Source: Cellulomonas sp. PhB150 (GTDB taxonomy: Bacteria; Actinomycetota; Actinomycetes; Actinomycetales; Cellulomonadaceae). From it: a stretch of 64,000 bases of DNA. The stretch lies in the NCBI RefSeq assembly GCF_003755175.1, contig NZ_RKHX01000006.1, positions 1 through 64,000 on the forward strand, given 5' to 3'. Of the stretch, positions 1 through 64,000 are shown in pieces (the first letter of the stretch is position 1; each line of letters begins with the position of its first letter). A program made the position numbers and the translations under genes. The notes under the pieces were generated by a model. That model was not told the DNA's origin, made no database searches, and worked only from the letters and a program-made list of their open reading frames with translations.

Positions 1-203
1 AGCAGACGGCCACGACGAACGAGATGTCGCGTGGGGTGGCCGAGGCCGCGACCGGGTCGGGGGAGATCGCCACGAACATCACCGGCGTCGCCACGTCGGC
101 CGGACGCTCGTCGGACGTGCTGCTCGGCGTCGGCGGGCAGGTCGACGAGCTCGCGGTCCTGTCCGGCGCGCTGCGCGACCGCGTCGCGGGGTTCCGGTTC
201 TGA
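1..203 (+). CDS. Methyl-accepting chemotaxis protein, C-terminal end (partial)
   Basis: Only the last 66 codons (reading from base 3) are in the window, ending at a TGA at 201-203. The residues are typical of the far end of a chemoreceptor signalling coiled coil: QTATTNEMSRGVAEAATGSG followed by EIATNITGVA, a heptad-like Ala/Ser/Thr-rich helix running into a short tail that ends AGFRF. Chemoreceptors signal through CheW and CheA and are methylated by CheR and demethylated by CheB, which are the next two genes. The stop overlaps the cheB start (TGATG), so translation is probably coupled. Receptor type and sensed ligand cannot be told from this fragment. Confidence 0.85.
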   Translation, partial: QTATTNEMSRGVAEAATGSGEIATNITGVATSAGRSSDVLLGVGGQVDELAVLSGALRDRVAGFRF

Positions 204-1291
204 TGGCTCCCATCCGCGTGCTCGTCGTCGACGACTCCGTGGTCGTGCGGCGCCTGGTCAGCGACGCGCTGGCCCAGGCCCCGGACGTCGAGGTCGTCGG
301 CGTGGCCGCCAACGGCCGCCTCGCGCAGGCGAAGGTCGCCCAGCTGCGGCCCGACGCGGTGACGATGGACATCGAGATGCCCGAGATGAACGGCATCGAG
401 GCGGTCCGCGCGCTGCGTGCGGCCGGGCACCGGATGCCGATCGTCATGTTCTCCACGCTCACCGAGCGGGGGGCAGCGGCGACGCTCGACGCGCTGGCGG
501 CGGGCGCGACGGACTACGTGGCGAAGCCGTCGAACGTCGGCAGCGTGCAGGAGTCCATCGCGCGCGTGGCCGACGAGCTCGTGCCGAGGCTGCGCAGCCT
601 GGTGCCGCTGCCCGGTGGCGTGCTGCCCGTCCGGGAGCGCACCGTGCGCACGGTCGCTGCTCCCGCACGCACCGTCGTGCCGCGCCCGGCACCCGCGGCG
701 CACGCGATCCGGGCGGTCGTGCTCGGCTCGTCCACCGGCGGTCCCGAGGCGCTGTCGCGCGTGCTGTCGTCGCTGACCGCCCCGCTGCCGGTCCCGGTCC
801 TCGTGGTCCAGCACATGCCGCCCGTGTTCACGCGGCAGCTCGCGGCCCGTCTCGACCGGCTCGGCCCGGCGACCGTCGTCGAGTCCGCGGGTGGGGAGAC
901 CCTCCAGCCCGGCCACGTCTACATCGCACCCGGCGACCGCCACCTCGAGGTGCGGCGCGCGGGCGCGGCGGTCCAGACCGTGCTCACCGACGGGCCGCCC
1001 GTGAACTTCTGCCGCCCGTCCGTCGACGTGCTGTTCCGCTCGGCCGTCCGCGAGATGGGCGGCGAGCTGCTCGCCGTCGTCCTGACCGGGATGGGCGCCG
1101 ACGGGCGCGCCGGCTGCCAGGACGTGGTCGCCGCCGGCGGCACCGTCCTGGTCCAGGACGAGCCGACGAGCGTGGTGTGGGGGATGCCCGGCGCCGTCGC
1201 GCAGGCCGGGCTCGCCCACCAGATCGTGCCGGTCGCGGAGGTGGCCGGAGCCATCGAGCGACAGCTCGCACCGAGAGGAGTGCCGGCATGA
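203..1291 (+). CDS. cheB: CheB: chemotaxis protein-glutamate methylesterase/deamidase
   Basis: A protein of 362 residues. Residues 1-120 form a response-regulator receiver with the acidic pair D10-D11, the phospho-acceptor D56 (MDIEMPEMNG) and the conserved lysine in YVAKPS. A linker of about 45 residues leads to the CheB methylesterase domain, with the nucleophile serine in GSSTGGPEAL, the histidine in VQHMPP and the aspartate in LTGMGADGRAG. Phosphorylated by CheA, CheB removes methyl groups from receptor glutamates and so resets receptor sensitivity. The length is normal for the family. The ATG overlaps the receptor stop, and its own stop overlaps the cheR start by 4 nt. Confidence 0.96.
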   Translation: MAPIRVLVVDDSVVVRRLVSDALAQAPDVEVVGVAANGRLAQAKVAQLRPDAVTMDIEMPEMNGIEAVRALRAAGHRMPIVMFSTLTERGAAATLDALAAGATDYVAKPSNVGSVQESIARVADELVPRLRSLVPLPGGVLPVRERTVRTVAAPARTVVPRPAPAAHAIRAVVLGSSTGGPEALSRVLSSLTAPLPVPVLVVQHMPPVFTRQLAARLDRLGPATVVESAGGETLQPGHVYIAPGDRHLEVRRAGAAVQTVLTDGPPVNFCRPSVDVLFRSAVREMGGELLAVVLTGMGADGRAGCQDVVAAGGTVLVQDEPTSVVWGMPGAVAQAGLAHQIVPVAEVAGAIERQLAPRGVPA

Positions 1292-2220
1292 GCATCAGTC
1301 CCGAGTCGTTCGCGTTCGTCGCCGACCTCGTCCGCCGCCGCAGCGCCATCCAGCTGACGCCCGGCAAGGAGTACCTGGTCGAGAGCCGCCTGCTCCCGCT
1401 CGCGCGGACCGCCGGCCTCGACCTCGACGCCTACGTGACGCGGCTGCGCACGGTCGGCGCCCCCGCCGACCAGGCCGCGGTCATCGAGGCGATGACCACC
1501 AACGAGACGTCGTGGTTCCGCGACGGCGCGCCCTACGCGGCGCTGCGCGGCACCGAGCTGCCGCGCCTCGTCGCCGCACGCGGCGGGACGGGCCGGCTGC
1601 GCGTCTGGTCGGCGGCCTGCTCGACCGGCCAGGAGCCCTACTCGATCGCGATGAGCCTGCTCGACGACCTCCCGGCGGCGATGACCAGCGAGATCATCGC
1701 GACCGACCTCTCGGAGCAGGTCCTGGAGCGGGCCCGCTCCGGCCGCTACTCCCAGCTCGAGGTCAACCGGGGCATGCCGGCGGCGATGCTCGTGCGGCAC
1801 ATGGTCCGCGCCGGCACGGAGTGGGAGCTGTCCGCAGCCGTCCGCCACCTGGTCAGCTTCCGCGCGCACAACCTGCTCGACGCCCCGCCGGCCGGGCCGT
1901 TCGACATCGTGTTCCTGCGCAACGTGCTCATCTACTTCGACCTGCCGACCAAGCGGGCGATCCTCGACCGCGTCCTGCGCGTGCTGCGGCCCGACGGCGT
2001 GCTCCTGCTCGGGGCGGCCGAGTCCACGCTCGGCGTCCACGAGGGCTACGAGCGCGTCACGGTCGAGCGCAGCTCGGTCTACCGGCCGCTCGCCGCCCGC
2101 GGGCTGCCCGCACCCGCAACGCTTCCGTCCCCGCGGCCGGCCGGCTTCGGCCATCCGTCCACCCCGTCCCCGCTGCCGGTCCCGGCGGCGCACGCACTGT
2201 CCCGAGGAGCAGCCCGATGA
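1288..2220 (+). CDS. cheR: CheR: chemoreceptor glutamate O-methyltransferase
   Basis: A protein of 310 residues. The start is the ATG at 1288, preceded by GAGAGGAG and giving an ATGA overlap with cheB; the open frame extends far upstream, but only as shadow of cheB. It shows the short helical CheR N-terminal domain followed by the SAM-dependent methyltransferase fold: TTNETSWFRD, the SAM-binding segment LRVWSAACSTGQEPYSIAM, IIATDLS, and the late motif FDIVFLRNVLIYF. It methylates receptor glutamates using S-adenosylmethionine, opposing CheB. The Pro/Ala-rich C-terminal tail of about 40 residues is probably disordered. The stop overlaps the next start (ATGA). Confidence 0.95.
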   Translation: MSISPESFAFVADLVRRRSAIQLTPGKEYLVESRLLPLARTAGLDLDAYVTRLRTVGAPADQAAVIEAMTTNETSWFRDGAPYAALRGTELPRLVAARGGTGRLRVWSAACSTGQEPYSIAMSLLDDLPAAMTSEIIATDLSEQVLERARSGRYSQLEVNRGMPAAMLVRHMVRAGTEWELSAAVRHLVSFRAHNLLDAPPAGPFDIVFLRNVLIYFDLPTKRAILDRVLRVLRPDGVLLLGAAESTLGVHEGYERVTVERSSVYRPLAARGLPAPATLPSPRPAGFGHPSTPSPLPVPAAHALSRGAAR

Positions 2221-2600
2221 GAGCCCTGGTGATCGACGACTCGCGCACGATGCGGCGCATCGTCGCGGGCGCGCTGGAAGGGCTCGGCTTCGAGACCCTC
2301 CAGGCGGAGCACGGCCGCGACGCCCTCGACCAGCTCGAGGCCGGCGCGGAGATCGACCTCGCGTGCATCGACTGGAACATGCCGGTCATGGACGGCCTCG
2401 AGCTCGTCACGGCCGTCCGCGCGAACCCGGACTGGCGGCGCATCACCTTGATGATGGTGACCACCGAGGCCGAGCACTCCCAGATCGTGCGGGCCCTGGC
2501 GGCGGGCGCCCACGAGTACCTGATCAAGCCGTTCACCCCGGACGCCATCCGCGACAAGCTCGACCTGCTCGGGCTCGTCCCCGTCGAGGAGCTCGCATGA
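2217..2600 (+). CDS. cheY: CheY-type single-domain response regulator
   Basis: A protein of 127 residues, a stand-alone receiver domain: acidic pair D7-D8, phospho-acceptor D52 in CIDWNMPVMDG, Thr in MMVTTEA and Lys in YLIKPFTP. No output domain follows. The DWNMP sequence and MDGLEL segment match flagellar-switch-binding CheY proteins. When phosphorylated by CheA it would bind the flagellar switch and change the sense of rotation. It is one of two CheY-like proteins in this operon; the other starts at 3073. Which one binds the motor and which acts as a phosphate sink cannot be decided from sequence. Confidence 0.9.
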   Translation: MRALVIDDSRTMRRIVAGALEGLGFETLQAEHGRDALDQLEAGAEIDLACIDWNMPVMDGLELVTAVRANPDWRRITLMMVTTEAEHSQIVRALAAGAHEYLIKPFTPDAIRDKLDLLGLVPVEELA

Positions 2601-3076
2601 CCGCCACCGTGGAGTACGACCAGATCCATGCCATCGCGCAGGAGGTGTTCGCCGCGATGGTCGACGGCGACCTCGGCCTGCTGCTGCCCTGGGACGGCGA
2701 GCTGCCCGACATCGTGGACGCGCTCGTCGCGTGGGTGGACCTGCACGGCGAGTGGTCCGGCCGCGCCGTCCTGGTGACCGGCAGCGACACCGCGCACGAC
2801 CTCGCCCGCGTGCTCCTCGGGCTCGACGACGGCGAGGCCGTCTCGCGCGCCGACCTCGTGGACGCGTTCGGCGAGATCGCCAACGTCGTCGGCGGCAACC
2901 TCAAGTCCCTGCTGCCCACCCCCGGCACGCTCGGCCTGCCCCAGGTCGGCGACGTGCTGCCGCCCTTGGCCGGTGCCGCGCGCGTCCAGCACCTGCCGCT
3001 GTCCTGGCGCGGTCGCCTGCTCGTCGTCGACGTGTGGTTCACCGTGCCGACCGTCTCCCCGGAAGGAACGTCATGA
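2597..3076 (+). CDS. CheX-like chemotaxis phosphatase
   Basis: A protein of 159 residues starting in a 4-nt overlap with cheY. The central helix around residue 93 reads EIANVVGGNLKSLL, which carries the E-x-x-N signature used by the CheC/CheX/FliY family to dephosphorylate CheY-P. Only one such helix is visible, as in CheX; CheC normally has two. The role would be to hydrolyse phospho-CheY and end the signal. Being sandwiched between two cheY genes with overlapping starts supports this. The general CheX-like fold assignment is firm from the signature; the activity is inferred. Confidence 0.8.
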   Translation: MTATVEYDQIHAIAQEVFAAMVDGDLGLLLPWDGELPDIVDALVAWVDLHGEWSGRAVLVTGSDTAHDLARVLLGLDDGEAVSRADLVDAFGEIANVVGGNLKSLLPTPGTLGLPQVGDVLPPLAGAARVQHLPLSWRGRLLVVDVWFTVPTVSPEGTS

Positions 3077-3435
3077 TCCGCGTCCTCGTGACCGACGACA
3101 GCCGCGTGATGCGCCAGATCGTCATCCGCACCCTGCGTCAGGCCGGCTACGACTGGGACGTCCGGGAGGCGTCCGACGGTGCCGAGGCGCTCGCCGCCAT
3201 CCAGGCCGACGAGCCCGACGTGGTCCTGTCGGACTGGAACATGCCGAACATGACCGGCATCGAGCTGCTGCGCAGCCTGCGCGCCGCGGGCTACGAGACC
3301 CCGTTCGGGTTCGTCACGTCCGAGGGCTCCCCGGAGATGCGGTCGACCGCCGAGGAGGCGGGAGCGCTGTTCCTCATCGCCAAGCCGTTCACGGCCGACG
3401 GCTTCCGCGAGGTCATCGACCCGGTGCTGGCATGA
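3073..3435 (+). CDS. cheY: Second CheY-type response regulator
   Basis: A protein of 120 residues, receiver domain only: acidic pair D8-D9, acceptor D54 in LSDWNMPNMTG, Thr/Ser in FVTSEGS and Lys in LIAKPFT. The DWNMP acceptor motif is shared with the first CheY at 2217, but the rest is clearly divergent, so this is not a recent duplication. It overlaps both neighbours by 4 nt, which places it in the same translationally coupled chain. Two CheY proteins with two CheX/CheC-like partners suggest branching or tuning of the phospho-signal. Confidence 0.88.
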   Translation: MIRVLVTDDSRVMRQIVIRTLRQAGYDWDVREASDGAEALAAIQADEPDVVLSDWNMPNMTGIELLRSLRAAGYETPFGFVTSEGSPEMRSTAEEAGALFLIAKPFTADGFREVIDPVLA

Positions 3436-3914
3436 GCGCGGAGACGCCGCTGCCCAGCGCGAAGGACGTCCGCGAGCTCGTCGAGGGCCTCGTCGGGCGG
3501 GACGTGACCGTCGCGACCGGTGGTGCGATGGTCGACCCCGCGCTCGGCGCCCTCACCGGCGTGTACGTGGACCGTCGCCTCGCGCTCGTCGCGCTCGTCG
3601 TCCTCGACGTGCCGCTCGCCGCCCACATCGGGGCGTCGCTCGGCCTGGTCCCCGCGCGGACGGCCGCAGAGGCAGCCGAGCTCGGCGAGCTCACGCCCGC
3701 GCTGTCCGAGAACGCGGGCGAGGTGCTCAACGTGATGGCCTCGCTGTTCAACGCGGAGAACGCCCCGCACGTGCGGCTCGACCGGGTCTACCAGCCGGGC
3801 GACCCGCTGCCCGCCGACGTCGCGACCTGGGTGCACGCGTACGTGCGCCGCACGGACCTCGACATGCAGGTCGCCGGGTACGGCGGGGGTGGGTTCTCGC
3901 TGCTGGTGGTGTAG
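3432..3914 (+). CDS. CheC/CheX-like protein, last gene of the chemotaxis chain
   Basis: A protein of 160 residues with an ATGA overlap to the preceding cheY. The segment ENAGEVLNVMASLFNAE near residues 93-109 carries an E-x-x-N (EVLN) resembling the CheC/CheX phosphatase helix. The flanking LVALVVLDVPLAAHIGASLG (about 50-70) fits the strand-helix pattern of that fold. It is a diverged relative of the gene at 2597, so it could be a second CheY-P phosphatase, a switch-linked protein, or an inactive paralogue. The assignment is from motif and context only. It converges on the phosphatase gene at 3922 with 7 bp between the stops. Confidence 0.6.
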   Translation: MSAETPLPSAKDVRELVEGLVGRDVTVATGGAMVDPALGALTGVYVDRRLALVALVVLDVPLAAHIGASLGLVPARTAAEAAELGELTPALSENAGEVLNVMASLFNAENAPHVRLDRVYQPGDPLPADVATWVHAYVRRTDLDMQVAGYGGGGFSLLVV

Positions 3915-3921
3915 CGGCCGT

Positions 3922-4539
3922 CTAGAGACGGACCGTGCCGACGATCGTCCGCACGGCCGGCTCGAGCTGCGCGAACGACGCCGCGTAGAGGGCCCCGCCG
4001 CCGCCGTAGGGGTCGACGACGTCGTCGTCGGCCGCCTGCTTGGGCCGGACCGAACCGCGCCGCGCCGTGGCGAGCGGGATGAGGGCCGCCAGCCGGTCGG
4101 CCGTCGTCGACCCCGCGCCGGGAAGGTCCGCGGACTCGACCGTCGCGGCCAGGCGCGCGAACTCGCGCAGCGTGAAGGTCCGTCGCACCGCGGAGGGCTG
4201 GAGCTCGACGACGGACGTGCGGTGGCGACGCGTCGCGGTGAGCACGACGTCGGCCGCTGCCACCAGCTCCGCCGTGAGCTGGCGTGCGGCGAAACCCGTG
4301 ACCGCGCCGCCGTGCGCGCTGACCAGCGCCGCCATCTCGTCGGTCATCGCGGCCCCGACCACCGCGCCCGCGCCCGCCGAGGAGACCTCGATCGCGGGCG
4401 TCAGCCCGCCGCTGCCCTGGCCGCGGAACGTCGCGCCCAGGCCCGCCGCGAGCAGGCGCTCGACCGCGGGCGACCGGCAGATGTTGCCGGTGCACACGAC
4501 GAGCACGCGCAAGGGAGCGGGAGGGGCCATGGGCGCCAT
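3922..4539 (-). CDS. Low-molecular-weight protein-tyrosine-phosphatase family protein
   Basis: Read on the minus strand, 205 residues from the ATG at 4539 (an ATG at 4530 and an upstream GTG at 4587 are alternatives; none has a clear ribosome-binding site). The N-terminus holds the phosphate-binding loop CTGNICRSP, i.e. C-x5-R-S of low-molecular-weight tyrosine phosphatases and arsenate reductases. Near the C-terminus DVVDPYGGGG supplies the D-P general-acid motif. The protein is longer than the usual 150-160 residues, with extra sequence in the middle. In actinobacteria such enzymes often act on cell-surface or polysaccharide systems, but no partner kinase is visible here. Confidence 0.85.
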   Translation of the reverse strand: MAPMAPPAPLRVLVVCTGNICRSPAVERLLAAGLGATFRGQGSGGLTPAIEVSSAGAGAVVGAAMTDEMAALVSAHGGAVTGFAARQLTAELVAAADVVLTATRRHRTSVVELQPSAVRRTFTLREFARLAATVESADLPGAGSTTADRLAALIPLATARRGSVRPKQAADDDVVDPYGGGGALYAASFAQLEPAVRTIVGTVRL

Positions 4540-4688
4540 TGTGCCGAGCGGCGCTGGGCGGTCGCGCTCCCACGAGGGATGAAACACGTTCGGGTCAGCA
4601 CAGTCACCCGTCCGCGAGCCGCCGGTGTGGTGACTGACACCCGGACGCGGCTACACAGGTGAAACACCGACCTGCCACACTGCGCGCC

Positions 4689-6158
4689 ATGGCCTCGACC
4701 TCGAAGGTGCCCCCCGCACCCCCGCGCGACGCGCGACCCACCAACCCCGTCGACCGGTACTTCAAGATCACCGAGCGCGGCTCGACGATCAGCACGGAGA
4801 TCCGCGGCGGACTCGTCACGTTCTTCACGATGAGCTACATCATCGTGCTGAACCCGATCATCCTCGGCAGCGTCAAGGACGGCACGGGCCAGAACCTGGC
4901 CGACTTCTCGACGATCGCCGCCACCACGGCGCTGGTCGCCGGTGTGCTCACGATCCTCATGGGCGTCGTCGCGAACTTCCCGCTGGCGCTGGCCACAGGC
5001 CTCGGCCTGAACGCCGTCGTCGCGTTCTCGATCGCCGCCCTGCCTGGCATGACGTGGGCGGACGCCATGGGCATCGTGGTGCTCGAGGGACTCGTGATCC
5101 TCGTGCTCGTGCTCACCGGCTTCCGGCAGGCCGTGTTCAACGCGGTGCCGATCTCGATCAAGACGGCGATCAGCGTCGGCATCGGCCTGTTCATCGCGTT
5201 CATCGGCTTCGTGGACGCCGGCTTCGTGCGCATCCCGCCGGGCCTCGGCACCCCCGTCGAGCTCGGGCAGAACGGCTCGCTGTCCACGTGGCCCGTGTTC
5301 GTGTTCGTCGTCGGCCTCGTCGCGATGGTCATCCTCATGGTCAAGAAGGTCCGCGGCGCGATCCTCATCGCGATCGTCGGCACCACGATCCTCGCGATCA
5401 TCGTCGAGGCGGTCGCGAACGTCGGCGGCGCGTCCGCGGACAACCCGGGCGGCTTCAAGCTCAACGTCCCGGCGATCCCCGACCAGGTCGTCGCAGCTCC
5501 CGACTTCTCCCTCCTGGGGCACTTCTCGCTCTTCGGCTCGATCGACAAGATCGGCATCGTCGCGGTCGTCCTGCTCGTCTTCTCGCTGCTGCTCGCCGAC
5601 TTCTTCGACACGATGGGCACGATGGTCGCCGTCGGGTCCGAGGCCGGCCTGCTCGACGAGAAGGGCAACCCGCCGCGCTCGCAGCAGATCCTCGTCGTCG
5701 ACTCGATCGCTGCTGCTGCCGGCGGCGCCGCGGGCGTCTCGAGCAACACGAGCTACATCGAGTCGGCGGCCGGCGTCGGCGATGGTGCGCGTACCGGTTT
5801 CGCCTCGGTGATCACGGGCATCGCGTTCCTCCTCGCCACCTTCCTGGCCCCGATCGTCGAGATCGTGCCGTCCGAGGCTGCCGCCCCCGCGCTCGTCGTC
5901 GTCGGCTTCCTCATGGTCACCCAGGTCACCGGGATCGACTGGAAGAGCTACGAGGTCGCGATCCCGGCGTTCTTCGCGATCGTCCTCATGCCGTTCACCT
6001 ACTCGATCACCGCGGGCATCGGCGCGGGCGTGATCTTGTACGTGATCCTGCAGGTCGTCATCGGCAACGTCCGCAAGCTGCACCCGTTCATGTGGCTCAT
6101 CGCGGTCCTGTTCGTCCTGTACTTCATCCGAGGCCCGCTCCAGACCTGGATCGGCTGA
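4689..6158 (+). CDS. NCS2-family purine permease (AzgA-like)
   Basis: A protein of 489 residues. I chose the ATG at 4689 (MASTSKVPP) over an in-frame GTG at 4659. The sequence is dominated by hydrophobic membrane spans. It opens with the family's typical VDRYFKITERGSTISTEIRGG, followed by TFFTMSYIIVLNP, later GLNAVVAFSIA, the substrate-site region LLADFFDTMGTMVAVG, and SSNTSYIESAAGVGDGARTGFASVITG. These match the AzgA/PbuG branch of nucleobase:proton symporters that import adenine, guanine or hypoxanthine. The exact base cannot be told. A 19-bp perfect hairpin directly follows the stop, so it looks monocistronic. Confidence 0.92.
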   Translation: MASTSKVPPAPPRDARPTNPVDRYFKITERGSTISTEIRGGLVTFFTMSYIIVLNPIILGSVKDGTGQNLADFSTIAATTALVAGVLTILMGVVANFPLALATGLGLNAVVAFSIAALPGMTWADAMGIVVLEGLVILVLVLTGFRQAVFNAVPISIKTAISVGIGLFIAFIGFVDAGFVRIPPGLGTPVELGQNGSLSTWPVFVFVVGLVAMVILMVKKVRGAILIAIVGTTILAIIVEAVANVGGASADNPGGFKLNVPAIPDQVVAAPDFSLLGHFSLFGSIDKIGIVAVVLLVFSLLLADFFDTMGTMVAVGSEAGLLDEKGNPPRSQQILVVDSIAAAAGGAAGVSSNTSYIESAAGVGDGARTGFASVITGIAFLLATFLAPIVEIVPSEAAAPALVVVGFLMVTQVTGIDWKSYEVAIPAFFAIVLMPFTYSITAGIGAGVILYVILQVVIGNVRKLHPFMWLIAVLFVLYFIRGPLQTWIG

Positions 6159-6165
6159 CCTTTCA

Positions 6166-6206
6166 CCCGAGGCCGGGACCGTCGACCCGACGGTCCCGGC
6201 CTCGGG
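6166..6206 (+). terminator. Strong hairpin terminator after the purine permease
   Basis: A 19-bp perfect inverted repeat (arms 6166-6184 and 6188-6206) with a 3-nt loop, 7 bp after the permease stop. There is no T-run, as is common in high-GC actinobacteria. Confidence 0.8.
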
Positions 6207-6258
6207 CGTTCCCGCCGCCGATAGGCTCGCGGCGTCCCGATCGAGTGGAGGAACGGCC

Positions 6259-7581
6259 GTGCGGATCAGCGTCATCGGATGTGGCTACCTGGGTGCGGTG
6301 CACGCGGCCGCCATGGCCCAGCTCGGCCACGAGGTCGTCGGCGTCGACGTCGACGCCGCGAAGGTCGACGCCCTGCGAGCCGCCCGGGCCCCGTTCTTCG
6401 AGCCGGGCCTGCCCGAGCTGCTCGCGGAGACCTCGGCGACCGGCCGCCTGAGCTTCAGCACCGACATGTCGGCGGCCGCCGGCGCCAGGGTCCACTTCCT
6501 GTGCGTCGGCACGCCCCAGAAGCGGGGCGAGTTCCGCGCGGACCTCACCTACGTCGAGCAGGCGTTCGCCGAGCTGCTGCCGTACCTGCAGCCGGGCGAC
6601 GTGGTGGTCGGCAAGTCGACCGTCCCGGTCGGGACCGCGGAGGACCTGGCCGCGCGGCTCGAGGGCACGGGCGTGAGCCTCGTGTGGAACCCGGAGTTCC
6701 TGCGCGAGGGCTTCGCGGTCAAGGACACGCTGCACCCGGACCGCCTCGTCTACGGCCTGGAGTCCGTCGACGGCGAGCCGACCGCGGACGGCGACCGGGC
6801 GCGCGCGTTGCTCGACGAGGTCTACGCGACGCCCCTGTCCGAGGGCATCCCGCTCGTCGTGACCGACTACGCGACCGCACAGCTCGTCAAGGTCGCCGCG
6901 AACTCGTTCCTGGCCACCAAGATCTCGTTCATCAACGCGATGGCCGAGCTGTGCGAGGCGACGGGGGCCGACGTCACGTCGCTCGCGGACGCCATCGGCT
7001 ACGACGCGCGCATCGGCCGCCGCTTCCTCAACGCGGGCCTCGGGTTCGGCGGTGGCTGCCTGCCCAAGGACATCCGCGCGTTCATGGCCCGCGCCGGCGA
7101 GCTCGGCGTCAGCGACGCGCTCGGCTTCCTCAAGGAGGTCGACTCCGTGAACATGCGCCGCCGGGTCCGCGTCGTCGACCTGGCGCGCGAGGTGTGCGAG
7201 GGGTCCATCGTCGGCCGCCGGGTCGCCGTCCTGGGCGCCGCGTTCAAGCCCAACTCCGACGACGTGCGCGACTCGCCCGCGCTGTCCGTGGCTGCCCAGA
7301 TGCAGCTGCAGGGCGCGACCGTCACGGTCACCGACCCCGAGGCGGTCGCGAACGCCGCCGCCAAGTGGCCCGACCTCCGCTTCGCCTCCACCGCCCTCGA
7401 GGCCGCGCGCGACGCCGACGTGGTGCTGCTGGCGACCGAGTGGGACGAGTACCGGACGATCGATCCCGACGCGCTGGGGGCCGTCGTCGCGCACAAGCGG
7501 ATCCTCGACGGCCGCAACGTGCTGGACCCGCGCCAGTGGCGCGCGGCGGGCTGGACCTACCGCGCCCTCGGCCGCCCCTGA
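6259..7581 (+). CDS. ugd: UDP-glucose 6-dehydrogenase
   Basis: A protein of 440 residues starting at a GTG preceded by GGAGGAACG. The N-terminal Rossmann fold shows VIGCGYLGAVHAAAMAQLGH (G-x-G-x-x-G) ending in the NAD-binding acidic strand GVDVD. The central region has the catalytic cysteine in GFGGGCLPKDIRAF, and the C-terminal domain shows VLGAAFKPNSDDVRDSP. The enzyme oxidises UDP-glucose to UDP-glucuronate with two NAD+, feeding cell-surface polysaccharide synthesis. Length and motifs are normal. A single gene between a terminator and the secreted-protein gene at 7801. Confidence 0.95.
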   Translation: MRISVIGCGYLGAVHAAAMAQLGHEVVGVDVDAAKVDALRAARAPFFEPGLPELLAETSATGRLSFSTDMSAAAGARVHFLCVGTPQKRGEFRADLTYVEQAFAELLPYLQPGDVVVGKSTVPVGTAEDLAARLEGTGVSLVWNPEFLREGFAVKDTLHPDRLVYGLESVDGEPTADGDRARALLDEVYATPLSEGIPLVVTDYATAQLVKVAANSFLATKISFINAMAELCEATGADVTSLADAIGYDARIGRRFLNAGLGFGGGCLPKDIRAFMARAGELGVSDALGFLKEVDSVNMRRRVRVVDLAREVCEGSIVGRRVAVLGAAFKPNSDDVRDSPALSVAAQMQLQGATVTVTDPEAVANAAAKWPDLRFASTALEAARDADVVLLATEWDEYRTIDPDALGAVVAHKRILDGRNVLDPRQWRAAGWTYRALGRP

Positions 7582-7800
7582 CTCCCACCCGTCCGCACGC
7601 GCCCGCCCCACCGTGGGCGCCACATGGCGAGACGGGGACGGCGGTGCGGGTGAAATCGCTCGGTGCGAAGTCCGTGGGAATCGGTGGCAGTGGGACGGAA
7701 CGCTTCGGCCGGACGGGTGAGGGCGGCCAAGGCCGTTGCCCCGGCCACCGATGCTCGCGCGTGCGGGGTCGATGCCTCGCGGCCCCGACCGGAGGAACAC

Positions 7801-9384
7801 ATGCACGCCACCACCACGCACCGCCGCGCGCTCGTCGCCACGGCGACGACCCTCGCGCTGTCCGCGACCGCCCTGCTCGGAGCCGTCGCCCCGGCGTCCG
7901 CCGCTGACCCGACCACGATCACGGGTCGCGTCACGTTCCCCGCGGGGCACACCGTGGTGTCCTACCAGGTCGTCGCGTTCGCCCCGGGTGCGCGCGGCAT
8001 CGACTCCCACATCTCCGGCCAGGTCGGCAAGGACGGGACGTTCGAGCTCGACGGGCTCACGGCCGGCACGGGTTACCAGCTGATGTTCCTGGACTCCTCG
8101 GGGGAGATCGCGACGGGCTACTACAAGGCGGGCGCCACCGAGGTTCCGCTGCCGTCCAGCGCGACCCTGGTCAAGGGCGGCGCCACCGGGATCACGATCC
8201 CGACGGTCGCGGCGTCGACGGTCTCCCTCACGATCGTCGGGCCCGGCGATGGGGAGGAGCCCTCGTGGCGCGAGACGTTCGCCCCCGTCCTGGTCGACAC
8301 GGAGCGCAACCGCCCGGCGGGCATCGTGGCGTCCAGCCCCGACGAGTCCGGCGCGTTCGTGATCGGTGGCGCGTTCCCGGGGGCCAGCTACCGGTTCGTG
8401 CTCCCGACGGCCGGACCTGACGACCTGAGCCTCGACGGCTACTACTACGCGGGCAACGGCTACGCGCTCGCGCCGAGCGCCGCAGCCGTCTCGATCAAGG
8501 CGGGGTCGACCGGCCTCAAGGCATTCGTCGCGGGCCCGTCCGGGACGACCCCGGCGGTCACGGGCACGGCCAAGGTCGCCTCGAAGCTGACCGCGGGTGC
8601 CGTGCCGTGGTCCTCGCCGAGCACCACGTCGTACCAGTGGCTGCGTGACGGTGCCGCGATCAGCGGGGCCACCTCGTCGGCGTACACGCTCGCGGCGGCG
8701 GACCTCGGCAAGAAGGTCAGCGTGCGTGCCGTCGCGCACCCCTCCAGCCCGACCCTCGGCGCAGTCGCGGTGACGTCCGCCGCCACCGCTCCGGTCGCCG
8801 CGGGCCCGTCGGCCGTGGTGAAGTCCGCTCCCCGGGTCTCCGGCACCGCCGCGGTCGGCAAGAAGCTCACGGCGTCGGCCGGTTCCTGGTCGCTCTCGGG
8901 CGTCTCGGCCAGCTACCAGTGGCTGCGCGGTGGCAAGCCCATCGCCGGCGCGACGAAGTCCTCGTACACGGTGACGACCAGCGACGTGGGCGCCAGGCTC
9001 TCGGTCCGCGTCACGGCCAAGGTGGCCGGCCGTGCGTCCTCGTCGGCGACGTCCTCGTCGACCGGGACGGTCGCGAAGGTCAGGCCGACCGTCGCCGCGA
9101 AGCTGTCGAAGAGCTCGGCGAAGCGCGGCTCGACGGTCAAGGTCACGGTCACCGTGAGGGCGACCGGCATCTCGAGGCCGACCGGCACGGTGACCGTCAA
9201 GGTCGGCACCAAGACCGTGAAGAAGACGGTGAAGGCGTCTGCCCAGGGCAAGGTCACGATCACCCTGCCGAAGCAGACGAGGAAGGCGACCTACAAGGTC
9301 ACCGCGTCGTTCAGCCCGTCGGGCACGACGGCCAAGGTCGCGACGAAGGCCACGGCCAAGCCCGTCAAGCTCACCATCGCCTGA
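7801..9384 (+). CDS. Secreted beta-rich protein with Ig-like repeats
   Basis: A protein of 527 residues; the ATG at 7801 follows GGAGGAACAC and gives a clean signal peptide (HRRALVATATTL..., likely cut after ASA at residue 34). Residues 35-250 hold two carboxypeptidase-regulatory/prealbumin-like modules (TTITGRVTFPAGHTVVSYQV; FELDGLTAGTGYQLMFLDSS). Two repeats of the form SYQWLRDGAAISGATSSAY (about 280-345 and 375-440) resemble Ig-like domains of bacterial surface proteins. A basic, Thr-rich Ig-like domain ends the protein (STVKVTVTVRATGISRPTGT). No enzyme motif and no wall anchor are visible. Function unknown; adhesion or matrix role is a guess. Confidence 0.8.
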   Translation: MHATTTHRRALVATATTLALSATALLGAVAPASAADPTTITGRVTFPAGHTVVSYQVVAFAPGARGIDSHISGQVGKDGTFELDGLTAGTGYQLMFLDSSGEIATGYYKAGATEVPLPSSATLVKGGATGITIPTVAASTVSLTIVGPGDGEEPSWRETFAPVLVDTERNRPAGIVASSPDESGAFVIGGAFPGASYRFVLPTAGPDDLSLDGYYYAGNGYALAPSAAAVSIKAGSTGLKAFVAGPSGTTPAVTGTAKVASKLTAGAVPWSSPSTTSYQWLRDGAAISGATSSAYTLAAADLGKKVSVRAVAHPSSPTLGAVAVTSAATAPVAAGPSAVVKSAPRVSGTAAVGKKLTASAGSWSLSGVSASYQWLRGGKPIAGATKSSYTVTTSDVGARLSVRVTAKVAGRASSSATSSSTGTVAKVRPTVAAKLSKSSAKRGSTVKVTVTVRATGISRPTGTVTVKVGTKTVKKTVKASAQGKVTITLPKQTRKATYKVTASFSPSGTTAKVATKATAKPVKLTIA

Positions 9385-9390
9385 CGTCTG

Positions 9391-9428
9391 ACGAGAGCCC
9401 CGGGTGGACGGTCACCCGGGGCTCTCGT
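9391..9428 (+). terminator. Hairpin terminator after the secreted protein
   Basis: Inverted repeat with 16-bp arms (9391-9406 and 9413-9428, starting ACGAGAGCCCCGGGT) around a 6-nt loop, 6 bp after the stop of the secreted-protein gene. Confidence 0.8.
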
Positions 9429-9448
9429 GCGCCCGGGCTCGGAATGTA

Positions 9449-9476
9449 CTTACCAGAGGTAATGAGTTAGGGTAAG
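9449..9476 (+). promoter_or_regulatory. Putative MarR operator/autoregulatory site
   Basis: Just upstream of the marR-type gene lies TTACC-AGA-GGTAA (9450-9462), a perfect 5-bp inverted repeat, and a further GGTAAG at 9471-9476 that is the exact complement of the CTTACC at 9449-9454. This AT-richer, symmetric stretch ends 4 bp before the start codon. MarR proteins usually bind such symmetric sites over their own promoters. Basis: symmetry is seen; binding is inferred. Confidence 0.5.
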
Positions 9477-9480
9477 CAAC

Positions 9481-9900
9481 ATGCCGACCCCCTCTCTTGC
9501 CTCCGAGCTGCGCGTTGCCGTCGGGCGCGCCTCGCGACGGATCCGCGCCGAGCGCGGCGAGGCGGGCCTGCCGGACAACCAGTTCTCGGTGCTGCTGTGG
9601 ATCGAGAAGCGCGGGCCGCTGACTCCCGGCCAGCTGGCCGAGCTCGAGCGCATCCAGCCGCCGTCGATGACCCGCACGGTCAACTGCCTGGCGGAGGACG
9701 GCCTCGTCAGCAAGGCGGCGCACCCCACCGACGGGCGCGCCGTGGTCGTGAGCCTCACCGCAGCGGGCAAGGCGGAGATCACCGAGACCCGTCGCCGCCG
9801 TGACACCTGGCTCGCCGTGCGCCTGGAGAACCTCACCGCCGACGAGCAGGCGCACCTGGCCGCCGCGACGGAGATCCTCCGGAGGCTTGCCGACTCGTGA
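9481..9900 (+). CDS. MarR-family transcriptional regulator
   Basis: A protein of 139 residues with the MarR winged-helix layout: LPDNQFSVLLWIEKRGPLTP, recognition-helix region QLAELERIQPPSMTRTVNCL, and the wing EDGLVSKAAHPTDGRAVVVSL, the usual D-x-R wing signature. The C-terminal helices would dimerise. The stop overlaps the GTG of the MFS transporter at 9897 by 4 nt, so regulator and exporter form one translationally coupled unit. This is the classical arrangement in which the regulator represses its own exporter until a toxic ligand binds. A symmetric candidate operator lies directly upstream. Confidence 0.9.
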   Translation: MPTPSLASELRVAVGRASRRIRAERGEAGLPDNQFSVLLWIEKRGPLTPGQLAELERIQPPSMTRTVNCLAEDGLVSKAAHPTDGRAVVVSLTAAGKAEITETRRRRDTWLAVRLENLTADEQAHLAAATEILRRLADS

Positions 9901-11219
9901 GCACGTTCGACTCCCTCAAGTTCCGCAACTACCGGCTCTGGTTCGCCGGTGCCCTCGTCGCGAACATCGGCACGTGGATGCAGCGCGTCGCCCAGGACTG
10001 GCTGGTCCTGACGCAGCTGTCCGACGAGTCCGGCGTCGCCGTCGGCATCACGACCGCGCTGCAGTTCGCGCCGGTGCTGCTGCTGTCCCCGTACGCCGGG
10101 CTGCTCGCGGACCGCGTGGACCGGCGCAAGCTGCTCATGGCCACCCAGGTCGCGCAGGGCGTGCTGGCGGCCGGCCTCGGCGCCCTCGTGCTGCTCGGCA
10201 ACGCCCAGCTCTGGCAGGTCTACGGCTTCGCGCTCATGCTCGGGTGCGTCGCGGCGGTCGACGGCCCCGTGCGCCAGACCTTCGTCGCGGAGCTCGTGCC
10301 CGCCGCGAAGCTGTCCAACGCCGTCGGCCTCAACAGCGCGTCGTTCAACGCGGCGCGCCTCATCGGCCCCGGCATCGCCGGCCTGGCCATCGCGGGCGTC
10401 GGCATCGGCTGGGTTTTCGTCATCAACGCGGCCACGTTCGCCGCGACGATCTTCTCGCTGACCCGGATGCGCACCTCCGAGCTGCGGCAGATGCCGAGCG
10501 CGCCGCGCTCCAAGGGGCAGATTCGCGAGGGCGTCGCCTACGTCCGGGGGCGCAGCGACATCCTCGTCATCATGGTCGTCGTCGGCGTCGTCTCGACGTT
10601 CGGCCTCAACTTCCAGCTCACCAGCGCCATGATGGCGCGCACCGAGTTCGGCAAGGGCGCGGGGGAGTACGGCATCCTCGGCTCGATCCTGGCGATCGGC
10701 TCGCTCACCGGCGCGCTGCTCGCCGCGCGGCGCGAGCGCCCCCGCGTGCGGCTCGTGATCGGCTCGGCGTTCGCATTCGGGATCGCGACGGGCGCGATGG
10801 CGCTCATGCCCACGTACACGTCCTACGCGCTGGCCGGCATCCCGGTCGGCCTCGCGTCGCTCACGATGATGACCGCCGCCAACTCGACCATCCAGATGAG
10901 CACCGACCCCGCGGTCCGCGGCCGTGTCATGGCGCTCTACATGATGGTGTTCCTCGGCGCGACGCCCATCGGGTCGCCCATCGTCGGGTGGATCGGCGAG
11001 CAGTTCGGGCCGCGCTGGGCCATCGGCATCGGGTCGATCACCGCGATCCTCGTGTCGCTCGGTGCGGCGCTGTGGGCCCGCCGGGCGTGGGGGCTGCGCG
11101 TGCGCTACCACCTGCACGCGCCGCACCTCGACGTCGCGTACCTGCCCGAGCGGCGGCGCGAGGCGCAGGTCGCCCGCGTGGGTGCGGCGGACGTGGCCGA
11201 CGAGGTCACCGCCGCCTGA
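9897..11219 (+). CDS. MFS transporter (MFS_3/EntS-like exporter)
   Basis: A protein of 440 residues starting with a GTG that overlaps the marR stop. It begins FDSLKFRNYRLWFAGALVANIGTWMQRVAQDWLVL, the typical opening of the MFS_3 (enterobactin-exporter-like) family. The motif-A-like loop GLLADRVDRRKLL lies between spans 2 and 3, and about twelve hydrophobic spans are seen. The C-terminal 45 residues are hydrophilic and Arg/His-rich, longer than usual. Likely a drug or siderophore-type exporter regulated by the MarR protein; the substrate is unknown. Confidence 0.88.
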   Translation: MSTFDSLKFRNYRLWFAGALVANIGTWMQRVAQDWLVLTQLSDESGVAVGITTALQFAPVLLLSPYAGLLADRVDRRKLLMATQVAQGVLAAGLGALVLLGNAQLWQVYGFALMLGCVAAVDGPVRQTFVAELVPAAKLSNAVGLNSASFNAARLIGPGIAGLAIAGVGIGWVFVINAATFAATIFSLTRMRTSELRQMPSAPRSKGQIREGVAYVRGRSDILVIMVVVGVVSTFGLNFQLTSAMMARTEFGKGAGEYGILGSILAIGSLTGALLAARRERPRVRLVIGSAFAFGIATGAMALMPTYTSYALAGIPVGLASLTMMTAANSTIQMSTDPAVRGRVMALYMMVFLGATPIGSPIVGWIGEQFGPRWAIGIGSITAILVSLGAALWARRAWGLRVRYHLHAPHLDVAYLPERRREAQVARVGAADVADEVTAA

Positions 11220-11227
11220 TCGCTGGC

Positions 11228-11246
11228 GGCCGGGTGAATCCCGGCC
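11228..11246 (+). terminator. Small hairpin after the MFS gene
   Basis: GGCCGGG-TGAAT-CCCGGCC, 7-bp arms with a 5-nt loop, 8 bp after the transporter stop. A plausible terminator, without a T-run. Confidence 0.5.
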
Positions 11247-11288
11247 AGGACGGACGGTCCGTGATGTCCGGTATGTGACGATCGACCC

Positions 11289-13085
11289 GTGAGCGCACAG
11301 GTCGAGGGCCCGACGAGCGAGGCGCCGACGACGGACGAACCTCGCCGCCCCCGCGGCCGGGCCGGCCGCCGGTTCGCGCTGGTCGTGGTGATCGTCGTCG
11401 TCCTGCTCCTCGCGGTGGCCGGCTGGGTGGCGTTCCGCGCCGTGCAGGCGACGGGCGCCCTGATGGACGCGCGGGCGGTGGTCGGCTCGGTCGAGTCCGG
11501 CGTCGACGCGCGCGACGCCGACGCGTTGGACGCCGCGCTGCCCGCGGCCCAGGACGCGACGGCCCGGGCCCGCAGGGCCTCGTCGGACCCCGTGTGGAAG
11601 GTCGTCGAGCACGTCCCCTGGGTGGGTGACCAGCTCCGTGCGGTCAGCACCGTCTCGGCGGCGCTCGACGACGTCACGCAGCAGGCGCTGCCCGCGGTGC
11701 AGGACGTCGGCGACCTCGTGCAGGGCAGTGCCCTGCGGAGGGACGACGGGTCGATCGACGTCGCGGCGCTCGCCGCGGCCGCCCCGACGCTTTCGGCGGC
11801 GTCCGACGTCGCGACGGCCGCGCACACGCAGGTCGCCGGGATCGACACCGAAGCGCTCGTCGGGCCGCTCGCCGGGCCGGTGCAGGACGCCGAGGACGGG
11901 CTCGCGACCGTGGCGGGGCTGCTGGCGGGCGTCGACCGGGCCGCGGCGCTCGTCCCGCCCATGCTGGGCGCCGACGGGCCGCGCACCTACCTCGTGCTCG
12001 CGCTCAACTCCGCCGAGCTGCGCAGCGCGGGGGGCATCGTCGGCAGCATCCTCGAGGTCAAGGCCGACGACGGCCACCTGAGCCTGGGCCGCCAGGTGAG
12101 CACCGCGGACCTGCCCGGGCTCGACGCGTCCGTCCTGCCGCTCACGGACGCGGAGAAGACGCTGTACGGCGACCGCCTGGGCCGGTGGATCCAGAACGCC
12201 GTGGCGACGCCGGACTTCCCGCGTGCCGCGGAGCTGATCACCGCGCGCTGGAAGGCGGACGTGCACGGCACGGTCGACGGCGTCGTGGCGACGGACCCCG
12301 TGGCCGTCCAGGCCGTGCTCGGCGCGCTCGGTCCCGTGCAGGCGGCGGACGGCAGCACGCTCGAGGCGGACTCGATCCTGCAGCTGCTGCTGCGCGACAC
12401 CTACCGCGACGCCAAGAACGGTGCGGCCGCCGACCGGGTGTTCTCCTCGGTGGCAGGCAGCATCTTCGGGGCGCTGACCGGGGGAGCCGGCACGTCGCAG
12501 GGCCTCGTCGACGCGATCTCGACCGCCTCGGGGGAGGGGCGCTTCCGGCTGTGGTCCGCGCACGAGAAGGAGCAGTCCGTCCTGGGCGCCACGGAGCTGG
12601 GCAGCGCGTTCCTCTCGGGCGACCACCCGGACGCCGTCGGCGTGTTCCTCAACGACGCGACCGAGGCCAAGCTCGACTACTACCTGACGTCCGACGTCAC
12701 CGTGAGGTGCTCGCCCGACGACGCGACGGCCGCGGTGACCGTCACGCTCACCTACGACCCGCCCAAGGACGTCACGTCCCTGCCGCGGTACGTGGTCGGC
12801 GCGCGGCCCGGAGCCGTCCCGGCGGGCTCGCTGGCGACGGGCGTGGTGTTCTACGCGCCGGTCGGGGCGCCGCTCGACGCCGTCACGCAGGAGGGCGTGC
12901 TCGTCGCGGGCGACGCCGCCGACGAGGCGGGCCGCAGGGCGCTCGTCGCGACGTCCGTCCTGGCCCCCGGCGCGAGCACGAGCTACGAGATGACCGTCCC
13001 GGTGCACGCCGGAGCGGTCGAGGTGTGGACCACGCCGACCGTCCGCGCGACGGGTTACGTCCGGGCGTCCTGCGCGACTGGGTGA
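11289..13085 (+). CDS. DUF4012-family membrane protein
   Basis: A protein of 598 residues from a GTG start. A hydrophilic, basic N-terminus (RRPRGRAGRR) precedes one membrane span (FALVVVIVVVLLLAVAGWVA, about residues 30-55); the rest should be outside. The exported part contains the DUF4012 hallmarks: YLVLALNSAELRSAGGIVGS near residues 236-255, and a later segment DHPDAVGVFLNDATEAKLDYYL. The family is common in actinobacteria near polysaccharide and wall genes, but its function is unknown. The next gene encodes a wall-anchored-type protein; a 120-bp gap suggests a separate promoter. Confidence 0.82.
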   Translation: MSAQVEGPTSEAPTTDEPRRPRGRAGRRFALVVVIVVVLLLAVAGWVAFRAVQATGALMDARAVVGSVESGVDARDADALDAALPAAQDATARARRASSDPVWKVVEHVPWVGDQLRAVSTVSAALDDVTQQALPAVQDVGDLVQGSALRRDDGSIDVAALAAAAPTLSAASDVATAAHTQVAGIDTEALVGPLAGPVQDAEDGLATVAGLLAGVDRAAALVPPMLGADGPRTYLVLALNSAELRSAGGIVGSILEVKADDGHLSLGRQVSTADLPGLDASVLPLTDAEKTLYGDRLGRWIQNAVATPDFPRAAELITARWKADVHGTVDGVVATDPVAVQAVLGALGPVQAADGSTLEADSILQLLLRDTYRDAKNGAAADRVFSSVAGSIFGALTGGAGTSQGLVDAISTASGEGRFRLWSAHEKEQSVLGATELGSAFLSGDHPDAVGVFLNDATEAKLDYYLTSDVTVRCSPDDATAAVTVTLTYDPPKDVTSLPRYVVGARPGAVPAGSLATGVVFYAPVGAPLDAVTQEGVLVAGDAADEAGRRALVATSVLAPGASTSYEMTVPVHAGAVEVWTTPTVRATGYVRASCATG

Positions 13086-13207
13086 ATTCAGCCCTTCGGG
13101 TGGCCGATTGTCCGAAATCACCCGATCCGCCGCTATTGTTGCGGCTTGCGCGGGGTGAGGATTGCCACGAACCACCGCAATCCGACCACCCTCAGGGGGA
13201 GAACGTC

Positions 13208-14011
13208 ATGGCCAGAATCGCCAAAGTCGGCCTCGCGGCACTCGCCGCGCTGGCCCTGATGCTGCTGGCGCCTGGGCAGGCCATGGCGAGCGGCGCCGTC
13301 CGCGCCGCGGACCCGACGCCGTCGCAGTCCGCCGCGGCCCCCACGCCCAGCCCGACCGTCTACGGCTGCCTCGTCGGCGAGGACGAGTACGGCACCAAGC
13401 TGCCGTGCGAGCTGCGCGTCGAGGTGCTCACGCCGATCTGCGACAACGAGGTCCCCAAGCTCCGGTACAAGGTCGTCGCCGTCGGCTCGCCCAACACGAA
13501 GGTCAAGATCACCTGGGTCAACCCGAGCGGCCCCGACGTGGTCCAGGCCGACCTGCCCCTGGAGGGCACCGTGCTGTGGCCCGGCGCCGTGCAGGACGCG
13601 AGCGGCCGCGGCATCGACTGGCCCGGCTGGCGCCTGGAGAACGGCGTGTGGGTCGAGGGCGACGAGTTCGACTGGGTCCGCCCCAGCGTCTCGGTGCTGT
13701 TCCAGGTCAACCCGGAGATGACGGTCAGCGTCGCGTACCCGCCGTCGAGCCCGCAGTGCCTGACGAACCCGCCGTCGTCCACGCCGAGCCCCACGCCGAC
13801 GACGCCCGACACCGAGGTGCTCGTGGACAACCCGACGCCGAACCCGTCGACCCCCGACACCGAGGTCCTGGTGGACAACCCGCTCCCGCCCGAGGTGGCA
13901 GCGACCGGCTCGAACGTCGCTCCCCTCCTGATCGGCGCCGGCATCCTCGTCGGCGGCGGCCTCCTCGTGGTCCTGCTGGTCAACCGGCAGCGCCGCAGCA
14001 CCCAGGGCTGA
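13208..14011 (+). CDS. Secreted protein with VAATG-type wall-anchor tail
   Basis: A protein of 267 residues. The ATG at 13208 follows AGGGGGAGAACGTC and yields a signal peptide (AKVGLAALAALALMLLAPGQ, cut near AMA-S). The body has four cysteines and no recognised domain. It ends with a Pro/Ser/Thr-rich stretch in which TPDTEVLVDNP occurs twice, then VAATGSN, a hydrophobic helix (APLLIGAGILVGGGLLVVLL) and a basic tail NRQRR. This resembles an actinobacterial class E sortase signal (LAxTG), with V replacing L. Wall anchoring is therefore likely but not certain. No sortase gene is nearby. Confidence 0.72.
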   Translation: MARIAKVGLAALAALALMLLAPGQAMASGAVRAADPTPSQSAAAPTPSPTVYGCLVGEDEYGTKLPCELRVEVLTPICDNEVPKLRYKVVAVGSPNTKVKITWVNPSGPDVVQADLPLEGTVLWPGAVQDASGRGIDWPGWRLENGVWVEGDEFDWVRPSVSVLFQVNPEMTVSVAYPPSSPQCLTNPPSSTPSPTPTTPDTEVLVDNPTPNPSTPDTEVLVDNPLPPEVAATGSNVAPLLIGAGILVGGGLLVVLLVNRQRRSTQG

Positions 14012-14023
14012 GCCTGAGCCCGA

Positions 14024-14065
14024 CCGACGCCCGTCCGTCCGCACCCGCGGACCGGCGGGCGTCGG
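14024..14065 (+). terminator. Hairpin terminator
   Basis: Arms CCGACGCCCG (14024-14033) and CGGGCGTCGG (14056-14065) with a nested inner stem GTCCGC/GCGGAC. It lies 13 bp after the stop of the preceding gene and separates it from the DtxR-type regulator. Confidence 0.7.
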
Positions 14066-14201
14066 CGCGCCAGGTCCGCCCCCAGGTGCGGGCTGGAGCA
14101 ACTACCCTGGGCCCACGTGCACGCGCCAGGGCTCTGCCCGCGCGCGACCCCTTGTGACGGGCACAGGGACGGGCACGGGTGACACGACGCGGAGGCCAGC
14201 G

Positions 14202-14903
14202 GTGAGCGACCTGATCGACACGACCGAGATGTACCTGAAGACGATCTACGAGCTCACCGAAGAAGGCATCACCCCGCTGCGCGCGCGCATCGCCGAGCGC
14301 CTCGGCCACTCGGGGCCCACGGTCTCCCAGACGGTGGCGCGCATGGAGCGCGACGGTCTCGTCGTCGTCTCCGGCGACCGGCACCTCGAGCTCACCGAGG
14401 TGGGCCACGGCAAGGCCGTGCGCGTCATGCGCAAGCACCGCCTCGCGGAGCGGCTGCTCACCGACGTCGTCGGGCTCGAGTGGCCCTACGTCCACGAGGA
14501 GGCCTGCCGCTGGGAGCACGTGATGAGCGAGCGCGTCGAGAAGCGCCTCGCCGCGCTCCTGGACCACCCGCACTTCGACCCCTACGGCAACCCGATCCCG
14601 GGGCTGGGCGAGATCGGCGAGGAGGTGACGCGGGTCGGGTTCCTCGACGGCGTCGCGTCCGTGCTGACGCTGCTCGACGGGGGAGGCCTGGCCGACGGCC
14701 GCGCGACGGTGGCCCGGATCGCCGAGCCGCTGCAGGTCGACGTCGAGCTGCTGACCCGCCTCGCCGAGGCGGGCGTGGTCCCGAACGCGGAGGTCACCGT
14801 CGAGCGCGGCGTGGGCATCGTGACGGTCGGCGCCCCGGGTGCGACGACGGTCCTGGACCTGCCCGACGACGTGGCGCGGCACATCTTCGTCACCACGCGC
14901 TGA
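14202..14903 (+). CDS. DtxR/IdeR-family metal-dependent repressor
   Basis: A protein of 233 residues. I chose the GTG at 14202 (VSDLIDTTEMYLKTIYELTE), preceded by CGGAGGCC, over an in-frame GTG at 14154. The N-terminal winged helix reads ARIAERLGHSGPTVSQTVARMERDGLV; the dimer/metal-binding domain has HRLAERLL, WPYVHEEACRWEHVMS and HPHFDPYGNPIP, containing the Cys, Glu and His ligands of IdeR/DtxR. The C-terminal 80 residues fit the SH3-like third domain. It would bind Fe(II) or Mn(II) and repress metal uptake genes. Length fits IdeR (about 230). No metal transporter is adjacent. Confidence 0.92.
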   Translation: MSDLIDTTEMYLKTIYELTEEGITPLRARIAERLGHSGPTVSQTVARMERDGLVVVSGDRHLELTEVGHGKAVRVMRKHRLAERLLTDVVGLEWPYVHEEACRWEHVMSERVEKRLAALLDHPHFDPYGNPIPGLGEIGEEVTRVGFLDGVASVLTLLDGGGLADGRATVARIAEPLQVDVELLTRLAEAGVVPNAEVTVERGVGIVTVGAPGATTVLDLPDDVARHIFVTTR

Positions 14904-14913
14904 GACCGGCTCA

Positions 14914-14949
14914 CGAACCCCCCGCGGCCCGTCGGTCGTGGGGGGTTCG
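14914..14949 (+). terminator. Hairpin terminator after the DtxR-type gene
   Basis: Arms CGAACCCCCC (14914-14923) and GGGGGGTTCG (14940-14949), 10 bp, loop 16 nt, 10 bp after the regulator stop. Confidence 0.72.
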
Positions 14950-15234
14950 GCCGTCCCGGGGAGGGTCGCACGGCCCCGCTCGTCGTGGGGATCGTCCCGG
15001 CGTGTCCGAATCGTGACGAGCCTGCTCGCATCACCCGGCTGGGTGAACCCGGGGAGATGCCTGTGCCACGGCCCTGACCTGCACCGATGCGCGGGCGGCC
15101 GCGGGCTCTCGGACGAATGTTCAGATCCTCGCCATTTTCTCGTGATCGGAACGTGACATGTCGCTGGGTGTCAGGTACGTTCATCCTGCTTCTAGGAACC
15201 CCTCCTCCAAGAAGCCCTCGAGCGGAACGCCAAA
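14950..15234 (+). other. Long non-coding stretch upstream of the riboswitch
   Basis: About 285 bp with no convincing gene on either strand. It must hold the promoter for the NlpC/P60 transcript. The least GC-rich part, around 15115-15195 (for example ATTTTCTCGTGATC), is the likeliest core-promoter region, but I cannot fix -35 and -10 hexamers with confidence. Together with the riboswitch it makes a leader region of up to about 470 bp. Confidence 0.4.
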
Positions 15235-15418
15235 CCCTGCCGCCGCCACGAGGTCCGTACGAACCGCCGGCAGGGGCGGGGGACCCAATTGTGGGCACCG
15301 GATGTCTCGGTGTCCTTGGGGTGAAGCCCCGACGAACGACCTCCGGGTCGGCCGTCGAGGCCGGGTGTTTCTCCCACCCGAACCCGACAGCTCACCTCGT
15401 AGGCGTAACGGAGAGGCA
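15235..15418 (+). ncRNA. c-di-AMP riboswitch (ydaO-yuaA type)
   Basis: An RNA leader directly in front of the NlpC/P60 gene. The closing part reads CCCGAACCCGACAGCTCACC followed by TCGTAGGCG, and the opening part reads GGCGGGGGACCCAATTG and then GGGGTGAA. These are the conserved segments of the ydaO-yuaA class, which binds cyclic di-AMP. An additional stem CCCTGCCG (15235-15242)/CGGCAGGG (15268-15275) opens the region. In actinobacteria this riboswitch commonly controls resuscitation-promoting factors and wall hydrolases, and c-di-AMP binding usually lowers expression. The 5' boundary is approximate; the core from about 15263 to 15418 is the secure part. Confidence 0.88.
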
Positions 15419-15423
15419 CTCGC

Positions 15424-16224
15424 GTGACCGTGAGCACCACCACACGCGCCCGTCACAGGGCAGCACGGCGGCCATCGACGCCGCTGACCGAGCTGGCGTC
15501 CGTCGCGTCGGACCAGCTCGGCACCGTCGGTCGCCGGACGGCAGTCGTCGCAGCCTCGTCGGGCCTCGTGGTCTCGATGATGGGCGCGCCGGCCTTCGCC
15601 GCCCCGACGGACGACACCGTCACCGGCGCCCTCGCGGCCGTCGACACCGACGCCCTGACCGCCTCGGCCAAGGCCGTCCTGGCGTCCGGCCCGGTCGTCA
15701 GCGCCCCGGCCGACGCCAAGTGGACGGTCGACTCGCCGGTCATCAAGGCCGTCAAGCCGAAGCCCGTCGTCGAGAAGGTCGTCGTGGCGCCCGTCGTCGC
15801 GTCGACCGCGGTCTCGCGCAGCACCCTGCGCACCTCGGACGCGAGCGACAGCAACGACGACGTCGCGAACAGCCCCGTCCCGCAGTCCGTCTCGGGCAAC
15901 GCCGTCCTCGAGGTCGCCGCCCGCTACGTCGGCACCCCGTACGTCTCCGGTGGCTCGGCCCCCGGTGGCTTCGACTGCTCGGGCTTCGTGTCCTACGTCT
16001 TCAAGCAGCTCGGCATCTCGCTGCCGCGCACCTCGGGCGGCATCCGCTCGGTGGGCACGGTCATCTCGCGGGCCGACGCCAAGCCGGGCGACCTCATCTG
16101 GACCCCGGGCCACATCGCGATCTACGCGGGTGGCAACCAGCAGATCGACTCGCCCCGCCCGGGCAAGACGATCCAGTTCCGGGGGATCTGGCAGCGCTCG
16201 CCCGTCTTCCTGCGGGTCGGCTGA
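15424..16224 (+). CDS. Secreted NlpC/P60 peptidoglycan hydrolase
   Basis: A protein of 266 residues starting at the GTG at 15424, behind GGAGAGGCAC, 5 nt after the riboswitch. A long N-terminal signal region (about residues 35-60, VAASSGLVVSMMGAPAFA) is followed by a Ser/Val/Lys-rich linker to about 155. The NlpC/P60 domain covers residues 158-266: catalytic C185 in GGFDCSGFVSYVF, H230 in WTPGHIAIYAGG, and the downstream polar residue in the NQQIDSP segment. Such enzymes cut D-Glu-diaminopimelate bonds in the wall stem peptide, usually during cell separation. Regulation by c-di-AMP through the leader is expected. A 20-bp palindrome follows the gene. Confidence 0.93.
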   Translation: MTVSTTTRARHRAARRPSTPLTELASVASDQLGTVGRRTAVVAASSGLVVSMMGAPAFAAPTDDTVTGALAAVDTDALTASAKAVLASGPVVSAPADAKWTVDSPVIKAVKPKPVVEKVVVAPVVASTAVSRSTLRTSDASDSNDDVANSPVPQSVSGNAVLEVAARYVGTPYVSGGSAPGGFDCSGFVSYVFKQLGISLPRTSGGIRSVGTVISRADAKPGDLIWTPGHIAIYAGGNQQIDSPRPGKTIQFRGIWQRSPVFLRVG

Positions 16225-16240
16225 CCAGCACGCACTTCCT

Positions 16241-16280
16241 CGACGAGGCCCCGACGACACGTGTCGTCGGGGCCTCGTCG
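16241..16280 (+). terminator. 40-bp perfect palindrome terminator
   Basis: Each half is 20 bases; the left half starts CGACGAGGCCCCGACGACAC and the right half is its exact complement. It lies 16 bp after the NlpC/P60 stop and is the strongest hairpin in the window. It may terminate in both directions. Confidence 0.82.
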
Positions 16281-16384
16281 CGTTCCGGACAGCCTCTGTG
16301 GTTACTCTGGTCGCGCACCACGCTGCATCTACGCTCCGCCGGGCCGGCAGCCAGCCGGTCCGACTTCCCGGTCGGGAGTCTGCC

Positions 16385-16930
16385 GTGCTGACACAGGTCG
16401 TACCCGAGATCGCTGCGCCGCTCCCGGCGCCCGCCGCCCAGGCCCGCACGCTGCTGCTGAACGCGAGCCTCGAACCCCTGTGCATCGTGAGCGTCCACCG
16501 CGCGGTGCTCCTGATGATGTGCGGCAAGGCCACGGTCCTGGAGACCGACGGCCGCACCCTGCACTCCGCGCACGTCGAGCTGCCGCTGCCCGTGGTCATC
16601 TCGCTGACGCGGTACGTGCACGTCCCGGTCCGCCGCCCGGTCCCGCCCACGCGCCGGACCGTGCTGCAGCGCGACTCGCACCGCTGCGCGTACTGCGGCG
16701 GCGGCGCCGACACCGTGGACCACGTGCACCCGCGCTCCAAGGGCGGGCGGCACGAGTGGGGCAACGTCGTGGCGGCCTGCGTGCGGTGCAACCACCGCAA
16801 GGCCGACCGCCTGCTGCACGAGCTCGGCTGGGAGCTGCCCTTCACGCCGCGCGCGCCACGGTGGTCCATCGCGTTCGGTTCCGGGGCGGTCCGCGCGGAC
16901 CCGCTATGGTCCGCCTATGTCGTCGCGTGA
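16385..16930 (+). CDS. HNH endonuclease-family protein
   Basis: A protein of 181 residues from a GTG preceded by GGGAGTCTGCC. The N-terminal half (RTLLLNASLEPLCIVSVHRA, then AVLLMMCGKATVLE) is the conserved module found in actinobacterial HNH proteins of this small family. The HNH domain covers about 95-150: CAYCGGGADTVDHVHPRSKG, then GNVVAACVRCNHRKADR, giving two CxxC zinc pairs and the D-H...N...H metal site. The biological target is unknown; this family is widespread and chromosomal, not typical of mobile elements. No methylase or toxin/antitoxin partner is adjacent. Confidence 0.88.
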   Translation: MLTQVVPEIAAPLPAPAAQARTLLLNASLEPLCIVSVHRAVLLMMCGKATVLETDGRTLHSAHVELPLPVVISLTRYVHVPVRRPVPPTRRTVLQRDSHRCAYCGGGADTVDHVHPRSKGGRHEWGNVVAACVRCNHRKADRLLHELGWELPFTPRAPRWSIAFGSGAVRADPLWSAYVVA

Positions 16931-17017
16931 GACCGCGCGCGACACTAGGGGGACGGGCAGCGCACCGCCCGCGTCGATGACGCGGTGGGTCCGCCGCACG
17001 AGCGCGAGGGAGCAGCC

Positions 17018-17983
17018 ATGACAGCCGTGCCAGGTGGGCCAGACGGGTCGCAGCAGGACGTGATCCTGGTCGGGGTCGACGGCTCGACGCCGAGCCTGCA
17101 CGCGCTGGACTGGGCGGCCGCCGAGGCCGCCGTGCGCGGCTGGTCGCTGCACCTGGTGTGCTCGTACTCGCTGCCGTCGTTCACGGCGGCCTCGCTCGAC
17201 GGCGGGTACGCGGCGCTCGACGACACCGCGATCCAGGAGGGCGCCCGCGCGGTGCTGGCCGAGGGCGTGGCTCGCGTCTCCCACCACGGCGTCCCGATCA
17301 CGACGAAGGTGCACACCGGCGACGCGGCCGGGGTGCTCGTCGAGCTCTCCCGCGAGGCGCGCCTGGCGGTGGTCGGCACGCGCGGCCGCGGTGGCTTCGC
17401 CGACCGGCTGCTGGGGACCGTCTCGTCGGCCCTGCCCGCGCACGCGCACTGCCCCACGGTCGTCGTCCCGCTGCGCGACTCGTCGGGCCACGCGCTGCCC
17501 GACGACGTCGAGCCGCCGCCCGTACGCCCGGTGCGGCGCATCGTCGTCGGCGTGGACGGCTCCGACCAGGCCGAGCGGGCGCTGCGGTTCGCGGTCGCCG
17601 AGGCGGAGGCCTGGGGCGCCGACCTGACCGCCGTCGCCGGGGTGCCGGTGGCGTCGATGACCGGCGTGCTCGCCTGGCTGCCTGCAGCGGTCGACCACGA
17701 GCAGGTGCTGCGCGACCTCGAGGAGGGGCTCAACGTCGTCGTCGACCGCGCGCTCGTCGGGCACGAGCTCACCGTGAAGCGGCACGCGCTCGACGGGACC
17801 GGGGCCGAGCTGCTGACCGAGTTCTCGGAGGCGACCGACCTCATCGTGCTCGGCTCGCGCGGGCGCGGCGGGTTCGCGGGCCTGCTGCTGGGCTCGACGA
17901 GCCAGGCGGTGCTGCACCACGCGCAGTGCCCGGTCATGATCGTGACCAACCGCTGCGCCCCCGCGGCGGCCGGCGCCGCCTGA
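17018..17983 (+). CDS. Universal stress protein, two tandem Usp domains
   Basis: A protein of 321 residues; the ATG at 17018 follows GCGAGGGAGCA. Domain 1 (about 8-155) opens DVILVGVDGSTPSLHALDWA and ends with the ATP-binding signature VVGTRGRGGFADRLLGTVSS. Domain 2 (about 170-315) opens RRIVVGVDGSDQAERALRFA and ends VLGSRGRGGFAGLLLGSTSQ. Both carry G-x2-G-x9-G-[ST] motifs, so both probably bind ATP. Tandem Usp proteins are frequent in actinobacteria and respond to hypoxia or stationary phase. It stands alone, with over 200 bp downstream free of genes. Confidence 0.93.
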   Translation: MTAVPGGPDGSQQDVILVGVDGSTPSLHALDWAAAEAAVRGWSLHLVCSYSLPSFTAASLDGGYAALDDTAIQEGARAVLAEGVARVSHHGVPITTKVHTGDAAGVLVELSREARLAVVGTRGRGGFADRLLGTVSSALPAHAHCPTVVVPLRDSSGHALPDDVEPPPVRPVRRIVVGVDGSDQAERALRFAVAEAEAWGADLTAVAGVPVASMTGVLAWLPAAVDHEQVLRDLEEGLNVVVDRALVGHELTVKRHALDGTGAELLTEFSEATDLIVLGSRGRGGFAGLLLGSTSQAVLHHAQCPVMIVTNRCAPAAAGAA

Positions 17984-18199
17984 GCCCCTCCGCCTCGACC
18001 CGCCCGCGCGAGCCGCGCCCGCAGCGCCCGCCGCACGCCCGCACCCGCCGTGGCTGCAGGGATGGGTGAAGCCTTCGTGCACGCGGGCGTGGCGAATGCT
18101 GTGACGAAGCCTGCGTCCAGGCGTGCGCCGAAGGTCCGGGCGCCTTGGGCGTCCGGGGCGTTCTGGCCCGTCGAGGCCTGAGCAGGCGGGCCGGCGTCG

Positions 18200-18658
18200 T
18201 CAGGGCTGCTCGGGGACCTCGGGGCGGCGGACGAGCGCCGAGAGGACCACGCTGGAGCGGGTGCGGGAGACGAACGGCTCGGCCGCGAAGCGCTCGACCA
18301 CCTGCTCGAGGTGGCGCATGTCGCGCGCACGCACCTGGACGACGAGGTCGACGTCGCCGGTGACGGTGCTCGCCGCGACGACCTCGGGGTACTGCTCGAC
18401 CGCGGCGCGCATCGTCGCCGGGCTCGTCGACCCCTGGCAGTAGACCTCGACGAACGCCTCGGTGTGCCAGCCCATCGCGGCCGGGTCCAGGCGCGCCGTG
18501 AATCCGCGGATGACCCCGCGCTCGCGGAGCCGGTCCACCCGTCGCTTCACCGCGGGGGCGGACAGCGACACCTGCTGGCCCACCTGGGCGAACGTGGCGC
18601 GGGCGTCGACGGACAGCGCCCGCAGGATCGCCATGTCGAGGTCGTCGATGTCAGGCAC
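18200..18658 (-). CDS. Lrp/AsnC-family transcriptional regulator
   Basis: A protein of 152 residues from a GTG (reads PDIDDLDMAILRALSVDARA). The N-terminal helix-turn-helix is FAQVGQQVSLSAPAVKRRVD; the C-terminal ligand-sensing RAM domain includes YPEVVAASTVTGDVDLVVQV. These regulators respond to amino acids. In actinobacteria an Lrp-type gene typically sits beside ddaH-rocD (arginine catabolism). Here that pair lies 1.2 kb away, separated by the CAP-domain gene at 18840. Control of ddaH-rocD is therefore an inference from usual context. It is divergent from the CAP gene. Confidence 0.9.
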   Translation of the reverse strand: MPDIDDLDMAILRALSVDARATFAQVGQQVSLSAPAVKRRVDRLRERGVIRGFTARLDPAAMGWHTEAFVEVYCQGSTSPATMRAAVEQYPEVVAASTVTGDVDLVVQVRARDMRHLEQVVERFAAEPFVSRTRSSVVLSALVRRPEVPEQP

Positions 18659-18839
18659 CCGCCCATCTTCGCCGACGCGGCGGCGTGGGACGCGCCGGAA
18701 TCGGCCTTCTGTGTGATATCCGCCCGATTTGCCGCTGTTCCCTCAAGTGTCCGGGGTGCCCTGCCGAAAGGAGGGGCGGAGCCGACCGTCCCCCTCGGCT
18801 GGGCACGGGACCGGCGAACAGGCACCGAAGGAGCACAGC

Positions 18840-19718
18840 ATGCGGATCTGGGACCGGCACTCGCGGATGGCGACGGCCCTCGTCGTGGCCACGGCACTCG
18901 TCGCCACGGGAGCGAGCGCGGCGTGGAGCGACACCCGCTCCTCGGGCGCCACACCCACGGCGATCGTCACGCTGAGCCCGATCTCGCCGGAGGCCGGCGC
19001 AGGTGCCCCGTCGCTGGCGAGCTCGGCGTCGTCGTCCGTGGCGCGGGCGGCGGTCGCGATCCGTCAGTCGGCGGCCCAGGCCGCAGCAGCAGCGAAGGCC
19101 GCCGCGGAGCAGGCCGCGAAGAAGGCCGCGGCCGAGAAGGCGGCGAAGAAGGCTGCTGCGAAGAAGGCCGCCGCGAAGAAGGCTGCGGCCAAGAAGAAGG
19201 CTGCGGCCAAGAAGAAGGCTGCGGCGAAGAAGAAGGCCGCCGCCAAGAAGGCTGCCGCGAAGAAGGCTGCCGCGAAGAAGGCTGCCGCGAAGAAGGCTGC
19301 GGCCAAGAAGGCCGCCGTGAAGAAGTCGGCGTCCATCAAGGCGCCGACCAAGGTCCCCTCTGGTGGCCTGGTCTGCCGGGGCTCGGGCGGACCGGGCGCG
19401 GCGGAGCAGAAGGTCAGCGCGATCGGCGCCGCGATCAACTCCTACCGTGCGAGCCACGGCCTGAAGAAGCTGAGCATCTCCCGCTCGTCCACGCTGGTCG
19501 GCCACGCCAAGACGATGGCGACGACCGGCGGGATCTGGCACTCCGGCCACGAGAACATTGTCGCGTGCGTGAGCGACGACAGCGCCTCGACCATGGTCAC
19601 CGCGTGGTCGCACTCCGCGCCGCACAAGGCGCAGATGCTCCGCAAGGACGTCAGCCACATGACCGTCGGCGGCGCCGCCAACGACGGCTGGCTCTTCGGC
19701 GCAGTCCTCTTCAGCTGA
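18840..19718 (+). CDS. Secreted CAP-domain protein with a Lys/Ala repeat stalk
   Basis: A protein of 292 residues, starting at the ATG at 18840 behind GAAGGAGCACAGC. A signal peptide (MATALVVATALVATGASA) is followed by a low-complexity stalk at about residues 80-165 made of KAAAKK-type units, strongly basic and helical, like histone-H1-like tails. The C-terminal 110 residues (about 178-292) form a CAP/SCP domain: AEQKVSAIGAAINSYRASHG, LVGHAKTMATTGGIWHSGHE with the cation-binding His/Glu, and HSAPHKAQMLRKDVSHMTVG. The stalk may bind anionic wall polymers or DNA. It lacks a wall-sorting tail. Confidence 0.85.
   Translation: MRIWDRHSRMATALVVATALVATGASAAWSDTRSSGATPTAIVTLSPISPEAGAGAPSLASSASSSVARAAVAIRQSAAQAAAAAKAAAEQAAKKAAAEKAAKKAAAKKAAAKKAAAKKKAAAKKKAAAKKKAAAKKAAAKKAAAKKAAAKKAAAKKAAVKKSASIKAPTKVPSGGLVCRGSGGPGAAEQKVSAIGAAINSYRASHGLKKLSISRSSTLVGHAKTMATTGGIWHSGHENIVACVSDDSASTMVTAWSHSAPHKAQMLRKDVSHMTVGGAANDGWLFGAVLFS
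19117..19325 (+). repeat. In-gene 15/18-bp repeats encoding KAAAKK units
   Basis: Inside the CAP gene the DNA repeats units such as GCGAAGAAGGCTGCC (15 bp, several near-identical copies at about 19256-19300) and AAGAAGAAGGCTGCGGCC (18 bp, about 19192-19246). The unit mixture suggests expansion and contraction by slippage, so copy number may differ between strains. The frame is kept because units are multiples of three. Confidence 0.85.
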
Positions 19719-19728
19719 GCCGCCCGAA

Positions 19729-19788
19729 CCACCTGACTCGCCGCCGATCCACCTGACTCGCCGTCGAACCACCTGACTCGCCGCCGAG
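19729..19788. repeat. Three tandem 20-bp repeats
   Basis: Three head-to-tail copies of CCACCTGACTCGCCGYCGAN, starting at 19729, 19749 and 19769, between the CAP gene and rocD (genes converge). Directly behind lies an inverted repeat GAGCGGTGG (19786-19794)/CCACCGCTC (19831-19839). No coding role is apparent. It could be part of a terminator region or a repeat relic. Confidence 0.75.
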
Positions 19789-19906
19789 CGGTGGCTTGCG
19801 CACGGCTCACGGACCTGAAGCGTGCCCAACCCACCGCTCGCCGGGGTGAGCCGCCGGGGTGGGGCGGCCAGGGGTCAGGCGGTGGGCGGCCGGGGTGGGC
19901 GGGTCG

Positions 19907-21115
19907 TCAGGCCAGGGCGTCCGTGAGGGCGTCCAGGGCTGTGTCGAGGTCCTCGGCCGTGATCGTCAGCGGCGGGGCGAGCCGGACAGTGCGGCCGTGG
20001 GTGTCCTTGGCCAGCACGCCGCGCGCGAGCAGCCGCTCGCACAGCTCGCGGCCGGTGGCAGGTCCGGACCCGGGAGCCACGTCGAGCCCGGCCCACAGGC
20101 CGATCCGCCGCACGGAGGCCAACGCTCCCGCGTCGACGAGCGCGTCGAGCCGGGCGCCGAGCTGCTCGCCCCGCACGGCGGCCGCGGCCTGCGGCTCCCC
20201 GGAGGCGAGCAGGTCGACGACCGCGAGGCCGACCGCGCACGCGAGCGGGTTGCCGCCGAACGTCGAGCCGTGCGTCCCTGCGGTCAGCACCCCGAGCACG
20301 TCGTCGCGCCCGACGACCGCGGAGACGGGCACGATGCCGCCGCCCAGGGCCTTGCCGAGCGTCACGAGGTCCGGCCGCACGCCCCACGTCTCGACGGCGA
20401 GCGTGGTCCCGGTGCGGCCCAGGCCGGACTGGATCTCGTCGGCGATCAGGAGCACGTCCGCCGACGTGCACAGCGCGCGGACGGCCGGCCAGTAGTCGGC
20501 GGGGGGCACGACGACGCCCTGCTCGCCCTGCACGGGCTCGAGCAGCACGGCGACGGTCGTCTCGTCGATGGCGGCGGCCAGCGCGGCGGCGTCCCCGTAG
20601 GGGACCGAGCGGAACCCGGGCGTGAACGGCCCGAAGTGCCGGCGCGCGTCGGGGTCGTCGGAGAACGAGACGATGGTCGTCGTCCGGCCGTGGAAGTTCC
20701 CGTCGGCGACGACGATCGTCGCGCGGTCGTCGGGCACGCCCTTGACCTCGTAGCCCCACTTGCGCGCGGCCTTGATGGCGGTCTCGACGGCCTCGGCGCC
20801 GGTGTTCATCGGCAGCACCAGCGGCGTGCCGGTGAGCAGCGGGCCGACGAGGCCGGCGAGCGCCGACGCGAACGGCTCGAGCAGGTCGTGGTCGAACGCG
20901 CGCGAGGTCAGCGTGATCCGGTCGAGCTGCGCGTGCGCCGCGGCGACCAGCGCGGGGTGCCCATGGCCGAAGTTGAGCGCCGAGTACCCCGCCAGCAGGT
21001 CGAGGTACCGCCGGCCGTCGACGTCCGTGACCCAGGAGCCGGAGCCCGAGGTCAGCGTGACCGGCAGCGGGTGGTAGTTGTGCGCGAGCGCCGACGCGAC
21101 GGCCGTCGTGGTCAT
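19907..21115 (-). CDS. rocD: Ornithine aminotransferase
   Basis: A protein of 402 residues, class III PLP-dependent aminotransferase. It begins with NYHPLPVTLTSGSGSWVTDV. Family motifs include VLPMNTGAEAVETAIKAARKW, the PLP-phosphate site NFHGRTTTIVSFS, the ring-stacking aspartate in LIADEIQSGLGRTG, and the Schiff-base lysine in LVTLGKALGGGIVP, followed by GTHGSTFGGNPLACAVG. It converts ornithine plus 2-oxoglutarate to glutamate semialdehyde and glutamate. It starts 2 nt after the stop of the upstream amidinohydrolase, so the two act in sequence on arginine-derived ornithine. Length and motifs are complete. Confidence 0.94.
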   Translation of the reverse strand: MTTTAVASALAHNYHPLPVTLTSGSGSWVTDVDGRRYLDLLAGYSALNFGHGHPALVAAAHAQLDRITLTSRAFDHDLLEPFASALAGLVGPLLTGTPLVLPMNTGAEAVETAIKAARKWGYEVKGVPDDRATIVVADGNFHGRTTTIVSFSDDPDARRHFGPFTPGFRSVPYGDAAALAAAIDETTVAVLLEPVQGEQGVVVPPADYWPAVRALCTSADVLLIADEIQSGLGRTGTTLAVETWGVRPDLVTLGKALGGGIVPVSAVVGRDDVLGVLTAGTHGSTFGGNPLACAVGLAVVDLLASGEPQAAAAVRGEQLGARLDALVDAGALASVRRIGLWAGLDVAPGSGPATGRELCERLLARGVLAKDTHGRTVRLAPPLTITAEDLDTALDALTDALA

Positions 21116-21116
21116 G

Positions 21117-21953
21117 TCAGGAGCGGATCTCGAGCGTGCAGCACTTCGCGCCGCCGCCGCCCTTGAGCAGCTCGCTCGTGTCGACGGGGATCGGGGTGTA
21201 GCCGCGCTCGCGCAGGGCCGCGGACAGGTCCACGGCGCCGGGCGCGACGACCACGTTCTCGCCGTCGGACACCGCGTTGAGGCCCAGGGCCACGGCGTCG
21301 CGCTCGGTCGCGAGGATCGCGTCGGGGAACATCTGCTCGAGCACGGCCCGGCTGCCGGCCGAGAACGCGGGCGCGAAGTACGCGACCTGCGGGGCCGCCG
21401 ACGACGAGGAGATCACGGCCAGCGCGGTGTCCAGGTGGTAGTAGTGCGGGTCGACGAGCTCGAGGGAGACGACCGGGCGGCCGAAGAGCTCCTGGGCCTC
21501 GGCGTGCGCGGACCGCTCGGTGCGGAAGCCCGTGCCGGCCAGGATGACGTCGCCGACGACGAGGAGGTCGCCCTCGCCCTCGTTGGTCTCGGCCGCGGTG
21601 TGCGTGACGAAGCCGCGGTCCGCGAACCACTTCTGGTAGGCGGGGCCCTCGGGCTGGCGCTCCGGGTAGCGGAACGCGGCGGAGTAGACGACGCCGTCGA
21701 CGACGGTCGCGCCGTTGGCGGCGTAGACCATGTCCGGCAGGCCGGCGATGGGTTCGATCGTCTCGACCGTGTGGCCGAGGTCGAGGTAGGTGTCCCGCAG
21801 CGTGCGCCACTGCCGCACCGCCAGGTCCGCGTCGGTGTGCCGGGTCTTGTCCATCCACGGGTTGATCTCGTAGGAGACCGTGTAGTGCACGGGCTCGCAC
21901 ATCAGGTAGCGGCGGTCGGCACGTCCGGGCGCGGTGCTGGCAGCGGCGGTCAT
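21117..21953 (-). CDS. ddaH: DDAH-type amidinohydrolase (arginine to ornithine branch)
   Basis: A protein of 278 residues of the amidinotransferase/arginine-deiminase superfamily. Seen are the N-terminal CEPVHYTVSYEINPWMD, substrate-site EGEGDLLVVGD, the catalytic histidine in VDPHYYHLDTALAV and the C-terminal nucleophile cysteine in GGGGAKCCTLEI. Actinobacterial members beside rocD are annotated as dimethylargininases or arginine-degrading hydrolases that deliver citrulline or ornithine; the exact product cannot be told here. Coding region ends 1 nt before rocD begins, a tight operon. A pair of CGTTGCGC repeats lies about 80-110 bp upstream. Confidence 0.88.
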   Translation of the reverse strand: MTAAASTAPGRADRRYLMCEPVHYTVSYEINPWMDKTRHTDADLAVRQWRTLRDTYLDLGHTVETIEPIAGLPDMVYAANGATVVDGVVYSAAFRYPERQPEGPAYQKWFADRGFVTHTAAETNEGEGDLLVVGDVILAGTGFRTERSAHAEAQELFGRPVVSLELVDPHYYHLDTALAVISSSSAAPQVAYFAPAFSAGSRAVLEQMFPDAILATERDAVALGLNAVSDGENVVVAPGAVDLSAALRERGYTPIPVDTSELLKGGGGAKCCTLEIRS

Positions 21954-22034
21954 CGGGCTCCTTCGAGGGCGGGGGCGGTGACGCAGGTCCGCTTTCGAGG
22001 GTACGAGCCGTTTCGGCGGCGATCCGCCAACCCG

Positions 22035-22064
22035 CGTTGCGCATGTGGGCGCGATTCGTTGCGC
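22035..22064 (-). promoter_or_regulatory. Direct repeats CGTTGCGC upstream of ddaH-rocD
   Basis: Two copies of CGTTGCGC (22035-22042 and 22057-22064) spaced 22 bp start-to-start, i.e. two helical turns, in the 119-bp gap before ddaH. The spacing suits a dimeric or multimeric regulator such as Lrp. Seen: the repeats. Inferred: the regulator. Confidence 0.3.
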
Positions 22065-22072
22065 GAGCAGGC

Positions 22073-22531
22073 CTACGACAGGCGATGTGTTGCGTCGACC
22101 TCACGGGCGGCGGCGCCGAGGGCGCCTCGCACCATCAGGCCGAGGAACGGCCGCAGCAGCGCGCGCCCGAAGCCGACGGGCAGGTGCGCGAGGTAGACGT
22201 CCTCGGACCACAGCACCCGAGCGTGCGCGTCGTCGAGCGCGGTGACCTCGATGCGCGCCTCGCCGAGCAGCACGGGCCCGTGCTTGACGAAGACCGCCAC
22301 GCGCGTGGCCCCGGGCGGGTCGGCACGGGTGATGACCATGCGGTCGACGATCCCCGGCGCGCCTCGTCGGGCGAACGGTCCCGAGGTGGCGCGGATCCGC
22401 GTCCCGACGCGCGGTGGCCCGTCGGTCTCGACCCGGGTCAGCGGCACCCACCGCGCGTGGTTGCGGGCGTCGGTCAGCAGGTCCCACGCCTCGTCGGCCG
22501 AGAGCGGGAGCGTCCGCGCCGCCCTGCTCAC
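22073..22531 (-). CDS. SRPBCC-family (START-like) protein
   Basis: A protein of 152 residues from a GTG that overlaps the preceding stop by 4 nt. The opening VSRAARTLPLSADEAWDLLTD and NHARWVPLTRVETDGPPRVG are typical of polyketide-cyclase/START-like SRPBCC proteins (LPxsxxxxWdLltd). The fold has a hydrophobic ligand pocket and no fixed catalytic residues. Nothing in the context names a ligand. It is the second gene of a two-gene unit with the MmcQ/YjbR-type protein. Confidence 0.8.
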   Translation of the reverse strand: MSRAARTLPLSADEAWDLLTDARNHARWVPLTRVETDGPPRVGTRIRATSGPFARRGAPGIVDRMVITRADPPGATRVAVFVKHGPVLLGEARIEVTALDDAHARVLWSEDVYLAHLPVGFGRALLRPFLGLMVRGALGAAAREVDATHRLS

Positions 22532-22902
22532 GCGGGCTCCAGCGCGGCCAGCTGCCGCCTGTTCGCGACCTGCCGGAACGAGCCCTCCAGCAGCTCGCGG
22601 ACCTCGTCCCAGTCGCTGTCGGCGGCCAGGTCGATCGCGAGCCAGCCGGCGGGGCCGTGGTACGGCGGCGCGTAGAAGCGCTCGTCGTGCTCCAGGGCGG
22701 GCCGCTCGTCGGGGTCGGGCTTGAACACGAGGCCGGTGTCGTGCCCGTCGTGCACGCCGTAGACCGCGAACATCGGGGTGCCCGCCCGGAACGTAGGGCG
22801 GCCCCAGGCCTCGACCTCGACCGCTTCGGGGAGGGCCAGCGCGAGGTCGCGCACGCGGGCCAGCACCGGGTCGGTGATCGCGAACATGCGCGGGTGGGTC
22901 AT
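22528..22902 (-). CDS. MmcQ/YjbR-family DNA-binding-like protein
   Basis: A protein of 124 residues from the ATG at 22902 (a GTG two codons upstream is possible). Features of the MmcQ/YjbR fold are seen: VRDLALALPEAVEVEAWGRP followed by TFRAGTPMFAVYG, and the C-terminal WDEVRELLEGSFRQVANRR. The fold resembles a double-wing DNA-binding module, but a function has not been established for the family in general. It is divergent from the aldo/keto reductase at 22928, with 25 bp between the starts. Confidence 0.82.
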   Translation of the reverse strand: MTHPRMFAITDPVLARVRDLALALPEAVEVEAWGRPTFRAGTPMFAVYGVHDGHDTGLVFKPDPDERPALEHDERFYAPPYHGPAGWLAIDLAADSDWDEVRELLEGSFRQVANRRQLAALEPA

Positions 22903-22927
22903 GCTCACCCACGGTAACGTCGCCGGC

Positions 22928-23914
22928 ATGGATACGCGTGTGCTGGGACGAACGGGTCGGTCGGTCGGGGTCATCGGGCTGGGGTGCTGGCAACTCGGAG
23001 GAGACTGGGGCGAGGTCGCCTCGGACACCGCGCTCGCGGTGCTGGGGGCCGCGGTCGATGCCGGGGTGACGTTCCTGGACACGGCCGACGTGTACGGCGA
23101 CGGCCGCTCGGAGAAGCTCGTCGGCGAGTTCCTCGCGTCGCGGCCCTCGTCGGGCCTCACCGTCGCGACCAAGATGGGCCGCCGTGCCGACCCGCACACC
23201 CCCGAGGAGTACACGCTCGACCACTACCGCGAGTGGACCGACCGGTCGCGCGCCAACCTGGGCGTCGACACGCTCGACCTGGTGCAGCTGCACTGCCCGC
23301 CCACGCCCGTCTTCCACCGCGAGTCCACGTACGACGACCTGGACACCCTGGTCGACGAGGGTCGCATCGCTGCCTACGGCGTCTCGGTGGAGACGGTCGA
23401 CGAGGCGCTCGCCGCGATCGCGCGCCCGCACGTGGCGACCGTGCAGATCATCCTCAACATCTTCCGCCGCAAGCCGCTCGACGCGGTGCTCCCGGCGGCC
23501 GTCGAGGCGGGCGTCGGGATCATCGCGCGCGTGCCGCTCGCCTCCGGCCTGCTCTCGGGCAAGTACGACCTGTCGACGCAGTTCGCGGACTCCGACCACC
23601 GCAGCTTCAACCGGCACGGCGAGGCGTTCGACGTGGGCGAGACCTTCGCGGGCGTGCCCTACGAGGTGGGTGTCGCAGCGGCGCAGGACGTCGCCGCGCT
23701 GACCCCCGAGGGCGCGACCACGGCCCAGCTCGCGCTGCGCTGGATCGTCGACCAGCCCGGCGTCTCGGTCGTCATCCCGGGCGCGCGCAACGCCGCCCAG
23801 GCCCAGGGCAACGCCGCCGCCGCGGCGCTCGCGCCGCTGCCCGCGCGCACGCTCGACGCGCTGAAGGCGATCTACGACAGCCAGGTGGCCGAGCACGTCG
23901 CCGACCGCTGGTGA
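22928..23914 (+). CDS. Aldo/keto reductase
   Basis: A protein of 328 residues from the ATG at 22928 (the open frame extends upstream without a better start). Motifs: LGRTGRSVGVIGLGCWQLGG, the catalytic Asp/Tyr in FLDTADVYGDGRSEKLVGEF, Lys in VATKMG, His in LVQLHCPP, and the NADPH-binding end IPGARNAAQAQGNAAA. It reduces aldehydes or ketones with NADPH. The sequence is of the general stress type (AKR11/YhdN-like); its substrate is not predictable. Confidence 0.92.
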   Translation: MDTRVLGRTGRSVGVIGLGCWQLGGDWGEVASDTALAVLGAAVDAGVTFLDTADVYGDGRSEKLVGEFLASRPSSGLTVATKMGRRADPHTPEEYTLDHYREWTDRSRANLGVDTLDLVQLHCPPTPVFHRESTYDDLDTLVDEGRIAAYGVSVETVDEALAAIARPHVATVQIILNIFRRKPLDAVLPAAVEAGVGIIARVPLASGLLSGKYDLSTQFADSDHRSFNRHGEAFDVGETFAGVPYEVGVAAAQDVAALTPEGATTAQLALRWIVDQPGVSVVIPGARNAAQAQGNAAAAALAPLPARTLDALKAIYDSQVAEHVADRW

Positions 23915-23917
23915 GGG

Positions 23918-24169
23918 TCAGCGGTCGAGGACCGCGCTGACCTCCGCCTCGACCTCGTCGAGCCGCCGGTGCTGCACGTGGGCACCGGACCAGCGGCGGG
24001 TGTCGAGGTCCCAGCGGGACTCGGACCCGGGCGGGACGCGCAGCCAGACCGTGCGCGTCACCCCGGCGGCCGTGACGCGCCGTGCCTGCTCGAGCGTGAA
24101 CGTGGTCCCCGGGTGCCGCGCGTGCAGCCGCGACCGGACCTGCTCGAAGGTCAGCGGCGGATGCCCCAC
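23918..24169 (-). CDS. Small hypothetical protein, 83 residues
   Basis: Starts at a GTG at 24169 inside the last codons of the EcsC-type gene (19-nt overlap). The sequence reads GHPPLTFEQVRSRLHARHPG and contains a central WLRVPPGSESRWDLDTRRWS. I do not recognise a family. It is charged, without signal peptide or membrane span. Tight coupling to the EcsC gene suggests one transcript. Codon third positions are G/C-rich, which supports a real gene. Confidence 0.6.
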   Translation of the reverse strand: MGHPPLTFEQVRSRLHARHPGTTFTLEQARRVTAAGVTRTVWLRVPPGSESRWDLDTRRWSGAHVQHRRLDEVEAEVSAVLDR

Positions 24170-24906
24170 TTCTTCTTCTCCTTGACCGGAGCGGGCGCGG
24201 GCGGCAGCTGCACGCGCTCGGCGTCGCCGAGCTGCTTGGCAGGGACGGGCTCGAGCTCGATGACGTGCCCGAACGTCGTGGGTGGTGCACCAAACGCGGC
24301 GCGCGCACCCTCGATGACCGTGCGGCCCAGGGCACGGCCACCGGCCACGCCCACCACGACGCCGACGCCGTAGGGGATGAGGCGGCCGAAGAAGAGCCCG
24401 CCCTGCCGCGCGACCTGCTTGCGCACCATGCGGCGCGTCAGCGTGGTGTTGACCTTCTTCACGGTCGCCATCGGCATGCGCGTGAGCATGATCCGGGCGA
24501 CGCCCACGGCACCCTGGCCGGTGATGTCCGTGACGGCCTTCGCGCCCGACTCGCCGAGCAGGCTCGTCAGGAGGAGCGCCGTGCGGCGCTCGGAGTCGTC
24601 GACGTCGATGCCGTGCACCGACGCGACGGCCAGCACGTAGGCGGACGACGCGCCGAAGAACGTGGCCACGTCGCTCGCTGTCAGCGCGAGCGCGACGCCC
24701 GTGCCGACGGCGGGTGCGGCAGCCGCGGCACCGACCGCGCCGCCGGCCCCGGCGACGACCATCAGGTACTCCTTCTCCAGCAGCTTGATCAGCTGCGCGG
24801 GGGAGGCCTCGGGGTTGCGCGAGCGGATCTTCTCGACGTGCGCGTGGATGGTCGACGACGGGATCGCGACCGCGCGGGCGAGGGCCTCGTCGACGAAGGA
24901 CGGCAT
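24151..24906 (-). CDS. EcsC-family protein
   Basis: A protein of 251 residues. The central region has Gly/Ala-rich hydrophobic segments (YLMVVAGAGGAVGAAAAAPAVG and LIPYGVGVVVGVAGGRALG) and LLLTSLLGESGAKAVTDITG, the pattern of the EcsC family (PF12787). The C-terminus is hydrophilic with KEKKKWGIRR. EcsC proteins are linked to membrane processes, but the biochemical role is unknown. The start codon overlaps the OsmC-type stop by one base (TGATG), so the two are co-translated. Confidence 0.82.
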   Translation of the reverse strand: MPSFVDEALARAVAIPSSTIHAHVEKIRSRNPEASPAQLIKLLEKEYLMVVAGAGGAVGAAAAAPAVGTGVALALTASDVATFFGASSAYVLAVASVHGIDVDDSERRTALLLTSLLGESGAKAVTDITGQGAVGVARIMLTRMPMATVKKVNTTLTRRMVRKQVARQGGLFFGRLIPYGVGVVVGVAGGRALGRTVIEGARAAFGAPPTTFGHVIELEPVPAKQLGDAERVQLPPAPAPVKEKKKWGIRR

Positions 24907-25364
24907 CAGCGCTCTCCGACGACCGTGAGCTCGATCTCGGCGCCGGCCTTGAGCGTCCGGCCGACCGTGCAGTGCTGGTCGATCGCGCGGTGCATGACCG
25001 TGAGCAGGCGCTCGCGCTGGTCGGGGTCCAGGCCGGACAGGTCGACCGTGAACCGCTCGGTGAGCTGCGGGTAGCGGTCCTCGTCGTCGTCGGCCAGTCC
25101 CTCGACGTCGATCGTCACGGCCACGTCGTCCCCGAGGCGGCGGGCCACGGCGTTGTCCGCGGAGAGGCCGCTGCAGCCGGCGAGCGCGACCTTGAGGAGC
25201 TCGCCGGGCGTGAACGCCTCGTCGTAGGAGATGTCACCGATCTCGACGGTCGCGCCGCGCGAGTTGTGCCCGACGTAGCGTCGCGCGCCGGTCCGCTCGA
25301 CCCACAGCCGCGTGCCGGCCGCGTTCGCGGGAACGGACGTCTGCCCCTCGACCTCAGTAGTCAT
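24906..25364 (-). CDS. OsmC-family peroxiredoxin-like protein
   Basis: A protein of 152 residues. The two redox cysteines of OsmC/Ohr are in place: VALAGCSGLSADNAV (first) and AIDQHCTVGRTLKAG (second). The N-terminal GARRYVGHNSRGATVEIGD is typical of the OsmC branch. Members reduce organic hydroperoxides using the two cysteines as a thiol/disulphide pair. It heads a three-gene minus-strand unit with EcsC and the 83-residue protein. Confidence 0.9.
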   Translation of the reverse strand: MTTEVEGQTSVPANAAGTRLWVERTGARRYVGHNSRGATVEIGDISYDEAFTPGELLKVALAGCSGLSADNAVARRLGDDVAVTIDVEGLADDDEDRYPQLTERFTVDLSGLDPDQRERLLTVMHRAIDQHCTVGRTLKAGAEIELTVVGER

Positions 25365-25500
25365 GCCCCGATCCTTACACGCGCTCGCGCGCGATGCCGG
25401 GGGTGGGTTTGGGTGGTGGTTACGGATGGGGAGGGCCGCGGGGCGTGGTTAGGGTGGGCGCGCCCCGGCGACCGGCCAGGGTTCGGAGCGGAGGTCGGGC

Positions 25501-26022
25501 GTGCGGATCGGGCGTGGGAGCGCGGCGCGACGGGTCATCCTCGGCACTGTCGGTGCTGTCGGTGCCGTCCTCGTCCTCGCCACCTCCGGGTGCTCGGTGT
25601 TCGACCGGGGCGACAAGACCGACGGGGTGTCGGTGTTCGACGTCAAGGTCGGCCAGTGCTTCCAGGTCCCCGAGGACATCACGGTCGAGCTCACCGACCT
25701 GCCCTCCGTGCCGTGCACCACGGAGCACGAGCAGGAGGCGTACGCGCGGGTCGCCTACACCGATCCCGGTACGGGGTCGTCCGCGGGCGCCACGCCCGAC
25801 GACTTCCCCGGCGACGCGGCGCTCAAGTCCTTCGCCGACGGTGCCTGCGCGGCGGAGTTCGCGGACTACGTCGGGGTCGACTACCGCGACTCGACGCTCT
25901 ACTTCACCTACCTGGTGCCCTCGCCGCGGGGCTGGGAGCAGAACAGCGACCGCTCCGTGCTGTGCTTCGTCACCACGACGGGCGCGACGCTCACGGCCTC
26001 GGTCAAGGGCACGGGCTGGTAG
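25501..26022 (+). CDS. Septum_form-domain lipoprotein
   Basis: A protein of 173 residues from a GTG. A signal sequence ends in a lipobox LATSGC (lipid on C31). The mature part begins VFDRGDKTDGVSVFDVKVGQCF and has the pattern of the Septum_form domain (PF13845): VGQCF... PCTTEHEQEAYARV ... FADGACAAEF ... DRSVLCFVTT, with paired cysteines. The domain is frequent in actinobacterial envelope proteins; its function is poorly known. It is 4 bp upstream of the DUF4280 gene, so both probably share a transcript. Confidence 0.82.
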   Translation: MRIGRGSAARRVILGTVGAVGAVLVLATSGCSVFDRGDKTDGVSVFDVKVGQCFQVPEDITVELTDLPSVPCTTEHEQEAYARVAYTDPGTGSSAGATPDDFPGDAALKSFADGACAAEFADYVGVDYRDSTLYFTYLVPSPRGWEQNSDRSVLCFVTTTGATLTASVKGTGW

Positions 26023-26026
26023 CGGC

Positions 26027-26419
26027 GTGGGCAAGCCCGCGGTCACGGCGACCGCCACCCTGATGTGCAGCTTCGGCATCGCGCCGTCGACGCTCGTCGT
26101 GCTGCCGATCCCGCGCGTGCTGATCGAGGGCAAGCCGGCCGCGACCATCGCGGACAACATCCCGATGGTGAACATCCCGCCGTTCGGCATGTGCACGTCG
26201 CTGGCGAACCCGACGGTGGCGGCCGCGACGGCCGCCGCGCTCGGCGTGCTGACGCCGATGCCGTGCATCCCCGCGCCCGCGGGCCCGTGGCTCAACGGCG
26301 CGACGACCACGCTCATCGGCGGCAAGCCCGGGCTCACGCTCGGTGCGCAGTGCCAGTGCGCCTACGGCGGGGTCATCCAGATCATCAACCCCGGGGCCGT
26401 CACGACGCTGGAGGGCTGA
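26027..26419 (+). CDS. DUF4280/PAAR-like spike-tip protein of the contractile injection system
   Basis: A protein of 130 residues from the GTG at 26027, 4 bp after the lipoprotein stop. It is Gly/Pro/Ala-rich with CSFGIAPSTLVVLPIPRVLI, NIPPFGMCTSLANPTV, MPCIPAPAGPWLNG and TLGAQCQCAYGGVIQIINPG. These are the marks of the DUF4280 (PAAR-like) family, which caps the spike tip of CIS particles and can hold a metal through its cysteines/histidines. It is the sole plus-strand CIS gene at this end and converges on the DUF4157 partner gene, overlapping it by 20 bp at the stops. Confidence 0.82.
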   Translation: MGKPAVTATATLMCSFGIAPSTLVVLPIPRVLIEGKPAATIADNIPMVNIPPFGMCTSLANPTVAAATAAALGVLTPMPCIPAPAGPWLNGATTTLIGGKPGLTLGAQCQCAYGGVIQIINPGAVTTLEG

Positions 26420-26918
26420 GCTCCTCGACCGGCGCCCGACGAGCGTCCGCGGCGGCCTCGGCCGCGGTGGACGTGCCCGCCACGACGGCGTCGACCGGTC
26501 CGGCGTAGCGCGCGGCGGCGGCCTCGACCTCGTCGAGCGCGGCGCCGATCAGCTCGCCGAGCGCGTCGTCGGGCACCTCGACCCCGGCGAGCAGCACGGC
26601 GTGCCGCGCGGAGACCGAGCCCGTCGTCAGGTCGAGCTCGAGCGCGGCGGCGAACAGGTCCGCCGTGGCGCGGTTGGCGAGCTCGCCGACGGCCTCGAGG
26701 GCTGCCGCCGGCACCGCGCGCGGGTGCACCGCGTACAGCGTCACGCCGCGGACGTGGGGGCGCACGAGCGCCAGCACGCGCGCGTCGTCCTGGCCCGCGC
26801 CGGCGGCGGGGCCCACGTCGATCGTGCGTGCGTCCTGGTCGACGTCGACCGAGCGCCCGCTCGCGGCGAGTGCCGCGGCGATCTCGGCGACGAACAGGTC
26901 GTCCTCCGTGAGGCTCAC
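26400..26918 (-). CDS. Small acidic protein, candidate effector chaperone (YbjN/CesT-like)
   Basis: A protein of 172 residues starting at a GTG (VSLTEDDLFVAEIAAALAAS) that overlaps the stop of the large DUF4157 protein by 4 nt. It is acidic and built of alternating short helices and strands; LFAAALELDLTTGSVSARHA and a long C-terminal helix (LGELIGAALDEVEAAAARYA) recall the YbjN/CesT-like fold of type III secretion chaperones. Assignment to a fold family is only a guess from pattern. Co-translation with the candidate effector is the stronger argument for a role in loading or neutralising it. Confidence 0.55.
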   Translation of the reverse strand: MSLTEDDLFVAEIAAALAASGRSVDVDQDARTIDVGPAAGAGQDDARVLALVRPHVRGVTLYAVHPRAVPAAALEAVGELANRATADLFAAALELDLTTGSVSARHAVLLAGVEVPDDALGELIGAALDEVEAAAARYAGPVDAVVAGTSTAAEAAADARRAPVEELSPPAS

Positions 26919-29900
26919 GGGCGGTGCCCCCCGATGGTGACCGGCGCGCCGGCCTTGGCCTGCTTCTCGGCGTCCTTCTTCGACTTCAGCGCGTCGCGCA
27001 GGAACGCGATCCACTCCGGGCTGTTGCGCCGCGGGGTGCGGCCGAGCTCCGACTCGATCTCGGCGGCGGTGACGCCGTCGATGAACGCCTTCATGGTCGG
27101 CGGCGTCGAGTCGAGCGCGAGCGTCTTGCTGCCGACCGCGCACGCGATGCCCTGCGGCAGCGCCTCGATGCCCTCGTCGAACGCCTGCGTGCGGTTCTTC
27201 AGCTTCTCGCGCTTGGTGCTGCTCAGCGTCATGCGCAGCTGCCAGAAGATGCCGCGGTCGTCCTTGGAGTTCTCGCCGAGCTTGCCGCCCTTGGCCAGGG
27301 TGTTGCGCTTGTCCTTGAGCGCCCCGGCCTCGTCCCACGCGTCGCTCAGCGCGCCGGCCTTGCCCGTCACCGAGTTCATCTGCGACTTCAGGTCGTCGAA
27401 CATGTGCTGCGGGTCGGCGTCCGTGCCCATCTGGCCCAGCACCACCTCGCGCACCTTGAGCAGTCGCGCGTCGTCGCTCGTCGTCGCGGCGTCGCCCTTC
27501 GGGCTGCTCGGGTCGAAGGGCGTCAGCGGCTTGGGCTTGATGCCCGCGACGTACGCCTGCGTGATCGGCTTGCCGTCGATGCGGTAGTTGGCGAGGAACG
27601 CGATCGCCACCTTGTCGCCCTGGGCGGCCTTGATGACGATGCCGTCGACGGCCATCTTCGGGTGCTTCTTGAGCTCGTCCTCGGCGGCACCCTCGAGGTG
27701 CAGCACGGAGGACTCCTTCTCGGCGCGCTTGGCCTGCACCGCGAGCACGCTGTCCGCGATGTAGTGCGCGAGCGAGTGCAGCTTGTCGACGACGGCCGCC
27801 GACGCCTTGATCGCCGCGGGGATGCCGAAGCCGCCGCCGCTGGCCACCTGGGCGATCGCGAGGCTGAAGTCGAGCACGCTCGCCCCCAGGGTCCAGGAGT
27901 GCTGCTCGAGCTGCTTGGTGTAGACCTGCGAGACCTTCATCAGGGGGTAGACCATGACGTTCACGGAGTCGGTCGAGCCGACCCGCGCCTCGAACATCGA
28001 GCTGTCGGTCTCGCGCTGGCGCATGGCGGTCGTCGCCACGTCGGTGATGCCGCGCACGATCGCGATCGCGGACGTCGCGATGTCGAGGCCCGGCACCACG
28101 CTCTTGACGCCGGCCGCCACGCCGCCGTCGATCGTCTTGGCGAGCTCGGCCGTCTGCTTGGCGGCGGTGACCAGCCCGTCGAGGCTGCCCGCGCCGGACT
28201 TCACGGCCTTGAGGCCCTCGTAGGGGTCCTTCGTGGACCACGCGGTGTCGATCGACTTGGCCATGGCCATGCCGTTCTGCACCGCCGAGATGAGCGCGTT
28301 GAGGATGCCGGTCATCTGCCCGATGCCGGCGGACGCCTTGGTCGCGTCGGAGATCGGCAGCTTCTGCTCGACCTCGTCGCGCTGGCCCGCCTTGATCTGC
28401 TTGTCGGCCTTGGCGCCGGCGACGTACGCGTCGCCGATCCCGAGCCGGTCCACCGCGCCGGGGACGGGCGACTTCGGCCCGTCCTCCTTGACGATGCCCT
28501 GCTTGTCGCGCATGGCCTTGTCCTGGCCCTTGCCGATCTTGCCGGCGATGCCGCCGCCGACCTTGTCGATGCCCTTGGTGGCCATGCCGCCGTACTTCGA
28601 GACGTCCTCCATCGCGGAGATGCCCTTGTCGAGGCCGCCGCCGCTGGGCTTGGGCTGGGGGCCGATGCGCTGCTCGGGCGGGAGCAGGTCGAGGTTCGCG
28701 GTGATCGTCGCCTCGTCGCGGGCGCGCTGACGGGCACGGGCCTTGGCACGCTCGTCGGCGGCGGCCCACGCGGCCACGTCGACCGGGCCGTCCTTGGGCG
28801 GCAGCGCGGACAGCGACTTCGCGTCGACCGTCTTGAGCACCTTCTCGCGCGCCTCGTCCTGGGCCAGGAACGGGCTCGCGTCCGGGTCGGCCGCCAGGAT
28901 GTCGTCCCGCTCGTTGGCCATCCGGTCGTAGAGCTTCTCGGCGGACTTCGAGATCATCCGCGCCTTGAGCGTGTCGGCGTCGGTGGCCTCCGCGGACGCC
29001 CCGGCCTGCGCCTCCGAGCGGACCTGGCGCACCTGCGCGACGAGCTGCTCGGCGGGGGTCTCGCGCGGCGGGCGCACGTGCTCGAGCGCGGGGAACTCGA
29101 CGTACCAGACCTGCTTGTAGACGAGCTTGGCGCGCTTCTCGTCGGAGCCGCCGATGTTGTCCTTCTGCATCTCGGCGAACAGCTCGACCTCGCGGGCCTT
29201 CGCCTTGTCCTGCAGCTCGTAGAGGTTCTTCATCTCGGCGCCGGCGCCGGAGGTCATCTTGGTGAAGGTGCCGTTGGTGTTCGTGTGCTGCGGCCCGCCC
29301 TCGTCCGGACCCGTCTGCCCGTACAGGTCCTCCTTCATCTGCGCTCGGCCGGCCTCGCCCTTCGCGCGCGACTCCTTGAGGTCCGCCTTCTCGGTCTTCT
29401 CGAGCTTCTTGCTGGCCTTGACCTTGCGCTGGTCCTCGGCCTTCTCGTCGGCCTTCTTCTTCTTGGCCGCCTTCTCCTCCTCGGTGTCCTTCGACCACGG
29501 CCAGCGCCGGACGCCGGGGGCCTCGGTGACCACGTGCGCGATCTCGTGCGCGAGCATCCGCTCGCCGTCGGGGGACTGCGGGGAGAAGCGGCCGGCGCCG
29601 AAGAAGATGTCCGAGCCGGTGGTGAACGCGTCGGCGGAGATCGCGCTGCTCAGGGCCGCGGCGTCCGGGCCGTCGTGCACCCGGACGTGGCCGAGGCCGG
29701 TGCCGAACGCGGACTCCATGCGGCCGCGCACCGCGCCGGGCAGCGGTGCGCCGCCCCCGCGCTTCGCGGCGATGCGACCGCTCGTCGCGGCGTCCAGGTC
29801 GCCACCGGCCCGGCCGACGACGGCCGCGGGCGCGGAGCTGGGCGCGGCGGACCGGCGCAGGTGGCCGCAGCCGGGGTCGTGCCGGTGCGCGTCGGCCTCG

Positions 29901-30112
29901 CCGTCGGTGGTGCTGCGCCGCAGGCGGCCCAGCGCGCGGTCGGCCAGCGCGTCGGCCGTGTGCTCGGCCGGGTCGTCGGCGTGGCCGACCGTGAGTCCCG
30001 CCAGGGGTGCGGGCGCGGGGGAGGCCGCGGCCGCAGGTGCCGCCTGCTCGGGCGCGGCGGGCTGGGCGCCGGCCGCGGACGGGACGGGGACGCGTGCGTG
30101 GTGCGAGCTCAT
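26915..30112 (-). CDS. DUF4157 (eCIS-core) domain protein, candidate CIS effector/prototoxin
   Basis: A protein of 1065 residues from the ATG at 30112 (MSSHHARVPVPS), preceded by AAGGAGCC. Residues about 1-115 are Pro/Ala-rich with His/Cys (HRHDPGCGHLRR). About 120-195 is the eCIS-core DUF4157 domain ending in a metallopeptidase-like HExxH (MLAHEIAHVV, H189-E190-H193). A charged Lys/Glu coiled-coil stretch follows (about 200-330), then a long mainly helical part with two hydrophobic regions (KSVVPGLDIATSAIAIVRGI; ASGGGFGIPAAIKASAAVVD). DUF4157 is known to mark cargo of eCIS loci. The C-terminal 700 residues match no toxin family I recognise. A box/-10 promoter (30190-30235) precedes it. Confidence 0.85.
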   Translation of the reverse strand: MSSHHARVPVPSAAGAQPAAPEQAAPAAAASPAPAPLAGLTVGHADDPAEHTADALADRALGRLRRSTTDGEADAHRHDPGCGHLRRSAAPSSAPAAVVGRAGGDLDAATSGRIAAKRGGGAPLPGAVRGRMESAFGTGLGHVRVHDGPDAAALSSAISADAFTTGSDIFFGAGRFSPQSPDGERMLAHEIAHVVTEAPGVRRWPWSKDTEEEKAAKKKKADEKAEDQRKVKASKKLEKTEKADLKESRAKGEAGRAQMKEDLYGQTGPDEGGPQHTNTNGTFTKMTSGAGAEMKNLYELQDKAKAREVELFAEMQKDNIGGSDEKRAKLVYKQVWYVEFPALEHVRPPRETPAEQLVAQVRQVRSEAQAGASAEATDADTLKARMISKSAEKLYDRMANERDDILAADPDASPFLAQDEAREKVLKTVDAKSLSALPPKDGPVDVAAWAAADERAKARARQRARDEATITANLDLLPPEQRIGPQPKPSGGGLDKGISAMEDVSKYGGMATKGIDKVGGGIAGKIGKGQDKAMRDKQGIVKEDGPKSPVPGAVDRLGIGDAYVAGAKADKQIKAGQRDEVEQKLPISDATKASAGIGQMTGILNALISAVQNGMAMAKSIDTAWSTKDPYEGLKAVKSGAGSLDGLVTAAKQTAELAKTIDGGVAAGVKSVVPGLDIATSAIAIVRGITDVATTAMRQRETDSSMFEARVGSTDSVNVMVYPLMKVSQVYTKQLEQHSWTLGASVLDFSLAIAQVASGGGFGIPAAIKASAAVVDKLHSLAHYIADSVLAVQAKRAEKESSVLHLEGAAEDELKKHPKMAVDGIVIKAAQGDKVAIAFLANYRIDGKPITQAYVAGIKPKPLTPFDPSSPKGDAATTSDDARLLKVREVVLGQMGTDADPQHMFDDLKSQMNSVTGKAGALSDAWDEAGALKDKRNTLAKGGKLGENSKDDRGIFWQLRMTLSSTKREKLKNRTQAFDEGIEALPQGIACAVGSKTLALDSTPPTMKAFIDGVTAAEIESELGRTPRRNSPEWIAFLRDALKSKKDAEKQAKAGAPVTIGGHRP

Positions 30113-30189
30113 GCGAGGCTCCTTGTGGCAAGACCAGCAGACCCTGACGGGGGACGCGGTCACGATGAGGTCGGCTCCGCGCAGAGGCC

Positions 30190-30235
30190 AGCCTGCCGCC
30201 CTGACCAGCACGGCAGCATCGGCAATCGCTACGCA
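30190..30235 (-). promoter_or_regulatory. CIS regulon box B with -10, promoter of the DUF4157 gene
   Basis: Plus-strand positions 30217-30235 read CATCGGCAATCGCTACGCA. In gene direction the box is followed by exactly 21 nt and then CAGGCT (30195-30190) as a -10-like hexamer. The DUF4157 start is 105 bp from the box edge. The same box and spacing occur at 57100-57147 and 32325-32372. Seen: sequence and spacing. Inferred: a shared activator. Confidence 0.7.
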
Positions 30236-30261
30236 GATCGGCCGGTCAGCCGGTCAGGCGG

Positions 30262-32211
30262 TCAGGCGGTCGCGGCCCAGTCCGGGTCGGCGACCCGCCG
30301 GCCGAGCTTGGCCATCTCCCGGTCGGCCGCGAGCCGCACGTCGCGCATGCCCACGTCCCGCCGCTCGGCGACGGCGTCGTAGGCGGCGGCCAGGACGATG
30401 TTGCGGATGTCGCCGCCGGCCAGCTCGAGCGCCTTGCCGAGCAGCGCGACGTCGACCGGGTCGCCCGGGTCGGTGCGGGGCAGCTGCGCCAGGTGGTGGC
30501 GCCAGAGCAGCTCGCGGGTGTCGGTGTCCGGGTCGGGGAAATGGACCATGAAGTGCAGCCGGCGGGCGAAGGCGGGGTCGAGGTTGCCGCGCAGGTTGGT
30601 CGCCAGGATCGTGACGCCCTCCGAGGACTCCATCCGCTGCAGCAGGTAGGAGACCTCCTGGTTGGCGTAGCGGTCGCGCGAGTCGGTCACCGCCGAGCGC
30701 GAGCCGAACAGCGAGTCGGCCTCGTCGAAGAACAGCACCGCGCCCAGCGACTCGGCCTGCGCGAACGCCCGCTCGAGGTTCTTCTCGGTCTCGCCGATGT
30801 ACTTGTCGACGACCGCGGACAGGTCGACCTGGAACAGGTCGGCGCCCAGGGAGTCGGCCACCACGTGCGCGGCCAGCGTCTTGCCGGTGCCCGGGCTGCC
30901 GGAGAACAGCGCGGAGATCCCCGTGCCCTTGCCGCCCTTGCCGTGCAGGTCGCCGAGCGCGAGCACGTCGTCGCGGTCCCGGACCCAGCCGACGAGCCGC
31001 TCGACCTCGCGCCGGGTGTGCGGCGGCAGCACGAGGTCGTCGAGGCTCGCGCCGCCCTCCGCGGAGGACCGTGCCTTCGACGAGCTGCCCGCGGACAGCC
31101 GCCGGGCCGCGGCCCGCACGCCTGCCGCGTCGACCGGGTGGCCGGCCGTCTCGGCGTCGAGCAGCGCGCGGCGGGAGACCGCGTCGATCTGCTCGGGCGC
31201 GAGGCGCAGGGCGAGCACGTCGCGCGTGGCCACGTCGGGGCCGAGCATGCGGTCCCACATCGTGCCGCGCTCGCCGCTCGTGAGCCGCCCCGCGGTGACG
31301 GCCGCGGGCAGGTGCGGCCGCCAGCGCGCGTCGAAGGCGGTGCGCGAGACGGCGACGACGGGCACCACGGAGCGGTCGAGCTCGTCGAGGTACGGCCCGG
31401 CCAGGTGCGCGCCGGCGACGACGAGCACGCACCCGCGCAGCCCGGCCTCGAGCGTCAGGGCCCGCAGCGCGGCGCGGACGACGCCCGCCTCGAGCGGCTC
31501 GGCCGGGCTCGCGGGGAGCCGCTCGAGGTCCGCGACGAGCACGTCGACGTCCAGCGCGCGGCAGGCCGCGGCGGCCAGCCCGGTGCCGGCGGTGCCGAGC
31601 GGTGCGTGCACCCAGACCAGGTGCTCGCCATGGGCGAGGGCCGCGACCGCCTCGTCGACCCCCGGCGCGTCGGCGGCCACCGCCTCGACGATGAGGCGGT
31701 CGACGACCGGGTCGGGCGCGTCGACGCCGAGCAGGCGCGCCGCGACGCGCTCGGGCAGCCGCAGCCGACGGGCGAGCAGCACGTCGTCGCCCTCGACCTC
31801 GAGCAGGCCGCTGCGGCTCAGCAGCCCGGTGACGCCGACCCGCCCCCGCGCGCGCGGGTCGGCGACGGACAGCCCCGCGAGCTCGAGACCGAGCGCGACG
31901 GTCGGCCGCGCCGGGCCGTCGTCGCCCGAGAGCAGCCCCGTGAGGGTGTGGGCCGACGGGTGCGCCTCGGCCAGGGCGGCGAGCGCGAGCAGCGCCGCGT
32001 CGGGGGCGTCGAGGGCGAAGAGCCCGACGAGGTCGTCGAGCGCCTCGTCGAGCGCGCCGAGCCCGGCCGCGTCGGTGTCGACCGCCTGCCAGGCCGCCCG
32101 TGCGGCCGGCTCGACCGCCCACTCGCCCGTGGCCGACCGGCGCTCCAGCGCGGGGCGCAGGGCTGCGCGCACGGCGGGTCCGGCGCCCACCCGCTCGTCG
32201 TCGACCGTCAC
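30262..32211 (-). CDS. AAA+ ATPase of the contractile injection system (Afp15/Pvc15-like)
   Basis: A protein of 649 residues from a GTG (VTVDDERVGAG). The C-terminal half is a classical AAA+ domain: Walker A GSPGTGKT (about 440), the segment DKYIGETEKNLERAFAQAES, Walker B AVLFFDEADSLFG (about 490), sensor-1 region ILATNLRGNLDPAFARRLHF and sensor-2-like AGGDIRNIV. The N-terminal half carries a degenerate nucleotide site (VWVHAPLGTAGTGLAAAAC lacking GKT). In eCIS clusters this ATPase is required for assembly or maturation of the tail. It is transcribed away from the DUF4255 operon and stops 150 bp before the DUF4157 gene. Confidence 0.9.
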   Translation of the reverse strand: MTVDDERVGAGPAVRAALRPALERRSATGEWAVEPAARAAWQAVDTDAAGLGALDEALDDLVGLFALDAPDAALLALAALAEAHPSAHTLTGLLSGDDGPARPTVALGLELAGLSVADPRARGRVGVTGLLSRSGLLEVEGDDVLLARRLRLPERVAARLLGVDAPDPVVDRLIVEAVAADAPGVDEAVAALAHGEHLVWVHAPLGTAGTGLAAAACRALDVDVLVADLERLPASPAEPLEAGVVRAALRALTLEAGLRGCVLVVAGAHLAGPYLDELDRSVVPVVAVSRTAFDARWRPHLPAAVTAGRLTSGERGTMWDRMLGPDVATRDVLALRLAPEQIDAVSRRALLDAETAGHPVDAAGVRAAARRLSAGSSSKARSSAEGGASLDDLVLPPHTRREVERLVGWVRDRDDVLALGDLHGKGGKGTGISALFSGSPGTGKTLAAHVVADSLGADLFQVDLSAVVDKYIGETEKNLERAFAQAESLGAVLFFDEADSLFGSRSAVTDSRDRYANQEVSYLLQRMESSEGVTILATNLRGNLDPAFARRLHFMVHFPDPDTDTRELLWRHHLAQLPRTDPGDPVDVALLGKALELAGGDIRNIVLAAAYDAVAERRDVGMRDVRLAADREMAKLGRRVADPDWAATA

Positions 32212-32300
32212 CCGTGCTCCCGGCTCGCAGTGCCGCGGACCTGCGCTGCAGCGGTCCCGTCCGGCGGCCCGATCATGCCCTGCCGACCGCGGTCGGTCCA

Positions 32301-32322
32301 CCGTCCGGAGGCCTCCGGACGG
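32301..32322. promoter_or_regulatory. 22-bp perfect palindrome beside box C
   Basis: Arms CCGTCCGGAGG and CCTCCGGACGG with no spacer, between the divergent ATPase and DUF4255 genes and only 2 bp from box C. It may be an operator for a second regulator, or a hairpin in the ATPase leader RNA. Confidence 0.5.
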
Positions 32323-32324
32323 AA

Positions 32325-32372
32325 CATCGGTAGCGATTACCGATGCCTGCCCGGCACCCCGTTGCCTAGCGT
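32325..32372 (+). promoter_or_regulatory. CIS regulon box C with -10, promoter of the DUF4255 operon
   Basis: Perfect palindrome of 21 bp: CATCGGTA, five bases (GCGAT), TACCGATG (32325-32345). After exactly 21 nt comes TAGCGT (32367-32372) as a -10-like hexamer, then the DUF4255 start at 32494. Being fully symmetric it could also serve the ATPase on the other side, but there the 21-nt position holds CGGTGG, a poor -10. Confidence 0.75.
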
Positions 32373-32493
32373 CGGGTGGCCTGGGAGAGCCAGGCGCCGG
32401 TGACGCATGCGGACCGTCGGGCAGCCGCACGCGGTGGTCCTGCCGGGCCTCGTCGTCGGACCAGCGGCGGCCGGGACGGGAGGGACAACGCAC

Positions 32494-33069
32494 GTGCTCA
32501 TCCCCGTGATCGACGACGGTCTCGAGCGTCTGCTGCGCACCAGCCTCCCCCTGCCCGTCGACCAGGGCGACGTGTCCTTCGACCCGCCCTCGAGCACGTG
32601 GTCGGCCCAGGTCAACCGCCTGACGGTCAACCTCTACCTGTACAACGTCAGCCGCAGCCCGCAGCCCCCGCGCCCCGCGGCGGTCCGCCCGGGCGCCCGC
32701 GGCACCGAGCGCCGGTTCGCCCTGCCGATGGTCGAGCTGTCCTACCTGGTCTCCGCCTGGGCGGGCTCGCCGCGCGACGAGCACAGCCTGCTCGGCGACG
32801 TCCTGACCCGGCTCCTGGCGTTCCAGGTCCTGCCCGTCGAGCACCTGGTCCGGCCGCCGTCCTCACCCGTCCAGATCGCGCTCGCGGCCGACGACCTCAA
32901 CCGCCCGCGCGAGCTGTGGTCGGGCCTCGGCGGCTCGCTCAAGGCCTCGTTCACGCTCGTCGTCACGGTCGCGGCCGACGCCTACGACTGGGAGCTCGCG
33001 CCCCCGCAGGTCACGCAGGTCGTCCCCGCCACGTCGCTGCTGGACGGGCGGGAGAGCGGCCGCCCATGA
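32494..33069 (+). CDS. DUF4255 CIS tail-cap protein (Afp16/Pvc16-like)
   Basis: A protein of 191 residues. I chose the GTG at 32494 (VLIPVIDDGLERLLRTSLPL), preceded by GGGAGGGACAACG, over an ATG at 32407. Family features: the opening I-x-x-ID-x-x-L, VDQGDVSFDPPSSTWSAQ, VNLYLYNVSRSPQPP and FALPMVELSYLVSAWAGSPR, then EHSLLGDVLTRLL. DUF4255 proteins are eCIS terminators that cap the tail tube and sheath end. It heads a plus-strand operon with three membrane proteins; its stop overlaps the next start by 4 nt (ATGA). Confidence 0.88.
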   Translation: MLIPVIDDGLERLLRTSLPLPVDQGDVSFDPPSSTWSAQVNRLTVNLYLYNVSRSPQPPRPAAVRPGARGTERRFALPMVELSYLVSAWAGSPRDEHSLLGDVLTRLLAFQVLPVEHLVRPPSSPVQIALAADDLNRPRELWSGLGGSLKASFTLVVTVAADAYDWELAPPQVTQVVPATSLLDGRESGRP

Positions 33070-35309
33070 GGGTGAGCAGCACGGTCGAGCGGCTGGACGT
33101 CGCACCCGGTGGCACCGGGGTCGTCCCGCTCGACGTCGTCAACACCTCCGACGTCATCGAGTCGCTCTCGGTGCACGCGCTCGGGGTCCCCGAGGCGCGC
33201 GTGCAGACCGAGCCGCCCGCGCTCGCGCTGTTCCCGGAGGCGTCGGGCGAGCTCACGCTGACGGTCGGCCTGCCCGAGTCGTTCCCCGCGGGCACGTACC
33301 CGGTGACGTTCGTCGTCGCGGGCCGCTCGCCGGGTGCGCGCGAGGCGTACCACGACGTCGACATCGTCGTCCCGGCGCGCCCGCACGTGAGCCTGGCTGC
33401 GACGCCGTCGCTCGTGCGCACGCGCGGGCGCGCCGCCTTCACGGTCGAGGTCCGCAACGACGGCAACGTGCCGCTCGACGTCTCGCTGCGTGCGGTCGAC
33501 AGCGACCGCACCGTGCGGACCACGCTGTCGCCCTCGACCGTCTCGGTCGCGCCGGGCTCGGTCGGCACGGCCACCGTCCTGCTCAAGGGACCGCGCCAGC
33601 TGCTCGGCTCCGACCGCGACCGCCCCGTGACCGTGCTCGCTCAGGCCGCCGAGACCGAGGCGTCCGTCGCGCTCGTGCTGCGGCAGCGGTCCACGCTGAG
33701 CCGCGGGCTGATCACGGTGCTCGTGCTGCTCGCGATCATCGCGGCCTGGGCGCTCGCGTTCCTGCTCGGGATGCAGCAGGTGCTCGGCGCGGACCCGTAC
33801 ACGAAGGTCGCGCCGCCCTCGTTCTTCGCGGCGCTGCCCGCCGAGGGGGCCGACGGGTCCGAGGCGGGGACCGATGCCGACCCGGGCGCTGCCGGGGCCG
33901 CGCCGGCCGGCGCGCTCGCCAAGGACGGCCCCCTGCCCGCGGGCGTCGGCGCGACCGTGACGGGCACCGTCCTGGGCAGCTCCGACAAGCAGGGCATCGG
34001 CCGGATCACGGTCGTCGCGCTCCGGCACGGGCGCGACGGCCTCGTGCAGGTCTCGTCGGCCGCGACCCAGGCCGACGGCACGTACACGATGTCGGGCCTG
34101 TTCCCCGGCGCGTACCTGCTGCGCGTCGAGGCCGACGGGTACGACACCGCCTGGCACCCGTCCGCCGCGACCGAGGCCGCCGCCCAGGAGGTCACCGCGG
34201 TCGCGCAGCAGATCACCACGGGCGCGGACCTGACCGTGGACGGCCACGACGCCACGCTGTCCGGCAACGTCGTGACCGGCGACCCCGAGGACGACGTCGA
34301 GGTCAAGGTCACCGCGCGCCCGTCGTGGAGCGGCGCGGACCCGGAGACGTCCTACGAGACGACGGCCGACGCGTCCGGCGCGTACTCGTTCGCGGACCTG
34401 CCCGCGCCGGGCACGTACGAGCTGACGTTCGCGGCCGAGGGGTACCAGCCGGCGACGACGACCGAGCGCGTGCTCGGCGGCCAGGAACGGTTCGCGCTCG
34501 ACGTGCGGCTCGGCGCGGGCACGGGCTCGATCGCGGGCGTCGTCACCGACGGCACGAACCCGCTCGGCGGCGTCAAGGTCAGCACGACGATCGACGGCAA
34601 GGCGGTCACGGTCGGCACCCCGACCGTCGGCCAGGTCGGCTCGTTCGTCGTGCCGAACCTGCCCACGCCGGGCACGTACGTGCTCACGTTCACCAAGGAC
34701 GGCTTCAGCCCGACGACGTCCGTCGTCGACCTCGGGCCCGGCGAGCAGCGCGCGGACCTGTCCGTCGCGATGCCGGGCGGCGCGGGGACCGTGACCGGCC
34801 GCGTCGTCAGCGCGTCCGGCAAGCCGCTCGGCGGCGTGACCGTGAGCGCCGGCGGCGCTGCGGCCGGCACGACGACCACCACCCTGACCGCGGGCGCCGT
34901 CGGCTCGTTCACCCTCGCCGGCCTGCCCGCGGGCGGATCGGTGACCCTGACCTTCACCCGCAGCGGCTACACGGCCGTCACCCTGCCCGTCACCATCCCC
35001 GCCTCGGGTGCAGCCAAGCCCGTCAAGGTCACGCTCGACTCGGCGCTCGGCTCGCTCACCGGCCGCGTGACGTCCGGCGGCTCGGGCGTCGTCGGGGCGA
35101 CCGTGACGGCCACCGACGGCGGCCTCGTGCGCACCACGACGTCGACGAGGTCCGGCGACCGCGGCTCGGGCACGTACGTGCTGCCCAAGCTCCCCGAGGG
35201 CACGTACACGGTGACGGTCACGGTCGACGACGCGGTCGTCGCGACCTCGATCGTCACCGTCTCGGGCGGCAGCCCGACGGTCTGCGACCTGCCGGTCGGG
35301 GAGGGCTGA
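33066..35309 (+). CDS. Single-pass membrane protein with carboxypeptidase-regulatory-like repeats (1 of 3)
   Basis: A protein of 747 residues. There is no signal peptide. Residues 1-205 form two Ig-like domains (VAPGGTGVVPLDVVNTSDVI; TRGRAAFTVEVRNDGNVPLD). A membrane span follows at about 215-238 (LITVLVLLAIIAAWALAFLL), preceded by RQRSTLSR, so positive-inside gives the N-domain in the cytoplasm and the rest outside. After an acidic, Ala/Gly-rich stalk come about five carboxypeptidase-regulatory-like domains, e.g. GSIAGVVTDGTNPLGGVKVS and GTVTGRVVSASGKPLGGVTV. It is followed 1 nt later by its paralogue. I infer a link between cytoplasmic CIS and cell surface; no enzyme motif is visible. Confidence 0.75.
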   Translation: MRVSSTVERLDVAPGGTGVVPLDVVNTSDVIESLSVHALGVPEARVQTEPPALALFPEASGELTLTVGLPESFPAGTYPVTFVVAGRSPGAREAYHDVDIVVPARPHVSLAATPSLVRTRGRAAFTVEVRNDGNVPLDVSLRAVDSDRTVRTTLSPSTVSVAPGSVGTATVLLKGPRQLLGSDRDRPVTVLAQAAETEASVALVLRQRSTLSRGLITVLVLLAIIAAWALAFLLGMQQVLGADPYTKVAPPSFFAALPAEGADGSEAGTDADPGAAGAAPAGALAKDGPLPAGVGATVTGTVLGSSDKQGIGRITVVALRHGRDGLVQVSSAATQADGTYTMSGLFPGAYLLRVEADGYDTAWHPSAATEAAAQEVTAVAQQITTGADLTVDGHDATLSGNVVTGDPEDDVEVKVTARPSWSGADPETSYETTADASGAYSFADLPAPGTYELTFAAEGYQPATTTERVLGGQERFALDVRLGAGTGSIAGVVTDGTNPLGGVKVSTTIDGKAVTVGTPTVGQVGSFVVPNLPTPGTYVLTFTKDGFSPTTSVVDLGPGEQRADLSVAMPGGAGTVTGRVVSASGKPLGGVTVSAGGAAAGTTTTTLTAGAVGSFTLAGLPAGGSVTLTFTRSGYTAVTLPVTIPASGAAKPVKVTLDSALGSLTGRVTSGGSGVVGATVTATDGGLVRTTTSTRSGDRGSGTYVLPKLPEGTYTVTVTVDDAVVATSIVTVSGGSPTVCDLPVGEG

Positions 35310-35310
35310 C

Positions 35311-37833
35311 GTGCGCCTCGACCTCGCGCCGCACCGCGCCGTCGCCACCCCGGGCACGCCGGTGACGTTCCTGGCGACCGTCACGAACACGACCGCGCTC
35401 ATCGCGGGCTACAGCGTGCGGGTCCTGGGTGCCGACCCGTCGTGGGTGCGCGTCGACGACCCACAGCTGCGGCTGTTCCCCGACGAGACCGCGTCCGTGG
35501 TCATCACCGTCCAGCTGCCCGAGGGCGTCCCGGCGGGTGACCGGCGCATCGCCGTGCAGATCCGCGACCTGACCGACGCGGGCGCGATCGCCGTGCAGGA
35601 GGTCGTGCTCGACGTGCCGCCGCTGCCGCGCGCGACCGCCCGCCTGGACCCGCCGACGATGACCGGCGGCTCCGCGGCGGTCTTCGCGGTGCTCGTCCAC
35701 AACGAGGGCAACACGGTCCAGCACGGTCGCGTCGTCGCGCGCGACCCCGAGGCGCTGACCACGTTCACGCTCCAGCCCGCGCAGTACAGCCTGCCGCCCG
35801 GCGAGAGCGTCACGGTCGCGATGCGCGCGCGGGCCAAGCGGCCCTGGCTCGGCGACCCCGCGCTGCGGCCGTTCGAGGTGCGCCTCGACGGACCCACCGC
35901 GCCCCCGGCTGACGCGCCGCCCGCCGCGGCCGGCGTGTTCATCCAGAAGCCCCGGCTCTCCCGCGGGCTGCTCGCGCTGCTCGGCCTGCTGCTCGCGATC
36001 TCCGTGTTCGCCGTGATCATCACGCTCGCGCTGAGCTCGGTCGTCGGGCGCTCGGCCGCGGACCGCGACCTCGCGCTGCAGGTGGCCCAGGCCCGCTCCG
36101 ACCAGACGGCCACGGGCACCTCCACGCTGACCGGCGCGGTCACCGACCTCTCGACGGGCGCGCCGGTCGGCGACGTGTCGGTCGAGGCGTTCGGCGACGA
36201 CCCCGCGACGCCGCTGCTCACGGTCGCGACCGGCGACGACGGGACGTACTCGCTCGAGCGGCTCCCCGCCGGGACGTACACGCTGCGCGTGCGCGGCGCC
36301 GGGTTCGACGAGACCTGGTACCCGGCGGCGCCCACGCAGGCCGACGCGCAGCAGGTCGAGGTCGCCACCGGGCAGTCGGTCGCCGGCCTGACCGTCCTCG
36401 TCGGCGGCGTGCCCGCGACGCTGGCCGGGTCCGTGACGGGCACCGACGTCGCGGGCGCGGTCCTGTCCGTCCAGCTCCCGCTCGACACCGGCCCGCTCGC
36501 GACGACGGACACCTCCGCGCCCGGCGAGGCGCCGGCGACCGCGACGAGCGGGGCGGTCGTCCGCACGGTGCCGATCGGCGCGGAGGGCACGTTCGAGATC
36601 GACGACCTGCCCTCGCCCGCGGTGTACGACCTCGTGGTCACCAAGGCCGGGCTCGCGAGCTCGGTGCAGCGCGTCGACGTCGCGGCCGGCGAGGACCGCA
36701 CGGGCGTGCGGCTCTCGCTCGTGCAGGGCGACGGCTCGATCACCGGGACGGTCAGCGGGTTCGACGGCCCGGTCACCGGCGCGACCGTCGTCGCGGGGGA
36801 CGGCAGCGTCTCGGTGGAGACCGTGACTCTCACGCAGGACAACCCCGGCGGGTTCGTCCTGCGCGGGCTGCCCACCCCGGGCACGTACACGGTCGTCGTC
36901 TCGGCCGACGGGTACGCGCCCTCGACCCTGAGCCTCAGCCTCAGTGAGGGCCAGGCGCTGACGGGCGTCGCCGTGGTCCTCGGCCGCGACGAGGCGAGCC
37001 TCGGGGGCACGGTGAGCGTGCCGGGCGGTGACGCGGGCGGGGTGTCCGTGACGGTCACCGACGGCGCGCTCACGCTGCAGACGGTCACGCAGTCGACCAA
37101 GCCCGTGGGCCGGTGGTCGCTCGCGGGGCTGCGCGTGCCCAGCACGTACACCGTGACGTTCGCGCGCGCGGACCTGGAGTCGCAGGTGCTGTCGGTGAGC
37201 GTCGACGCGTTCGGGAACGTCACCGCCGGGGCGTCGTCGGCAGGCGCGGTCGACGTGACCATGCGCGGCGCGACGGGCACGATCTCCGGCACCGTCAAGC
37301 AGCCACCGACGAAGGGCGCGAGCGCCGCACCGATCGGCAACGTCAAGGTCACCGTGAGCTCGGGCAGCGACCAGCGCGTGGTCTACACCGCCTCGACCCC
37401 GCGGTCGAAGGTCGGCAGCTACGTCGTCGACGGCCTGACCCCCGGCACCTACACGGTGACGTTCTCCCGCAGCGGCACGCGCGCGACCTCGGAGATCGTC
37501 GTGCTGGCCGCCGCGCAGAAGTACCCGCTGTCGCCGACGCTCGTCGCCGCGGCCCGGGTCTACGGCACGGTGACCGTCGACGGCGGCGGCTCGGCCGGCG
37601 CGGTCGCCGTGCTGCTCTACCGGGCCTCGGAGTACGGCACGGCCGCCGGTCCCGTCGCCTCGATGACGGCGAGCAGTGCCGGCGCCTACAGCTTCGCCGA
37701 CGTGGACGCGCCCGAGAACTACATCGTCGAGGTGCGCGTCACCCCGGACGGGGCCGTGCTCGCGACCTCGTCCGCCGTCACCCTGGCCGCCAGCGCGCAG
37801 CTGAAGGTCGACGTCTCCGTGCCGAACGACTAG
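35311..37833 (+). CDS. Single-pass membrane protein with carboxypeptidase-regulatory-like repeats (2 of 3)
   Basis: A protein of 840 residues from a GTG one base after the previous stop. Same plan as the neighbour at 33066: two N-terminal Ig-like domains (HRAVATPGTPVTFLATVTNT; MTGGSAAVFAVLVHNEGNTV), a span at about 218-243 (GLLALLGLLLAISVFAVIIT) preceded by QKPRLSR, then about six repeats such as STLTGAVTDLSTGAPVGDVS, GSITGTVSGFDGPVTGATVV and GTISGTVKQPPTKG. No signal peptide; predicted N-in, C-out. The level of similarity indicates an old duplication. Part of the DUF4255 operon. Confidence 0.75.
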   Translation: MRLDLAPHRAVATPGTPVTFLATVTNTTALIAGYSVRVLGADPSWVRVDDPQLRLFPDETASVVITVQLPEGVPAGDRRIAVQIRDLTDAGAIAVQEVVLDVPPLPRATARLDPPTMTGGSAAVFAVLVHNEGNTVQHGRVVARDPEALTTFTLQPAQYSLPPGESVTVAMRARAKRPWLGDPALRPFEVRLDGPTAPPADAPPAAAGVFIQKPRLSRGLLALLGLLLAISVFAVIITLALSSVVGRSAADRDLALQVAQARSDQTATGTSTLTGAVTDLSTGAPVGDVSVEAFGDDPATPLLTVATGDDGTYSLERLPAGTYTLRVRGAGFDETWYPAAPTQADAQQVEVATGQSVAGLTVLVGGVPATLAGSVTGTDVAGAVLSVQLPLDTGPLATTDTSAPGEAPATATSGAVVRTVPIGAEGTFEIDDLPSPAVYDLVVTKAGLASSVQRVDVAAGEDRTGVRLSLVQGDGSITGTVSGFDGPVTGATVVAGDGSVSVETVTLTQDNPGGFVLRGLPTPGTYTVVVSADGYAPSTLSLSLSEGQALTGVAVVLGRDEASLGGTVSVPGGDAGGVSVTVTDGALTLQTVTQSTKPVGRWSLAGLRVPSTYTVTFARADLESQVLSVSVDAFGNVTAGASSAGAVDVTMRGATGTISGTVKQPPTKGASAAPIGNVKVTVSSGSDQRVVYTASTPRSKVGSYVVDGLTPGTYTVTFSRSGTRATSEIVVLAAAQKYPLSPTLVAAARVYGTVTVDGGGSAGAVAVLLYRASEYGTAAGPVASMTASSAGAYSFADVDAPENYIVEVRVTPDGAVLATSSAVTLAASAQLKVDVSVPND

Positions 37834-37876
37834 TCCAGCCCGACCCCAGACCTGACCGAGAACGAGGAGGACCCCC

Positions 37877-40800
37877 ATGGCGGTGGCACCGCAGGGTGGC
37901 GCTCGCGCCGCGACGTCCGTGCTCGTCGAGCCCGGCGCCCACGCGACGCCCGGCTCCTCGGCGACGCTGCGGGTGCACGCGCGCAACGTCACGCGCGTCC
38001 CGCAGGACCTCATCGTGTCGCTCGTCGGGCTCGAGAGCGGCTGGCAGCCGGCGCCCGTCCCCGTGCCGGGGGTCGCCCCCGACGCGACGATCACCCTCGA
38101 GCTGCCCCTGACGCCGCCCGTCGGGTCCACCCCGGGCGACTACCCGTTCGTCGTCGTCGTCGAGGCCGGCCCGACCGGTTCCCCGGCGACCCGCGCCACC
38201 ACGCTCGCGGACGCGTCCCTGCGCATCGACGGCCTCAGCGAGCTCGTCGTGACGGTCGAGCCCGCCGACTCGCGCGCGGTCCGGTCGCGCCGCGTGCAGG
38301 TCGTGCTCGCCAACACCGGCGACCAGGCCGCGCGCGTCCGGCTCGACGCCCAGGCCGACCAGGGTTCCGGCGCCCGCATCGACCTCGACGCGCAGGCCGT
38401 CGAGATCCAGCCGCACACGTCCGTCCGGGTCGGCGCACGCGCGGGGATGCGCGGGCCGCGGCTCGTCGGGCAGCCTCGTCGGGCCGGGTACCACGTCACC
38501 GCCACCGGGGCACGGGCGCCGCAGCGGTTCGACGCGAGCTTCACCGCGCGGCCGCTGTTCACCGGCGGCCTGCTGCGCGGGCTCGCGATCGCGACCGTGG
38601 CGATCCTGTGGGTCGGTGCCGTGATCGCGGCGCTGCCGTGGCTCACGGACCAGTTCTCGGGCTCGGGGCAGAGCGTCGACAAGCAGGCCGGCGTGAGCGC
38701 GACGACGGCGCCCGGGGCCCCCGACGACGGCACGGGGAACGGCGGGAACGGCGGGGCCGGCGACGGGGGCGACGGCGGGACCGACGGGTCGGGCGACGGC
38801 GGGGACGGCTCGGACGGCACCGAGGGCGTGCGCGTCGCGGGCGTCATCACCTCCGCGGACCCCGAGGGCGTGACCGTGCAGGTCGTGCCCGCGGCGGTGC
38901 TGGAGGCCGCGGCGGCGAGCGGCGACGCGTCCGGCGACACGAACGCGTCCGGCGAGACGGGTGACCTGCTGGCGCGCGGCGGCGCGGTCGTCGAGCAGGC
39001 TGCGGCGGCCGGACCCGGCGTGGTGCGGCTCGCGGCCCACGCCCTCCGTGCGGCGAAGCAGGCCGACGACGCCGCGCCCGCCGGCAAGGTCTCCTCCCTG
39101 GCCCTGCCCGTCGAGCGGACCGACGAGACCAGCCAGCGCCTGACCACCACGACCGGCACCGACGGCGCGTGGGCCTTCGCGGGGCTGTCCCCGACGGGCC
39201 GGTACCTCATCGTCCTGGCCAAGCCGGGCTACCAGACGCAGCGCTACTGGGTCACCGGCGCGCAGGCCGCCGCCGCGCCGCTCGAGCTCGCGCTCGCGCC
39301 CGGCGAGGGCCAGATGTCTGGCACGGTCACCGGCCCGAACGGTGCCGTCGGCGGCGTCGAGATCACGCTCTCGGACGGCACGACGACGGTCACGACCCGG
39401 ACCGCCACGTCCGGCCAGGTCGGCCGCTGGTCGGTCGAGGGGCTGTCCACCCCGACGACGTACCTGGTCACCGCGGTCTCCGACCGGCTCGGTGCGCAGT
39501 CCGAGCTCGTCCGGCTGGACGCCGCCGGGTCGCGCACCGTGAACCTCCGGCTCAAGGCGGGCGTGTCCACGCTCTCCGGGACGGTCGTCGGCCGCGACTC
39601 GCTCGGCGGCCAGGGCGGCCTCGGCGGCGTCACCGTCACCGCCAAGGCGGGCGAGGTCAGCCGCACCGCGACCACCGTCACGGGCGACAACGCAGGCACC
39701 TTCGTGCTGCCCGACCTGCCGGTACCCGGCACCTACACCGTGAGCGTCAAGGCCACGGGCTACGCGACCCAGACCCACCGCATCCGGCTCACGGCCGCGG
39801 GGCGCGCGCCGCTGAGCCTGTCGCTGACCTCGCAGGGCGGCACGGTCGAGGGCACGACCCTCGACGACTCCGGCGCGGGGGTCGCCGCGGCCGGCCTCAC
39901 GCTGTCCGGCAGCGGCGGGACGTTCAAGACGATGTCCGCGTCCGACGCGCAGGGCACGTTCCGCTTCGACGGCATCCCCGCCGGGCAGTACGTCCTCGCG
40001 GGCGAGAGCTTCGGCCACCAGCCCGCGTCGGCGCAGGTCACCGTCAAGGCGACTGGGTCGGCGTCCGCGAAGCTCGTCCTGGCCAGGCTCGACGGCGACG
40101 GACTGGTCGCCACGGCGCACATCCGCGGCCGTGCGACCGACGCGAGCACGGGAGCCCGCCTGACCTGCCCCAACCTCCTGCCCGGCGAGAAGTGCCAGCT
40201 GACGGTCACCACGACCGTGCAGCTGCCTGGGGAGAACCCCAAGACGATCACCGTGAAGTCCGACCCGGACACCCCCTACGAGCTGCCCCGCGCCGGTGAC
40301 GGCGGCCTGTACCCGGGTCTGTACCACCTGACCCTGCGCGCGCCGGGCTACGAGCCGGGGACGGTCGACGTGACCGTGCCGATGGGCCAGGTCGTCGAGG
40401 CCGCGACCGTCGCGCTGTACCCGTCGCCGTCGATCGTCGGCTCGGTCGCGGCGCGGATCGGCGTCGTCCCCTCGAGCACCTGCGTCGTGGCGGTGCCGCG
40501 CGACGGCACCGCTCCCGGCGACAACCCGTGCGGCCCGGACACCACCGGCAAGGGCTGCGCGAGCAGCGCGGGCGCCTGCTCGTTCATCGGCGTCAACGGC
40601 AGCTACGAGATCGACCGCCTGAGCTCGGGCGCGTACGACGTCTACGTCGTCCCGGTCAAGGGCAGCGAGTACGTCGCCCCGGAGAAGGTCAGCGTGACGC
40701 TGACCCCCGGCGACGTCCGGCGGGTCGACTCGACGCTCGACCGGCGCGGCGTGCTGACGATCGCGGTGTACGCGTCGGACGGCACCGGGGCCCTGTTCCC

Positions 40801-43800
40801 GGCCGACGACGCCGAGGTGACCCTGACGGCACCCGACGTCACCGACCGGACCGGCACGACCGAGGACGGGATCGTCCAGTTCCGGAACCTGCCCGCCGCG
40901 TCCTACCTCGTCACGGCCACGACCAAGGGCGGCGGCCCGGAGGGCACGCTCAAGGACGTCGCGGTCGGCCTCAACCAGGAGCTGCAGAGCCAGGTGGTCC
41001 TCACGGCCACCGCGACGGACGTCGCCGGCCGGGTCGTCACCCTGCTGGGCGGCACCGCGGCGACGCCCGTCGACAAGGCCACGGTCACCGTCTCGGGCGT
41101 GACCGGCTACCGCGGCGTCTCGCCGATCCGCCAGACCGGGACGCCCGCGGCCGTCACGACCTCGACCGGCGACTTCACCGTGTGCACCGCGACCAGCGGG
41201 TGCCCGACGACGCCGTCGACCACCGCCCTGGCGCTCATCGAGACCCGGATGGACATCCGCGTCACGGCGGACGGCTTCGCCGACTACTCGGCCAACGGCG
41301 TCGACACCACGACGCTCGCGCCGATCACGCTGACCCCGCTGGGCCGCACGTTCACGGGCGCCGTCACGCTCGAGCAGGCGGTCGACGCCGCGACGGAGAA
41401 CCCCAAGGTCCAGTTCGACATCCAGAAGGCGCCCCCGGGCGTCGGCCAGATGTCGCTCGTCGCGACGGCCGACGGCAAGCTCGTCTGGTCCGACTCCGCG
41501 CAGCCACTGGACCCCTCCGCGCCGGCGAACGACGACCGCCGGTTCATCCGCCCGGGCACGTACACCGTGGTGGCGTCGCTGCCCGGCTACACGTCGTCGA
41601 TGCGGACGTTCACCGTCCCGACGGGCACGACGACGGTCGTCCCGTCGGTCGCGTTCTCGCTCAGCCGCTACGGCTCGCTGCGGATCAAGTCCATCGCATC
41701 GCCCCTCGGGACCGACGTCCTCAACACGGTGGTCACGGTGACGAGCAACGGCACCAGCGTCCGCCGCGAGGCGCTGCCGGGTGACGCGTTCGTCGACTTC
41801 GGCGACATGGCCCCCGGCAGCTACCAGGTGCAGGTCCGCGCGGCCGGGTTCCAGACGTTCGACTCGACGGTCACGCTCAAGGCGGGCCAGCCCGTCACGG
41901 ACCCGAGCGTCGTGACCCTCAACCGACTGGGCTCCATCACCGGACTGGTCAAGGCCCAGATCACGCCCACCTTCTCGCAGGGCGTGCCCGGCGCGGCGGT
42001 GACCGTGACCAACGCCGACGGCGACTCGTTCAGCACGGTGACCGACGCGTCGGGCAGCTACACGGTCACGGGTGACCTGACCAAGCAGGGCCTGACCAAC
42101 GGCACCTGGACGGTCACCGCGACCGCCACGGGCTACGGCACGGCGGGCAGCTCGACGACCGTGCTGGTCACCGCACCGGCCACCGCGACGGCGACGACCA
42201 TCACGCTCACCCCCAACAAGGGCGAGCTGCGCGTGTTCGCGGTCGCCGGGGCGGATCCCGTCGACGGCCTGACCATGTCGCTGACGTACTCCGACGAGAT
42301 CCGGCTCGAGCCGACCTGCACGGCGAGCTCGCCGAAGACCGACACGTGCACACCCACGCCGGGCGTCTACGTGTTCAGCAACCTCGGCCCGCTGACGTAC
42401 AACCTCAACATCTCGGGCCTGTCCTACTCGCCGCTGACCCTCCCGGTCGAGATGGCCGCCGGCCAGACCAGGACCATCACGGTCCCGATCACCGCGCCCA
42501 ACGGCTCGGTCCAGGGGCTCGTCATGAAGCAGGCGGCGAGCGGGGTGACCACGCCGGTCAAGCAGGTCACGGTGACCCTCGACCCGGACGCGGACGGCGT
42601 CGACAGCCGCACGGTCGACACCGACGACGACGGCCGGTACCGCTTCGCGACCGTCCCCGCGGGGGCCTACACGCTCAAGGTCTCCGACGACGGCCTCTCC
42701 GCGACGCGCGCCGTCGTGCTGCAACCCGGTGACGGCCTCGTCGTCGACCTCACGCTGACCGAGCAGACGCACCCGCTGACGGTCACCGTCACGTCGTCGT
42801 CCGACCTGACCGGCGCGCTCGTGAGCCTGTCCGGCCCCTCGTCGCCCGCCGCGCAGCCCGTCGTCCGGACGGACGACGACACGTTCAGCACCACGTTCTC
42901 CCAGCTCCCCGCGGGCGAGTGGACCGTGAAGCTGTCCGGCCCGGCGGGCCACCTCGGGGTCTGGCAGACGACCGCCACGGTGCCCGACGACGACGCGGTG
43001 AGCATCACGGCCCAGGAGACGCAGGTCCGCCTGCGCGCCACGACCACCGTCGCCACCACGCCGGACACGCTCTCGACGACCGTCACGCCTGTCGGGGGCA
43101 CGGCACGCACGATGCTCGTCTCCGTGGGGGGCAGCGACACCGTCGTGTGGGTGCCCCGCTCGGGAGGCGCGAACGTGACGGCGACCGTGACCGGCGGCTG
43201 GACGCTCGCGATCAGCCCGGCCGGCACGCCGACCGTGCCGGCGAACGTCGACCACCAGACGGTGACCCTCGCGCTCAGCGCCAAGGCGACCACGGTGGCG
43301 ATCACGAGCGCGACCCCCGCGGCCCTGGTGCAGGGCGACACGCTCACGGTCCAGACGAAGGTGACGTCCGGCGGCGCGAACGTCGGCGACGGCTCCGTCA
43401 CCCTCGAGCGCAGCTCGGGCGGCACGTGGTCCACCGTGGGCTCGGCCAAGGACCTGAGCGGCACGGGGACGGCCACCCTGACGGCCGACTCCGAGGACTG
43501 GGCCGCCGGGACGCAGCAGCTGCGCGTCGTCTACTCCGGCTCGGGCGCGTTCGCCGCGGGCACCGTCGCGGTGACGGGCATCAGCGTGACGATCCCGACG
43601 GCCACCACGACGACGATCACGGCGAGCGCGACGAAGCTCGACGCGGTCGTGGCCTCGTCCGGCAGCGGCACGCCGCCCGGTGCGGTGAAGTTCGAGCGGC
43701 AGAACGGCGGCGGCAGCTGGGTGACGATCACCGGGTGCGCATCGGTCAACCTGTCCGCCGGGGCCGCGTCCTGCACGGCCACGCTGACCGCGGCGTGGGT

Positions 43801-43918
43801 CGTCCGCGCGACCTACGTGCCGAGCAGCACGAGCTGGCTGGCCTCGACGTCCGGGACGGCCACGGTGCCGGCGCCGCCGGCCCCGGACCCCGACCCGGCT
43901 GAGCCGGTCACGCCGTAA
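37877..43918 (+). CDS. Giant single-pass membrane repeat protein (3 of 3)
   Basis: A protein of 2013 residues; the ATG at 37877 follows GAGGAGGACCCCC, 43 bp after its paralogue. Architecture: N-terminal Ig-like domains (VEPGAHATPGSSATLRVHAR; SRRVQVVLANTGDQAARV), span at about 232-255 (GLAIATVAILWVGAVIAALP), a Gly/Asp-rich flexible stalk (TGNGGNGGAGDGGDGGTDGS), then roughly fourteen carboxypeptidase-regulatory/prealbumin-like domains. Two Big-type Ig domains near the end (VAITSATPAALVQGDTLTVQ; TTITASATKLDAVVASSGSG) precede a Pro-rich tail DPDPAEPVTP. Several repeats hold cysteine pairs. If extended, the ectodomain could reach well beyond the wall. Role inferred as surface/anchor partner of the CIS. 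Confidence 0.75.
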   Translation: MAVAPQGGARAATSVLVEPGAHATPGSSATLRVHARNVTRVPQDLIVSLVGLESGWQPAPVPVPGVAPDATITLELPLTPPVGSTPGDYPFVVVVEAGPTGSPATRATTLADASLRIDGLSELVVTVEPADSRAVRSRRVQVVLANTGDQAARVRLDAQADQGSGARIDLDAQAVEIQPHTSVRVGARAGMRGPRLVGQPRRAGYHVTATGARAPQRFDASFTARPLFTGGLLRGLAIATVAILWVGAVIAALPWLTDQFSGSGQSVDKQAGVSATTAPGAPDDGTGNGGNGGAGDGGDGGTDGSGDGGDGSDGTEGVRVAGVITSADPEGVTVQVVPAAVLEAAAASGDASGDTNASGETGDLLARGGAVVEQAAAAGPGVVRLAAHALRAAKQADDAAPAGKVSSLALPVERTDETSQRLTTTTGTDGAWAFAGLSPTGRYLIVLAKPGYQTQRYWVTGAQAAAAPLELALAPGEGQMSGTVTGPNGAVGGVEITLSDGTTTVTTRTATSGQVGRWSVEGLSTPTTYLVTAVSDRLGAQSELVRLDAAGSRTVNLRLKAGVSTLSGTVVGRDSLGGQGGLGGVTVTAKAGEVSRTATTVTGDNAGTFVLPDLPVPGTYTVSVKATGYATQTHRIRLTAAGRAPLSLSLTSQGGTVEGTTLDDSGAGVAAAGLTLSGSGGTFKTMSASDAQGTFRFDGIPAGQYVLAGESFGHQPASAQVTVKATGSASAKLVLARLDGDGLVATAHIRGRATDASTGARLTCPNLLPGEKCQLTVTTTVQLPGENPKTITVKSDPDTPYELPRAGDGGLYPGLYHLTLRAPGYEPGTVDVTVPMGQVVEAATVALYPSPSIVGSVAARIGVVPSSTCVVAVPRDGTAPGDNPCGPDTTGKGCASSAGACSFIGVNGSYEIDRLSSGAYDVYVVPVKGSEYVAPEKVSVTLTPGDVRRVDSTLDRRGVLTIAVYASDGTGALFPADDAEVTLTAPDVTDRTGTTEDGIVQFRNLPAASYLVTATTKGGGPEGTLKDVAVGLNQELQSQVVLTATATDVAGRVVTLLGGTAATPVDKATVTVSGVTGYRGVSPIRQTGTPAAVTTSTGDFTVCTATSGCPTTPSTTALALIETRMDIRVTADGFADYSANGVDTTTLAPITLTPLGRTFTGAVTLEQAVDAATENPKVQFDIQKAPPGVGQMSLVATADGKLVWSDSAQPLDPSAPANDDRRFIRPGTYTVVASLPGYTSSMRTFTVPTGTTTVVPSVAFSLSRYGSLRIKSIASPLGTDVLNTVVTVTSNGTSVRREALPGDAFVDFGDMAPGSYQVQVRAAGFQTFDSTVTLKAGQPVTDPSVVTLNRLGSITGLVKAQITPTFSQGVPGAAVTVTNADGDSFSTVTDASGSYTVTGDLTKQGLTNGTWTVTATATGYGTAGSSTTVLVTAPATATATTITLTPNKGELRVFAVAGADPVDGLTMSLTYSDEIRLEPTCTASSPKTDTCTPTPGVYVFSNLGPLTYNLNISGLSYSPLTLPVEMAAGQTRTITVPITAPNGSVQGLVMKQAASGVTTPVKQVTVTLDPDADGVDSRTVDTDDDGRYRFATVPAGAYTLKVSDDGLSATRAVVLQPGDGLVVDLTLTEQTHPLTVTVTSSSDLTGALVSLSGPSSPAAQPVVRTDDDTFSTTFSQLPAGEWTVKLSGPAGHLGVWQTTATVPDDDAVSITAQETQVRLRATTTVATTPDTLSTTVTPVGGTARTMLVSVGGSDTVVWVPRSGGANVTATVTGGWTLAISPAGTPTVPANVDHQTVTLALSAKATTVAITSATPAALVQGDTLTVQTKVTSGGANVGDGSVTLERSSGGTWSTVGSAKDLSGTGTATLTADSEDWAAGTQQLRVVYSGSGAFAAGTVAVTGISVTIPTATTTTITASATKLDAVVASSGSGTPPGAVKFERQNGGGSWVTITGCASVNLSAGAASCTATLTAAWVVRATYVPSSTSWLASTSGTATVPAPPAPDPDPAEPVTP

Positions 43919-43925
43919 GGCGTTC

Positions 43926-44651
43926 CTACGCCCGCGGCTCCGGGCCGGAGAAGCGGGCGTGGACGCCGGGGGAGTACAGGACCGAGTCCGGGGCGCGGGT
44001 CGTCACGCCGGGCAGGCCGGCGGCGGTGACGAGCTCGTCCTCCAGCGAGACGAGCGTGGCGCGCCGCAGTGCCCACGGCTCGTGGTCGTTGGGCACGTAC
44101 CGGGTCTGCCCGCGCAGCCGCGTGTGCATGCCCCAGCGTGCCGTGAGGAAGTCGGCGAGCGGGTCGTCCCGCACGGGCTCGGTCCCGGGCCGGACGACGA
44201 TGCGCGACGTCGGACGCGAGCCGGTCAGCCGCCGTGAGCGGTAGTCGAGCTCGTCGCCCGTGCGGCGGATCGACATCCGCGCCCACTCGTACGGCACGTT
44301 CATGACCGCGCGTGCGCCGAGCACCGTGAGCAGCCGGGTGGCCTCCAGCGAGCGGAACAGCACGCCGCGCCGGCCGTCGTCGTCGACCGTGTAGAGCCGG
44401 ACGTTGATCTCGGGAAACGTCCCGATGTAGGGCAGCGGCGGGCCGGGCTCGAGCGCGAACCGGACCATCCGGAACGCGATGAGGCCGACCCAGGAGCTGC
44501 CGTCGTGCTCGTCGGGCCGGGTGCCGGACGGCAGCAGCGGCGCGACGTCCTGCGCCGGCACGCGCCAGTGCAGGAAGGTGACCCGCTGCCACTCCTGCGT
44601 GAGGATGATCCGCCGGGTCAGCGGCGTCGCGGTCGCCTGGATCGGATCCAT
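43926..44651 (-). CDS. DUF2071 (YqjF-like) family protein
   Basis: A protein of 241 residues. Typical family segments: FLHWRVPAQDVAPLLPSGTR, SWVGLIAFRMVRFALEPG, TFPEINVRLYTVDDDGRRGV and LFRSLEATRLL, later MNVPYEWARMSIRR and LADFLTARWGMHTR. The fold belongs to the acetoacetate-decarboxylase-like group but no activity is established. It starts 7 bp after the zinc-ribbon gene stop and converges on the giant repeat protein. DUF2071 is not known as a CIS part, so it is probably a bystander at the end of the long operon. Confidence 0.85.
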   Translation of the reverse strand: MDPIQATATPLTRRIILTQEWQRVTFLHWRVPAQDVAPLLPSGTRPDEHDGSSWVGLIAFRMVRFALEPGPPLPYIGTFPEINVRLYTVDDDGRRGVLFRSLEATRLLTVLGARAVMNVPYEWARMSIRRTGDELDYRSRRLTGSRPTSRIVVRPGTEPVRDDPLADFLTARWGMHTRLRGQTRYVPNDHEPWALRRATLVSLEDELVTAAGLPGVTTRAPDSVLYSPGVHARFSGPEPRA

Positions 44652-44658
44652 GCCAGGG

Positions 44659-45126
44659 CTAGAGCCACCAGACCAGCAGCAGCGTGACCGCGGCCGTCAC
44701 CGTGGCGGTCACCGCGACCACCCACCACGTGTCCCAGTGCGTGCACGCGACCGGCTCGGCCGGCGCCTGCACGAACACGACGGGTGCGGGTGCGGGTGGC
44801 GGCGGCTCGACCGGCGGCGGCGGGGGCGTCATGCTCGCGCCGCAGCGCACGCAGGTCAGCGCGGTCGGCAGGTTGAGCTCGGAGCAGGCGGGGCAGCCGA
44901 GCGTCGAGACGGCGGCGGTCCCCGAGGCGCCCGGCGCGCGCCAGCGGGCGTCGGGGGAGTCCTGGGTCTCGGCCGCCGCTGCCGTGGGCCTGGCCCAGAA
45001 CAGCGGGTAGTCGCACGTGGGGCAGAAGTCGCTCGCGAGCCGCTGACCCGCGCGCACGTGGGCGATCGACCCGCACTCGGGGCAGGTCACCACGAGGTCT
45101 TCGCGTGTCGCGTCGAGGTCGGTCAT
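44659..45126 (-). CDS. Zinc-ribbon protein with C-terminal membrane anchor, last gene of the CIS operon
   Basis: A protein of 155 residues; its ATG overlaps the tail-protein-I stop by 4 nt. Two zinc ribbons are seen: VTCPECGSIAHV...FCPTCDYPLFW at about 15-50 and LGCPACSELNLP...TCVRCGASM at about 75-105. A Pro-rich linker (TPPPPPVEPPPPAPAPVVFV) leads to a C-terminal hydrophobic helix (WWVVAVTATVTAAVTLLLVW) that runs to the last residue, as in tail-anchored proteins with the N-domain in the cytoplasm. No standard eCIS gene matches it. Coupling to the baseplate genes suggests a membrane-docking or regulatory role. Confidence 0.7.
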   Translation of the reverse strand: MTDLDATREDLVVTCPECGSIAHVRAGQRLASDFCPTCDYPLFWARPTAAAAETQDSPDARWRAPGASGTAAVSTLGCPACSELNLPTALTCVRCGASMTPPPPPVEPPPPAPAPVVFVQAPAEPVACTHWDTWWVVAVTATVTAAVTLLLVWWL

Positions 45127-45677
45127 GACGCCAGCTCTCCTTCTTCGGCGGTCCCGGTCAGGACCGGCCAGACTCGTCGGCCGGACACCCGGACCTCGAC
45201 GTGCACGTGCGCGGGGACCTCGTCGAGCACCAGGCGCACGAAGTCCGGCTCGGCGAGCGTGCCGGTCGACTCGACCTCGAGCACCACCCACGCCGGACCG
45301 TCGGGCGCCTCGCCCTCGGCGTAGACGCCGCCGCTCTCGCTGACCTGCACCGGACCGCCCGAGTAGAGCTCCACGATGCGCGCCAGACCCGTCGCCGTGC
45401 CCCGCCACTGCAGCGTCGCCGCTGCTGTCCGCAGGATACGTCGCTGCACGTCCTGCGGGTAGGAGGGGTCGATGCTGCGGCCGAGCCACTGGGCCATCTG
45501 GCGCACCATCGCCGGCGGGGTCAGGTCGACGTCGGCCAGGTGGGGAAGGTTGTCGGCGTGCTGCAGGAGCGTGCCGGCCTCCTCCTGGAAGATCGAGACG
45601 AACCGCACGAAGAAGTCCTCCGCCTGCATGCCGTGGGGCAGCTGGCGCAGGAGCCAGTCGGAGTGGCGACCGGTCAT
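45123..45677 (-). CDS. CIS phage tail protein I-like baseplate component
   Basis: A protein of 184 residues matching the tail-protein-I type found in eCIS and thermophilic phage-like clusters: HSDWLLRQLPHGMQAEDFFV, FQEEAGTLLQHADNLPHLAD, MVRQMAQWLGRSIDPSYPQD, and LQWRGTATGLARIVELYSGG. It is equivalent in position to Afp12/Pvc12-region products that complete the baseplate wedge and connect to fibres. Both ends overlap neighbours by 4 nt. I see no tail-fibre gene behind it, unlike Afp/PVC clusters. Confidence 0.85.
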   Translation of the reverse strand: MTGRHSDWLLRQLPHGMQAEDFFVRFVSIFQEEAGTLLQHADNLPHLADVDLTPPAMVRQMAQWLGRSIDPSYPQDVQRRILRTAAATLQWRGTATGLARIVELYSGGPVQVSESGGVYAEGEAPDGPAWVVLEVESTGTLAEPDFVRLVLDEVPAHVHVEVRVSGRRVWPVLTGTAEEGELAS

Positions 45678-47614
45678 CGGACCACCACGCGGTGGTCGGC
45701 GGACAGGAACAGAGCGTGCTCGGAGGGGACGATCGTCTCGCGGCCGTCGCCGATGCGGCGGCCGGTGCGCAGGTCGTACTCGAACAGCTGCAGCTCGTCG
45801 ACCGCGAGCACGCCGTCGACGGCCTCGACCACCTGCGCGGCCGCGGTCGCGGTCAGCGCGGCGTCGAACGGCCAGCCGCCGCCGTCGGGCCCGCCGGTGA
45901 GCGGGTGGACGAAGCGGGTCAGGGCGTCCGAGACGCGCTGGCGCACCATCGCCGCGGGCCGGCCGGGCAGCGCGCGGACGAGCGCCGCGACGCTGATGCC
46001 CTGGTAGAAGGGCGTGCCGACCTCGACCGGCACGCCGACCATCCGGGCGGACTCGATCGCTCCCGCGACCGCGTCGAACAGCTCGGAGGACAGCGCGAAG
46101 TCGTCGATCCGGTGCGTGCGGGGGTCGGTGCGCAGCTGCGGGACCACCAGGACGCGCACCACGGACGAGCCGCTCTGCGACGCGGGCAGGCAGCGGGCGC
46201 GCGCGACCTCGATCGAGGCCTGCGCGGTGATGGCCTCGAAGTCGGACGCGGTGACCGCGCGCTGACCCGTGCGCAGCGTCAGGGGACCGCGCAGCTTGGC
46301 CTCGGCGACCGACTCGGGGTCGACGCCACCGAGCGCGGCACGCGCGTTGGAGACCGTCGCGACGAACGGCACGCCGCTGCGCAGCGACGTGAGCGTGCGG
46401 GCGCCGACGTTGCCGCGCGCGCCGCCGCCGGTGCGGTAGGCGCTGACGCGGACCTCGGCACCGTCGGCCGGGATCGCGCCGTGCTGGCGGACGAGGCCGT
46501 CGGGGTACCGGATCGCCGGGCCGAACCGGACCTCACCGGTCGTCGACTCCCAGACCACGTGCTTGTCGGCCGGGCCGGAGGCGGAGAAGTCGGGGACCTC
46601 GGTCCACAGCTCGGTGCGGCCGCGGTCGACGACGAGCACGCCCTCCTCGTCGCGCCGCTCGGCGACCGGCGAGACCGACACGCGGAACACCTGGCCGGGC
46701 GCGCCGGTCGAGTGGCCGAGCAGCTCGGCCGGGGCGGTCGTCGCGTGCTCGGCGGGCACCGTGATGCCCACGGCGTGCAGCGAGGCCGACGAGATGCGCG
46801 GCGAGGCCTGGAACGTGGGCTGCCCCGGCTGCGGGCGCGTGAGCCGCACGCGCAGCCAGTGCGCCAGGACGCCGCCGAGCAGCAGCGGCTCGTGCGTCTG
46901 GGGCACGAGCAGGACCACGGACCCGGACTTGTTCAGCCCGCCCGTGCCGTCGGACTCGAGCAGGCACGCGACCCACGCCTCGCCGTCCCAGACCTCCCAC
47001 GCGAGCGGGGGGTTGCGGGGGTCGACGCCGATGCCCTCGGCGCGCGCGGCCAGGTCGACGCGCACCGCGTACCCGGCGAGCGACCCGCGCACGCCCAGGT
47101 AGAGCGCGTCGCCGGGCGTGACCGGCTCGGACGGGAAGCACAGCGCCGCGGCCCCGGGGACCACGACGTCCTCCCAGACGTCGAGCGTCTGGCCGGCGGC
47201 GTTGGCGGCCTGCGCGGCGAACAGGACGGGCGGCTCGACGAGCGTCTCGACGGACGTCGAGAACACGACGGCGTCCTCGCCGACGGTCGCGACCTGCGTG
47301 CCGGCGGGCACGCGAACGGGCCGCTCGGCGGGTGCCGAGAGCCAGAACGTCAGGTCGGCGTGCGCGACGCTCGGCGGGAACGGCTCGATCCCGACGAGGT
47401 TGAGGAAGTGCACGTACATCCGGTCGGGCACCTGGTTGACGCGGAACAGCACCATCTCCGACATCCAGGCGAACAGCTCGATGAGCGCGACGCCGGGGTC
47501 GGACACGTTGTGGTTGGTCCACTCGGGGGTGAACCGGGGGATGAGCCGCTTGGTCTCGTCGACGATGTCCTGGAAGGAGCGGTCGTCGAGGTGGGGCGGG
47601 TCCAGGGGCGGCAT
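45674..47614 (-). CDS. CIS baseplate J-like wedge protein
   Basis: A protein of 646 residues of the putative baseplate-assembly type (gpJ/Afp11-like). It opens PPHLDDRSFQDIVDETKRLI and PRFTPEWTNHNVSDPGVALI, followed by ELFAWMSEMVLFRVNQVPDR, the typical family entry. The later RTGQRAVTASDFEAITAQAS with VARARCLP and the C-terminal VEVGTPFYQGISVAALVRAL are also characteristic. It forms the baseplate wedge that triggers sheath contraction. Its ATG overlaps the gp25 stop by one base (TGATG). Confidence 0.92.
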   Translation of the reverse strand: MPPLDPPHLDDRSFQDIVDETKRLIPRFTPEWTNHNVSDPGVALIELFAWMSEMVLFRVNQVPDRMYVHFLNLVGIEPFPPSVAHADLTFWLSAPAERPVRVPAGTQVATVGEDAVVFSTSVETLVEPPVLFAAQAANAAGQTLDVWEDVVVPGAAALCFPSEPVTPGDALYLGVRGSLAGYAVRVDLAARAEGIGVDPRNPPLAWEVWDGEAWVACLLESDGTGGLNKSGSVVLLVPQTHEPLLLGGVLAHWLRVRLTRPQPGQPTFQASPRISSASLHAVGITVPAEHATTAPAELLGHSTGAPGQVFRVSVSPVAERRDEEGVLVVDRGRTELWTEVPDFSASGPADKHVVWESTTGEVRFGPAIRYPDGLVRQHGAIPADGAEVRVSAYRTGGGARGNVGARTLTSLRSGVPFVATVSNARAALGGVDPESVAEAKLRGPLTLRTGQRAVTASDFEAITAQASIEVARARCLPASQSGSSVVRVLVVPQLRTDPRTHRIDDFALSSELFDAVAGAIESARMVGVPVEVGTPFYQGISVAALVRALPGRPAAMVRQRVSDALTRFVHPLTGGPDGGGWPFDAALTATAAAQVVEAVDGVLAVDELQLFEYDLRTGRRIGDGRETIVPSEHALFLSADHRVVVR

Positions 47615-48042
47615 CAGGCGTCCTCACGGGGGATGACGTAGAAGGGGTAGACGAGGTTGCGGCGGTCGTTCGTCGCGCGCACACGGTAGGCGATCGAGAT
47701 CCGCACCAGCCCGGAGTCGTCGTCGTCCTGCACGGGCGAGACGTCCTCGACCTCGATGCGCGGCTCCCACTGGGCGAGCGCGTCGCGCACGGCCTGCGAG
47801 ATGAGGCCGACGAGGTTGGCGTTGACCGGCTCGAACAGCAGGTCCCAGATCCGGCAGCCGAACTGCGGGCGCATGAGGCGCTCGCCGGGCGCGGTGAGCA
47901 GCACGACGCGGATCGAGTCCTCGAGGTCGCCGCCGGGCGCCGTGAGCGCGATCGACCCGGTGTGGTCGACGCCGAGCGGCCAGGCGAAGCCCCGCCCGAC
48001 GAAGTCGGGGGAGGTGCCGGGGACGGTGGTGGGCTCGCTCAT
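47614..48042 (-). CDS. CIS gp25-like baseplate protein
   Basis: A protein of 142 residues. It matches the GPW/gp25 family: GRGFAWPLGVDHTGSIALTA, DLEDSIRVVLLTAPGERLMR, PQFGCRIWDLLFEPVNANLV and a C-terminal strand VRISIAYRVRATNDRRNLVY. The gp25 core links the spike hub to the sheath and the wedge. It lies between spike and J-like genes, as in phage T4-like and eCIS order. Confidence 0.93.
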   Translation of the reverse strand: MSEPTTVPGTSPDFVGRGFAWPLGVDHTGSIALTAPGGDLEDSIRVVLLTAPGERLMRPQFGCRIWDLLFEPVNANLVGLISQAVRDALAQWEPRIEVEDVSPVQDDDDSGLVRISIAYRVRATNDRRNLVYPFYVIPREDA

Positions 48043-49802
48043 CAGTTGATCTTCACCATCGCTCCCTTGATCTCCTGGATCCCGCTGGACTGCACGACGC
48101 CCTGGGCCTTGGCCTTGAGGCTCGCGTTCGTCCCCTCCAGTGTGAGGCCGACCTTGGCCGCGACCTCCACGTCCGTGGCCTCGACCGACACCTTCGTCTT
48201 GCCCTTGAGGGTGATCGTGGTGGCGTCGACGGTGATCGCGCCCTTGCCGTCGAACGCGATGGACGCGGTGCCGACCTTGATGGTCAGCGGCACGCCGTCC
48301 GCGGCCTCGAGCGTGACCGTGTCCTTGCCGAGCCGCAGCTGCTGCGTGCCGCCCGCGGCCGAGAGCAGGATGTGCTGCTTGGCGGGCTCGGTTCCCTCGG
48401 AGAACTCGAGCTGGTGGCCGGACTTCGTCTGGATCGCCTGCGCGACGACCGCGCCCTTGTCGACGGCGGTGCGGTGCGGCTTGGCGATGCCGCCGAACAG
48501 CCCGCCGAGCACCACGGGCCGGGCCAGGTCGTCGTCCTCGAACCCCACGAGCACCTCGTCGCCCACGTCGGGCATGAACAGGTGGCCGCGCTGCTCGCCC
48601 GCGCCGAGCTGCAGCACGCGCGCCCACGCCGACTTCGACTGGCCCGACGTGGTCGGCAGCGTCACACTCACGCGGCCCAGCACGTCGGGGTCGTTGATGC
48701 CGTCGACGATCGCCACCGCGAGCCCGCTGCGGCGAAAGCTCGAGATGCTGGGCGGCTCGTCCCACGGGTCGCTGAGCAGCACGGGGTCGCGGTCGCCCGC
48801 GACGAACGAGGTGCGGCCGCCGTTGGTGTCGAGGACGTGCGTGACCTCGCGGACGTAGTACGTCCCGTTGGACGGCCCCGCGCCCTCGATCTTCAGCGTC
48901 CCGCCGACGCGCAGCGAGGGCGTGAACAGCGCCGACCCGCGGGCCACGATGCGGCCGGTGCGGGCGGCCAGCCCCGTGGCGACGAGCTTGGCGTCCTCCG
49001 CGGTGCTCACGGCCACCCGGGCACCCTCGCGGACGAACTTCTTGCCCGACTGGTCGGTCGGCGTGATGCCCGCGCGGGCCGTCGGCGACGTCGCCGACGC
49101 GGTGACGGCCGCCCGCTTCGTCGCGTCCCAGCCGCGCACGGTGACGGTGGTCGGGGCGTCGCTGACCTGGCGGACCGAGAGCGCCTGCAGGTCGACCTCC
49201 GCCTGCAGCGTCGCGGCCGACGTGCCGGGCAGGGTGCCGGTGGCTGCGGGCCAGAGCGCCAGTGCCGCGTCGTCGACCACCCAGTCGCACCCGTAGCGCG
49301 TGCAGATCTCGTCGATGAGCCCCAGCGCCGAGTCGGTGCGCATCGAGAACGGCAGGAGGGTCGCCGGCAGGCCGGACACCTTCGCGGTGAGCCCGGCCGC
49401 CGACGCGAGCGCGGTCACCACGTCGGACAGCTTCATCTGGTGGTAGGTCTCCGCGACCGACGAGCGGGTCAGGTCGTAGCCCTTGTCGTCGACGGTCACG
49501 ACGAGCCGCGCGCCGTACCGGGGGGTGAGCTCGCGCTCGACCGCGGTGACCGTGCCCCGGTGCAGCAGCGAGCCGGCCGTGTCGGCCGCCTTGATGCGCA
49601 CCTCGGTGCCGACCTTGAGCAGCGTGGCCTTGCCGAGCGCGTACACCGGGTCGTCGAACGTGATGGTCGCGCGCCCGATGGCCCGCAGCCCGCGCTGCAC
49701 GCGCAGCTCGACGAGGTTGGCCAGCCAGGTCTCGGGCAGGTCCGACCCGCCGACGAGGATCCGCGGCGCGGTCAGGAGCGTCTCGGGACGCGTGACCGTC
49801 AC
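48042..49802 (-). CDS. CIS spike/hub protein (VgrG-like, Afp8/Pvc8)
   Basis: A protein of 586 residues from a GTG that overlaps the LysM-gene stop. The N-terminal hub part has LRVQRGLRAIGRATITFDDP and DKGYDLTRSSVAETYHQM, as in the phage late-control D/VgrG family. The gp5-like OB region contains RVSVTLPTTSGQSKSAWARV then DVGDEVLVGFEDDDLARPVV with LGGLFGG. The C-terminal third is a triplex beta-helix rich in V-x-I/G repeats (VTLEAADGVPLTIKVGTASI). A trimer would form the needle that carries the PAAR-like tip. Confidence 0.93.
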   Translation of the reverse strand: MTVTRPETLLTAPRILVGGSDLPETWLANLVELRVQRGLRAIGRATITFDDPVYALGKATLLKVGTEVRIKAADTAGSLLHRGTVTAVERELTPRYGARLVVTVDDKGYDLTRSSVAETYHQMKLSDVVTALASAAGLTAKVSGLPATLLPFSMRTDSALGLIDEICTRYGCDWVVDDAALALWPAATGTLPGTSAATLQAEVDLQALSVRQVSDAPTTVTVRGWDATKRAAVTASATSPTARAGITPTDQSGKKFVREGARVAVSTAEDAKLVATGLAARTGRIVARGSALFTPSLRVGGTLKIEGAGPSNGTYYVREVTHVLDTNGGRTSFVAGDRDPVLLSDPWDEPPSISSFRRSGLAVAIVDGINDPDVLGRVSVTLPTTSGQSKSAWARVLQLGAGEQRGHLFMPDVGDEVLVGFEDDDLARPVVLGGLFGGIAKPHRTAVDKGAVVAQAIQTKSGHQLEFSEGTEPAKQHILLSAAGGTQQLRLGKDTVTLEAADGVPLTIKVGTASIAFDGKGAITVDATTITLKGKTKVSVEATDVEVAAKVGLTLEGTNASLKAKAQGVVQSSGIQEIKGAMVKIN

Positions 49803-50455
49803 GAGTCGATCCGCGGGACGCTGATGAGGCTGCCGGGTCGCAGGCTCAGGGGGTCGGCGATCGCGTTGGCCGCCGCGAGCGTGCGCCAGCGCGTCGAGTC
49901 GCCGTAGTAGGTCGCGGCGATCCGGTCGAGCGTCTCGCCGGCCTGCACGCGGTGCACGCGGTGCGGCTTGGGCGTGCCCGAGGTCGGGTTCTGCCGGCCG
50001 AACGCGTTCGACGGCTCGTACTGCCGCATCGTCAGCGACATGGTCGCGCGCAGGGGCGTGCCCGTGCCGGAGAAGTAGGTGAACGCGAGCTGCAGGTCGC
50101 TCACCACGGCCTTGAACGAGTGCAGGTCGCCCCAGTGGAACGTCACGTACGGCGGTCGCACGTTGTGGCTCGTCTCGTCCGAGCCCGGCAGGGTCGGGTC
50201 GACGTCCATGAGCGCGACGATCTTGCCGGTGTACGTGGACACGGCGGTGCCGGTGTCGGTGGTGTCGAAGAACAGGTCGACCTTGAGCACGCCCGACTCG
50301 GCACCCGTGTAGCGCAGGCGCGGCACCCCGCGGCCCGGCATGGAGTCACCGGCCCACGAGTTGGAGCGGCTGATCTGCAGCTCGGCGGGGTTGAACAGGC
50401 ACGGCACGCGCGCGCCACCCTCGATCTCGAGGTACGCCTTCTCGACGCCGGCCAT
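49799..50455 (-). CDS. CIS hub protein with LysM domain (Afp7/Pvc7-like)
   Basis: A protein of 218 residues. The N-terminal domain (AYLEIEGGARVPCLFNPAEL, RLRYTGAESGVLKVDLFFDT) is the CIS tube/hub adaptor (gp53-type) domain; the C-terminus carries a LysM fold (HRVHRVQAGETLDRIAATYY; LAAANAIADPLSLRPGSLIS). LysM in this protein holds the spike to the tube and is not thought to bind peptidoglycan. Its start overlaps the stop of the large Pro/Ala-rich gene by one base. Confidence 0.92.
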   Translation of the reverse strand: MAGVEKAYLEIEGGARVPCLFNPAELQISRSNSWAGDSMPGRGVPRLRYTGAESGVLKVDLFFDTTDTGTAVSTYTGKIVALMDVDPTLPGSDETSHNVRPPYVTFHWGDLHSFKAVVSDLQLAFTYFSGTGTPLRATMSLTMRQYEPSNAFGRQNPTSGTPKPHRVHRVQAGETLDRIAATYYGDSTRWRTLAAANAIADPLSLRPGSLISVPRIDS

Positions 50456-53400
50456 CAGAACACCTCCGTGCCACGGCGCCAGGAGCGGCGCTCGGTCTCT
50501 TCCTGCAGCCGCCGCTCCACGAGCCGCAGCACGTGGTCGTCGAGCTCGTCACGCTTCCACTGCTCGAGCCGGTCGATCACGCGCTGCTCGATGGCGTCGA
50601 CGTCGACGGCGTGGGTCCCGGCGGGGCTGCCGGCTGACGTGAAGCTCATGGGGACTCCCGAGACGTCGGGCGAGGGCGCGGCGAGCGCGGGGTCGGACGA
50701 GGCGAGCAGGGCCGCCATCATCGATCCCGCGGGCGCCCCGAGGGCGGAGGCGGGCACCGGCGGCGGCGAGCCCGCGTCGCGCGAGTCGCCGATCGTCGGT
50801 GCGTCGGACGGGCGGGCCAGGCCGGCGGTGCGCGGCGGCAGCATCGACCACTGGGCGGGCAGGGCGGGGACGCTCGCGGCGACGCCCGGGGTGGGGGGTG
50901 CGTTGCCGGGCCCTGCGGCGAGGGCGGGGGCGACGGTCCCGACGATGCCGCGGTGCGAGCCGGCGTCGGTCAGCGACCCGCCGCGGGCGACGGGGGCGGG
51001 CGTGCCCTTGGTCCACCGACGGACCTTGGGGCCCGATGCCCGCGTGCCCGGGGCCGCGGGCGTCGTCGGCGTCCCGGTCACGAGGCCCGCGAAGGCGGGA
51101 CGCGCGGTCATGCCGCGACCGCCGGCCGCGCCCGACGCCGGCCGGACCGACTGCGGAGCCATCATCCTCAGCGCGAAGCCGGGGCCGGGGGCGTCGGCCG
51201 TGGAGGACTCCCAGGCGGCGTGCCCGGCGGGGAGGGTCGTGGCGGCCGACGAGAGCGCGGTGGCCGACGCGGCGGCGTTCGACCCGCTCGTCGCCGAGCG
51301 GCGGACCGGGCGAGCCGGGGCGGGTGCCGCGAGCACGCCGGGCGACGACGAGCGGGGGGCGCCTGCCGTCGGCGTGCCGGTCGGGGCCGCGGGGCTGCTC
51401 GACAGGACCGACGTCGTCCTCGTGGAGCCCGCGGGCGTCGCCGCGACTGGCTCGCCCACGCGTGCGGCGGCGAGCCGCGCGGCGGACTGCGCGTTCGGGC
51501 CCGGCAGCCCGGGCTGCGCGCCGACCGCGATCGTCGACGAGGACCGAGCGCCCGACGAGCGCGTCGCGCGCCGGACCGTGCCGCGCTCGATGCCGAGCCC
51601 GCGGCGGGTGTCGTCCGCCCAGCCGGGGCGGTGGCCGAGGCGGTGGTGGCCCGCGCCGGGGAGCTGGGTGCTCGGGCGCTCGTGCGGGGTCGGGCGCGTG
51701 CCGGCGTGCGTGGAGGGCGTGGCGGTGGGGTGCGCGGAACTCGCGGCGCTCGCGGTGAGGGAGGCCAGGCGGCGGAGCGGTGCGGGCGTCCCGGCGGCGG
51801 TCGGGCTCGTCGAGGCGGCAGCGCTCGTGGCGGCGGTCGATGCGGGCGCGGTGCTGGGCGTCGCGGTCGCTCCGGCCGATCGCGCGGCGAGGCCCGGCGC
51901 CGCCGGTGCCGCGGTCGATGTCGGGGATCCGGGCGCGGCTGTGGTCGTCGCGGACGTGGTCGTCGATGCGCCGATCCGGGCGACGCCGTTCTCCGACGGG
52001 CCGGCGACGGCCGGGGCCCCACCGGCCGTGCTCGCGGGCGAAGCCATGGCAGGCGCCGGGGCGGGTGCGCTCGCGGCGACGGCGCTCGCGCTGCTGGCCG
52101 TGACGCTCGGTGCGGCGTGACGCCCGGCAAGGCGGCCGGCGGCGGGCGCCCCGAGCCCCGCGACGTCGGCCCGCTCAGCGGTCCCGAGCCGGATCGCGGC
52201 GGCGGCGGGCGCGGTGCCGGGAGCGACGCTGAGCCGCGCGCGGGCGGTCGCGTCGCCGGTCGACCCCGTGGTGCCGCGCAGGGCGGGCGTGAGCACGCGG
52301 CGCAGCGCCCCGGCGAGCGATCGACGCGCCACGACCGGCAGCCCGGGGGCCGCCGCACCCGTCACGCCGCCGCGCACCAGCCCGGTCATCGCCAGCCCGG
52401 CGGGCGGGGCGGTCGCCGAGCCCGGCGCGGGAGCGGTGGCGGACGGCGCGATGGCGGTCGAGGCGGCGGGGTCGAGCGGCGCGGGGGCGACCGGCGCCGA
52501 CGCGGGGGATCCGACCGTCGACGACGCAGCGGCGCGGGTCTCGGCCGACGCGCGGGATCCCGAGCTCGCGCCCGGGGCGGCACCGGCCGGTCCCGCAGAA
52601 GCGAGCGGAGCTGCCGGTGACGACGCCGCACCCGAGGGGGAGGCGGTCGACCCCGAGACCGCCGCCGACGTGGAGGGCGTGGAGGGCGTCGACGCGGCGG
52701 GCGCGGGCGCGTCTCCACGGGTCCCGCCCGACGGGGTCGCCGCGACGGCAGGGGTGGTGGCCGTCGGCGCGGTCCGGCCCGGCACGCTCGACGCGGCCTC
52801 GCTCGTGGGCGTCGAACCCGTCGTGCCCGCCGTGCCCGTCATGGCCCCGGCGGCCCGTGCGCCCAGCACCCCGGCCGCGGTCGGCGCAGTCAGCGTGGGC
52901 GTCGCCGCGGGGCGGAGCTTGGCGGCCGGCGCGCTGCTGGTCGGGAGGGCACCGGCGGCGGTGGCGCGCCGCACGTCAGCGCGGGAGCCGGGGGCCGACA
53001 ACGGAGCGAGCGCGCCAGGGAGGTTCGTCTGCCCGGCGGGCACCGCGGTGCGGGTGCGCGACGGCGTGGCGGTCAGTGCCGCGCGCTCCGTGCGCGCGGC
53101 TGCGACGGCCGTCGCGAGGGCGCGTCGGCGCAGCAGCCGACCGCCCGGGGACGGCGCGGCCGCGACGGGTGAGGTGAGCGGCGGGCTCGTCGTCTCGGCG
53201 GTTCCGGGAGTCCGGGTGACGCGGCCGGCGGGCGGCGCGGTGGACGACGAGCGCCCGGACCCCTCGTCGTTCCCCGGTCGGGACCGGGCGACCGTGGACG
53301 TGGAACCGGGTGGAGCGGGGGAGACGTGGGCCGAGCGGGCGCGGGCGCCGTCGCTGTCGGTCACCATCGTGCCTGCGGCGCGCACGTCGGCGCTCACGCG

Positions 53401-53817
53401 GACGCGGATCGTCTCGGGCTTGAGCCGCGCGGGTACGGCGCCGGGGCGGCGCGTGGCCTCGTCGGGGATGCGCTGGACCATGAGGGGCAGGCCGCGGGGC
53501 ATCTCGGCGGCCTGCTCGGCGGCGAGGCTCGCGGCACGCAGCGGCGCGGTCTCGGCCCACCAGCGCGGCGGAGCGACGTCGGCGCCCGCGGTCGAGCGGA
53601 CGGCCATCGGTGCCGACGGCCCGGCCAGCGCACGACGCACCGCGACCGGGCGGCCCCAGCCGCTGGCCATGCGGACCGACGACGACGCGACCGAGCCGAT
53701 CGGCGACGGACGCAGCCGGCCCAGGCGCGGACCCGGCCGGCGCATGCGCGCGGCGACGGCCCGGCCGAGCCGGGTGTTGTCGTCGGGCACCCGAACAGGC
53801 CCGGGGTCGGTGCTCAC
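50455..53817 (-). CDS. 1120-residue Ala/Pro/Ser/Thr-rich protein inside the CIS operon
   Basis: Starts at a GTG (VSTDPGPVRVPDDNTRLGRA) overlapping the second tube gene by 4 nt and ends at a TGATG with the LysM gene, so it is truly part of the operon. Nearly the whole length is low-complexity Ala/Pro/Ser/Thr/Gly/Arg with no fold recognised, except short hydrophobic-charged islands (GLPLMVQRIPDEATRRPGAV) and a C-terminal helix (about 1070-1120: DAIEQRVIDRLEQWKRDELD, DHVLRLVERRLQEETERRSW). Its place matches Afp6 or the phage tape-measure slot. Long competing frames on the plus strand are an effect of GC bias. Confidence 0.7.
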   Translation of the reverse strand: MSTDPGPVRVPDDNTRLGRAVAARMRRPGPRLGRLRPSPIGSVASSSVRMASGWGRPVAVRRALAGPSAPMAVRSTAGADVAPPRWWAETAPLRAASLAAEQAAEMPRGLPLMVQRIPDEATRRPGAVPARLKPETIRVRVSADVRAAGTMVTDSDGARARSAHVSPAPPGSTSTVARSRPGNDEGSGRSSSTAPPAGRVTRTPGTAETTSPPLTSPVAAAPSPGGRLLRRRALATAVAAARTERAALTATPSRTRTAVPAGQTNLPGALAPLSAPGSRADVRRATAAGALPTSSAPAAKLRPAATPTLTAPTAAGVLGARAAGAMTGTAGTTGSTPTSEAASSVPGRTAPTATTPAVAATPSGGTRGDAPAPAASTPSTPSTSAAVSGSTASPSGAASSPAAPLASAGPAGAAPGASSGSRASAETRAAASSTVGSPASAPVAPAPLDPAASTAIAPSATAPAPGSATAPPAGLAMTGLVRGGVTGAAAPGLPVVARRSLAGALRRVLTPALRGTTGSTGDATARARLSVAPGTAPAAAAIRLGTAERADVAGLGAPAAGRLAGRHAAPSVTASSASAVAASAPAPAPAMASPASTAGGAPAVAGPSENGVARIGASTTTSATTTAAPGSPTSTAAPAAPGLAARSAGATATPSTAPASTAATSAAASTSPTAAGTPAPLRRLASLTASAASSAHPTATPSTHAGTRPTPHERPSTQLPGAGHHRLGHRPGWADDTRRGLGIERGTVRRATRSSGARSSSTIAVGAQPGLPGPNAQSAARLAAARVGEPVAATPAGSTRTTSVLSSSPAAPTGTPTAGAPRSSSPGVLAAPAPARPVRRSATSGSNAAASATALSSAATTLPAGHAAWESSTADAPGPGFALRMMAPQSVRPASGAAGGRGMTARPAFAGLVTGTPTTPAAPGTRASGPKVRRWTKGTPAPVARGGSLTDAGSHRGIVGTVAPALAAGPGNAPPTPGVAASVPALPAQWSMLPPRTAGLARPSDAPTIGDSRDAGSPPPVPASALGAPAGSMMAALLASSDPALAAPSPDVSGVPMSFTSAGSPAGTHAVDVDAIEQRVIDRLEQWKRDELDDHVLRLVERRLQEETERRSWRRGTEVF

Positions 53818-54278
53818 TTGTCCGACGCCTTGAACCCGTTGTGCGCGACCTCGAGGGTCTCGACGAGGGCCTCGGGCTGGTCGATGGACAGGCGCGGGCC
53901 GGCCCAGGCGACCGCGAAGACGCCCTCGAACTCCCACGAGCGCAGGCGCGTGCCGAGGTGGTCGACCACCGTGACGGCGCCCGTCGCGCGCGTGAGCTTG
54001 TTCTGGTTGGCGGCGAACCCGTCGCCCGAGGTCTTGCCGACCCACGCGAACAGCGCGTCGGAGTTGACCAGGCCGCGGCGGAACACGAGGTTCGGCCAGG
54101 TCAGCACGCCGGGGAACCGATGCACGTACTGGTTCTGGCCGCCCTCGACGTAGGTGTGCGTCGTGGCCGTGACCTGGAGGCCGGAGACCTCCTTGAAGGC
54201 GCCGATCTCGACGCCGTCCACCTCGAACAGGAAGTTGGTGGAGACGGGTGCGTCGCCACCGAGCGGCTGCTCAGGCAC
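53814..54278 (-). CDS. CIS inner tube protein 2 (gp19/Hcp-like)
   Basis: A protein of 154 residues from a GTG. The T4 gp19-like tube fold is marked by STNFLFEVDGVEIGAFKEVS, GLQVTATTHTYVEGG, VHRFPGVLTWPNLVFRRGLV and VVDHLGTRLRSWEFEGVFAV, then VETLEVAHNGFKAS. It is the less abundant tube type near the baseplate (Afp5-like). It follows the DUF6760 micro-protein with an 8-nt overlap and is followed by the Pro/Ala-rich gene. Confidence 0.92.
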   Translation of the reverse strand: MPEQPLGGDAPVSTNFLFEVDGVEIGAFKEVSGLQVTATTHTYVEGGQNQYVHRFPGVLTWPNLVFRRGLVNSDALFAWVGKTSGDGFAANQNKLTRATGAVTVVDHLGTRLRSWEFEGVFAVAWAGPRLSIDQPEALVETLEVAHNGFKASDK

Positions 54279-54444
54279 TGTCTCTCACCGCTTCCCATGC
54301 TCGGGCGTTCATGGCCGAGACCGCGCGCACCATGCGCACGCGGTCCATGTGCTCGAGGTCCAGCAGGTCGGCGAGCGGCCAGTGCAGGTGGTACGCCAGG
54401 TAGGCGATCTCCTGCCACAACGCGTCGACCGGGTAGCGAAGCAT
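54271..54444 (-). CDS. DUF6760-family micro-protein, 57 residues
   Basis: A short gene between the tail-assembly and the second tube gene. It starts with an ATG 2 nt after the preceding TAG. Translation begins MLRYPVDALWQEIAYLAYHL and continues HWPLADLLDLEHMDRVRMVR, ending WEAVRDSA. The W-P-x-x-x-L-L-x-L-x-H-x-x-R pattern is the DUF6760 signature seen in eCIS and phage-like tails at this very place. Likely a small assembly chaperone for tube or sheath; no activity is known. Confidence 0.85.
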   Translation of the reverse strand: MLRYPVDALWQEIAYLAYHLHWPLADLLDLEHMDRVRMVRAVSAMNARAWEAVRDSA

Positions 54445-54446
54445 GG

Positions 54447-54926
54447 CTAGCGGGCCTCGGTACGGATCTCCTCGATGGACGCCCGGCCGGGCCGGGGCAG
54501 GCTGACGCCGGCCTCGGGGGCCGCCGCGGGTGCCTCGTCGGGCACAGGAGGCGCGACGGGCGCCGGGGCCGAGACCCCGGTCGCCACGCCGAGCGCGCGC
54601 TGAGCCGCGACGAACTCGTCGAACTCCTCCTGCGTGCCGAAGTTGATCACTCCGTAGAAGTCCTGCAGGTACGCCAGGTCCGCCGCGAAGAGACCCTCGA
54701 TCTCGTGCGGCGTGACCTGGGACAGCGTGCCGAGCTCCTCCACCACGCGGGCCAGGACGACGATCGTCAGACGCGGGTCGTCCGGGCCCGTGACGGTGGG
54801 GTCGCGCAGCGGCTCCAGCTCGTCACGGGCCGTCGCGAGGCGCATGACGCCGTCGCGGTGGAGACCCCCGTCGCGGTCGACGTAGCCCCGCGGCAGGGTG
54901 AACTCGTAACGGGTCTTGAGGGTCAC
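54447..54926 (-). CDS. CIS tail assembly protein (gpE/G-like)
   Basis: A protein of 159 residues from a GTG (VTLKTRYEFTLPRGYVDRDG) with a 4-nt overlap to the first tube gene. The core (residues 1-105) has the compact tail-assembly-chaperone pattern: GVMRLATARDELEPLRDPTV, RLTIVVLARVVEELGTLSQV and IEGLFAADLAYLQDFYGVIN. The C-terminal 45 residues are Pro/Ala-rich and probably flexible. Position between tube and DUF6760 is standard for eCIS and thermophilic phage clusters. Confidence 0.82.
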   Translation of the reverse strand: MTLKTRYEFTLPRGYVDRDGGLHRDGVMRLATARDELEPLRDPTVTGPDDPRLTIVVLARVVEELGTLSQVTPHEIEGLFAADLAYLQDFYGVINFGTQEEFDEFVAAQRALGVATGVSAPAPVAPPVPDEAPAAAPEAGVSLPRPGRASIEEIRTEAR

Positions 54927-55402
54927 TTGACCCGCTCGAGCGTCTCGATCACGAGGGTGATGTTCTCCTTGATCGGGTCGTTCGAGTCCACGCTGAGCTG
55001 GTCGGTCGCGATCTTGCTCGGCCAGGCGTTCGTGAAGTTGAACCGCGCCACCTCGACGTGCGTCGAGTCGTACAGCACCACGGAGCCGTTCTTGCGGTTG
55101 CTGGTGCGGTCGCTCAGCGCGATGCCCTTGGTGCGGATGTCGTGGAACCAGGCCCACAGCTTGTCCTGCTTCGAGTCCGGCGGGGCCAGGCGCGTCAGCG
55201 TCAGGTCGCCGGTCTTGTTGCGGCCGGCGAGCGTCTTGATGGTCTGCGACTTGCCGTCCTTGCCGACCTGCTGCGTCGTGGCCACCTCCATCTCGACGTC
55301 GAGGCCGCTCACGGACGCGAGGATCGTGACGACGGAGCCGTCGATCTCGAGGAAGAAGTTCTGGGCGATCAGCGGGTCGGTGTTGATCAGGGCGTTGGGC
55401 AT
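54923..55402 (-). CDS. CIS inner tube protein 1 (gp19/Hcp-like)
   Basis: A protein of 159 residues. It reads PNALINTDPLIAQNFFLEID, VVTILASVSGLDVEMEVATT, AGRNKTGDLTLTRLAPPDSK, WAWFHDIRTKGIALSDRTSN and ITLVIETLERVK, the gp19 tube pattern (F-x-x-x-I-D-G...V-S-G-L-x-x-E). It is the main tube ring protein beneath the sheath. The gap of 40 bp to the sheath stop is the widest in the structural part of the operon, which may allow a separate initiation rate for this high-copy subunit. Confidence 0.93.
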   Translation of the reverse strand: MPNALINTDPLIAQNFFLEIDGSVVTILASVSGLDVEMEVATTQQVGKDGKSQTIKTLAGRNKTGDLTLTRLAPPDSKQDKLWAWFHDIRTKGIALSDRTSNRKNGSVVLYDSTHVEVARFNFTNAWPSKIATDQLSVDSNDPIKENITLVIETLERVK

Positions 55403-55442
55403 GAAGGTGCTCCTCGTCTAGGTGTGGGCCGGCGCGAGCGCG

Positions 55443-57008
55443 TCAGGACGCGATCTGCTTGTTCTGGCTGATCCGGAAGATGACGAACTCGGCGGGCTTG
55501 ACCGGCGCGATGCCGACCTCGACGACGAGCCTGCCGGCGTCGATCGACTCCGGGGGGTTCGTCGTCGCGTCGCAGTTGACGAAGAACGCCTGGTCGGGGC
55601 TGGCGCCGAACAGCGCGCCGGCAGACCACAGACCGCGCAGGTAGGCGTTGAGCGTGCGCTTGACGCCCTCCCACAGGGCGACGTCGTTCGGCTCGAAGAC
55701 GGCCCACTGGGTGCCCTCGAGGATCGTCGACTCGATCATGTTGAACAGGCGACGCACGTTGATGTACTGCCAGTCGGTGTCCGAGGCGAGGGTGCGGGCG
55801 CCCCACACGCGGATGCCGCGGGTGCCGAACGGGCGGATCGCGTTGATGCCGATCGGGTTGAGGATGCCCTGCTCGTTCTGGGTGATCGAGCGCTCGACGT
55901 CGAGCACGCCGCGCAGGGTGTCGTTGGCCGGGGCCTTCCACACGCCGCGCGTCTCGTCGGTCCGGGCCCACAGGCCGGCCACGTGGCCCGACGGCGGGAC
56001 GAGGATCTCGGAGTTGCCGTTGGTGCCGGTCGGGTTCTCGACCTTGATCCAGGGGTAGTACAGCGCGGCGAAGGCCGAGTCGTACTGCGCCGACTCCGAG
56101 CGCCACTCCTTGACCTGCTGCGGGGAGAGCCCGGGAGGGGCGTCGAGGATCGCGACGCGGTTGGCGTGCAGCTCGCAGTGCGCGATGAGCGCGGTCTGCA
56201 CGGCCTTCCACAGCCCCAGGTCGAGCGAGCCGTCCGCCTTCGTCGCGGCCGTGATCAGGTCCGGGACGGCCACGATCGTGACGTCCTCGGCGATCGCGAG
56301 GCCGTTGATGCCCGAGCGGGCCGTCTCCGAGCCGGCGAACTTGCGGCCCGAGACGGGCGTCGCGACGGGCGCGGCCTTCTCGAGCGAGTAGGCGCCGGGC
56401 TTGAGGACCTCGAGCTGGCTGGACAGGTCGACGTCCTTCTCGAGCTTGAGCTCGACCTTGACCTTGGTCGACGTCTTGTTGATGACGGTCGCGGCGTCGC
56501 GCGGGCCACCGATGGTCAGGTCGTCGTACGACTCCACGACCTCGCCGGCGTCGACGATCGTGATGCTGAACGGCGCGGGGCCGTCCTCGTCCTCGGTCTC
56601 GAGCGTCTCGACGACGACCGTGATGTTCGCGTCGGGCTCGACGGACTCGATCGCGAGCGGCAGGCCGAGCGAGCGGTCCGTGGCCGGCAGGCTCAGGCGG
56701 GCCGGCTCGCCGGAGGGCTCGGCGTTGGGGATGCGCACGATGTAGGCCATCGCGCCGCCGTTGAGGAAGAAGCCGTAGACCGACAGCGGCAGGATCGCGC
56801 CCTCGACGAAGCCGCCGTACAGCGCCTCGTACTGGGTCCAGCTCGTCACGAGCCGCGGCGCGAGGCCGTCCGGGTCCAGCGGGTCGTCCTGCGGCGCACG
56901 CTCGGTGAAGCCGACGAAGGCGGCGACGGCGGTCGGTGCCGAGGCCAGGACCTTCTGGGACGAGGGGATCTCCTCGACGTACACGCCGGGTGCGGTGTAA
57001 GTAGGCAC
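55443..57008 (-). CDS. CIS contractile sheath protein
   Basis: A protein of 521 residues. I chose the GTG at 57008 (VPTYTAPGVYVEEIPSSQKV), preceded by AGAGAAGGAATGGCCA, because it gives the invariant sheath N-terminus; the frame stays open upstream. Further motifs: AVAAFVGFTERAP, ALYGGFVEGAILPLSVYGFF, NGGAMAYIVRI, and at the C-terminus WSAGALFGASPDQAFFVNCD with GRLVVEVGIAPVKPAEFVIF. These are standard for the phage tail sheath/FI family in eCIS. There is one sheath gene only, unlike the three of Afp. It is the first gene of the operon. Confidence 0.95.
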   Translation of the reverse strand: MPTYTAPGVYVEEIPSSQKVLASAPTAVAAFVGFTERAPQDDPLDPDGLAPRLVTSWTQYEALYGGFVEGAILPLSVYGFFLNGGAMAYIVRIPNAEPSGEPARLSLPATDRSLGLPLAIESVEPDANITVVVETLETEDEDGPAPFSITIVDAGEVVESYDDLTIGGPRDAATVINKTSTKVKVELKLEKDVDLSSQLEVLKPGAYSLEKAAPVATPVSGRKFAGSETARSGINGLAIAEDVTIVAVPDLITAATKADGSLDLGLWKAVQTALIAHCELHANRVAILDAPPGLSPQQVKEWRSESAQYDSAFAALYYPWIKVENPTGTNGNSEILVPPSGHVAGLWARTDETRGVWKAPANDTLRGVLDVERSITQNEQGILNPIGINAIRPFGTRGIRVWGARTLASDTDWQYINVRRLFNMIESTILEGTQWAVFEPNDVALWEGVKRTLNAYLRGLWSAGALFGASPDQAFFVNCDATTNPPESIDAGRLVVEVGIAPVKPAEFVIFRISQNKQIAS

Positions 57009-57099
57009 TGGCCATTCCTTCTCTCGGGAGGTGCCTCCGCTGCCCGGGCTGAATGAGCCTGTGTGTGCACGGAGACCGAAGACGCGAGTGTGTCTTTGC

Positions 57100-57147
57100 G
57101 AGGCTAGGAATCCCGCCGAGCAGGGGCATCGGTAATCGCTACGCAAC
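57100..57147 (-). promoter_or_regulatory. CIS regulon box A with -10, promoter of the sheath operon
   Basis: Plus strand 57127-57145 reads CATCGGTAATCGCTACGCA. In sheath direction the box is followed by exactly 21 nt and then TAGCCT (57105-57100). The sheath GTG is 119 bp from the box edge. The box occupies the place of a weak or missing -35, as expected for an activator-dependent promoter. It also lies about 65-130 bp upstream of the divergent LuxR gene. Confidence 0.75.
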
Positions 57148-57274
57148 GTGTGATGACCGTCATGTGGGACGGACCGGGTGACTCGTCCCCGGGTGTCCTT
57201 TACCTCAGGAGATGACGCGACATGATGGACCTCGGTCCTGCATTTCCTGGGCCGCGCGCGAGGTGGGAGGTGAC

Positions 57275-59893
57275 GTGGCCGTCTCCCCACGCCCCTCTGC
57301 CCCCACGTCCTCCTACGCGGGGTCGCCGCAGCCGTCGACGTCTCCCGTGCGGGAGCGGTTCATGCCGGACTCGCGGCGCACCGCGGTCGCGGAGGTGCGC
57401 GCGTCGCTCGAGCAGGGCCGCAGCGTGCTCGTCGTCGGCGAGGCCGGGGTCGGCAAGACGGCCGTCGCCGCGCGGGCCCTGGACCACCTCACGCTCGGCG
57501 ACGGCGAGCGTGCACTCGTCGTCGCGCTCTCGGGCGCCGCGGCCCGCGACGGCATGCCCCTGGCCGCGCTCGAGCCGTTGCTCGGCGACGACGGCCTGCT
57601 GACCCTCGGCAGCTTCGCGCGCACGGTGCGCGCGCTCGGCGAGTCGCTGACGTCCAGCACGCACGGCGGCCCCGTGGTCCTGCGGGTCGACGACGCGCAC
57701 CTGCTCGACGACGCCTCCGCGCAGGCCCTGAGCTGGGTGGTGCGGCAGGGTGACGTGCTCATGGTCGCCACGACGCGGCCGTCGGGAGCCTCGGGCAGCC
57801 CGTGGCTCGAGCTGTGGAAGGACGACGTCGTCGAGCGCGTCGACCTCGCGCCGTTCACCGCCGCGGAGATCGAGCAGTGGCTCACCGCGGAGCTGGGCGG
57901 ACCGACGACGGTCGACACGGTCCGCCGCATCTGGGGCGAGACCCGCGGCAACATCTTCCACGCGCGTGAGCTGGTCCGCTCCGAGCGCGCGTCGGGCGGC
58001 CTCAAGGACCACGGCGGCGTGTGGGTCTGGACCGGCCGCGGGGCACCGGGGGGCCGGCTGCTCGAGCTGGTCGAGAACGACACCGCGCGGCTGTCCCCGG
58101 AGGGGCGCCGCGCGCTCGAGGTCGTCGCACTCCTGTGCCCCGCGCCCCTGAGCATGCTGCTCGACGTGGTCCCGCGCACCGCCGTGGACGAGCTCGTGCA
58201 CGCCGGGGTGGCCACGGTGCGCTCGCAGATCTCCGACGCGGGCGGCAGCGACGTGGTCGTCGACCTCGCGCACTCCCTGTACGCCGAGGCCGTGCGCGCC
58301 GGCGTGCCGGGCGGCCGCCGCCGCGAGGTGCTCGACCTCGTCGCCTCGTCCCTGCACACCGTCAGCGGCGCCTCCCTCGTGCGCTCGGTCGCCCTCGCGC
58401 TCGACAGCGGGATCGCCGTGGGGCTGCCGCGGCTGCAGGCGGCGATCGACTCGGCGTTCGCGGTCGGCCAGGCGGACGTCGTCGTGCGGCTCGTCGACGT
58501 GGCCCTGCGCACCGTGCCCGTCGGGTCGCCCGGGTGGGCCGAGCTCGTGCTGTGGCGCGCGGAGGCGTGGTGGTCGCTCAACGAGCTGGCCCGCGCCGAG
58601 CGCGACGCGCTCGAGGTGCTCGACGTGCTGCGGCCCGTGGCCGTCGTCCCGCTGCCCGCCGAGGTGACCACCGCGATGGTCCGGGCCGCGCAGCTCGTCG
58701 CGGTCGCCGTCCAGTACCAGGACCACGAGCTGGACGAGGCCGTCCGCCCGCTCGACGAGACCCGCGCGTGGCTCGCCGCGCGCGCCGAGCCCGGCCCGTG
58801 GGAGGCCGAGCTGGCCGCCGCCGACCTGGTCCGCGCGGGCTTCGCGGGCCACCTCGCCGAGACCCGCGACGAGGCCCTCGCCGTGCTGTCCGACGCGCGG
58901 GTCCCCGGGGCCGTCGTCCGCCTGGTCTGCCCGACGGTCATCGGCCTGGGCTACGCCGGCCGGTACGCCGAGGCCCGCTCGCTCAGCGCCCGGTACCTGC
59001 CCGTCGCGCTCGCGCACCTGGACCACTACCGGTGGGCGCCCGGCGAGATCGCGATCGGCATGTTCTCGGTGCAGATGTGGTCCGGTGAGCTCGACACGCT
59101 CGGCGGCCTGGGCGAGGACCTCGAGGGCGAGGGCGTCGTCCTGGACTGGGTGGCCGCGCAGGCGAGCCGCGGCCTGGTCGCGATGGCGCACGGCTCGTGG
59201 TCGCAGGCCGCGGCCGACCTGCGCGCGGCCAACGCCCGCAGCCAGGGCGGCGACCGCGGCGGGGCCTCCGGCTACACGGGCGCGGCCGAGGCGCTCGCGG
59301 CCGCCGCGGCGGGGAACGCGTCGCTCGCCCGGCAGCTCCTCGACGTCCTGCCGATGCGGCCGCTGCGCGCGTCGGCGCTCTTCGGGGCCGAGATCCGCCT
59401 GCTGCGCGTCGACACGCTGGCCTGGCTGCGCGATCCCGGCACGCGCGTCGAGGCGGAGTCGCTCGTGGCGTGGGCACGGGACCAGGGCTTCCACCGCGTC
59501 GAGCTCGAGGCGCTGCACCGCTGCCTGCGGGCGGGCGCGCCGCCGCAGGACGTGGTCGACCGGGTCGCAGAGCTCGCCGCGATGGTCGAGGGCCCGCGCG
59601 CCGAGGCCGTCGCCCAGCACGTCGCCGCCCTGGCCTCCGCGGACCTCGATCTCGCGCGGATCGCCGAGCGCGACCTCAACCGGTGCGGGCTGTGGCTGCC
59701 GCCGGTGGAGACGGCCATCGCGCTGACCCCGCGCGAGCGGGAGATCGCCGGGCTCGCCGCCGGGGGGATGACCTCGCGGGCCATCGCCACCCGGCTGACC
59801 CTGTCCGTGCGGACGGTGGACTCGCACCTGGCGCGGGTGTTCGCCAAGACCGGGGTGCACTCCCGGGAGGGGCTGTCCGGGGTGCTGCGGTAG
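57275..59893 (+). CDS. LAL-type LuxR-family regulator (ATPase + HTH), divergent from the CIS operon
   Basis: A protein of 872 residues from the GTG at 57275, behind GTGGGAGGTGAC; an ATG at 57212 is in frame, but its AGGAG sits directly against it. N-terminal STAND/LAL ATPase: Walker A VVGEAGVGKTAVAARAL at about 53-70, Walker B VVLRVDDAHLLDD. The central 500 residues are helical repeats, TPR-like. The C-terminus (about 810-870) is a LuxR HTH: LTPREREIAGLAAGGMTSRA, then IATRLTLSVRTVDSHLARVF. Such proteins activate nearby operons on binding a ligand and ATP. The near-palindromic boxes at CIS promoters are its likeliest targets. Confidence 0.88.
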   Translation: MAVSPRPSAPTSSYAGSPQPSTSPVRERFMPDSRRTAVAEVRASLEQGRSVLVVGEAGVGKTAVAARALDHLTLGDGERALVVALSGAAARDGMPLAALEPLLGDDGLLTLGSFARTVRALGESLTSSTHGGPVVLRVDDAHLLDDASAQALSWVVRQGDVLMVATTRPSGASGSPWLELWKDDVVERVDLAPFTAAEIEQWLTAELGGPTTVDTVRRIWGETRGNIFHARELVRSERASGGLKDHGGVWVWTGRGAPGGRLLELVENDTARLSPEGRRALEVVALLCPAPLSMLLDVVPRTAVDELVHAGVATVRSQISDAGGSDVVVDLAHSLYAEAVRAGVPGGRRREVLDLVASSLHTVSGASLVRSVALALDSGIAVGLPRLQAAIDSAFAVGQADVVVRLVDVALRTVPVGSPGWAELVLWRAEAWWSLNELARAERDALEVLDVLRPVAVVPLPAEVTTAMVRAAQLVAVAVQYQDHELDEAVRPLDETRAWLAARAEPGPWEAELAAADLVRAGFAGHLAETRDEALAVLSDARVPGAVVRLVCPTVIGLGYAGRYAEARSLSARYLPVALAHLDHYRWAPGEIAIGMFSVQMWSGELDTLGGLGEDLEGEGVVLDWVAAQASRGLVAMAHGSWSQAAADLRAANARSQGGDRGGASGYTGAAEALAAAAAGNASLARQLLDVLPMRPLRASALFGAEIRLLRVDTLAWLRDPGTRVEAESLVAWARDQGFHRVELEALHRCLRAGAPPQDVVDRVAELAAMVEGPRAEAVAQHVAALASADLDLARIAERDLNRCGLWLPPVETAIALTPREREIAGLAAGGMTSRAIATRLTLSVRTVDSHLARVFAKTGVHSREGLSGVLR

Positions 59894-59897
59894 GTCC

Positions 59898-61910
59898 TCA
59901 CGCCGATGGCGCGTCGACCACCGTCCCGGCCGCGTCCACGGCCGCCTCGAACGTCCGGCCGCGGACGCGGAGACCCGCCACGCGCAGGGCGCCGACGGGG
60001 GACGGCGTGATCGGAGCCAGCCGCGGCGCGTCCCCGTCCGGCGAGAGCCCGAGCAGCGCGGTGACCAGCGCGACCGAGGTCGCCGCGGACCAGGCCTGCG
60101 GGCGGCAGGCCGCCGGGTACGCGACCGCGCGGGCGACCTCGTCGGCCGCGTCGCCCCCGTACAGCTCCGGCATCCGGAAGTCGAAGTCCTCGGCCGCCTC
60201 GAGCAGACCGGCGGCGAGGATCCCCGCCTCCTCGCCGTGGCCGGCGCGGGCCAGGCCGAGCACGGCGAGGCCCGTGTCGTGGGTCCAGACCGACCCGCCG
60301 TGGTACTTCAGCGGCCAGTAGCCGGCGGAGCTCGTCGCCATCGTGCGCAGGCCGTAGCCGGAGCAGAGCTCGGGGTCGACGAGGCGGCGTGCGACGAGCG
60401 AGCTCTCCTTCTCGTCGAGGATGCCCGTGCCGAGCAGGTGGCCCATGTTGGAGGCCACGGCGTCGACGCGAACCTTGTCGCGGTCGAGAGCGATCGCCGG
60501 GTAGGGGCCGAGGTCGTCCTCGAGCCAGAACGCCGCCCGGAACCGAGCCGCGAGCTCGGAAGCCCACGCGCGCCAGCGATCCGCGCCCGGCCGGTCGAAG
60601 GCCTCGAGCAGCGCCGCGCCGGACCTCGCGGCCTCGTAGGCGTAGCCCTGCACCTCGGCCAGCGCGATCGGCCCGTCGGCCAGGCGGCCGTCGCGGAACT
60701 GGATCGAGTCGCCCGAGTCCTTCCAGCCCTGGTTCGCCAGCCCGCGGCCGGACTCGTCGACGTACTCGAGGAAGCCGTCGCCGTCCGCGTCGCCGTGCTC
60801 GGCCATCCACGCGAGCGCGGCCTCGAGGTGCGGCAGGAGCGCGCGGACCTCGTCGTCGGGCATGCCCCAGGTCCAGGCGTCGTGCAGCAGGCAGACCCAC
60901 AGCGGGGTCGCGTCGACGGTGCCGTAGTAGAGCGCGGGCAGCTCGACGCCCTCGTTCTCCAGCACGAGCGGCTCGCGGCGCAGCTCGTGCATGATCTTGC
61001 CGGGCTGCTCGGCCGTCTCCGGGTCGGACCGGCGGCCCTGCAGGCCGGCGAGGGTGCGCAGCGTGCCGGCCGCCAGCTCGGTGCCCAGCGGCAGCAGCAT
61101 CCGGGCGGCGATGATCGAGTCGCGACCGAAGAGCGTGAAGAACCACGGGGCGCCGGCCGCGAGAAAGGTGTCCTCCGGGGTGTCGACGCGGGCCATGAGC
61201 AGTCCCCGCAGGTCGGCGAGGCTGCGCGCGACGAGGCGGCCCAGCCGGGGGTCGTCGGCCTCCACCCGCACGTCGGCCCAGGCTTTCGACGAGCCGACCG
61301 CGGGGCCGACGACCGCACTCGTGTCGTCGGCGGCGAGCGCCCACTCCACCGCGACGGAACCGCGCGCGGGGACCACGACGTCCCAGGTCAGCGCGTCCGC
61401 GTCGACGGAAGCGCCCGCGCCGGTGAGCACCGCGGAGACGGTGCCGTCGGTCCAGCGCAGGCTCGCGCCGTCCGCGGCCGGGGATGCTGCTGCGGCCGGC
61501 GGGCGGCCGGACTTGATCTGCTCCATCGTCGCCAGGTCGGTGGCGACGGCGAGGTGCAGCCGGGTGGCGACGTCGTGCTCCAGGGCGCTCGACAGCTCGA
61601 TGCTCTCGACGACCCTGCCGGGGGCGACCCGGCGCACGCGGGTGACCCGCACGGTCGGGTCCGCGCCGGGCCCGTCGATGCCGCGCGCCAGGGCGATGAC
61701 CTGGACCGAGCCGTCGGCCGCCGGCCCTGCCGAGATCGTCTCGGGCTCCTCGTCGCCCACGGTCAGGACGGCGCGCTGGAGCACCCGGACGTCCGAGTGG
61801 AACACGCCCTGGGCGCCCGTCCCGCGGATCTGGCCGTCGCGGCCGGACCACGCCTGGGTCGGGGCCGCGAGCGTGACCAGCAGGTCGTGCAGCAGGGGTT
61901 GACGGCTCAC
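59898..61910 (-). CDS. Glycogen debranching-type amylo-alpha-1,6-glucosidase
   Basis: A protein of 670 residues from the GTG at 61910 (VSRQPLLHDLLVTLAAPTQA), behind ACAAGGAGGCCGATT. The N-terminal beta domain (to about 230) has GTGAQGVFHSDVRVLQRAVL; the C-terminal (alpha/alpha)6 catalytic domain has GAPWFFTLFGRDSIIAARML, LLPHLEAALAWMAEHGDADG, GLANQGWKDSGDSIQFRDG and AEVQGYAYEAARSGAALLEA. It matches the bacterial debranching-enzyme-like (MGH-type) group that hydrolyses alpha-glucosidic bonds in glycogen or maltodextrins. Exact bond specificity is uncertain. It is divergent from the sugar transporter operon. Confidence 0.88.
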   Translation of the reverse strand: MSRQPLLHDLLVTLAAPTQAWSGRDGQIRGTGAQGVFHSDVRVLQRAVLTVGDEEPETISAGPAADGSVQVIALARGIDGPGADPTVRVTRVRRVAPGRVVESIELSSALEHDVATRLHLAVATDLATMEQIKSGRPPAAAASPAADGASLRWTDGTVSAVLTGAGASVDADALTWDVVVPARGSVAVEWALAADDTSAVVGPAVGSSKAWADVRVEADDPRLGRLVARSLADLRGLLMARVDTPEDTFLAAGAPWFFTLFGRDSIIAARMLLPLGTELAAGTLRTLAGLQGRRSDPETAEQPGKIMHELRREPLVLENEGVELPALYYGTVDATPLWVCLLHDAWTWGMPDDEVRALLPHLEAALAWMAEHGDADGDGFLEYVDESGRGLANQGWKDSGDSIQFRDGRLADGPIALAEVQGYAYEAARSGAALLEAFDRPGADRWRAWASELAARFRAAFWLEDDLGPYPAIALDRDKVRVDAVASNMGHLLGTGILDEKESSLVARRLVDPELCSGYGLRTMATSSAGYWPLKYHGGSVWTHDTGLAVLGLARAGHGEEAGILAAGLLEAAEDFDFRMPELYGGDAADEVARAVAYPAACRPQAWSAATSVALVTALLGLSPDGDAPRLAPITPSPVGALRVAGLRVRGRTFEAAVDAAGTVVDAPSA

Positions 61911-61978
61911 AATCGGCCTCCTTGTCGATCGGTTGCGCTTGACAGGTCTTGCGCTCTGAAGCACGATGCAGGAATTCA

Positions 61979-62026
61979 CTTGATCGTTCAAGACCGTCCG
62001 CAACGCAGCGTACTAGATCGATCAAA
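61979..62026. promoter_or_regulatory. LacI-type operator pair between debranching enzyme and ABC transporter
   Basis: CTTGATCGTTCAAG (61979-61992; perfect 5-bp arms) and TAGATCGATCAAA (62014-62026; centre GATCGATC) lie about 35 bp apart in the 173-bp divergent region. A looser TTGTCGATCGGTTG occurs near 61922. Such TTGATCG-type palindromes are usual LacI/GalR-family sites in actinobacterial sugar loci. A repressor gene is not in the window. Confidence 0.6.
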
Positions 62027-62083
62027 TGACCACAGCACCCTCGCAGACCCGACGCAAAGACGCATGAGGAGAGAGAGCAGCCC

Positions 62084-63385
62084 ATGCCCCGTTCCCCCAG
62101 CCAGCTCGGACACCGCCGCCGAGCAGCGTTCGCCGCGGCCGCCGCGGCACTCTCGCTCGTCGCGCTCGCGGCGTGCTCGAGCGACTTCGACGACAGCTCG
62201 TCGCCCTCCAGCTCCGCGAGCGGCGGCGGCGAGACGCAGGCCGCGCCGAACAAGGAGCCGCTGACGATCATGATCGGCTCGTCCGGCCCGGCCGAGACGA
62301 CGACCGTGCAGGACACCGCCAAGGCCTACACCGCCAAGACCGGCATCAAGGTCACCGTCATCCCGGCCCAGGACCTGACTCAGCAGCTCGGCCAGGCGTT
62401 CTCCGGCGGCAACCCGCCGGACCTGTTCTACGTCGACCCCGCACGCGTCGGCCTGTACGCGCAGGCCGGCAACCTCTACCCGTACGGCAAGGACGTCGAC
62501 CTCACGGAGTACGACGCCACGACGCTGAAGAGCTACACGATCAACGGTGACGTGCAGTGCGTGCCCAAGGAGTCGGCGGGCGTGCTCGCGCTCTCGATCA
62601 ACACCGCCGCCTGGGACAAGGCCGGCCTCACGGACGCCGACATCCCCACGACGTGGGACCAGCTGCACGCCGTGGCGAAGAAGCTCACGACCAAGGACCA
62701 GGTCGGCCTGTCGTTCGGTGCCACGCGTGACCGCGTCGGCGCGTTCATGGTCGGGGCCGGTGGCTGGTTCATGAACGACGACAACACCCAGGTCACCGCG
62801 GACTCGCCCGAGAACACGCAGGCGCTGACCTACCTGCAGGACATGCTCAAGGACGGCTCGTTCGCGTGGGCCGCCGACGTGGGCGCCGGCTGGGGCGGTG
62901 AGGCCTTCGGCATGCAGAAGGCCGCGATGACGGTCGAGGGCGGCTGGCTGCCCTCGGTCATGACCTCGGACTACCCGGACGTGAAGTACACGACCGTCGC
63001 GATGCCCGCCGGCCCCGCCGGTATCGGCACGCTGAACTTCTCCAACTGCTGGGGCGTCGCCGCGAAGAGCAAGAACCTCGGTGGTGCGGTCGACCTGGTG
63101 AAGTTCTTCGAGAGCGACGAGCAGGCCAAGGCCGCAGCGAAGAGCTTCGGCGCGACGCCGGCCCGCCTGAGCCTGGCGGACTGGACCAAGGAGAACTTCC
63201 CGGACCAGGTCGTCTACCTCGAGAACCTCGACAAGTCGAAGGGCCCGGTGCCCGTGCCGGGCTTCGACTCGGTGCTCGCGGACTTCGACTCCAAGATCGA
63301 GGGCCTCAAGACGGGCGACCCTGCCCAGATCTTGAAGGAGACCCAGACCAACGGTGAGGCTGCACTCACGGCAGCCCAGGGCTGA
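62084..63385 (+). CDS. Sugar ABC transporter substrate-binding lipoprotein (maltose/maltodextrin type)
   Basis: A protein of 433 residues; ATG behind GAGGAGAGAGAGCAGCCC. Signal sequence with lipobox LAAC (lipid on C31), then a Ser/Gly-rich linker and the type 1 extracellular binding fold: LTIMIGSSGPAETTTVQDTA, LGQAFSGGNPPDLFYVDPAR, VQCVPKESAGVLALSINTAA, GEAFGMQKAAMTVEGGWLPS, and the C-terminal VDLVKFFESDEQAKAAAKSF. It captures an oligosaccharide and delivers it to the permeases that follow. With the debranching enzyme next door, maltodextrin is the likely substrate. Confidence 0.92.
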   Translation: MPRSPSQLGHRRRAAFAAAAAALSLVALAACSSDFDDSSSPSSSASGGGETQAAPNKEPLTIMIGSSGPAETTTVQDTAKAYTAKTGIKVTVIPAQDLTQQLGQAFSGGNPPDLFYVDPARVGLYAQAGNLYPYGKDVDLTEYDATTLKSYTINGDVQCVPKESAGVLALSINTAAWDKAGLTDADIPTTWDQLHAVAKKLTTKDQVGLSFGATRDRVGAFMVGAGGWFMNDDNTQVTADSPENTQALTYLQDMLKDGSFAWAADVGAGWGGEAFGMQKAAMTVEGGWLPSVMTSDYPDVKYTTVAMPAGPAGIGTLNFSNCWGVAAKSKNLGGAVDLVKFFESDEQAKAAAKSFGATPARLSLADWTKENFPDQVVYLENLDKSKGPVPVPGFDSVLADFDSKIEGLKTGDPAQILKETQTNGEAALTAAQG

Positions 63386-63391
63386 GGTCGC

Positions 63392-63424
63392 GAGGGCGGG
63401 GACCGGTCGACGGTCCCCGCCCTC
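63392..63424 (+). terminator. Hairpin between binding protein and permease genes
   Basis: 14-bp perfect arms (63392-63405 and 63411-63424, GAGGGCGGGGACCG) with a 5-nt loop. Inside a transporter operon such a hairpin usually protects the binding-protein mRNA or partially terminates, giving more binding protein than permease. Confidence 0.75.
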
Positions 63425-63463
63425 CGCCTCGCACGGAGCACTCAGAGACGAGGCGCGCTTGCG

Positions 63464-64000
63464 ATGACACTTCTCGGTACCGCGGCACAGCCCGCACAAC
63501 CGCTCGACCCGAAGGTCCTGCCCCCCAAGCGGCGGCGCGGCGGCTCGACGAGCGGCACCCAGCGGGTCGCCGGCTGGACGTTCACCGCCCCCGCGGTGAT
63601 CGCGATCATCGTGTTCGTCGTCGTCCCCGTGGGGATGGCGCTGTGGGTCAGCCTGCTGAAGTGGAACGGGCTGTCCAGCCCGTTCGGCGGCGGCGCCGAG
63701 TTCGTCGGCCTCGACAACTACAAGCGGCTGCTGACCACCGACGGGCTGCTGCGGCAGAACTTCACCATCGGCCTGCGCAACAACCTCTACTACGTGCTCA
63801 TGGTGGTGCCCGGCACGATCGTGCTGGCGTTCGCCCTGGCGCTCATGGTCAACCAGCAGCGGCTCAAGGGCCGCGGCTTCTTCCGGACCGTCTTCTACTT
63901 CCCGTCGATCACCTCGGCCGTGGCCATCACGGTGACGTTCCTGTTCCTCTTCCAGAACTCGGGCGTGATCAACCAGGTGCTCGGCTGGTTCGGGATCTCC
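63464..64000 (+). CDS. Sugar ABC transporter permease, MalF-type (partial)
   Basis: The first 179 codons; it runs off the window end. Start ATG at 63464. The N-terminus is basic (PPKRRRGG), then the first span GWTFTAPAVIAIIVFVVVPV, the typical VSLLKWNGLSSPFGGGAEFV followed by GLDNYKRLL, then NNLYYVLMVVPGTIVLAFAL and FFRTVFYFPSITSAVAITVT. This is the MalF/UgpA-type pattern of carbohydrate uptake permeases. It should pair with a MalG-type permease just outside the window. Confidence 0.92.
   Translation, partial: MTLLGTAAQPAQPLDPKVLPPKRRRGGSTSGTQRVAGWTFTAPAVIAIIVFVVVPVGMALWVSLLKWNGLSSPFGGGAEFVGLDNYKRLLTTDGLLRQNFTIGLRNNLYYVLMVVPGTIVLAFALALMVNQQRLKGRGFFRTVFYFPSITSAVAITVTFLFLFQNSGVINQVLGWFGIS

Follow-up and report, generated by a model that had tools for sequence, protein, structure and literature searches.

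Control of injection systems (CIS) by LuxR is known from Streptomyces, and LuxR-type regulators lie beside many injection-system loci. In S. coelicolor, transcription of the sheath operon is reported to be completely dependent on the LuxR-family protein SCO4263 (PMC2000904), and slpR (SCO4263/SlpR) is described as required for S. lividans particles (PMC8505568). GerE genes adjoin 25.8% of eCIS loci and have been called the first conserved eCIS regulator (PMC8213781); the available part of that survey describes no operator or promoter architecture. A description of the operator presented below, or of the binding sites of eCIS GerE proteins, was not found in the literature searched.

The window, the whole stretch of 64,000 nucleotides of Cellulomonas DNA that was analysed, carries an eCIS-type locus in which genes for sheath, tube, baseplate, Pvc16_N, AAA ATPase and eCIS_core stand together (Table 1). 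It resembles the Streptomyces SLP cluster, where a LuxR-family gene within the CIS cluster is reported to be needed for sheath-operon transcription (PMC2000904). The regulators differ in that SCO4263 has 1251 aa and is not marked as LAL in the accessible portion of PMC3282765, in contrast to the 872-aa LAL protein encoded here. The latter has the build of a large LuxR-type regulator, with a C-terminal GerE domain at 817-865 (E 3.9e-12) and a P-loop NTPase near the N-terminus (AAA_16 at 42-159, E 4.3e-9; Walker A GEAGVGKT). LAL regulators, the large ATP-binding LuxR family of which MalT is the archetype, are alike in their size of about 870 aa, the NTPase on the N-terminal side and the C-terminal GerE HTH; the difference is that this one is tied to a CIS.

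Table 1. Promoter boxes and genes of the CIS locus in the window
Feature	Position	Strand	Remarks
Sheath-operon promoter box GTAGCGATTACCGATG	57127..57142	-	TAGCCT, -10-like hexamer, at 57101-57106, 20 nt downstream
Pvc16_N/DUF4255 promoter box, 8-5-8 inverted repeat CATCGGTA-GCGAT-TACCGATG	32325..32345	+	TAGCGT at 32367-32372, 21 nt downstream
Effector (eCIS_core/DUF4157) promoter box GTAGCGATTGCCGATG	30217..30232	-	CAGGCT at 30190-30195, 21 nt downstream; off-consensus -10
CIS sheath gene, first in structural operon	55443..57008	-	Phage_sheath_1, Phage_sheath_1C
Pvc16_N (DUF4255) gene	32494..33069	+	Heads rightward unit running into carboxypeptidase-regulatory-like repeat proteins
Putative effector, 1065 aa	26915..30112	-	eCIS_core (DUF4157) domain
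AAA ATPase gene	30262..32211	-	Start approximate; divergent from Pvc16_N gene
LuxR/LAL-type regulator, 872 aa	57275..59893	+	Divergent from sheath operon; proposed box-binding activator

Three promoters of this locus carry a common box, as an earlier note on this DNA had claimed: in gene direction, exact copies of GTAGCGATTRCCGATG occupy 30217-30232 (-), 32330-32345 (+) and 57127-57142 (-). Between box edge and start codon lie 118 nt at the sheath promoter, 104 at the effector promoter and 148 at the Pvc16_N promoter, the same as the 119, 105 and 149 given before, which were counted inclusively. A spacing of 21 nt to the -10-like hexamer, previously assigned to all three, holds for Pvc16_N and the effector and shortens to 20 nt in front of the sheath operon; in what had been called a perfect 21-bp palindrome at 32325-32345 the 8-bp arms are indeed perfect, but the centre is asymmetric. 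All three promoters fall within one 27-kb locus and are therefore not unlinked, contrary to what had been stated. The AAA gene was considered as a target of the back side of the box and rejected, since a reading of the sequence finds no TANNNT at 20-21 nt there.

At up to one mismatch the whole 3.8-Mb genome contains only these three CIS-locus copies of GTAGCGATTRCCGATG. Weaker matches number one at 2 mismatches and 40 at 3, giving a total of 44 at up to 3 mismatches vs 68 for a reversed-pattern control at the same limit. A chance origin of the box is ruled out by this genome count together with the sheath-promoter conservation and the whole-collection scan given below, and the view that the arrangement is hard to get by chance is borne out by the scan and by conservation in relatives. 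Plasmids were considered as carriers of the box and rejected, since a search of 72,556 plasmid records with the segment 57050-57280 gave no hit.

At least 22 of 42 sheath matches belong to this CIS type, and 9 others were examined. In loci found by protein similarity the box is present at 0-3 mismatches in 26/26 sheath promoters, the match being poor at some CIS promoters (3 mismatches in G029, for example), and in every one of these 26 a TANNNT follows at a distance of precisely 20 or 21 nt. In the same 26 regions TANNNT occupies 35 of 13,104 positions, promoter sites included. The spacing count covers the protein-found promoters only; L174-L253 had been selected by a pattern requiring TANNNT at 18-22 nt and were therefore excluded. 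Recent copying of a single promoter is ruled out by mean pairwise identities of 0.90 for the box, 0.39 for the spacer and 0.31 for the upstream sequence. In none of the 26 promoters does a TTG occur where a -35 element would be expected (spacing 16-19 nt), which upholds the proposal that the box sits in the -35 position in place of a good -35; on the other side, the best -35 score at that spacing averages 3.04 of 6, above a random-position control of 2.45. An operator at a fixed distance from the -10 and the want of a good -35 element are traits of class II-type promoters, to which these would belong.

The box is conserved in front of the pvc16 genes of relatives as well (34 promoters examined, partly pattern-selected, with duplicate promoters dropped), so that conservation in orthologous loci is found on both the structural and the Pvc16_N side; its absence had been named beforehand as grounds for giving up the proposal. 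Among distinct effector-like loci, counted with G045 set aside because its match begins at residue 570, the box appears at 0-2 mismatches in 13 of 24, at 3 mismatches in one (G335), and is missing (4 or more mismatches) in 10. The regulon suggested earlier, joining structure, Pvc16/membrane side and effector, thus stands for the first two, with the effector included only at those 13 loci. In 12 of the 13 box-bearing effector promoters NAGGCT takes the place of TANNNT, and in all 13 the 40 nt that follow the box contain no TANNNT; the hexamer formerly proposed as the effector -10 is conserved but off-consensus. In five of the ten boxless effector loci the match spans just 79-94 aa, and these may represent different effectors.

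Beyond the locus the architecture keeps close to CIS genes. A scan of 84,980 genomes returned 90 stretches with the box architecture; CIS loci make up 43 of the 80 that were listed, with the box at the sheath in 16 and at pvc16 in 27, and the other 37 have no homologue of the five query proteins from the window nearby. The scan required G at position 4 and therefore misses the GTACCG form, and it may omit records very near the window's genome. The 21 family genomes that have this CIS hold 41 sites at up to one mismatch, of which 38 lie at CIS genes and the remaining three have no TANNNT at 20-21 nt. Outside those 21 genomes there are 23 such sites, two of them CIS-related (G147, G074); of the other 21 sites, 13 were examined, and all 13 lack TANNNT at 20-21 nt. 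Many box copies unrelated to CIS had been named in advance as evidence against the proposal; no promoter-like set of this kind appears among the sites examined. At sheath loci of other CIS types (43 loci, at most 55% identity) every gene-strand match has 5 mismatches or more. Eleven of these 43 come from family f37, which is probably Streptomyces (sheath identity 47-52%; S. coelicolor not included); a TGCC..GGCA repeat is seen in 8 of 10 f37 genomes. For SCO4253 of S. coelicolor the transcription start is reported at 32 bp ahead of the start codon (PMC2000904).

A LuxR homologue is present in 21/21 family genomes carrying this CIS. Across sheath loci of at least 68% identity the box is found in 26/26 with an adjacent LuxR gene and in 0/14 without one, absence in the 14 being judged from flanks of about 1.5 kb. 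Presence of the box thus goes along with presence of the divergent LuxR/LAL gene, a correlative link among loci related by descent. Among relatives the HTH of the regulator is 59-88% identical, against 31-73% for the NTPase part and 30-56% for the middle (21 distinct full alignments, leaving out L196, L178 and L153 with truncated or false HTH alignment), and its identity to GerE paralogues of its own genome is 37-45% for the 8 of 21 that align at E<1e-4. The window's genome has 22 GerE matches including this LuxR, 20 of them over Pfam's cut-off.

Those 21 further GerE matches speak for a different, unlinked regulator, such as a global stress or development factor, that would use the box while the LuxR/LAL protein is a mere neighbour or acts upstream. 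In Streptomyces, the available text of PMC6767563 counts the LuxR gene SCO4263 among the sigma-E targets, together with SCO4253, the sheath gene, and overexpression of bldD is reported to raise CIS genes in S. clavuligerus (PMC13102240). Such a regulator is nevertheless improbable here, because the box goes with the adjacent LuxR gene throughout the sheath loci just described, and because a global regulator should have sites away from CIS loci, while no such site with the -10 appears among those examined.

Judging from the sequence comparisons, the box likely serves as operator for an activator specific to the CIS, with the LuxR/LAL protein as the best candidate, acting at class II-type promoters. 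In LuxR-type activation of class II the lux box lies near -42.5. A dimer or larger oligomer of the C-terminal HTH would bind the inverted repeat CATCGGTA-N5-TACCGATG. Of its two halves, the promoter-proximal one hardly varies and the distal one is degenerate. From the end of the repeat it is 20-21 nt to a sigma-70-type -10 (TANNNT). Given a transcription start about 7 nt past the -10, the centre of the dyad would lie near -43, where class II activators sit and where the bound protein would substitute for a -35 element. The likeness to the class II lux box extends to an inverted repeat adjoining the -35 region, a fixed -10 distance and the lack of a TTG-type -35; the box sequence differs, and the start sites here are predicted. 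In this way a single regulator would activate both the sheath operon and the Pvc16_N unit, and in some of the genomes the effector gene as well.

Repressors also bind inverted repeats, and the box might be read as a repressor operator. This is very unlikely, since the box is found on the upstream side of the -10, always 20-21 nt away (about -34 to -54 with normal starts), a TTG-type -35 is absent from 26/26 sheath promoters, and the known LuxR of the Streptomyces CIS is reported to be needed for transcription (PMC2000904). Least credible of all is an alternative sigma factor with the box as its -35, for although box and -10 are conserved jointly, as in ECF regulons, 16 dyad-symmetric conserved bases set 20-21 nt from the -10 exceed the dimensions of a usual -35/-10 pair, the -10 has the common TANNNT form, and effectors combine the box with a different hexamer.

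Under the activator reading, the conserved NAGGCT of the effector promoters suggests an output that is lower or more strictly dependent on the activator. This could be extended, tentatively, to a two-tier code in which one activator and one box serve TANNNT at the structural units and a box variant with NAGGCT at about half of the effector loci, and cargo would be produced at a set level below that of the particle, or after it. If that code is true, box and hexamer together would be a tag for further regulon members, for example the Septum_form/DUF4280 unit of family f13, a unit present in Pseudactinotalea.

In the literature found, no DNA site is given as the cause of the joint switching of separate CIS units. 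An operator of 16 bases at a fixed distance from the -10 makes the regulon directly testable and offers a route to unlinked cargo or accessory genes. The promoter set would also be useful for asking which signal triggers the injection machine.

In the contractile injection system (CIS) locus of Cellulomonas sp. PhB150, a conserved 16-base element, the box (GTAGCGATTRCCGATG in gene direction), and a −10-like hexamer behind it form a real, conserved and CIS-specific putative operator-promoter module. The locus encodes sheath, tube, LysM tube protein, hub, gp25, gpJ, gpI, an AAA ATPase, Pvc16_N/DUF4255, a putative eCIS_core (DUF4157) effector and large carboxypeptidase-regulatory-like repeat proteins, together with an 872-aa LuxR/LAL protein whose gene is divergent from the sheath operon. 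Scanning of the whole 3.8-Mb genome (9 contigs) returned three copies of the box at no more than one mismatch, exactly the three sites singled out by the earlier note. Weaker matches number one at two mismatches and 40 at three, and a reversed-pattern control gave 68 at up to three. The uniform 21-nt distance to the hexamer claimed in that note holds for Pvc16_N and the effector; the sheath spacing is one base shorter. Positions 32325-32345, described there as a perfect palindrome, are perfectly symmetrical in their two 8-bp arms, but the 5 bp between the arms are asymmetric.

Features of the CIS locus in the window
Feature	Position	Strand	Hexamer	Box to hexamer (nt)
Effector box	30217-30232	-	CAGGCT	21
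Palindrome CCGTCCGGAGGCCTCCGGACGG (22 bp)	32301-32322
Pvc16_N box	32330-32345	+	TAGCGT	21
Unit behind Pvc16_N	~33.1-43.9 kb	rightward
Sheath box	57127-57142	-	TAGCCT	20
LuxR/LAL gene	57275-59893	+

The 22-bp palindrome ends two bases ahead of the Pvc16_N inverted repeat and is not apparent by eye in the short sequences flanking the relatives' copies of this box. The rightward unit encodes very large proteins, each with up to eight carboxypeptidase-regulatory-like repeats.

A protein search of 150 family genomes identified 22 sheath loci of at least 78% identity in 21 genomes. The conservation in orthologous loci on which the earlier note had staked its claim extends to all 22, with the box at 0-3 mismatches and 89-121 nt from the start codon. 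Four sheath loci from f13, another family in this order (76-77% sheath identity), each carry it with one mismatch. In all 26 promoters the common hexamer form, TANNNT, begins 20 or 21 nt past the box, against a background of 35 in 13,104 positions of these regions, box-linked sites included. Averaged over pairs of promoters, identity is 0.90 within the box and drops to 0.39 across the spacer and 0.31 in the upstream stretch from −20 to −10. Among 34 distinct Pvc16_N promoters, a partly pattern-selected set, TANNNT lies at 21 nt in 30 and at 20 nt in four. A T three bases upstream of the box is invariant in the distinct sheath (35/35) and Pvc16_N (34/34) promoters, and A occupies −7 and −6 relative to the box in 79-91% of them. 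Genera bearing the box include Cellulomonas, Actinotalea, Sanguibacter, Georgenia and Pseudactinotalea (P. suaedae, NZ_WNXY01000007.1, is placed in Cellulomonadaceae by NCBI). One 80%-complete genome (G026) has two sheath loci of this CIS, C99 and C141, both accompanied by a box and a LuxR match of their own.

Many copies away from CIS genes, named in the earlier note as grounds for rejection, were not seen as promoter-like sites among those examined: 38 of 41 sites at up to one mismatch in the 21 CIS genomes adjoin CIS genes, and the other three lack TANNNT at 20-21 nt. A scan of 84,980 genomes with GTAGNGATTACCGATG-N18..22-TANNNT matched 90 stretches. Among the 80 listed, 43 contain CIS genes by tblastn, with the box at sheath (16) or pvc16 (27); in the other 37, none of the five window proteins queried has a homologue, and G+C is 28-56% in 35 of them and 62 and 65% in those from Arthrobacter and Sandarakinorhabdus. 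A one-mismatch mimic, GTAGCGCTTGCCGATG, occurs once per genome in 16 of the genomes scanned for the box; in the seven stretches examined (L041, L042, L044-L048) its flanks are nearly identical and no TANNNT follows.

The box also co-occurs with the LuxR gene. A homologue, divergent from sheath by position, is found in 21/21 family genomes with this CIS. Among sheath loci of at least 68% identity, the box is present in 26/26 with an adjacent LuxR gene and in 0/14 without one (about 1.5 kb upstream covered per locus). The closest match to the box has 5-6 mismatches in four of these 14, which come from a third family within the order, and 4-7 in the ten from outside the order. In 43 sheath loci of other types (up to 55% identity) no match under five mismatches was found. 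Across 21 distinct full alignments, identity is 59-88% in the LuxR HTH, compared with 31-73% in the NTPase part and 30-56% in the middle. It is 66-68% for the f13 HTHs and 37-45% for the 8/21 GerE paralogues from the same genome that aligned at E<1e-4. All four f13 genomes also have another LAL-like match, arranged in tandem behind LuxR. Genome G074 (L147/L148) seems to have lost its CIS and left the switch behind: the LuxR gene, the box and a 40-codon frame like the first codons of sheath, apparently marking the scar, persist while no further CIS gene was found in the 40 kb examined.

The module would belong to a known class, the LuxR/LAL-controlled gene cluster. Sheath-operon transcription in S. 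coelicolor is reported to need the LuxR-family SCO4263, from a start mapped 32 bp upstream of the start codon (PMC2000904); the ten motifs presented there include none like the known motifs of the TTA-encoded regulators it names. The S. lividans homologue slpR is described as required for particles (PMC8505568), SCO4263 is listed as a sigma-E class I target (PMC6767563), 25.8% of eCIS loci are given as adjoining GerE genes (PMC8213781), and S. clavuligerus CIS genes are reported up on bldD overexpression (PMC13102240). The portion of the open-access literature searched yielded no description of this operator. Most f37 genomes, probably Streptomyces, have a different inverted repeat rather than the box: TGCC-N3..7-GGCA occurs in the 260 nt ahead of sheath in 8/10 of them (L322-L341), compared with 5.5% of 2000 random windows from the same regions. 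It may perhaps serve the other CIS type as the equivalent operator.

No TTG stands at −35 spacing in any of the 26 sheath promoters. With transcription starting about 7 nt past the −10, the dyad centre would fall near −43, and a dyad there without a TTG-type −35 corresponds to the layout of class II activation. The best explanation is that the box promoters are probably activated by the neighbouring LuxR/LAL protein, which would bind the box in response to an inducing signal.

The module reaches beyond sheath and Pvc16_N. In the four f13 genomes (G335, G260, G234, G247; L314-L321) an extra box with TANNNT lies elsewhere in the locus, and frames of 164-165 aa begin 62-71 nt behind it. The one scanned, in G234, encodes a Septum_form protein (PF13845); in G335 a DUF4280 (PAAR-like) frame (PF14107) comes next. 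Among 24 distinct effector-like loci, which entered the sample mostly via the Pvc16_N box rather than the effector box, the box is present at 0-2 mismatches in 13 and at three in one, and absent from ten. In these 13, no TANNNT occurs in the 40 nt behind the box; 12 carry NAGGCT at 20 or 21 nt, a word with a background of 36 in 55,440 positions of upstream regions, effector sites and duplicates included. This conserved effector variant is the least expected part of the module.
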